Shown: positions 1 to 36,713 of the stretch, piece by piece
Position numbering within the stretch: position 1 is the first letter of the stretch
Layout: every line of letters begins with the position of its first letter
DNA from: Saccoglossus kowalevskii
Taxonomy: Eukaryota; Hemichordata; Enteropneusta; Harrimaniidae
DNA length: 36,713 bases
Assembly: GCF_000003605.2 (NCBI RefSeq)
Contig: NW_003140812.1
Coordinates: 1,376,111 to 1,412,823 of the forward strand
Direction: 5' to 3'
Notes under the pieces: generated by a model
What the model saw: only the letters and a program-made list of their open reading frames with translations
The model's database searches: none
Told to the model about the DNA's origin: nothing
Translations under genes and position numbers: made by a program

Positions 1-309
1 TAATTTAACTATTTATATATTGTGTTGAGCAACACCAACGCGTATTAGTCCCCACGATCATTCAGTCCGATCAGCACACAGTCGTTATCTTAGTGGATAT
101 AGTGTTATAATTGCACTGGGGTTGGTATTGTTGCTAAATACCTGAGTACCCTACCCTTACAGTATGTTATCTAAATACTTGCTGTGAAAAGTTATTATTT
201 GTAAATAATGACATATAATGTGGTGTAATTATATAAATTACGACTTATAAACTAATGCATATACGGTACCACACGGAGTTCCACCACAAAACGTCAGCAG
301 TTTATCACA

Positions 310-315
310 TTTATT
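310..315 (-). terminator. AATAAA polyadenylation signal, copy A
   Basis: Minus-strand AATAAA begins 13 nt downstream of the copy A stop codon. It is a canonical hexamer but very close to the stop, so a distal site beyond the window edge is also possible. Confidence 0.5.
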
Positions 316-328
316 TATAATAATCGTT

Positions 329-451
329 CTAGTTAAAATGTAGCGCTGAATTGCCCAATATGACCAATGACCCTATACAATACCCCAATAATGACATCCA
401 GAAAAATAGCCGATCGGTGACCATGGCAACATACTTCCAGTTCTCCATCAT
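329..451 (-). CDS. copy A exon 6 (TM4 and stop)
   Basis: A 123-nt terminal exon after a CGTTTAG acceptor, phase 0. It encodes MMENWKYVAMVTDRLFFW followed by the TM4 helix, ending in HFN-stop at 329-331. The WKYVAMVxDR motif is the standard pre-TM4 signature. An AATAAA lies 13 nt past the stop. Confidence 0.92.
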   Translation of the reverse strand: MMENWKYVAMVTDRLFFWMSLLGYCIGSLVILGNSALHFN

Positions 452-2596
452 CTAAACGAAAAACAGAAAAGAACTTCTCTCAGAGACTCGATCTTGTTAA
501 TGTGTATTTGCAATTCTTTAAATTCACAGTTGCAAATTCTGTGTATATACGTCATATCTGTGGGCACTGTCACGTCACGGCTCATTTAAAGTTGTTTCAA
601 CAAAAACAAAAATTCACTGGTTCATCCAAACTAAAATGTACACCAAGAACCCCACCCTCTAGTGACAATGCGCTTCCGTGACGTCGACATGACGTAAATG
701 ATTAAAAGTACAACATGATCACTCTCCTTTGTTTGTATAGTCATTCTTTCTTTTTCTTTTTCTATTTACATTCACTGAACAAAACAATGGCCCTTTTCTC
801 TCACTTGTGCCGCATAGCTAGAGGGCGCATGTTTCAGGAAAAGTATATTGTTTTCAGAAAATCATGGTTCCCCTCCAAACAAATATTTACTTACCTACAC
901 GATGATGTAATAGAAAAATTGCTTTAAACTAGTGGTTAGCTACGAACATGAAGGAGCGATCTGTCGGATTTGGAGACTCACTTGGACGCACACAGATCAT
1001 CTGACAAGGACACCTAAACATGGTCTTCACTTAGACGCACACAGATCATTTGACAAGGACACCTAAACATGGTCTATGGTATCGTATCACTGCATGAATT
1101 TTGAAAGTATCAGTCTGGTTATACTTGTATCTAATATAAATTCACGTACATGGAGTAAGTTTCAACCTACCTCTTCCTGACTTTCTTCAGTTTCAACAGA
1201 ACTCCGCAAATAATGGGCATCATCAAACAACTTGTTGAGCAGTTCCATCTTGTTGCCATCGCTACGTGTAACTTCTTGATCATCACACTTGTTCATAGTC
1301 TCCTCTAAACGTACAATGGCAAGCATGGTTTCTGTGTTGCCGTGGTGATCAGTATGATTTGCATAAATCTGCGCACAGCCTGCCGGCGATACCAATGGTT
1401 TCAGAAACATTAGTTTTGGGAGGTACCTGAAGAATACCTTTCGCATGAACGGACTCATGCTCTGCATGTGCCGTGGTCGATGGTGCAGTCGCAGCACGAA
1501 TATCGCCACGGTGATGGAGAACGCTACATGACACGTGTTAAAAAGAAGGTAGCGACCGATCAGTGGGACGCTGTCCGAGCTTGCCGGCAACATTTCCGCG
1601 ACCATCAGAGTAAAAACCGACATGGCTATTAGGATTGATACGCCAAACGACATTTTCTCACCCGAGTCTGACGGTAAGAAGAATAACAATAAAGTCAGCA
1701 GTGCCATAATGATGGCAGGAATTATTATGTTGACGATATAAAACAGGGGCTTCCTCCGTAATACAAGGGTATAAACCACCTTGTCCCACGTGACCAAATC
1801 GTCATCCGAATAATGGTAGTCCATTTCAACTGTGGAATTGATGATAATCCATTCGGAATTCGGAGCTAGCATGGAAATTGTTACTTTGTTGTTTAGTGGA
1901 TTCAGTGTTAACATATCGGTAGTGTATTCCCACGGTCCGAACACCAATTCGCATTTCTGGACATCAAAAGGGAAAAATTCGATGTCGATCGGACAGGGCG
2001 TTTCAAAGATTGCAGGCGGTGAGTATTGGATTACGCCCTCTGAAGTTACGGGAACCCTTTCTGTTTTAAGAATATAACTGTCATGGTTGGCACTGAAAAA
2101 ATAAACATACTGTAGATGCATTAATTATTCACCGGGTTTTAACTTATGCTAAATTAAATTTACGTGAACATATAAAATAACAATAAAACTCAGTGTTTCT
2201 TTTACAAATTCGTGAAATTAAAATACAGTGATTATGCACAAAACATTAAAATAGCGAAATTAAACGTCAGTGAAAATAAATGGTTTTACAGTATTAATTT
2301 TAAAATATGTAATAAATATGCATTGCATAATTAAAAATGATAAATATGGTGGCGCTATATTTTATATTATAATGTTGGTTCTACACTTATACACGCATAT
2401 TCATCGTCAATTAAATGTGTAACTATTATGTTAATACCTATTTTGTATAACGACACCAGGGTTCCATATCCAGCTTGTAGGTACGATAACTGTACTCAGA
2501 TTACCATAGTCGGATGGATTCCACTGTAGATGCTCGTCTTTCCATTGCTGTCGTGAAAACACAAAACAATTGATTGGTTGGTTGGTTGGTTAATTG

Positions 2597-2649
<53 letters not shown>

Positions 2650-5600
2650 GAATGCCTGACCGTTCTTACCTGGATTAGCCAACAGCTTGTTTTCAGTAGT
2701 TGATGTCTTTCGTTCTAAAACAAATATAGCTATATTATGAATTCAAGTAGCCTCGATCTATGTATATATACGTGTAACATCTTTTCTAGTTTCCTTTTCA
2801 CTTTTCAGGAATCGTGGCTGTTCTTACTTTCTGTTGTGACATATAAATTAATCTTGGCGCTGTTTTATTATTATGCCCAATTTCATACATATGTTAAAAA
2901 TAGAAATAAATATTTGACATGCGCATGCAATATCGAAATTATATGTAAATTGTACGTATAATTCCGGACAGAAAATCAATAATATTAATAATGGGCATTA
3001 TAATACTGATTTCAGGTATTTGATATTTGCACACTGCTCATAATGTGAAATCATTCACAGACAAAAAAAACACCAGCATATTGCAACGATTCCAGCAAAT
3101 TAGTTGTCATCAGTCGCAGGGCTTGTGTCCATTGCAAGGGACATTCCGTAACAATTCAATGAGAAATTGATCTGTCTCTAATTCTAATTTGTATTCAAAA
3201 TGCAGTGCAATTCATATATACATCAATCACTCACTTATTTGACCAGGAAATGCAAGTGTGTGTTTGTGCTGAAAAAAACATCGAAATTAGACATTTCTTG
3301 GGTCTCGGCTATTTACAGGTGAATTTTGTTCAAACTTGGTACATACATAATTATGGAACCTTAATGAAGGTCAATTTGGTTTTCACATGAATGAATACTG
3401 TTCGTAAGCAATATCTGACATGCCCTAACTGATAATGTTCAACCTTTATATATATGCACAGTATTAGTTTGATGATCAGATTCAAGAATTGCAATGTCAA
3501 TCATTTTAATATTAAAAAAGTCATTATAATCAAGCATCAGCTTCTGGATCAATATCTCTGACATGTTTTATGCTCAAACTACTGTATATTGAATATTATG
3601 GTATACACTAATGAAACATCACTAAGGAAACCCCGATGAAATATGTAGGGCAGCGCGCGTTTAACGGGACATTTAAACTCAAAGTTTCTTGGAATTAGTA
3701 ATACAATTCTCATCAATGCTATTTAGCGTAGGTATATATCGGGAATGAATCACAGTCTGCATACTACAAGTGACGTGGAGACATACTACAGACGGCAAAT
3801 CTGGAAGCTGAATCCATAATACACGAAATGAACATCCGTTAACGTCTACGCACAATTATGTCATAAGTGATATGGTGATGGACAAGTGATATTAAAACTG
3901 TCGCTGGGTATATAAAAACTAATAAATGTGGCAATCTAAGCACAGTTACCCGTAATCATTTCTTCGATTAACAACTGTTTACACTCCATTAAACCTTATC
4001 AATTTCAGATTATGTACATAGCAACATTCATTGGAAATGTTAATTTATCACAGGCAGTGCGCGTGTTAGTGTTCATTACATCAAATTGGATATAGCTTAA
4101 TGCCTCAGTAATTTAGTAATGTGTCATTTTCCACGCGCATACGGTAAAACAATCCTTTCCATTGGATTTCATGGGACATTTGATTGTTTTTGGATGTTGA
4201 AGCTTAGTATAGGTCTCCCTCATTTATTTTTAAAGAGACGCTGCCCATCCAAGGTTTTGCATCATTAGATTCCATGGGATATTGTTGTTTTAATTTGCAA
4301 GTTTTTACCTTTTCCCAATATCCTGTTAGATTAGACTACAATAAGTCACACCATTAACCGCGTAATTTTGTTGACTACTACAGGAAGTTTTGATTGCCAT
4401 CTCTATCCATGGGGAAATTTAATTACTGACCAACAGCAAAGAAAGAGAATTCTATCGGTACCCGAGGGAGTCCAGTGATTAAATTAGTCACGATTAATGT
4501 AGAGATGATAAGTATTGTGTACATGTCCTGTCCTAAATCTATTACCTTTGATGTCAAGTACGTAATTATATTAAACAATCATACTGGCGTTATTTGTTCC
4601 TTGACATTTGATGACGCGAGGTTCACAATAAGATGTACGCCGCCGTGTCATGGTTATGTGGCATTTGTGCCCTGATCATAAATATCCCTTGCTCTTCATT
4701 TTATCAAGTTATGCAGTCATGGTTAATCTAACCATCATGGATTTATTCATAACAGGTAACAATCTTCTCAACATTACTAATGTTATATGTAAACAAAGAG
4801 TTATAATATGAATGTACGCCATGCTGGGTGTTAAGCGACGGAGATCTCACGCGAATTGAAGAAGAGTCGCGCGAATCTCTAGATGATATCAAAATTGCAC
4901 GACAAACATACATTTCTTGAAATACGTATGCAAATGAGTGAACATATGGGTAGTGACTTATTCATTTTTTTAATGTAATTTTTAGTGTCCATACGTAAAT
5001 ATTATTGATTTCTGATTATATATATGTAATATTATTGGTGCATTATACCATTAATATTGCTAACTCTCAATGTTTTCAATGTGTTTTAGCAATTACCCTA
5101 CACGATATGTTAGACGTAAATTATGCAACCACTTATGTTAAGTCATAACATATCTTATAACATCAACAGAAATTATTTCTTACCACATCTAAAAGTAACG
5201 TGACGACAAGGCCCACTATCAGTATAACCGCCCGATCATGTCGAATAGGTCGGGCATGTTTACTGTAATTGGCGAAGAGGTCTGTCTGTAACCGTTGCTC
5301 AATTCCGAATCCATTCAGACCTGCACGAACAGAAGTGAACTGATGAGGTTAATGAACTCTGATAGATCGTATACGTAACTGAGTCTTGAGATTTCGTTGA
5401 GAATAAGACAGCCACGAGACTTGTGCTTTGCCCTCCCCGAAATAGTTTGTCAATCTATGACGCCATCGCGCCAACTGCGCCCCACCCCCTGCCTTGGAAA
5501 GACTGGAATACTATTTCAAGGCAAAACCAATAAGATATATTAATATATGTTACGAGGAGTTTCAACATTTCAATTTTCAGTGTCCCAAAGCATGCCGAAC

Positions 5601-5741
5601 AGATATTACCAACTTATCGATTGACCACATTATACAAGCGATAATACTATACATGTATAACAATGTGCACATGACGTAAGAAAAGTACTTACTTGAATAC
5701 ATGAGTGACATAACAACCAAAACATAGACACACTGAACCAT
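329..5741 (-). CDS. nicotinic acetylcholine receptor-like subunit, copy A (six exons, complete)
   Basis: Cys-loop ligand-gated cation channel subunit acting in the plasma membrane as part of a pentamer. CDS = complement of 5741-5693, 5320-5184, 2714-2670, 2547-2438, 2092-1171, 451-329: 1386 nt, 461 aa, all junctions GT-AG and in frame. Visible: signal peptide (1-17), extracellular domain, Cys-loop C147-C161 with 13 residues between and the FPFD motif, loop B FGPWEY, TM1 about 230-254, GEK filter and TM2 about 258-280, TM3 about 292-315, short cytoplasmic loop, TM4 about 434-455. GEK predicts cation selectivity. Exon 3 is 45 bp and exon 4 is 110 bp, the classic nAChR sizes. The loop D Trp is kept (QW of QWKDE), but loop C has no vicinal cysteines, WxPD reads WNPG and the loop A Tyr is absent, so it is a non-alpha-type subunit that probably needs partners. 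Same strand as copy B 5.2 kb away: a tandem duplicate. Agonist is unknown. Confidence 0.93.
452..1170 (-). other. copy A intron 5 (719 bp)
   Basis: Separates the cytoplasmic-loop exon from the TM4 exon. It contains a 49-bp-period direct repeat (979-1074) and one GAGGGCGC motif at 820-828. No coding content seen. Confidence 0.8.
979..1074. repeat. two-copy direct repeat, 49-bp period
   Basis: Copies at about 979-1025 and 1028-1074 share the run from CACTT[AG]GACGCACACAG to ACCTAAACATGGTC, with two mismatches. A local tandem duplication inside copy A intron 5. Confidence 0.85.
1171..2092 (-). CDS. copy A exon 5 (Cys-loop, TM1-TM3, cytoplasmic loop)
   Basis: A 922-nt exon encoding residues 115-421. 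Acceptor TTTTTTCAG|T, donor GAAGAG|GTAGGT. It holds the PPAIFETPC Cys-loop start, the FPFDVQKC end, three membrane helices and about 110 residues of cytoplasmic loop. It ends in an amphipathic stretch (KLFDDAHYLRSSVE) like the MA helix of nAChRs. Confidence 0.95.
2108..2293. mobile_element. TA-flanked MITE, copy 1 (CTGTA...TACAG ends)
   Basis: Begins TA-CTGTAGATGC...AATTATTCACCGGGTTTTAA and ends GGTTTTACAG-TA. Both ends match the element at 20514-20730, and both are bounded by TA as in Tc1/mariner-type insertions. About 186 bp, no coding capacity. It lies in intron 4 of receptor copy A, its left end 15 bp from the exon 5 acceptor. Confidence 0.7.
2438..2547 (-). CDS. copy A exon 4 (110 bp, loop D/loop A)
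   Basis: Exactly 110 bp, the conserved nAChR exon 4 size. It encodes residues 78-113 with QWKDEHLQWNPSDYGN (loop D Trp, NLS sequon) and WIWNPGVVIQN, then two bases that complete Ser114 with exon 5. The canonical WxPD reads WNPG. Nearly all of this exon matches copy B at nucleotide level (see findings). Confidence 0.93.
2571..2649. repeat. (GATT)n / (TTGG)n tetranucleotide microsatellite
   Basis: A short TTGG run, then about 15 GATT units. It takes up about two thirds of the 122-bp intron 3 of copy A. The same intron of copy B also carries GATT-type and ATTC-type repeats. Confidence 0.95.
2670..2714 (-). CDS. copy A exon 3 (45-bp micro-exon)
   Basis: Exactly 45 bp, the size of the conserved nAChR exon 3, phase 0 at both ends. 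It encodes NERHQLLKTSCWLIQ (residues 63-77). Acceptor TTTTAG, donor CAG|GTAAGAA. It is too short to be seen as an open frame and was found by family exon structure. Confidence 0.9.
2715..5183 (-). other. copy A intron 2 (2469 bp)
   Basis: AT-rich intron between exons 2 and 3, the longest of the gene. Its length parallels that of copy B intron 2 (2744 bp). I see no exon, RNA gene or clear transposon in it. Confidence 0.75.
5184..5320 (-). CDS. copy A exon 2 (N-terminal helix and first beta strand)
   Basis: A 137-nt exon with acceptor GTGCAG and donor GTG|GTAAGAA, phase 1 in and phase 0 out. It encodes residues 18-62, beginning LNGFGIEQRLQTDLF with the NYS glycosylation sequon and ending LLLDV, the usual nAChR exon 2 content. 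The copy B counterpart has the same length. Confidence 0.9.
5693..5741 (-). CDS. copy A exon 1 (signal peptide)
   Basis: The 49-nt exon encodes M-V-Q-C then a hydrophobic stretch (VYVLVVMSLMYS), a typical short signal peptide. It ends in phase 1 at a strong donor (A|GTAAGTA); the last A joins GT of exon 2 to give Ser17. The start was chosen because it is the only Met that opens a hydrophobic leader with a phase-1 donor matching exon 2, the same structure as copy B. Confidence 0.85.
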
Positions 5742-5837
5742 TGTCGTGATGGGAAAAGAACTTCTCGTAAAACGTCTCTGTGAAAATGTGTTGCTGAGTT
5801 TGTAAAAGAATATTTCAATAGTAGTATATGTGGTGTA

Positions 5838-5853
5838 TATATATATATATATA
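5838..5853 (-). promoter_or_regulatory. (TA)n tract upstream of copy A start
   Basis: An alternating TA run about 100 bp upstream of the copy A ATG. It could serve as a TATA element or be a plain dinucleotide repeat. There is no direct evidence for a transcription start here. Confidence 0.2.
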
Positions 5854-8800
5854 ACCACTGACAGGAAGTGACATCAATACTTGCCAAGGCAAAATAAACT
5901 GACATCAATGAGCCTAACAATTCCAGTTGTTGAGTGTATCTATTTAAATAACCATCTATTTTCGTGTGAATTTAAACATGGACGTATTTTCTATAAACCT
6001 GTTATCTATGTTTGCAATGCATTCGATTAATAAGACAATGCATTTCAATGTTTCTATTTTCTTTTCTGGAATCTAACTCAATTAAGAATGTTAACTCAAC
6101 AATAATGACAATTTCGCCATTAATTAAAAATCAAACTTTGTTGGCGGCATAAATATAAATGGAAAATAATTATGATATTTTAACAAGCAAAACCGAATAA
6201 TTTAAACTTATGGTAGTCAAACTCGAATTGTGGTACTTAAATAAATCCATACATTTTATTTTTATTTTTCATATTAAGAATTTTGATCTAGATCTTTAGT
6301 CATTAGAAATAATGTAAATTTGTTCCAAAATTCCTGGAAAAAATACGGATATTTCTCTACAGCAATTGTGAATATTGGTGTCCATACATTCTATTGATAA
6401 TCTCGACAGTATATTGACATTGGTGTTCGATAATATGTGTTCCATGCTTGTCTCTAATATTTCATATTTATTAAATAGATAATTAGTAACCCCATGAGCA
6501 TATTGTGTATATCTGTAGTATATACTACTTTATCTTGACAATACACAATACACGTTGGTGTTATATAATTATAAACTTATTCGATACATTCAATACTTTA
6601 TAACCCCCCCCCCAAACATAGCACGTTGAATGTTGTACGAAGCAAAACGCTATCCGTAATATATTGTGTTACTATTTTAACTATGCGTTTAATTATAATA
6701 AATATTGAAAATTGATATTGATCATTTATAAAAACGGAATAAAGCGGAAAACACTATACTGAATACCGAAGGCGTTATCAAATCGATAACGTACCGATCC
6801 TCTCTGCGGTTATAGCCGCGAATACAATATCTCATGTAAATAAGCGTAACTTATTAACTGACGCAGTTCCCATTTTCACTTTCTAATTTATAGATTAAAG
6901 ATAATTTATTTTGACATATTTATATTTATATGAGTGATCACGGTTGCGATAACAAACAGAACAAATTCAACTATGAATATATTTACCTGGGAAAATATTC
7001 CTATTATCAGATATCGAATAGGCTATAGAAATCCCGCTATAGAAAACGAAACAAAACTACAAATATTATTACAAGACAAGTCTAGATCGTTACCATCTCG
7101 TACGCGAGAAGTGATTTCTGGTACACCAACTGGACCCTACCTCTACGAAGCAACACAGGACATCGCACAACAACGAAGAGCAAAGAACGTTCATTAAGAG
7201 TGAAACTTACAGTCGATCACGGTCTGCCTCTTCCTGGATACTCTGTGCGTGGCAGGTCACTCTGAGATTACTCAGAACTAAAGAAATATAATTATCGCCT
7301 GTCAACGAGCTCCTAGCTATCAGTGGCTGTCACGCCGATAATGAATACGTCACCGTGACAGCGACAACTGACGCCGCGGCGATCTTTGTAAATTTCATAA
7401 TGGGATTAGTACATACAGCGCGTATTTGATAATAGTGCCACAAAAGACGCTGCGCTGACGGGCAAAATACGCCCTCAAATATGAGAAACTGATTGATTGT
7501 GTTGTTTTCGATTATAGTCATATATTACACAGTCGGGCTTTATATTATCGCTTATTATTGATACCTATCTTACAATAAAAAGAGTACATGTAAGGAGAAT
7601 AACAAATATATATATATACATGTATATCATGCACCATGTTTTGATTAAATGTATAAAATGGTCATAATTTAAATGTAGGGTACATGATGGACAGCATTCA
7701 TTATATTGCACACTGCAATAAAGTACGTGTAATTGTGGTAATGTGTCCAATTCTAATTTTTTTAAAACACCAATTTGTTGTTATGTTAATCATCGAAAAG
7801 AAATACAATTTATTTGTAACAATTAAATTATCAGATTTTACTGAAAGTGAAAACGTAAGGAAGACACTAGAATATTTTTGCCCGATAATCTGAAAATTCA
7901 CTTCCAATTTATTTTGTTTTTTTTTTCTTTGGTTTAATAATAAAATTCATGTCATGTTGATGTTTTTTTTTATTGGCGGGGAGGATCTTTACATTGTTCG
8001 AAATCTTACAATTTGATAGATTGCTTCAATACCCTATGCCGTGGATATTTATGAAATCCAAAATATAGTTTATTGATTTATTTGTAATATTAGTAAGTTT
8101 GAATATAAATTTTAAGTTCAGAATGCATATGCATTATTGTATATAATCGATTCAATATCATTATTTATTTTCTTTAGCAGATTTAACCAGTTTAGACAAC
8201 TTCGTGAATGTTCTATACAATTCAGAGTAACTTGATTTGTAAGTCGCATTAATCAATATATTTCATTATGACCATGACATTGTGCCGAGTCAAATATTCC
8301 TTTTTATTAATTAATTTCCATGACAAAAAATAAAGAAATGCATTTACTTCTAAAATATCATGATTCACGAAAGCTATTCAAAAGACAGTGATTTAATGAA
8401 TGAACAGTGATAAAATGCCAGTGAAGGCTCCCCTGAGATATGCGCACCTGATTAAAAATGTATGATGAAGGACATGTTGTGTTTAATAGTAAAACTGACA
8501 GAAATTTGAAATATGCTACTCTAGGTATAGCAACTAACGAAATAAAAGTGGTCGTTTTTATGGCACTGTGAAATCATAAAAACAGATAATTCATCAGTTA
8601 CAGTATATAACGTAAATTATACACCGACAAAGTGAATGGCAGCGCGAATCGCCATTCAGCAGCTGTGTAATAGCTGGCGATTTCCGGGAGTATTGAGACA
8701 AGTCATAGTGCTACTGACTATAATTCTCCACTGCAAACTTTGGGCCTGTTTAAACCTACGTTACATGAAATATAAACAAATATCGAATGAAATACAGTAT

Positions 8801-9382
8801 TAATAAGGTAAACTGTGTACGTTGCTGGCCAGCCACCACCAATAATGACTACGTATTCACTAACTATATAATATTATTATAATACGTGAATTTATTTGGT
8901 ATGACAGACAATACGTACTTTATCTATGGTATCAACATGGCTCTGTATTTAATATATTGTTGGACAGTCAGTAAAAGGTCGTGTGTCATATACAAAACTT
9001 GCATAACATTCAGCAAACTTGAAGTCAGCATGTGCTTGTCTTGTCCTGACTGTGTTGAATACTACTGTAGAAAAGATACATGTGGAGTGACAGTCAGTAG
9101 CTCAGAATCATCGATCAACTGTCGGACACGCGATGTACTGATACGTCATTTGGAGCATTGGTATGTCGCGTGACGCATGTTAAAACTGTTCATGTTAAAT
9201 GGAACTTAGTAACACAAACGCATTGAATTCTAGTTCAAAAACTAAGCATATTTATTTAAAAGTAACTTCACAAGAAAATACGTTAAATTTATTGAATTAA
9301 TACGTACACAAATTACAATATATAATCATTGAAACAAACTATTTCCATCATCGTGACTTCGGTGGTGAAATAACATAACTCT

Positions 9383-9493
9383 GTAGTGTAATGTAGTGTA
9401 GTGTAGTGTAGTGTAGTGTAGTGTAGTGTAGTGTAGTGTAGTGTAGTGTAGTGTAGTGTAGTGTAGTGTAGTGTAGTGTAGTGTAGTGTAGTG
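9383..9493. repeat. (GTGTA)n pentanucleotide microsatellite
   Basis: About 20 near-perfect GTGTA units. On the minus strand a 5-bp unit reads as an endless LHYTT repeat in open frames, which are artefacts. Confidence 0.97.
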
Positions 9494-10231
9494 GCAGCCA
9501 TTTTATGACGTCTGTGTTTTTATGCAAATTGGAGAACATGCTTTTATTAAAAATTCAGAAATGAATGGTATTTGACATGTTCATCTATTGTTATATTTAT
9601 TATGAACTATTGATTGAAAGGCAAAATATGGCATAAAAGTAATTAGTATGGCTGCCTTTAATAATATGTGACCCTACACACTGCGGGTTAAATGTTGAAT
9701 ATCTTGTTAGCTACAAGTGATATCGGAGGGATCTTCAGAAAATTTTTTTTTAATCAGAGCACTTTTAGCACACATACATTTATTAGACCAACCTACAATT
9801 TAATCAATTTTTTTGTTTCTTGAATAAAACAACAACAAGGAAAATCATATTCAACGAATGTATTATACATCACAAAGCAATAACGCATTTCGCGAATCAT
9901 TTACCAGGAAGATTCGATTTTAGAAATAGAAAGCAAACGAATACCCGAAAGCAACGTATTTAACGTGGAATTTGTCCACCAGGTTTGCTTTGTATTACTA
10001 AATAAATATAAAGTTATATATTTTAATATAATTTTGGTTGATAGAAAATATCATATTGAACATGAATTCTACATATCATGTTACACAGGTGATTTCCCAT
10101 GGGATCAATTACACTGTCTGATGTGTACCGCAGGTTTCTTCATGATTCGGAATGACATACTGTGGGTGGTGCATGTGGAGAAGTATGAGCCCACTTAAAA
10201 CAACTGATACAACATGTTCCGTAACTTTTGT

Positions 10232-10364
10232 TTAAAGGGCGACAGTCGTCGTGCCGCGTCCTGTTCGATATGGGACTCATAGCGACGTATACAACGCGTG
10301 TGAAATACATTGTTTATTTACATGAAATTCGAACACGCGCTGCGCGACGACCACCGCGCTTTAA
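10232..10364 (+). mobile_element. TTAA-flanked MITE, copy 1
   Basis: Flanked by TTAA on both sides, with about 35-bp imperfect terminal inverted repeats (GGCGACAGTCGTCGTGCCGC at the left, the inverse form GCGCGACGACCACCGC at the right). A second, highly similar copy lies inverted at 33257-33395. TTAA target duplication is the hallmark of piggyBac-type elements; family assignment is inference. Confidence 0.75.
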
Positions 10365-10943
10365 CGATATACGGTTGGGTATGTTATTTCTACTTCGATA
10401 ACCTTTGACTGAGTCGGAAGAATAATAACGTTCATTTAAAAGACGATATCACTCACACATACATTAATATATGAATGACCAAAACAAATCAAAATAATTT
10501 TTATATGACATTGACACATATCATAAACAATTTGACATATTTCACTCCACATTTCAGCGCTTGTTTTGTAATTCTAGTATATATAAATATTTACAATGGT
10601 TATGTAAAATTAAAAATGGCCGTGTTGACCAAACTGTTTGCACCGTTGGTTTTACGTGTATAAATATATACTGATGCATATTACTGTATTAAGTCTAGAG
10701 ACACAACATTACATAATAATTACAGAGACAAATAGTGTTTTCATCACAATATCGCTAGCAATTTACTAGTAGTGTTGTCGTGTCATTTCATCGGCGTTCC
10801 CTCTTGATTACCGATCTACTATAGGAATGACAGGACGACTACTCACACGGAGATTGGCAGTTGGTGTTTGGCTTCCATAAATAGTAACAAACGTATATCG
10901 TAGTTATCAAACATGGTAGATATAAGAGAACCGCAGTATGTCT

Positions 10944-11063
10944 TTATTGATACGCATCAGGATTGCCAAACATAACCAGTGTTCCGATGCAATAAATCAA
11001 CAACGATATCCAGAAAAACAACCAATCTGTAACCATGGCAACGTACCTCCACTTCTCCAACAT
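10944..11063 (-). CDS. copy B exon 6 (TM4 and stop)
   Basis: A 120-nt exon after a TTTTCTTAG acceptor. It encodes MLEKWRYVAMVTDWLFFW then TM4, ending AYQ-stop. An AATAAA hexamer overlaps the stop codon, but is too close to act as the polyadenylation signal for this stop with confidence. Confidence 0.92.
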   Translation of the reverse strand: MLEKWRYVAMVTDWLFFWISLLIYCIGTLVMFGNPDAYQ

Positions 11064-14000
11064 CTAAGAAAAAAAAGAAAAAGATGCATATGTATATCAG
11101 GTTATAGTCTTCTATGCCTACGTATTTTGCGTGTGTGAGTCTCAAAAAAGCACACAACTCAAGGAATCTTTCAACGGTCATGAGCAGAAACCATTAAAAT
11201 TGACAATTCAGCTAAATGAACAAATGAAATCTGTGCTAAAATCATGACCATGTCAGGTTATTCCTATATCAGGCATAACCTTATAAGACGCTTAAAACAC
11301 TACAGTCGCCACACAGCGCGCTTTCCAGTGTTTCCAGTAAAAACGGTGTATTTACAACGTTGCATGAAACTCATATTGAGTACGACCTGAAACGGCCAAT
11401 GGTTATATGCTATAACCTGGTTATGCCATGATACACAAGATAAAAGTAACAACTCCGAAAATGCGACAAATTTACTACAAATTAAGCTATTTGATTTGCA
11501 GAAACGTTCTAACTTCACGACAGCCGTGATACAAATTCGTTACATCTTACCCACTTTATGCTTACGGCACATGTACCGTGAATTAACTTACACAAACAGT
11601 CAGCAAACTGTGGTTTATAGTCAGAGGCTGAACTGAACTGAACAAATATTTTCAAGATTCCACGGTTTTTCAAAATCATTTTTTTCCTGGCTCGGTCCGG
11701 GAGATAGAGCACTACTACAAAGAATGGACAGGCACGACTTGCAACGAAAAAGACTGATGAATGGCGGCTTTGACGACTGACTCGGACATACTAGTAATAC
11801 CGTGTGATACTAAAGTAAATATCCTTAGAATATGTTCATACCTCTTTCTTGCTTTCCTCCACTTCCATTGAATTTCGTAAATAATGAACATCATCGTACA
11901 ACTTGTCGAGAATCTGCATCATACTGTTGTCATCGCTACGTGAAACTTCTTTGGGCTGCTTGTCATACTTCTGCAAAGATTCTTCAACGTTTTCGATGAT
12001 CATTTGCGACTTCCTGTTCCCATGATGATTTTGAACATTTGGGTGAATGCTCGGAGCACACCCAGTTCGTTCTAGTGGCTTTAGACACATAATTTTTGGT
12101 AGATACGTGAGGAATAGCTTCTGTACAAACGGACTCATTTTCAACATGTGCTGAGGTCGGTGGTGTAATCGCAAAACAAATATGGCAATAGCGATGGAGA
12201 GAGCGACAAGACACGTGTTAAACAGAAGGTAACGCCCGATCAGTGGGACGCTGTCCGAACTGTGGGGCAACATCTCCCCCACCAGCAAAGTGAAAACCGA
12301 CATCGCTATCAGGATTGATACGCTAAATGACATTTTCTCACCCGAGTCGGCTGGGAGGAAAAACAACAATAAAGTCAACAGCGCCATCATAATAGAAGGA
12401 ATGACTATGTTGATGACGTAATACAGGGGTTTTCTGTGCAATTCGAGAGTAAATGTCATAATATGCCAGGATAGTTCACCATTTTCAGAGAATTCTTCAT
12501 AAAGTGAAACCGATGAATTTATAATATCCCATTCAGAGTTCGGGGCTAGGAGGGCATTGAATATACGATCACTTTCTTGAGTCAATAGCAACTGGTCTAC
12601 GGTGTAGTCCCACGGTCCAAACACCAACTCACATTTCTGCACATCAAAGGGAAAAAAGTCGAGATTCATTCGGCATGGTGTTTCGAAGATTGCAGGTGGG
12701 GTGTAAGTTATTGAACCGTCCGACTCTATACCTAGTCTTTCTGTTTCAGAAATATAAAAATCATTGCCCGCACTGAAAAATACAACAAATACGGCAACAG
12801 ATGAGGTATCATTCACAATGACTGTGCTGTCACTAGTTGTAGTTTCAAATTTGAGGTGCAATTAAGACAACGTTGATGGTGTTGTTGAAACTTTAATGGA
12901 GTGTGGTACTCGTTTGTTTAATCCAAACATATGAAGTTTATAATTCTTGATTAACCTCGACCAAACACTGAAGATTATTGCTCCAGATTTTTTGTCACGG
13001 GTCCTTCTCTAACAACACAACAAATAGTGCAATCTAAATCATTTCCTTACCTATTTTGTATAACGACACCAGGATTCCATATCCAGCTTGTAGGTACGAT
13101 AACTGTACTCAGATTACCATAGTCGGATGGATCCCACTGTAGGCGCTTGTCTTGCCAATACTGTTGTAACAATGAAATGCTAGATTGAAATAGTTGATTG
13201 AAATAATCGATTGAAATGATTGATCGATCAATCGAAAAATTGATTGATTTGTTAATTGATTGATCGATCGATTCTGCAGTCATTCACTCGTTTTATTCAT
13301 TCATTTATTAACTCGTTCGTTTGTTAATCTATTCATTCATTCATTCATTCATTCGTTCGTTTATTCGTTCATTCATTCATTCATTCATTCATTCATTCAT
13401 TCATTCATCGACTGATTTATTTGACCTCACCTGATTTAACCAGCAACTTGTCTTTAATATCTGCTGTTTCTCGACCTAAAATATCATTAGACATTCTAGT
13501 TAGTTTGACATTTGATTTTTTGATAATTACATGGCTGCCGCAATTAAACAATTCCCACTAGCAGTCAATCTTTTGTAAAAACTTACGCAGAATACTCAAC
13601 AATTTCGGAACATCATTTACACTCTGAGTTTAAGAAATACTAAAGTTGCGAATATAAAGTAGAATATAACGCGAAATGCGGTGTTATGGGCAACACGCAC
13701 ATCAGATTTGCTTCTGAAAATACAGCTAATAAATGTGAACAACACATCGTTGCACAAAAAGTTTGAAATAGAGTCAAATTAACCGGCACAGAGCACTTAC
13801 AATTACGAACCAAACAATTGGCTCGTGCATAAAAATACTTGGCTCCTTGGTATAAATAATCACTAACGAAATCCAAATTAGAACCATTTAGATACACATG
13901 GGGGACACTATGCACTTTTATAGTGTTTAATATACATTGAGACGGGTACTGGCGAACTAGGACTTTTGCCGCTACTCTTGTAACGAATGTGTAATTGTTC

Positions 14001-16811
14001 CGGAGATAATTTGTTCGGATGTTATTTTATTGTGAAAACTTGATCTTCTTTTGATTGTCTTGCTTAAAAACTTACAACTTTGAAAACATCTATTGTTACA
14101 GTAGGGAAAAAAATAGAAATAACCATCCCCAAAGTTGAGTAACTTACTTCATCATAATCAGTTCACGACTCCAAGTCGTTGTATAGGAGTTTCGGTGTTA
14201 TGTAATCGGACGCAATGTAAAAGAGTGTAATCACAGAGAAAATATATTTTTTTAACTTACTAGTCAACAAAACAATCGCATACGTTCAACAGAGTGTTAC
14301 ACTTGTTTGAAACTTATTAAATATCAATTATTCTTAAGTGTGTTTCTTTTATCCGGTGCATTTTAAAGAACGTTTGTCGTCTCATCGCGTCCTTTTCGAT
14401 TTAGGTCCCAGCCACATACGTGTTTAAAATATCCATTAAACGAAAAATCGAACTCAGTTTCATGAGATTACCCTTCCCGGGGGCTATAGCCTATATTTTA
14501 TCAAATGAGTATGATCGATGATCGAAAGCAAATGAGGTTATTACAGCAATGATGCCGTACATAAGAACATAATACATTTAAATACATCTAACATCTGTAC
14601 GTAACGTCGTAATAATATCTGCAAAGTAAATACTTGTGACAGGGTACTGACTGGTACGTCTGTTACTAGTACTAGTCGCATTACCAATGTAAATTGAGAT
14701 TACCAATTAATATTGGAGCCACGGAAGTGACGTCATACAATTTCCGATTGATTAACAATGTTCAATTTAAGTATGCCATAATCATATTTCCAAATAAAAG
14801 TGACAAACTGAAGGAAATCATTTGTGATTATTTCTTAATGAGATTTCTTTGTTTACCGATCCATTAAAAAAGTCGGCCTTATACGTGTGTTCCTTTTTAA
14901 CTCCGTTGACAAGTATCCACTGGGCATACATTAGAGGTCTCATTGTGAATACAGTTCAATATTGAAGCATTCAGTATTATCGCGGGACCCTTGACTAATA
15001 TTACCATGCTGGGAATAAATTATTAGAAATCTCCAAAGGAAATAAAAAATGACAGAATTTTGGCAAACAATAAATATCAGGATATTAAGCTATATATCAT
15101 GTCATTAATCCGTCGACATATACAGACAATTAATATGTAAAGAACCACAATGATTCCAGGCATTAATTATTTCCGACATGAAAAGGGATTAAAAGTTAAC
15201 CTTGACATCTCTCACGGATCATCACAATAAAATTACATCATTGTCCGATGAAGCGATGGATTTAAATTTAATCATGAATTTTTAAACATTTAATGCATTA
15301 GTGTGTGAATGGGATTCTTGGATATATTCTCGAAATATGTGTTGATTGTACTGCAATTCAAGTACAATTTGAAAATCGATCTCAGGATCACTGTTATTAA
15401 GTTGTGAAATTAAAGCTGAACACAGGCACAAATCTGATGAATTGTTCATATTGGGAGAGCTTTGTTTGGGTTATTATCGATAAGTGAGATTTGTGTATGC
15501 CTTCACTTTCAATGACTTTTGTGTAGTTTCATAAACCAATCTTATCGCTATTTTGTCATTATTTATTCTCAGTCTCATGTGTTGCGTGTAATACGTATCG
15601 TTCCCAGCAATAACAAATCCATCTAATATATATATACAATATTTACTACAGTTACCAAAGCTCATTCGGGTATTGTTGTTGAAAAACTCATATTTTAATT
15701 TGACAATGTCAATGTCATTGCCAGCATTTGCTCTGAAGAATTGCCAAAAAACAATATTCTAGCAAAAACAATAAGAAAATTCATATTAAATCACGCGTCT
15801 CTCAAAATTGATATAACAAAAACAGAAGGTAGCGTAGTTTCGACATGCAGTGTAACGAACATTTCATGTTAGATGACGTCATTAGTAGGAAGGATCGTGG
15901 TTTCTCATTGTCAACATTTTTAATGCTAACACAAGTGAAATTACGATAAAAAAACACAAATTACAGGGGAAACGTCAAAAAATTGAAACAGAATAATAAC
16001 AAAGACGCATGATGATTTTAAAACGTTTTTTTTTTGTATAGCAAACAATAACATAACCTACGGCCCTGAGCGTTTGTATTGACGTAAATACGGTTGATCG
16101 CAATGCACACCACTTAAAGAAACATAATCATTATATAGCATCATACGATTTGTACAACTTTATTGAGAGTGTTGATAGAATTATAAGTAGTTTCGCTAGT
16201 ATCCAAATGTCATTCTTACCACGTCTAACAGTAGCATAATAACAAGTCCCAGTGTTAACACAACTGGTTCATTATGTTCAGCCGGTCGGGCGTATCTACT
16301 GTAGTTGACGAACAGGTCTGTCTGCAGTTGTTGCTCAACTTCGAAACCACGTACATCTACACGGAAGAAAACACACACGCGTAAGATAGCAAAACAAAAC
16401 ATGACATCTATTCGGGTTTTTAACTTTCCTAAAATATTTTTAATTTCAAGTCGTTTTGATTTTTCTATGTTAGTCATGTGTTTGCCAAGCACGTACCCAA
16501 CTCCAACCCGTATAACATTGGAGATGCCATCGTGGGTAAGAGATTAATTAGCATAATCTGACGCACGCATATGAAATGCGCAGTGTCTATTATTTTTCAG
16601 TTACAGGAAATGCGTTCAGTATAATCATGGGCAACGATATCCTGATGTGCAAATATTTTGAGTTGAAGTGACAACATTGACGGCATATCATATCATACCC
16701 ACACAATTATCACCAAATAGATACGTCATCGTTTAGTTCTTTCCACAATACAAGGCTTTACTTACATGACAGACACGTGATAAAGACAATGACGCAGTAA
16801 GTCCCAGCCAT
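10944..16811 (-). CDS. nicotinic acetylcholine receptor-like subunit, copy B (six exons, complete)
   Basis: Paralogue of copy A. CDS = complement of 16811-16766, 16356-16220, 13475-13431, 13160-13051, 12772-11842, 11063-10944: 1389 nt, 462 aa, all introns GT-AG and in frame. Signal peptide 1-16, NYS sequon, loop D Trp (YWQDK), Cys-loop C146-C160 (13 residues between, FPFD), loop B FGPWDY, TM1 about 229-253, GEK filter with TM2 about 257-279, TM3 about 291-314, TM4 about 435-455. Exons 2, 3 and 4 have the same lengths as in copy A (137, 45, 110). It also lacks YxCC, has WNPG for WxPD and Ile268 at pore position 9'; 19' is Gly where copy A has Ala. Likely a non-alpha cation-channel subunit. Lies upstream of copy A on the same strand. 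Confidence 0.93.
11064..11841 (-). other. copy B intron 5 (778 bp)
   Basis: Separates exons 5 and 6. It contains a TACTAGTA octamer at 11789-11796. Open frames on either strand here lack family similarity and are taken as chance. Confidence 0.75.
11842..12772 (-). CDS. copy B exon 5 (Cys-loop to cytoplasmic loop)
   Basis: A 931-nt exon, acceptor TTTTTCAG|T, donor AAAGAG|GTATGA, residues 114-423. It holds the Cys-loop, TM1-TM3 and a short cytoplasmic loop ending in an MA-like helix (KLYDDVHYLRNSME). Confidence 0.95.
13051..13160 (-). CDS. copy B exon 4 (110 bp)
   Basis: Exactly 110 bp, encoding YWQDKRLQWDPSDYGN through NPGVVIQN plus two bases of Ser113. From the DPSDYGN region onward only two bases differ from copy A over about 92 nt, while the first 18 nt differ at six positions. 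Confidence 0.93.
13172..13410. repeat. GATT-type and (ATTC)n tetranucleotide repeats
   Basis: Degenerate GATT/ATCGATT units at 13172-13272, then ATTC repeats from about 13280 with a pure run near 13369-13409. It fills most of copy B intron 3 (270 bp), the position of the GATT repeat in copy A. Confidence 0.93.
13431..13475 (-). CDS. copy B exon 3 (45-bp micro-exon)
   Basis: Exactly 45 bp, encoding VEKQQILKTSCWLNQ, with acceptor TTTTAG and donor CAG|GTGAGG. It retains the family's length and shares KTSCWL with copy A. Confidence 0.9.
13476..16219 (-). other. copy B intron 2 (2744 bp)
   Basis: Holds a diverged partial copy of the TTAA MITE (14363-14460), TACTAGTA at 14664, two perfect CRE palindromes TGACGTCA (14728-14735, 15874-15881), and a weak exon-5-like frame near 15520-15615. 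No accepted exon. Confidence 0.75.
14363..14460 (+). mobile_element. diverged partial TTAA-type MITE, copy 3
   Basis: Begins TTAAAGAACG and follows the order of the 10232 element (TCGTC, CGCGTCC, TTCGAT, GGTCCCA), with many substitutions and a degraded right end. An old, probably truncated copy in copy B intron 2. Confidence 0.5.
16220..16356 (-). CDS. copy B exon 2
   Basis: A 137-nt exon, acceptor CGTGTAG, donor GTG|GTAAGAA. It encodes residues 17-61 (VRGFEVEQQLQTDLF ... LLLDV) with an NYS sequon. It aligns end to end with copy A exon 2. Confidence 0.9.
16766..16811 (-). CDS. copy B exon 1 (signal peptide)
   Basis: A 46-nt exon encoding MAGTYCVIVFITCLS, a hydrophobic leader. It ends phase 1 at T|GTAAGTA, and the split codon with exon 2 reads TAT (Tyr16). 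Structure is identical in logic to copy A exon 1. Confidence 0.85.
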
Positions 16812-19800
16812 GGAAATGCGACAGTTCCCACACGATAAGTGTTTTATTTCTCTGAAAATCAAACACAGAATTAATACAGGATTAAACATGAATATAACTG
16901 AACCTAACTTATTGACCGATTTTCTACGTGCGTCTGACACATATTCGATTCAGCCAATCGCTCAAAGTACCATTCTCAAAACATTTCAAGTTGAATTGAA
17001 TGATTGCATTACTTTTATGTGTTCTTTAACCTCTGATTACGAATCGATCCCCGTAACAACGGATTATATTAGTTTCATTTTGTAAATTGTGGGAAGTCAG
17101 AGTGAAAAGTATTGAACGTGTAGCTAACTAAAAAATAAAATACTTAAAGAATATATACAAATAACAAACTGTGGAACAAAATGTAATATTATTTGAATAC
17201 CAAAATTATTATTTGGTGTTTGGAAGTTCGGCCAAAATTCGATTGATGTACGATGGGACGACACTTCCTATTGGATATAAATTACATGTACATTACACAA
17301 CACTAGATTAGAGGTCACGACAAAGCCCCTCGCCGATATAAGCAGACGGCATCCCAGTACAGCAAACTAACCGTCCCTACAGGACGGGTCGAAATAACCT
17401 GCAATGAACGCGGATCTACCGTGACTAGATTGCCATGTGCAAGCCGGATATGTGATGCCACATACATCATAAATACATCATACGAAGCCGAGTTTTCATG
17501 GTCAGTATGATCTATCCAATTATGATACATGTATAATGAAAAATACCAGTTATGATACAATAGTCACCTAGCAAAATTGTTAAACATTTTAATAAATACT
17601 TTCCCTATAGTCCCCAATACGTAAAACAAAGATATTGTACTATTATTGCATTCGATCAGCGACCCCATTTCTATGTATCCTGTTGGCGTGAACCCGATAT
17701 AATGGAAATATCAAAAAGGAATTCAGCCCGAGCTCCTAAAAGTCAGCGAGAGACTGGAACTTACCAAGATTATTGGTTCTCGTCAACACATCACATAATT
17801 ATTTAAGATGAACAAATTAATATTTATGGCCGACACAGGTTTGTTACCTAATATCTTTTTAAAGGCTATTTTTAAAACTGAAATTGTCAATTTTGCGTCT
17901 TGTCCGTATATCAAGTGATATATTAGATAAATAATGCGTCACGGAAGCAAACATTGTTTGACTAGTACACCGATATACCAATTAATTACTTGTGTTACTT
18001 TCGCCTAAATTGTGATTAAGATTATATCATTGACTAATCACGAAGACTCGTTCGACTATTTTTAGTCATAATTTGAGCGCGATGTATCCTGGGTAATGTG
18101 AGAATTGTACACGATGTGTTTTCACCTATCGCTGCGTTGAGTGTTGCATTATCAAGCCTACATTCTTTTAAGTGCGATACAGTTTAATTATTCTAACAAT
18201 TAGCCAATTAACTTCCACAGATCTTATATCATGGTGAAGGTGTACCTAAATATGATGCCTTACATTGGCAGCCATTAAGTGTCAAAATGTAATACGAATG
18301 GACTTGTGATGCCCATCATGCTTGCCTATTTCAAAATATGCAAATATCTAATTGTAAACTCGAATTTATTGTGAACTTGACCATTTCCATGGCTATCATA
18401 TAACACAAGTCAAATCAATCAGTTAAATACCGTGACGACAGTCGTGAAACACGTGTTCATAGTTAATATTTAATGCCAATATTTGATATTTGCATTGCAC
18501 ATAACATCTCTCACTCTATAATTTATTTAATGTTTTTACAAATGTATCGATATATCAAACCACACTACCAGAAGTCATGAAGACCCGTGTCAAATCAACA
18601 ATAACTATTTTATGTCGCTTTAAAAATGAGTTCGATGACAAAACCAATCATTCTTACAACCAGTACGCTCTATGTCAAAAGGAAATTAGTTGCATTAGCC
18701 AGAATGAGTTTGAAGCATTTTAATTTAACGATGACGAATTAATTTGTCCGATAAGCGACCAGGGAAATCATAACGATATTTTTAGTAAGTCACTCTTTGT
18801 CAGTTACTGTTCATGTAAATATGACAATTATTCTGAAAGCTTGATATAGAAGAACACAATATGGACATGTTTTTAATATTGACTGCTTAAAAAATAGATC
18901 ACGTAGAATATCAGTTAAATTCGGTTAAAAAAAACGGAATTCACCGTGTTCCTATCACCATACGTTAGAATGCTCACAGCTGTTTCATAAAAAAAAACGA
19001 ATTACCAAATAAACTCTCGAGGTGTTTTTGCCTCAGACGTTTTCAAATTATAAGCTACGACTGATTACAAATCTGATTTTAGTTAATTGTTTTTTAATTG
19101 TTTTTTTAAAGCAAATAAATACATTGTAGTTCCGGGACGCAATTTGTGAAAGTGTCAACGACCTAGTGCGGTTACACGTCTTCTGTGGGCACAACGAGAG
19201 GAATAACTTGTGTTTCACTATTGTGTACTTTTTCCCGTCACAAAATCCGTTAAGCAAGTAAATTACAAAGTTAGGTACATGTTTAGTAACAGAAAGAGTC
19301 TGATTTAAGTATCAATAAATATGAAGTTTTCCCTTGACACTTTCCTTAGAAGAGCTACCATTTCAATGGCGGTGATTTCACGCCAAAAAATATCACTTAA
19401 AAACGTGACTTGTATGCTGACGTTCGCTATTGCTCTGTTATGGTGTGGTCTAAAATGCCAAAGCAACTAAATTCAATATATTTACTAGTATAATAACTAG
19501 AAAACAACTATAAGTGAACTTGGGCGTGAATACACAGTCAGTGCAATACTCAGAAGCGCAAAAATTCACGCTTACGGACTGCTTCTAACACATCCTGACT
19601 AACAAAATGTAAAAATACGTAACTAAAAAAATGCAACGAAATATCGATAAATATGAGTTTGAAATGTAACTTACAGACTTAGCCGTCAAATCAGAATTAC
19701 TTCACGATTTAGGAATGATGATCTTTAGAAGACCCACGACGACTCGGAGAAGTGAATTCAAACAGCGACTGTCACCTCAACAGTCCATTCGTCCCCATGA

Positions 19801-20513
19801 CAACAATATTGTGATTGCTCGTTTTGAAATTAGATCAGCGCAGTTAACGTTTTAATAAATACGGCGTCCACTGTCACTGGGATCTGAACGTCCACCTCGT
19901 TCGCGTCATGTCGGGTGGAAAATAGTAAAATGGAGACAAAAGAACATTCCATTAAGGCCATTAGGGACACACTCGAAATATTAAAACATAATGCTTTCTT
20001 TTTTATCTGAAAACATGTTAAATTATTGATAATAGTCATGTAAGCGTGAAGTAGTGTCCACCCTGAAAAAAAAATGGTTGACCCCAGAAATAAAATATCT
20101 GAGCAGATATCCCTAGTTTGCGCTCCATGAATTAAATTGTTCTGTATACCACACTTTTTAAAACACATACCGCATAAATTAACATTTGTTTTTGTTTATT
20201 AAATTATTCGCTACGATTCAATAAAGCATTTCAATTGATGTTCGTACCCGAAGATAATACATGGTTTTGCCACTAACTACATCGACTATGTCATTTGTGA
20301 CTTGAGAGGTCAGCGGTCGCGGTAAATAGAATCATACGAACATACAACGCTAACTTCAAATACGCCGTCTGACTAAATATCAGATATGAAACTCCTTCAG
20401 TATGGTTTCTTTACATAAAACATAACTAGCATGATACAATGTTTTGGGATTTCCACTGGTATTACTAAGAGTACATGTGGTCGCTAGCAACAAAGAAAAT
20501 TCGAGAAATTGAA

Positions 20514-20730
20514 TACTGTAAAGGGGGTAATTATTCACTGGGTTTTAATTTAGCTTACTAGTATTTCGCTGACTGGAAAATGCGCTAAATTAAAACCCAG
20601 TGAATATGTAACATTTAGCATAGAGCACATTATCTAAATGACGAAACCGTGAATTGAAAACCCACTGAATATGCCTGAAATTGTAAATCAGTGAAATTTA
20701 AACTCAGTGAAAATTAGTCATTTTACAGTA
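20514..20730. mobile_element. TA-flanked MITE, copy 2
   Basis: Starts TA-CTGTAAAGGGG and ends CATTTTACAG-TA. Subterminal blocks of the form CACTGRGTTTWAATTT recur in both orientations, including a perfect 22-bp inverted pair (20533-20554 and 20584-20605). TA flanks and short CTGTAAA ends suggest a non-autonomous Tc1/mariner-like element; no transposase is encoded. Related copy at 2108-2293. Confidence 0.75.
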
Positions 20731-21168
20731 TCCATCATCATAATAAAGTGTTAAAATATACATTGGCCTTAAAGTGGGATCTTCATCTTAATTACCCTAC
20801 GATATAACGTTTTTAGTTTTTCCCTCGTATTTACTATTTCCATTATAAATGTAAATGTGGTCATTGTAATACTTATTTTTTCGAGTGTATCAAATTCTCA
20901 CAACTTTTTATTTTAATTACACTGTAATATCAGCAACTTCATCCTTAGTTAGGGTCTGCTTCCATATTTATCATGGTTACTATTTACTATCCTGGGAAAA
21001 CATTGAAGCCTGACTTTTAACGCAACGACTTTCAACACAGAGTGTACGGTTTAAGTTTAATGCATACAATATTTCGCAGCATATACATAATATTTTATAT
21101 ATATTAATTCTATTTTCGAATTGTGTAGCAACTAGGGACACGCTGTTTTCATAATATTATTACATTAG

Positions 21169-21374
21169 CATCTATCAATTAAGACAACGTCTGTTTACTG
21201 CGATGGGAGTACAAACATATACTTGTTCTAATAATCTGCATTGACTGTAACAATATTAACGATTATTAACGACATTGACATCTATCAATTAAGACAACGT
21301 CTGTTTACTGCGATGAGAGTACAAACATATACTTGTTCTAATAATCTGCATTGACTGTAACAATATTAACGATT
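21169..21374. repeat. 110-bp-period tandem duplication
   Basis: About 96 bp repeated after 110 bp (21169-21264 and 21279-21374), with one mismatch (GATGGGAGT versus GATGAGAGT). Recent duplication by its near-identity. Confidence 0.95.
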
Positions 21375-22042
21375 GGTAAATGACATAATGTATAAATATC
21401 TTAACACGTCTGTTCATCTATTAATTACGTTTATTACAAAGTGAGATGCAAGAAACCTGCAGAGGGCGCAATAGGGTATTAATATTTATCAGTGGTGGAA
21501 CTTTATTTAATTTTCACAGTTACATGGAATAAGCGAGTGATGACCAGGTGTGGCATATATGGGTTTGAAAGATATCTCAGTATCAATACTTACTTATCTG
21601 ATAGCTATCATCAGAAAGATTGTACTCTGGCGAACAAACAATTTAAACTAACTTAGGGGGCCGAATCTTGTCGATTTAAAGAATGTGAACGAAAACATAC
21701 AATGTTTAATGCTTTAAAAATATTGCCAAAATTGCATTATGATTTATCATAAAATAAAAATGTTATTTTTTCAGCACATTTTGTAATATATGTTTTTATG
21801 AAAAATGAGAAACATTGTGATTAAAACAACCAACCCACATGCGAATTAGATAATAGCATCGTTTCATCTTAGAACCCTAGGGTATATGTTTCATCAAACG
21901 AATATGTACTAGTTTATAATAAATCATAACAAATCATAAACTAAAATAAAAAGTAACATATTTTAATAAAGGCTAAGAAAAAATGCTCCCACAAATCATA
22001 GCATTTTCATCATCACTCTCGGGAAATGAATGAATCAAAACA

Positions 22043-22117
22043 AATCACCGTACTGAAAATACCGAGCTAATTAACATCTTTTGAATCACCGCACTGAAAA
22101 TACCGAGCTAATTAACA
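22043..22117. repeat. 34-bp direct repeat, 41-bp period
   Basis: The segment AATCACCG[TC]ACTGAAAATA...TTAACA occurs at 22043-22076 and 22084-22117 with one difference. Confidence 0.93.
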
Positions 22118-22689
22118 GATGAGTCAGTCTGACATGCATGGCAACGCTACGTAGCTCTGGTATGTATAGCACGTCATTCTTTATAGCGTCATTAAAATCA
22201 TCCTTTGTCGTTTTGTCTTCTTCAATAGTGCACAATTTCACGTGACCTTAGTCAGACGGTACTGGGTCAGATTATTGTTACTAGTTCGCCGGTCCTATCA
22301 TAAAATAACGTTTCTCTATATTATAAAATTATAATTCTACTGGAACAGAATAAAACAATTGTACGGTATAATTTGTACTGACGCTATCGGCTTCGCGTAA
22401 ATATTGTTGGATCACCCCTACCCCTCCCCCCATGGACATGTTGTGTATAATATTTGTCCGACCTTTGACGTATATGATATTATATTCTTCATACAGTTTT
22501 TTTTTTTAGATTTCAAAGCGAGAATAAATGACATCTTGACAAAAATAAATGTATCAAATACCGACAAACACAGAAATACAGTTATTTGATACTAGTCTAT
22601 TACGAATGAGCTCGCTGAAATGAATCACTCCGGTTTCTATTTCCTGAGTCATTGTTTTTGTATCTTGCTGTGAACACACCACGCTTACA

Positions 22690-23727
22690 TTACTCGTTCA
22701 GTCGATCGTCATGCACCGCTGTTACAAACTCTTCCAATCGGATACCGTACCTCGGTCGGGCTCGTCCGAGCCTCACTGTCCCGTTTTCAGCAGTAATCAT
22801 CACACTGACCGAGTCCACATCTCTGAACCGCCGTTCTAGTTCGTCTTTTATGGGTTTGGCTATCGGGCGCACTCCTTTTTTGTCCCTTGAAATGGCACAC
22901 ACTATAACGCCCTTCTCTATAATTACTTCCATTCGAAAATCTACAAGTGGTGTCCATGACAACAGTTTATTCGCTTGCCATTCCGCGAAAGTTGCGAACT
23001 CGCCTTCGTCTTTTAAAGCGTCCGTGTCAATGTGAACGTTTCTCTCCGGAGTAACATTGACTGGGGGTTCATAATAGTTCAAGTTGTCCTTACGATTAGA
23101 ATCGTTTCCATTGTTACTGTTGCTATTGTTAACGTTGCTGTTTCGGTGGTTAAGCAAATAACTGTTAGACAAACCGGGGTCGTCGTCGTCGTCATAATAG
23201 TGAGATTCACGGCGACTGTTTAATACGTCGTTGTTAAAGTTCACTTGCGGTTGTTGGTGATGGTATTGCTCGCGTGGCCTGTGGCGATTGTTTCGCTTCC
23301 CACGACGTCGATGACGACGACGACAGTTCACAACTTCGTCGTCATCTAAATCAGAGTCGTCATCGTCGTAATACTGTGAGTAACGTCGTGCTCGATGATC
23401 TGGTCCGTCGTATTCGTAGTGGTACATCCCATCGAAAGGTCGCAACATTCCGCCATCATAGGATGTCGGGTATACGGCTGGGTTTCCGCTGTAAGGACTG
23501 GGATAGGGGTACCCGTAGTTGGACGCCATGCCTGGCAATGTTGGATGATTCACGGGCATATAGTGAACGACGGGAATATATCCCAGCGGTCCGATAGGAG
23601 GTAGTAGTCCGGGGTGGAAAGAAGGCTGTTGGAAATAATGTGGAATGGAATTTGGCATTAGATGGGGCTGTGGGTATGAAAAGGGTTGCATATATCCTCC
23701 ATGTCTAAACTGATATGGGTATGTCAT
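22690..23727 (-). CDS. uncharacterised 345-residue protein, single exon
   Basis: Not recognised. An intact ATG-to-stop frame of 1038 nt without introns, with higher G+C than its surroundings. Order of features: Tyr/Pro/His-rich disordered region (1-118), acidic run of Asp (121-131), basic patch CRRRHRRRGKRNNRHRPR (135-152) that could be a nuclear localisation or nucleic-acid-binding segment, second Asp run (179-183), Asn/Ser-rich linker (195-216), and a compact C-terminal domain (about 244-340) with alternating hydrophobic strands (DFRMEVIIEKGVIVCAI, DSVSVMITAENGTVRLGRA). No signal peptide or membrane helix. Intact coding of a structured C-terminus argues for a real gene; single-exon structure may mean a retrocopy or an ancestral intronless gene. 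Confidence 0.75.
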   Translation of the reverse strand: MTYPYQFRHGGYMQPFSYPQPHLMPNSIPHYFQQPSFHPGLLPPIGPLGYIPVVHYMPVNHPTLPGMASNYGYPYPSPYSGNPAVYPTSYDGGMLRPFDGMYHYEYDGPDHRARRYSQYYDDDDSDLDDDEVVNCRRRHRRRGKRNNRHRPREQYHHQQPQVNFNNDVLNSRRESHYYDDDDDPGLSNSYLLNHRNSNVNNSNSNNGNDSNRKDNLNYYEPPVNVTPERNVHIDTDALKDEGEFATFAEWQANKLLSWTPLVDFRMEVIIEKGVIVCAISRDKKGVRPIAKPIKDELERRFRDVDSVSVMITAENGTVRLGRARPRYGIRLEEFVTAVHDDRLNE

Positions 23728-26700
23728 TGGTCAAATAAAAACACCGTAGAGAAAGTTACGATTTGTCCACTGTTTGCTCAGTGTTCAAATACTAGTATAT
23801 ACAAATGCCGACCCCAGGTAATATAGTTAATCGTCACTTTGTATAACCTAATATTGTTACCCTAACTTGAAATCCGACAAAACCAGAACGTTCAAATGTC
23901 CACTTTAAATATGCGACGATGTGTTTTAGGCACTCACTTTATCTCTGTCTGTTGCGTGGATTCCCCATTCTATGAGTCAGCCTAGATTTCTTCCAGCCGA
24001 TTATGACGTGTGATAAAAGGAACGTAGCTACATTACAAACATCTAAGTAGTCTTCTGGAAATAATATCCATAAATATCACCGACTCAATGGTATTTCATG
24101 TTAGGTTCGATGACCACCATCGTGATTTCTGGAGTCGCGTCGATAACAGGAGAACTGAAATCGTCTTGAGTTAATTGCGCCAAGCGACCTTAGACAGTCA
24201 CCTGCGATATTGCTTTGACATCCCCAAAGTGAGACGTTTTCCGTTACTAATAAAACCGTTATAAAGCGAGAGCCATTTGATCGATTACTTCTTTAGTTCT
24301 TTGGTTGTAAACCTTTATTGCGTTTTACACACAATGGTGTACGTATTATACTGGTCATGACTTTCTGTTAACAATATTTCCAATTCAGGCTTCTAATAGA
24401 AGTCACTCAGCTGTGGTAATTACAATCGCTGTCCATGTCCTGTCATCGCTATGTGTCGTTTGACACTAGAGTATAAAAATTGAGGTGGTTCCCTTCGTAA
24501 CTATGGAGATGGAGTATTTTGTTTGATATTACGCATATTGGACTATGATTTAGCGTAACTTACAAGTTCTGATTTTGGGTTCGAGATGCGCTCATGCGCT
24601 TTGTATTACTTATACGTATTATGAATTCATCGTGGTTAGTTATTCCACGACAATAAATATATGTGTGATGCGACCCAATTTTCTTTAAGGTGTGGGTCAT
24701 ATTCAATTGAAGATGCGACTAAAAAAATATCCACAATATTGCTACCATGAACTTTCAGCCAATTCGAAGTTCAACTTTTGAGGTTATAAGATGAAATCAT
24801 TTTCTCAATTTCTGACAACAGCGGATATGATGTCATACTTTACCCATAATCAAGATGGCGGACTACATAAATTAATGAAAAGTTGAATATCTAGAGAATG
24901 AAAAGTGATATAAAAAACTGTGAATTGCATGTTCGTACATTTGCCGAGCTCTTTTATCTGAGAGTATTATGTTGCCTGACTTTTTCTTTAAGATGGCGTA
25001 CATTTTGTGAGGTCGCCTTTTATTACACTTGCAGTCACACAATATTACTGCACTTTTCATTTAACATTTGAACCACCGAGAGAATTACTACTGCATGCAA
25101 TATCATTTAATTGGCAAACGTCATTGACTTTTACGATCTAATCTGTTTTCCCGTCTGACAAACGGTGTTCGTCACCTTCTGGCGCCCTCAACGACAAGAC
25201 AGTAAAAATCGTTTCAATTCCAAAATGGCCATAGCAACAGAAATCTTACCCACACCATGGAGCTTATTTTTTTAGCTCCAGGCCCACACGTACACTAGCA
25301 GTATAGTTATCTACAATTACCAGTTTTGGAGGAGGACTTTAGCTTACTTTGAGTTTGGAAAACTGAGCATAACTTGAAGGTTTTGTTGATTTTCTTAAGT
25401 TGGCTAAATCTGTACATGGTGGTTCTCTTGATACCTCCATGATCTGTAGTAACCCTAATGACATGAGTCAGTAGCGTCAAGCACAAACCCACTTCAGCGG
25501 GCTGTCCACTCAACTTGAACTCATGTTTACATTGAAAGCGTGAGTGTAAGCGCCTTGGTAAAACAAACCACACAAACCACGCCACGCTTAAATGTTTGAA
25601 TAAACTAAATGCCGGTTAAGGTTTTATTTACGTCTCAATATCGACTACTAAGGCATTCCAAGCATTACATAGTGCATTCGTGTTACACGTTGGTAATGCA
25701 ATGCGGAATGAAGGTTGGTGGTATGTACCGGGTGCACAGTATCCACTTTCCAAATATTACAAAATTTGCTATTTTCTCTAAACGATGTAATTAACGATTT
25801 ATACATTGCGATATTATGATGTTGAACTTCCGGCTTCCTATATGACGTCCAGCATTGCTAAGTGACGTGCAGTATATCACATTCCTTTTTAAAAGGACCG
25901 TGACAATATGTAGGTTGGTATGAATGTCCGGGTACCTCTATGGGTCGTAGTGTCTAGTCAACACCGCGACGTTAACTATATCAGCGGGTTCGTCTTAAAC
26001 GACGTCGTCAACAGTCACCGGGACGTCGTGTAATCAGCGGCAGTGCTGTCGAATTAAACTGGCCAACTAAAATGCTAGCGAGATGACCCTTCACTGTTCT
26101 CTGGTACTCTGTGAAGTGCATGTGTGTGTTTTAATAAAGCAGGAGCTCATTCGTCCTGCTACGAAACAATACCACGCTGTTGTAATTCCTGCGTTTGCAT
26201 GGAGCAGTCACGGGACTCAAAACGCATTTTTTTTTTTAATTTAACGTTTAACCGTTTCATCAGAAATACCGAACGTTCAAATAGCATACATCACAATACC
26301 GAAATAAACACAATATATGCAACGACCTTAGACAAACAAACACTAGTCTAATGCATTGCGTGGATATGTAATTATGGGTTTCGTGTCTTGGTGTGCATTA
26401 CCGACTGGTTTGACTTCTTCAGTTCCCGACAGATGTATAACATAACACGTGGTATAGACATACACACACATGATTGCAACAGTCCAGTACGTGCAGGACA
26501 CTTGGCAACAATTTATAACATTGGTGCGTATTGAAATTGAATGTCATCGTCGTCGGTGGTGTTGTTCAATGTTGTTTATTATTATTATTTTACCCGAGAT
26601 TCATTAGTGTTTTCAAAAAAAAGTTTCAAGTTCAAATTGTTTCTTTAGTAATAAACCATGGACCTACGTAGAATAAACCAAAATACTCTCATATGTAACC

Positions 26701-27096
26701 TTGTACATTTACGCCGGAAAACAAAACACATTCCAACAAACCTAGCCAACACAAATGCGTAAGGGGATTAGGATTACTTGTCAGTTCCTGCCGCATTACT
26801 GGGGGAAGCGTCATGTGGTTGACCTCCGAGGCGCTCTCCAGTCAAAATACTTTTAACACACCCCTTAAGTGATTAGTCAGACAATGTGAGTATAGTCTCG
26901 GGTCCCTTATAAGGCGCACAGATACCTCAGTGTGGGAGGTAAGACTAGTTTACGCATGCGCAATGGTACGATTCACCCCTTATAACCGAGAGAATAAGAT
27001 ATATCGGTGTGCATTTTGACTATTGAGGCGTTGCAAAGCTGTTCTTGGGCAGCATTGTCGATACTTGTAGAAGCCAACACACACTAGTGGAAGAAA
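23728..27096. other. intergenic region with candidate control motifs
   Basis: 3.4 kb between the divergently oriented 345-residue gene and the methyltransferase gene, so it should hold both promoters. Seen: TACTAGTA at 23790, two AAGATGGCG (YY1-like) motifs near 24849 and 24991, a GAGGGCGC motif at 25182-25190 (minus), and TATA-like boxes at 26908 and 26981. No gene recognised. Confidence 0.6.
26908..26986 (+). promoter_or_regulatory. candidate promoter of the methyltransferase gene
   Basis: Two TATA-like elements (TATAAGG at 26908 and TATAACC at 26981) and an NRF-1-like palindrome CGCATGCGCA at 26953-26962 lie 110-190 bp upstream of the ATG. Motif-based only. Confidence 0.3.
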
Positions 27097-28143
27097 ATGG
27101 CGTACTCAGTGAACGACCCTGTACAAATCCTGGCTCACGTACATTCGTATGCTATCACCCAGGCTTTGGTGGGAGCTTGTCATCTTCGACTGTTCGACCA
27201 CATGGAAAATGCTGGGATCGCTTCGAAACAACTGGCGGAGAATTTGTACGCTGATCCTGAGGCGATGGAAGAGCTGTTGAATGCGTTGGTGTCTCTAGGT
27301 TACGTGGAAAAGATAAATGCTGGTAATCGGACCGTCCAGTATAGGAATACGCCCATCAGCAGCACGTACTTAGTTACCACAAGTGCACAATCGCTGTATC
27401 CATACATTATGATCCAGGGCCAGGTCGCTTACCCTGTACAGGCTAACTTCAGACATGCCGTCCAGGAGGGAAAGGCTCAGGTTGAACGAACTTTCGGACA
27501 CGCCAGATATTTCACCAATATTCTGGCGAATGACCAGAAGAAAGCGATGGGTTTCTTCGCGTCCATGCACGCCCTCTCACGTGTCTTTCACTGCCCCGTT
27601 GCCTTGGAAAGCTTCGATTTATCAGCGTATCGTGAGGTCTGCGAATTAGGTGGTGGTACCGGGATGGTGGCCCTGGCCCTAGCTCAGACCTACTCGACGA
27701 TGAATATCACGGTGTTTGACCTGCCACCAGCTATCGAGGCGGCGGATAAATTCATACCATTATCAAGCAAACCTGAAAATCTGAGATTTCAGAAGGGGGA
27801 TTTAATGAGGGATTCCCTGCCGTATTGCGACCTGTATGTACTCTCCCATATCATTCACACGTACAGCGAAGACCAGGCGAGTTACATATTGAAACAAGTC
27901 TACGCTTCTTTATCCCCGGGCGGCGCTGTTCTAATCCTAGAGAACCTATACAACGATGACAAACGCGGTCCCCAATTTACTCACATGTTTTCTCTGAGTA
28001 TGTTGGCATTTAGCGGAACGAGACAACGATCGTTTCCAGAGCTGAAGTATCTCCTTGAAAGGCAAGGGTTCAAGAACATTGAAGCAAAAAGAACCGGGTC
28101 GCTGTCTGATGCTGTTCTTGCTCTGAAACCGGCTTTACATTGA
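27097..28143 (+). CDS. ASMT/HIOMT-like SAM-dependent O-methyltransferase (intronless)
   Basis: 348 aa, full family length, no intron. N-terminal helical dimerisation/winged-helix region (about 1-110, ITQALVGACHLRLFDHM), then a Rossmann SAM-binding domain: motif I ELGGGTG (183-189), acidic end of beta 2 VFDLP (206-210), GDLMRDSLP (234-242), and the catalytic region LSHIIHTYSED (249-259) with the family's general-base His at 254, followed by LSPGGAVLILEN with Glu282. It resembles acetylserotonin O-methyltransferase, which makes melatonin from N-acetylserotonin, but members of this family act on many phenols and the HDW motif reads HTY here, so the substrate is uncertain. The ATG lies in a good context (AAAATGG). 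AATAAA is at 29006, distant. Confidence 0.9.
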   Translation: MAYSVNDPVQILAHVHSYAITQALVGACHLRLFDHMENAGIASKQLAENLYADPEAMEELLNALVSLGYVEKINAGNRTVQYRNTPISSTYLVTTSAQSLYPYIMIQGQVAYPVQANFRHAVQEGKAQVERTFGHARYFTNILANDQKKAMGFFASMHALSRVFHCPVALESFDLSAYREVCELGGGTGMVALALAQTYSTMNITVFDLPPAIEAADKFIPLSSKPENLRFQKGDLMRDSLPYCDLYVLSHIIHTYSEDQASYILKQVYASLSPGGAVLILENLYNDDKRGPQFTHMFSLSMLAFSGTRQRSFPELKYLLERQGFKNIEAKRTGSLSDAVLALKPALH

Positions 28144-31100
28144 TCAACGTTGAACATCTTCATTATATCCGGACCCTTTCATTAGAATGGAAAACATAAA
28201 TCCCAATGTCGCCATTACTGCATATACATGCGTTTGATGTGTACGTTCATTCACGTACTCTGCTCTGCATTCACCGCGGAGTGACCTCCAGTAAACCAGA
28301 CATTCATTCATTTGTTCATTTTCTAATTATCCAGCATACCGTACACTCGTTCACACGTACTCACTTGTGGCCTTAGAATACTGGTGAATAAGAATTGAAA
28401 TAATTCGATTATTCGATGTAAGGATTACGTATTACACAACGCACCCGTTTCGCGTGGTCGTTTATTAGTAGTTTAAGATATCATGGCGCAGTTCTTCTCC
28501 GTCGTTGAGAAGTTTCGCTGAGACGAACACTTGAAATGTCAATAATTCCCCAGGTCAATGCACTTTAATTTTCTAGTCATATTTCACCTGAAACTGTAGT
28601 TTGTTTCAGATTTAATGAAATGTAATGTTAATTAATTTAGTAGTTGTCAATTTCCCGTACAGCGATGCATATATTCATAACAGCGTTAATGATTTTTAAT
28701 TCCCAGGGGGCTGGAACTCAGTCCCGGAACTCAGTAAAGGGGTTAGTTTACATTGCTGTGAGATCTCGGATATGGTTACGGTTTTTAAGTAGATACATGT
28801 TTGCCCTGATCGATCACTCGTTCTTGTGCGTGTACAACTTTATTGCGAATGAATTTTAGTACTCGTATGTAGGACGCTCAACCATGCATACTTCTGTGGC
28901 TGTTATTAGTATTTCCACTTAGGCACATACACTTTCACGGCGCATGCGCATAATTCTCAGTGTGTAACCATGGAGACAAAACCGGGATGATTACCAGATT
29001 TCTGCAATAAATATATCTTAGTTTCTGTAAATCTTATAGTGTTCTGCTATCACGTGCCAGTTTATGTAGTGTGTGAAGGTGCAAGTTACGTAATTGTAAA
29101 CGTTAATGAACTATATAATGTATGTAGAATCGATTGTGCAGTTCAGACTACCAATTTTTCTCTTTGTTGAAATACCAGTGAAATTACTACTGAATACAAA
29201 TCAGCAAAAAATCATGAAGGCTACCATTGTCCAAACTATTTTCACATTTCAAACAGGCTGTCAACACTCTATACATAAAAACTTTGCGACTTCATTGCGT
29301 CTTGAGAACAGAATCTCAATTTTCAAGTAGCGGCGCTCCCAGCGCTGTGGTATTTTTATTTTCTTAAATAACACGCGGACTCATTACAATGAATACTTTT
29401 ATCCAACACGAATGACCCATGCGTAATTAGTGCAGAGTGAATACGTGTACGTATCAAACCTTTCAAACATATACAACTTCAGTCCGGGATTTTTACGCGA
29501 TTTCTGCGTTAAAATTTGTCAGCGCGTTTTGTGCAAATGTCCCACGGTACCTTTAGCAATAACTCTGAAGAGCCCCACCTCATTATAGAGCATCAATGCT
29601 TTCCGACGTTTAGGCATTGTTGATAACATGTCAACCTCTCACAGCGAAGCAAAGGCGTCCGTTAACTTTCAATTCCTCGAGTATGCATTGTGATCACTTA
29701 TAACGAAAGGCATTGAAAGGATGTCTTTCAGACGGTATTTTAGCAAACCTACCACAGACAAGTTGTTAACAAGAATGTGTTCATTTCTTTGTGATGGGGT
29801 GGCATTGAGAAAAGGGGTGTGTCGCTTTTTGTCGACCCCCCCCCCCCCTGCTGGTGTGGGGTCAATCTCCGATGACATTGGACGCTGGCAATGAAACAGT
29901 ATTTGTGGACCATGCTGATGTCGAGGGCCATGGTTACAACACACTGTCACCTGTGGTATCAGCTATGGCTGAATGTCTGCTTTCAGTTGTCCGCATCAAA
30001 TACCACATGAGCATAATATAGGATAGTCATTTTTACGGAATGGCAAACAAGCTACACTTCTAGGAGTTTGTGTAAATCAAAAGCAATTAGTCGCCGTAAG
30101 GTGTTTAAAATGATTGAGAGTGTGAAAAAGAGGATGACCTTATTCGGACCTTTTTCATCGATCTTTCATGATAAAGAATACTAAGTACTAATATTCACCC
30201 CATACCCTAAAAGTGAACGTGCTTTTAGCTTTTGGCCGTTCTAGATAATTTGGTGTTGCCTGTTTGACTGCGGATCCGTTGATCCCCCGAAGTGAACGAA
30301 ACACGCTACAGCTGTGCGCTGCTCGAAAGGGCGTGCATACCACATGCGGATGAAAAGTTCGGGCTCGGGGCCGAGGTTTCACATTCCATCCCACCATGCA
30401 CTTAAACACATATAACTTTTGTTTTCGTTTTCTCACCAGTTAATAGAAAGTATAAACACTGGTTCACGAATGTACGTGTATGCGTTTTTAATTTGAACGT
30501 TCGCCCCAGGCTGAGACTTCAATCGATGTCTTGATGTTCTGATTTATTTCCTAAATCACGGTGTTAATACCGGATATGCAAATGAAGCTTTCAAGCTGCA
30601 TACTCATGCATGATGTGAGAGACGAGATAGCAACCCTCCGCATAAGCAAACCTCAAACTACAATGAAAACAATAACGAAATTTAGAATAACGACGTGAAC
30701 ATTTGCGTGCAAATCAATTTATATCCATTGACAAGTGTTACGGAGCACGAAAGACGGCTGCTTTATCGGTGTCCAATGAATCATACTCAATCAGCCAAGA
30801 TGGAACGAGGCGCCCTCTATTGATGTACATTGATTCACGCTGACGATGATGGCGCCGTTGCTTCAAATACTAGTAGTAAATAAGTTTTATCACTGTACTG
30901 TAGTTATACTTTACCAGAATATGACCTGTCCGCACATTCCAATCCCCCGTTGTTGGATTATTGTTTAGAATGGAGATTATAAACAAATATTACAAGTATT
31001 TTATAAATAGATTGTTTACCTATTGTATTCAGTAGTGGCAACTTTTCAATTGGCTTTAACCGTGAAAAACATCCCTGGTAATCGCGTGATCGTGCCAACG

Positions 31101-33256
31101 ATTGCAGCGATTGGCTGGTCGCATGATTACTTTGCCACGCCTTAGAGATTTCACTTTTAATATAGAGTTTGCAAACTTTGGCAAGGAGAGAGATCGGCGC
31201 GACGAGGGGGTTACCTTGGCTGATTGATTGGGAGAATAAAGCTGGACTATCTGTAATGAACTTATGTGTATTCATTTGGGTCGAGTCTGTACCTCTACGT
31301 GTAAGTGACATCAGCCAAGCGAGACGAAGATCCCTGATCCCTGACATGACATCTGTATCAGTTGGATTTAATATGCATCATTTCGTTGTTATTATATCAA
31401 ATATAATAGTTATTGAATACGAGTGTTGTCGAATCGAATGGTACGTTTTACTGATGATTGCTTTCGTTTGATGCATGATGATTCCGATGCTTAATTTTGC
31501 TCATGTATGTATTATACTACATTCGAGGAGAGAGATGACACAGGAAAACTGAGCAACAATTAACGGGGAGCAATATGTGTCACCTCTTGTGACAAATATT
31601 CACTTGTCGGTGAATATTGTTCCAGAGGAGGAGAGGGGAGGAAGTATTGACGTTGCCCTCAGTTGTGGCTACAATTTCTATAATGCTTGAAAAAATGGCT
31701 AGAAGTCTGTTATTTTGAACTTGGTTTTCGAAGGCCATAACACTTGTTATTTAGTTTTTAAAGTGCCCGTGGATTTCAGACAGTGGTGATTATGATGATG
31801 TATTACGCCACTTTCACTTTCAGATCACGTACTAGTATATAGTGAAAACAAACACCGCGTTTAGCATGAATGACACTCATCGCATTCCGTTATTTGTTCT
31901 AAAATTGCAATTTGTTTATTATAATATTTGATCAATTTTCCCCCAAATACAGCGCAGAAACAGCATTCTGATGTACTGATCCACAGCATAGTGCTGTTTA
32001 ATGTCACCAATGAACTGTAGTTCGATCATGGTTGTATATTCTGAGAACTAGCCCCGCTCGCGTGGGAATTCAGTGTTCCAAAGTATTTGATCCTAATATA
32101 TACTATTTAAAAATGAGATGTTCGTAAATAAGAAAAAATATGTAAATTGATGATTGTTGATTGGTAATAAAGATATGTTACACGCACTAGGCTATGTATT
32201 ATCATACTTGAAACGCGCGTCAGATGGCCATAGCGTGTCATTCTTAAGAAACAAGCGTCTACCCATGAGCCTTCGCGTTTTTAGCGTGTGTTGTTATCGT
32301 CGCTTAGGGCCCAATTCCCACTCGTGCGCAGGGGACGACCCCCCGCTTTAAATACGGACATTACGTTTTCCGTGCGGCCTGAAAAATATTTACTATGTTA
32401 TCACAACGCACGTTAAAATACGCCCATAGCGTCGTTCTATGTATGACCACTAATCGATACATTTACCGCATCTTATTAAACGTTATACTTATAACTATAC
32501 TTTATATACTATATACTTTGATCCAGACATTCTATTAATCACACAGGTATATCTAAACCAAATATCGACGTGCGGGCAGTGTTATTTTCAAATTAAACCA
32601 TTCAAAAATCGCCACTCGAATATTCAACAACATTGCATTGTTATTTTTACACTGAGAATTTGCACACGGATTTGCATATCAACTACGTAGTGTCCTTTGA
32701 ACTTCAACGAAGAGCGCACCTAGCTTGGTATCTGGTTCTCAGGGAATTAGGGAATTAACGAAATTTGCTGCGAAGTCATCTGTATTTATTCTCAGACTAC
32801 TATATATGTTTGGTCACAACGAGGTCACGTGGTGGTAAATATTCAGTCGACAATGAAAGCTCAGTGAGATCGATTGCGCCTAGGCACAGTTCCCCTATCA
32901 CTGTCTATGATAGAGAAACTGTGGCCTAGACCAATAATGTCCCATTCGATTAACTATATATACCTATATACTGAGCTTCGTTTCGGTAACTACTTGATTA
33001 TTATTTTATTGCACGTATAGATCGCAAAACATGCGTGATAAACAGGGCATTACTCGGTAACCTTGCCTCGACTTCCAAACCTCGTGTACCACGCGCACAG
33101 TAGATGCCGTTAATGTTTCTTATGCTGCCCTCATCGGTATTTGTTTTTATACTGCAGTCAAAGTACGGACAACTCCGAATATGCAACGAATGGTATACAA
33201 ATTAAGCTACGCATGTTCACATCGGAAATGTGATTGGTCGAATCTCGCCAACTCAC
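28144..33256. other. non-coding interval downstream of the methyltransferase
   Basis: 5.1 kb. It contains an NRF-1-like palindrome GCGCATGCGC at 28940-28949, a 13-base C run at 29836-29848 at the start of a 70-codon open plus frame (29809-30021), a GAGGGCGC motif at 30810-30818 (minus) and TACTAGTA at 30868 and 31830. Longer frames (for example 30958-31347 minus) show no domain. Confidence 0.6.
29006..29011 (+). terminator. possible AATAAA polyadenylation signal
   Basis: First canonical AATAAA noted downstream of the methyltransferase stop, about 860 nt away. It could end that transcript, but the distance makes this uncertain. Confidence 0.25.
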
Positions 33257-33395
33257 TTAAAACGCGGTGGTCGTCGCGCAGCGCGTGTTCGAATTTCATG
33301 TAAATACTAGTAAACAATTTATTTTACACGCGTTGTATACGTCACTGTGAGTCTCATATCGAACAGGACGCGGCACGACGAATGTCGCCTTTTAA
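33257..33395 (-). mobile_element. TTAA-flanked MITE, copy 2 (inverted)
   Basis: Reverse complement of the element at 10232-10364 with a handful of substitutions, bounded by TTAA at 33257-33260 and 33392-33395. It carries six extra bases that create a TACTAGTA at 33305-33312. Confidence 0.8.
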
Positions 33396-33483
33396 GTCGT
33401 GGTACAAATTACTAGTAGTTTTATCATGAACACTCGATGATTACGGGTTATTCCCGCTATATGCCGTACTGAACATCACGTGA

Positions 33484-33643
33484 CAGTGGCGGACCCAGAA
33501 AGAAGGGGGCATGCCCCCCCCCCCCCAAACGCATGACGGTTCATATCATCTGGATTATGCATGCTCTGCGATTTACGCTCCGTATATCTTAAGCGAAGCT
33601 TGGACCCCCCCCCCCCTAATACATTTTGCTGGATCCGCCACTG
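33484..33643. mobile_element. hAT-type MITE with 8-bp target duplication
   Basis: Terminal inverted repeats CAGTGGCGGA[CT]CCAG at 33484 and 33643, flanked by TCACGTGA (33476-33483) and TTACGTGA (33644-33651), an 8-bp duplication with one change. CAGTGGCGGATCCAG ends and 8-bp duplications are typical of hAT MITEs. Interior has two long C runs. No coding capacity. Confidence 0.85.
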
Positions 33644-33651
33644 TTACGTGA

Positions 33652-36600
33652 TCATCATTTAGCTTATAGTAGTACATATCCTATACTTAGTTCCATGTGG
33701 TTCTTTAGTTCTAAGGAGGGATATAGTTTACTCCTGATTCTTGATGTAATTTGTAACGCATATAACATAAATGGGCATATGCGTCATATAATTGAAATGA
33801 AGAAGGATTTGTCTAGCATACCATCAACGTTCAGCAAAACGATGTCCCAATCGACGCACTAAAAAGTCTACATGTATTACGTGAAATGCAATAAAGTGGA
33901 AATAAAACACCATAACGTAGATCTTTTAACAAATATAGCACAGAAAAGAAGTTCATGAACACAAAACAGCTATAACAAAAATAGTCAAGTTTAGTTTATT
34001 GTTAAAATAGTTTACAATAAACATGGTAACATTATAACATTACTAGTAACTGATTTTATTATTGACAGCAATATATTCCTTTGAATCAATAATACGATTC
34101 GAATTTCTAATAAAGTATTACGTCCCGGTTGATCACATGTGCAAGAAATGAGCGGAGAAATAAGTCTGGAAGATGATATATGGACGCCACAACCAAGACA
34201 AATATCACCGGCGCCAGCCTGGTATTAAATTTCGAACGTACTGACGCAGAAGTAAGTGGAACACGTCGGAATAATTACGCACGAATTCTTTAACATTGCC
34301 ATGTTCCACAGTCTATAGAGGGACTGTGTACGTTCTAACAGCAAGCAATGTAGAAGTGAAAAAAATCAATCATTGTTTACTTGAATTGTTTACTTTACAT
34401 GGATTTCTTACGGCGTTATATTTTTCATTTCGAAACATTTCGCACAAAAAAATGTCATTAGTACTAGTTTGGGTAGGACGAACAATAGAATACATGTCAA
34501 ATACAATAGTTTTAGATTGTAATCGATTAAACAAAAAACAAGTAATCGAAAATGAGAAATGAGTAATTATCATGATATACATATCTTGAAACTTTTTGTT
34601 CGTCAATCACATCGCCTGATCTTCCATCGGCCGTGCTGTAGGCATATATAGTTACCGCGCCATGATTTCCCGATGAAAGCAAACAAAACTTTTACATAAT
34701 AGCATAGAGTACAGTCAATGACACGTCTGTTGATATGGAACTAAATACGACACGTTGACGGCACTTTTGTGTAGTATCGTGTAAAAAGGTTAGTGTCCGG
34801 TGTTCTAAGATACTAGTAGAATTATTATAGATTATTATAGCACAATAGAGATAGAAACGATATAGTATCATGGTGGTGGGTTTAATGGGACACCGTCGTT
34901 AAGCCGAGGGAGGTGAGTGGGAAAACAATGAAAAAAACAATTACCCGGTTGTGTGTAGGGATTGTTTGTGTAATGGAAGTATTACGGCATTCAGAACGGC
35001 ATTCACCCCATTAACGCTCAAAAACGACGAACCTAGCAAGTACGAACCTCGTGATATACTCTTCGCGGTCGGCTTTTCAGAAAATGGCACATCGACCAAA
35101 TTAGTAAAAACAAACTTACCCTATCGCTGTTTAATTTGTGAAAATTCACCGCACACAATGAAACCTACATTATGTGCGGATATGATCTACACATTTATAT
35201 CTCTAACATGTCTAGTAATGTATTCATTTGGTGTCTTTGGCATGAACAGAATTTACCTATATTACAGAGTTCTCGTAGAAACATTACATGGTACTGATTG
35301 CTTCGCTGTACGATGCGTTCATTACTTGTACGGCACTGTGTTCGAAAATCAATACATTTTTCTAAGTGTATGAGTCTTTCGTCCAAAGAACCCACGAAAC
35401 AGGGAGGTAACAGGGCTAGGCTGCAGTCAATTTCAGATTCAAAAATAGAAAGGCCCAATAAACGATTGACAGTTTAAAATATTGCCGATGCCATTCGTTC
35501 CGCGTGAAGGAGTTGATAATATCTTATCCAACTAATAAATGACGATTTTATTCAGCACGCTAGGTGCATATGGTACTGACCTCAGACCAGAAGCAATCCA
35601 ACTGGACATAAACACTTCGTTTTTCTTAAGTTAATTCCGATTTTAGATACGAGTTGGTCCAACCATTTTCAGCCAGAAACAAAAGTTCAATTGAAACCTT
35701 GAGAACAGTCACATTCACTCAGCGTCTCACGGAAGCCTGGGGCTATTCACACAGCTTGTATAATGATGGATTTGGTTTCTTGGTTTCAATTAAGACAGGC
35801 TTAAATGTTGAATACTAGACAACCCTCCTGAGACTGTGTAAACATTGACTGTTTGATCAACTTCTGGGACTCACCAGTACCAGTCTTGTATTTGTTCGTA
35901 ATTTATACGCTAACAGTGAAAGTGACTGATGAAGGTGACTGATGAAGATGGAAGATGATATAGGTGACTGATGATTGGGGTTACTTTGCAATGGACTAAT
36001 TCTAGATCAATACAATATAAGGGAATTCACTACTCAATATCTCATACATATTACATACACTAGGTTATAGAGCAGATAAGATTCCATCTCTATCATAAAG
36101 GTATGAGGTTTCCGAGAATGATGTCAACACTCGAAGTCCTAACAGACGCGAAAATGAATATATTGGCCATTTCAAATCAGTGATAGTAATTTCAGTTCAG
36201 TTCACCTTCGCGCCAACGTGCGCTTTTTCGACCATCGCTTCATCACTACGTTAATATAACATTTAATTACCCATATTTGGACATTGAGTTACGTCATTGT
36301 TACATTTTGTCGTCCATGAATCTGCATAGGTTTTTTACGTTGATTTCGGTAACGAAATCGCATGCAACTATCCCGGTTATGCGGGTTTGTGACGTAGAAA
36401 TGAAAGCAGATTTATTTTCAAGCGAGAAAGCGTAACGTCTGCGTACCAGCGATACGCGCACTCATGTTACGGGCTACGGTATTCCACACAACGCACTACA
36501 CTGGGCAAAATCGTTGGTATACGACGGGTACATTAGCGTATTCGCACGCGTATATTCCCGATATTCGAAGATATACGTTGGTCGGCGCACACGTACATTC

Positions 36601-36713
36601 AACGTATGTACCGGGAATACGCAACGTATATTCACACATTCGGAACATACTGATACGTAAATATACACAGCAGTATATTTACGCAGACCGGAAGTATACA
36701 GTGCGCACATTAA
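33652..36713. other. terminal non-coding interval
   Basis: 3.1 kb to the window end. It has TACTAGTA at 34041 and 34811, a short GTGACTGATGA repeat at 35922-35977, and an unusual purine-pyrimidine-alternating segment at 36470-36700. A 140-codon plus frame at 34951-35373 has no recognisable domain and is not called. Confidence 0.6.
35922..35977. repeat. short GTGACTGATGA tandem repeat
   Basis: Three spaced copies of GTGACTGATGA (35922, 35935, 35964) with GAAGATG-like spacers. Confidence 0.7.

Follow-up and report, generated by a model that had tools for sequence, protein, structure and literature searches.

Palindromic octamers in the Saccoglossus kowalevskii genome as probable excision footprints of TA-bordered transposons

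The window analyzed here (the whole stretch of 36,713 bases) contains two minus-strand open frames, at 1162-2124 and 11836-12861, that match neurotransmitter-gated ion-channel domains; they are neighboring parts of nicotinic-receptor-like genes that seem to have arisen by tandem duplication, and the repeats there are spaced 10.6-10.7 kb from each other. An O-methyltransferase open frame of 351 codons, with no intron in its span, lies on the plus strand at 27088-28143, and an Rfam scan of the window gave no match. The features with which we are concerned are two MITEs, two copies of a dispersed repeat and the copies of the octamer TACTAGTA, as follows.

2108-2293 (2110-2291 without the TAs), unstranded: MITE with ends TA-CTGTA...TTTACAG-TA, 182 bp without the TAs
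10232-10364, minus strand: inverted copy of the dispersed repeat at 33257-33395, with plain TA at the site (window comparison, base-level reading)
10764-10771, unstranded: TACTAGTA, presumed scar, exact word, without a spanning repeat copy in the compared sequence
11789-11796, unstranded: TACTAGTA, presumed scar, exact word, without a spanning copy in the compared sequence
14664-14671, unstranded: TACTAGTA, presumed scar, exact word, without a spanning copy in the compared sequence
19483-19490, unstranded: TACTAGTA, presumed scar, exact word, without a spanning copy in the compared sequence
20514-20730 (20516-20728 without the TAs), unstranded: second MITE, with ends TA-CTGTAAA...TTTACAG-TA, 213 bp without the TAs (207 bp in scar-free copies)
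20556-20563, unstranded: TACTAGTA scar in the second MITE, plain TA in 7/7 other copies read
23790-23797, unstranded: TACTAGTA, presumed scar, exact word
30868-30875, unstranded: TACTAGTA, presumed scar, exact word, without a spanning copy in the compared sequence
31830-31837, unstranded: TACTAGTA, presumed scar, exact word, without a spanning copy in the compared sequence
33257-33395, plus strand: copy of the dispersed repeat carrying the scar at 33305 (self-comparison of the window, genome search)
33305-33312, unstranded: TACTAGTA scar in the dispersed repeat, six letters missing from 23/23 copies read
33410-33417, unstranded: TACTAGTA, presumed scar, exact word, repeat matches partial and none spanning
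34041-34048, unstranded: TACTAGTA, presumed scar, exact word, without a spanning copy in the compared sequence
34811-34818, unstranded: TACTAGTA, presumed scar, exact word, without a spanning copy in the compared sequence

A sequence-only reading of this DNA had listed 12 copies of TACTAGTA, and we found all 12 as exact words (the one it placed at 19493 lies at 19483), with none in the first 10.7 kb, as it had also reported. Its estimate that base composition would give about one copy agrees with Markov models of orders 1-4, which predict 0.62, 0.63, 0.97 and 1.46; order 5 and the maximal order predict 4.9 and 9.75, and we discounted these two values because they are built from the sub-words of the word itself. 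Among the 136 TANNNNTA classes, TACTAGTA was the most enriched in the window (12 versus 0.97). The six one-base variants of the word (14258, 17960, 21907, 22279, 22590 and 34462) are likewise all present, but the proposal that such variants are decayed scars was rejected, since the window total of one-mismatch neighbors (23 versus 20.8 expected) is at background level.

The sequence-only reading had also proposed a genome-wide count, and the excess it anticipated is there: TACTAGTA occurs 24,545 times in the whole 572-Mb assembly versus 9,229 times for the reversed word and 5,717 times for the palindrome TAGTACTA, a control with the same composition and TA flanks that is thus 4.3 times rarer. 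The surplus over TAGTACTA is 18,828, and, going by the TAGTACTA count, chance explains roughly a quarter of the TACTAGTA words in the genome. Genome-wide, TATACTAGTATA occurs 730 times versus 75 for its reversed control. We also sampled 20 stretches (200 kb, of which 104.8 kb was readable) placed without regard to the words and found 5 copies of TACTAGTA versus 1.74 expected, which ranks it ninth of the 136 TANNNNTA classes. The genome-wide excess is therefore real but moderate per kilobase, and the window is, as a consequence, a local concentration: the genome rate predicts 3.0 copies in it when the count is taken over readable sequence only (P for at least 12 copies, 7e-5, a post hoc value because the words were the reason for choosing the window) or 1.6 when all sequence is used.

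Two of the twelve window sites (33305 and 20556) could be compared with other copies of the sequence around them. The dispersed repeat that holds the first is G+C rich and ~139 bp long; a first look gave 1,286 genomic candidates, and its copies are ~90% identical. At 33305 it reads ATGTAAA-TACTAGTA-AACAA, and its inverted copy in the window reads ATGTAAA-TA-AACAA. When the genome was searched with 33240-33420 and the best 40 of the 1,286 candidates were scored, all 39 of the other copies listed were 5-9 bases shorter over the match. Base-level reading of 23 other copies (21 of the 39 listed, comprising 20 that were fetched and the one in the window, plus L019 and L026) showed the six letters missing from every one and a plain TA in 21, the exceptions being L097, with AA at the site, and L019, with its TA aligned one base over. 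The site at 20556 lies inside the second MITE; among the best 40 of 1,946 candidates scored, the other copies listed (39/39) were full length, 93-95% identical and 5-7 bases shorter over the match, and all 7 that were read (L022 and, from the 39 listed, the six copies L105-L110) had a plain TA. Since the other copies read lack the six letters at 33305 and at 20556, the change ran from TA to TACTAGTA at both. Each remnant has a TA on either side where unoccupied copies have a plain TA (21/23 and 7/7), as in a footprint, and at these two of the twelve window sites the interpretation of the octamers as scars is supported directly.

In all, 61 octamer sites were examined; 3 had TA-only paralogs, 2 (one pair) shared the word and 56 were without a spanning paralog in the compared sequence. 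A locus outside the window, L045, reads TACCGGTACTAGTA where its paralogs L004 (81% identical) and L047 (77%) have one TA, so that scars are stacked there on a single TA; the weak matches of L045 to L020 were too gapped to read, and L035, which reads TACTAGTACATGTA, had no paralog for comparison. The TA-only counterparts for which the sequence-only reading had advised a search were thus found at 33305 (21 plain TA among 23), at 20556 (7/7) and at L045 (two paralogs), in copies of repeats rather than in orthologous alleles. Paralogs L039 and L042 (~81% identical) both carry TACTAGTA at the same place, either as an inherited scar or as a word native to that repeat, and one TACTAGTA therefore need not equal one separate event. 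Flank joining within the compared sequence gave no element-filled or empty MITE sites; one apparent spanning match, at L008, was the left flank of that element itself, extended by seven of the element's letters.

Excision of Tc1, an element with CA...TG ends, leaves TACATGTA. In the random 104.8 kb, TACATGTA (22 versus 5.9) and TACCGGTA (8 versus 0.71) stood at the top of the 136 TANNNNTA classes after TATATATA, an excess measured in these sampled stretches; TATATATA is a dinucleotide run, and its excess and that of ATATATAT reflect TA runs. A census of clean six-base gaps, blind to the word and drawn from self-comparison of 195 kb of readable sequence from 82 sources, gave six loci once repeated entries from the L018 tandem array had been merged: two were TACTAGTA (both in the window), L018 supplied one TACATGTA and one TACCGGTA, and of the last two, one was a short duplication and the other resembled a microsatellite change. 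Loci chosen because they contain TACTAGTA made up part of the census sequence; all four scar gaps lie outside them, and L018 was picked blind. An earlier, looser census of less sequence, without L018, had given 7 six-base gaps, two of which were CTAGTA. The array in L018 (G000:C342:250001-260000, about positions 1-1440) consists of ~21-bp units with TACATGTA at 971, TACCGGTA at 1185 and a plain TA in other units. Thus, TACATGTA and TACCGGTA likewise gain six letters at a TA, and tandem arrays of this type are natural empty-site assays.

We examined the spacing between the TAs in 126 kb, for which eight stretches that lie between known octamers and were likely to be readable were added to the 20 blind ones, and found the effect limited to four letters, spacers of 2, 3 and 5 letters giving nothing comparable. 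With six letters, a TA run aside, TACATGTATA and TACCGGTATA led; both are scars with a TA after them, and TACTAGTATA (4 versus 0.44) came a few ranks below. The word CGCATGCG, which is not of the TA-flanked kind, was over-represented in the readable sample (6 versus 0.38), and not every palindrome in excess is therefore to be treated as a scar.

As the sequence-only reading had stated, the MITEs at 2108-2293 and 20514-20730 have CT...AG ends and a TA at both borders. An inverted-end scan for TA-bordered elements gave 22 pairs, six of them CT ended and all six belonging to a single kind that has CTGT as its outer ends (one of these pairs joins the ends of two neighboring elements, the other five being single elements). 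The nine MITEs that we used as queries begin with CT at 18/18 ends (17 CTGT, 1 CTGA), most having been picked by such ends, and a profile search of 153.6 kb recovered 12 of them, whole or as fragments, the nine queries included. They are MITEs by size (177-213 bp), by the TA at both borders in 10/10 elements checked and by near-identical copies with unrelated flanks. Stowaway elements terminate in CTCCCTCC, whereas the ends here read CTGTAAA, CTGTGGA and similar. The scan also gave one CC...GG-ended element (L015, 88 bp) but no CA-ended element, although TACATGTA is in excess; the remnant letters match the ends of resident TA-bordered elements for CT...AG (the MITEs) and for CC...GG (the one element). 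Of the six copies of the second-MITE kind that were fetched, five were identical to one another across 207 bp and had unrelated flanks, from which we conclude that this kind spread recently, a statement about recent spread only and not average age, because the fetched copies rank high among the matches to the window copy (which differs from the identical ones by five substitutions and the scar). The suggestion in the sequence-only reading that the MITE transposes at a high rate is supported only indirectly.

Taken together, these observations make it very probable that the TACTAGTA octamers are mostly Tc1/mariner-type excision footprints. Transposases of this group make their 3' cuts precisely at the element ends and set the 5' cuts two to three letters inward, as described in PMC2170065, and for Stowaway-like elements in yeast, footprints repaired by end joining have been described (PMC4561436). 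Here, a Tc1/mariner-type transposase would cut out a CT...AG-ended element sitting between two TAs, presumably two letters inside each 5' end, such that a TA and a two-letter overhang would stay on each side of the break. Because CT cannot pair with CT, the break would be sealed by end joining that keeps both overhangs, yielding TA-CT-AG-TA and a net gain of six letters, and overhangs of CT, CA and CC would give TACTAGTA, TACATGTA and TACCGGTA by the same joining. We infer the transposase class, the germ-line repair by end joining and the CTGT...ACAG family as main source; the words are fixed in the assembly, which suggests that end joining operates in the animal's germ line. Local hopping, described for Tc1/mariner elements (PMC2874221), could account for the density of the window (12 presumed scars in 24 kb).

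Judged by end letters and abundance, the CTAG scars are likely to derive mainly from the CTGT...ACAG MITE family. It is also possible, though we think it unlikely, that they come mainly from some other CT...AG-ended family (autonomous, older or in unread stretches), given that the source was assigned by end letters only and that about half of the sequence in the 20 random stretches was readable. The genome holds 27 DDE_3 transposase matches, CTGT ends were absent at the three of these loci that were fetched, so that no matching transposase appeared among the loci examined, and no autonomous partner was recognized by eye among the 30 longest of the 98 open frames in the fetched stretches. Against this alternative, all six CT-ended pairs from the scan are of the CTGT type, which is common and recently spread.

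The remaining alternatives dispense with excision by a transposase. Slippage of DNA across a hairpin could remove MITEs without transposase and leave octamers as remnants; the MITE at 20514 folds strongly as a single strand (z -5.9), and palindrome loss by slippage is discussed for Stowaway elements (PMC1925063). Such remnants should vary in length, yet enrichment is seen only with four letters between the TAs, and the exact two-plus-two remnant is the same for three end types; we therefore set slippage aside as improbable. Selection on TACTAGTA as a functional motif, for example, a protein-binding palindrome, would suit a palindromic word that is locally dense in the window, but the word is missing from other copies of the repeats at 33305 and 20556, its one-base neighbors are neither depleted nor in excess, and TACATGTA and TACCGGTA behave the same way, so that we regard this explanation as more improbable still. 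Chance and base composition draw only on the weak excess in the random sample (5 versus 1.74), and the genome-wide and window counts and the TA-only copies at two sites leave them with next to no likelihood as the origin of the octamers. The regulatory motif and chance were accordingly both set aside on the plain TA copies at two sites and the 4.3-fold rarity of TAGTACTA.

Transposon movement in the past is usually invisible in a single genome, as excision takes the element away. If each excision is marked by a word, and repeat copies serve as built-in controls for the empty site, that history would become countable from one assembly. We put at even chances the broader proposition that this genome is a readable excision archive holding tens of thousands of four-letter scars, scars upon scars included, in which the letters CT, CA and CC name the end of the departed element. 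If so, counts of TAC-N-N'-GTA words could serve to gauge, for any genome, how much each element class was excised in the past. The scars also bear on the route of break repair in the germ line of this animal: if they arose there, end joining and not homologous recombination seals such breaks.

A literature search by title or abstract opening found no published census of such scars; in text searches, the MITE end words had no match, and the octamer together with "footprint" and "transposon" gave only an unrelated match. In vitro, ISY100 transposase cuts at the exact 3' ends and, on the 5' side, two letters into the element, the same cut as is proposed here, but ISY100 is bacterial, and its ligated junction, as described in PMC2170065, is TATATA, with no four-letter remnant. 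Sleeping Beauty and ZB share the TA target and membership of the Tc1/mariner superfamily, but the footprints described for them are of zero to three bases (ZB) or of odd length (Sleeping Beauty), unlike the four letters between TAs seen here (PMC2874221, PMC7913693). In Caenorhabditis elegans, the typical Tc1 scar in somatic cells is +4 (78%), a product of end joining, and germ-line breaks are instead repaired by homologous recombination (PMC13148408); the four added letters, two per end, are as in our case, but the Tc1 scar described there is somatic and the ends are CA, whereas the words reported here have CT ends and stand in an assembly, presumably inherited. The closest likeness is to Stowaway in the wheat tribe, a TA-bordered MITE with CT...AG ends for which five footprints are described in one intron; one of these, TACT...AGTA in Thinopyrum elongatum, has the same letters as TACTAGTA (PMC1925063). 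The widespread footprint in that system is TA...GTA, in one intron of many plants, whereas here thousands of copies of one form occur in one animal genome. The kind of footprint is thus already known, with the same letters in one plant, and it is the number of the words, their sister words and their stacking in one animal genome that is notable.
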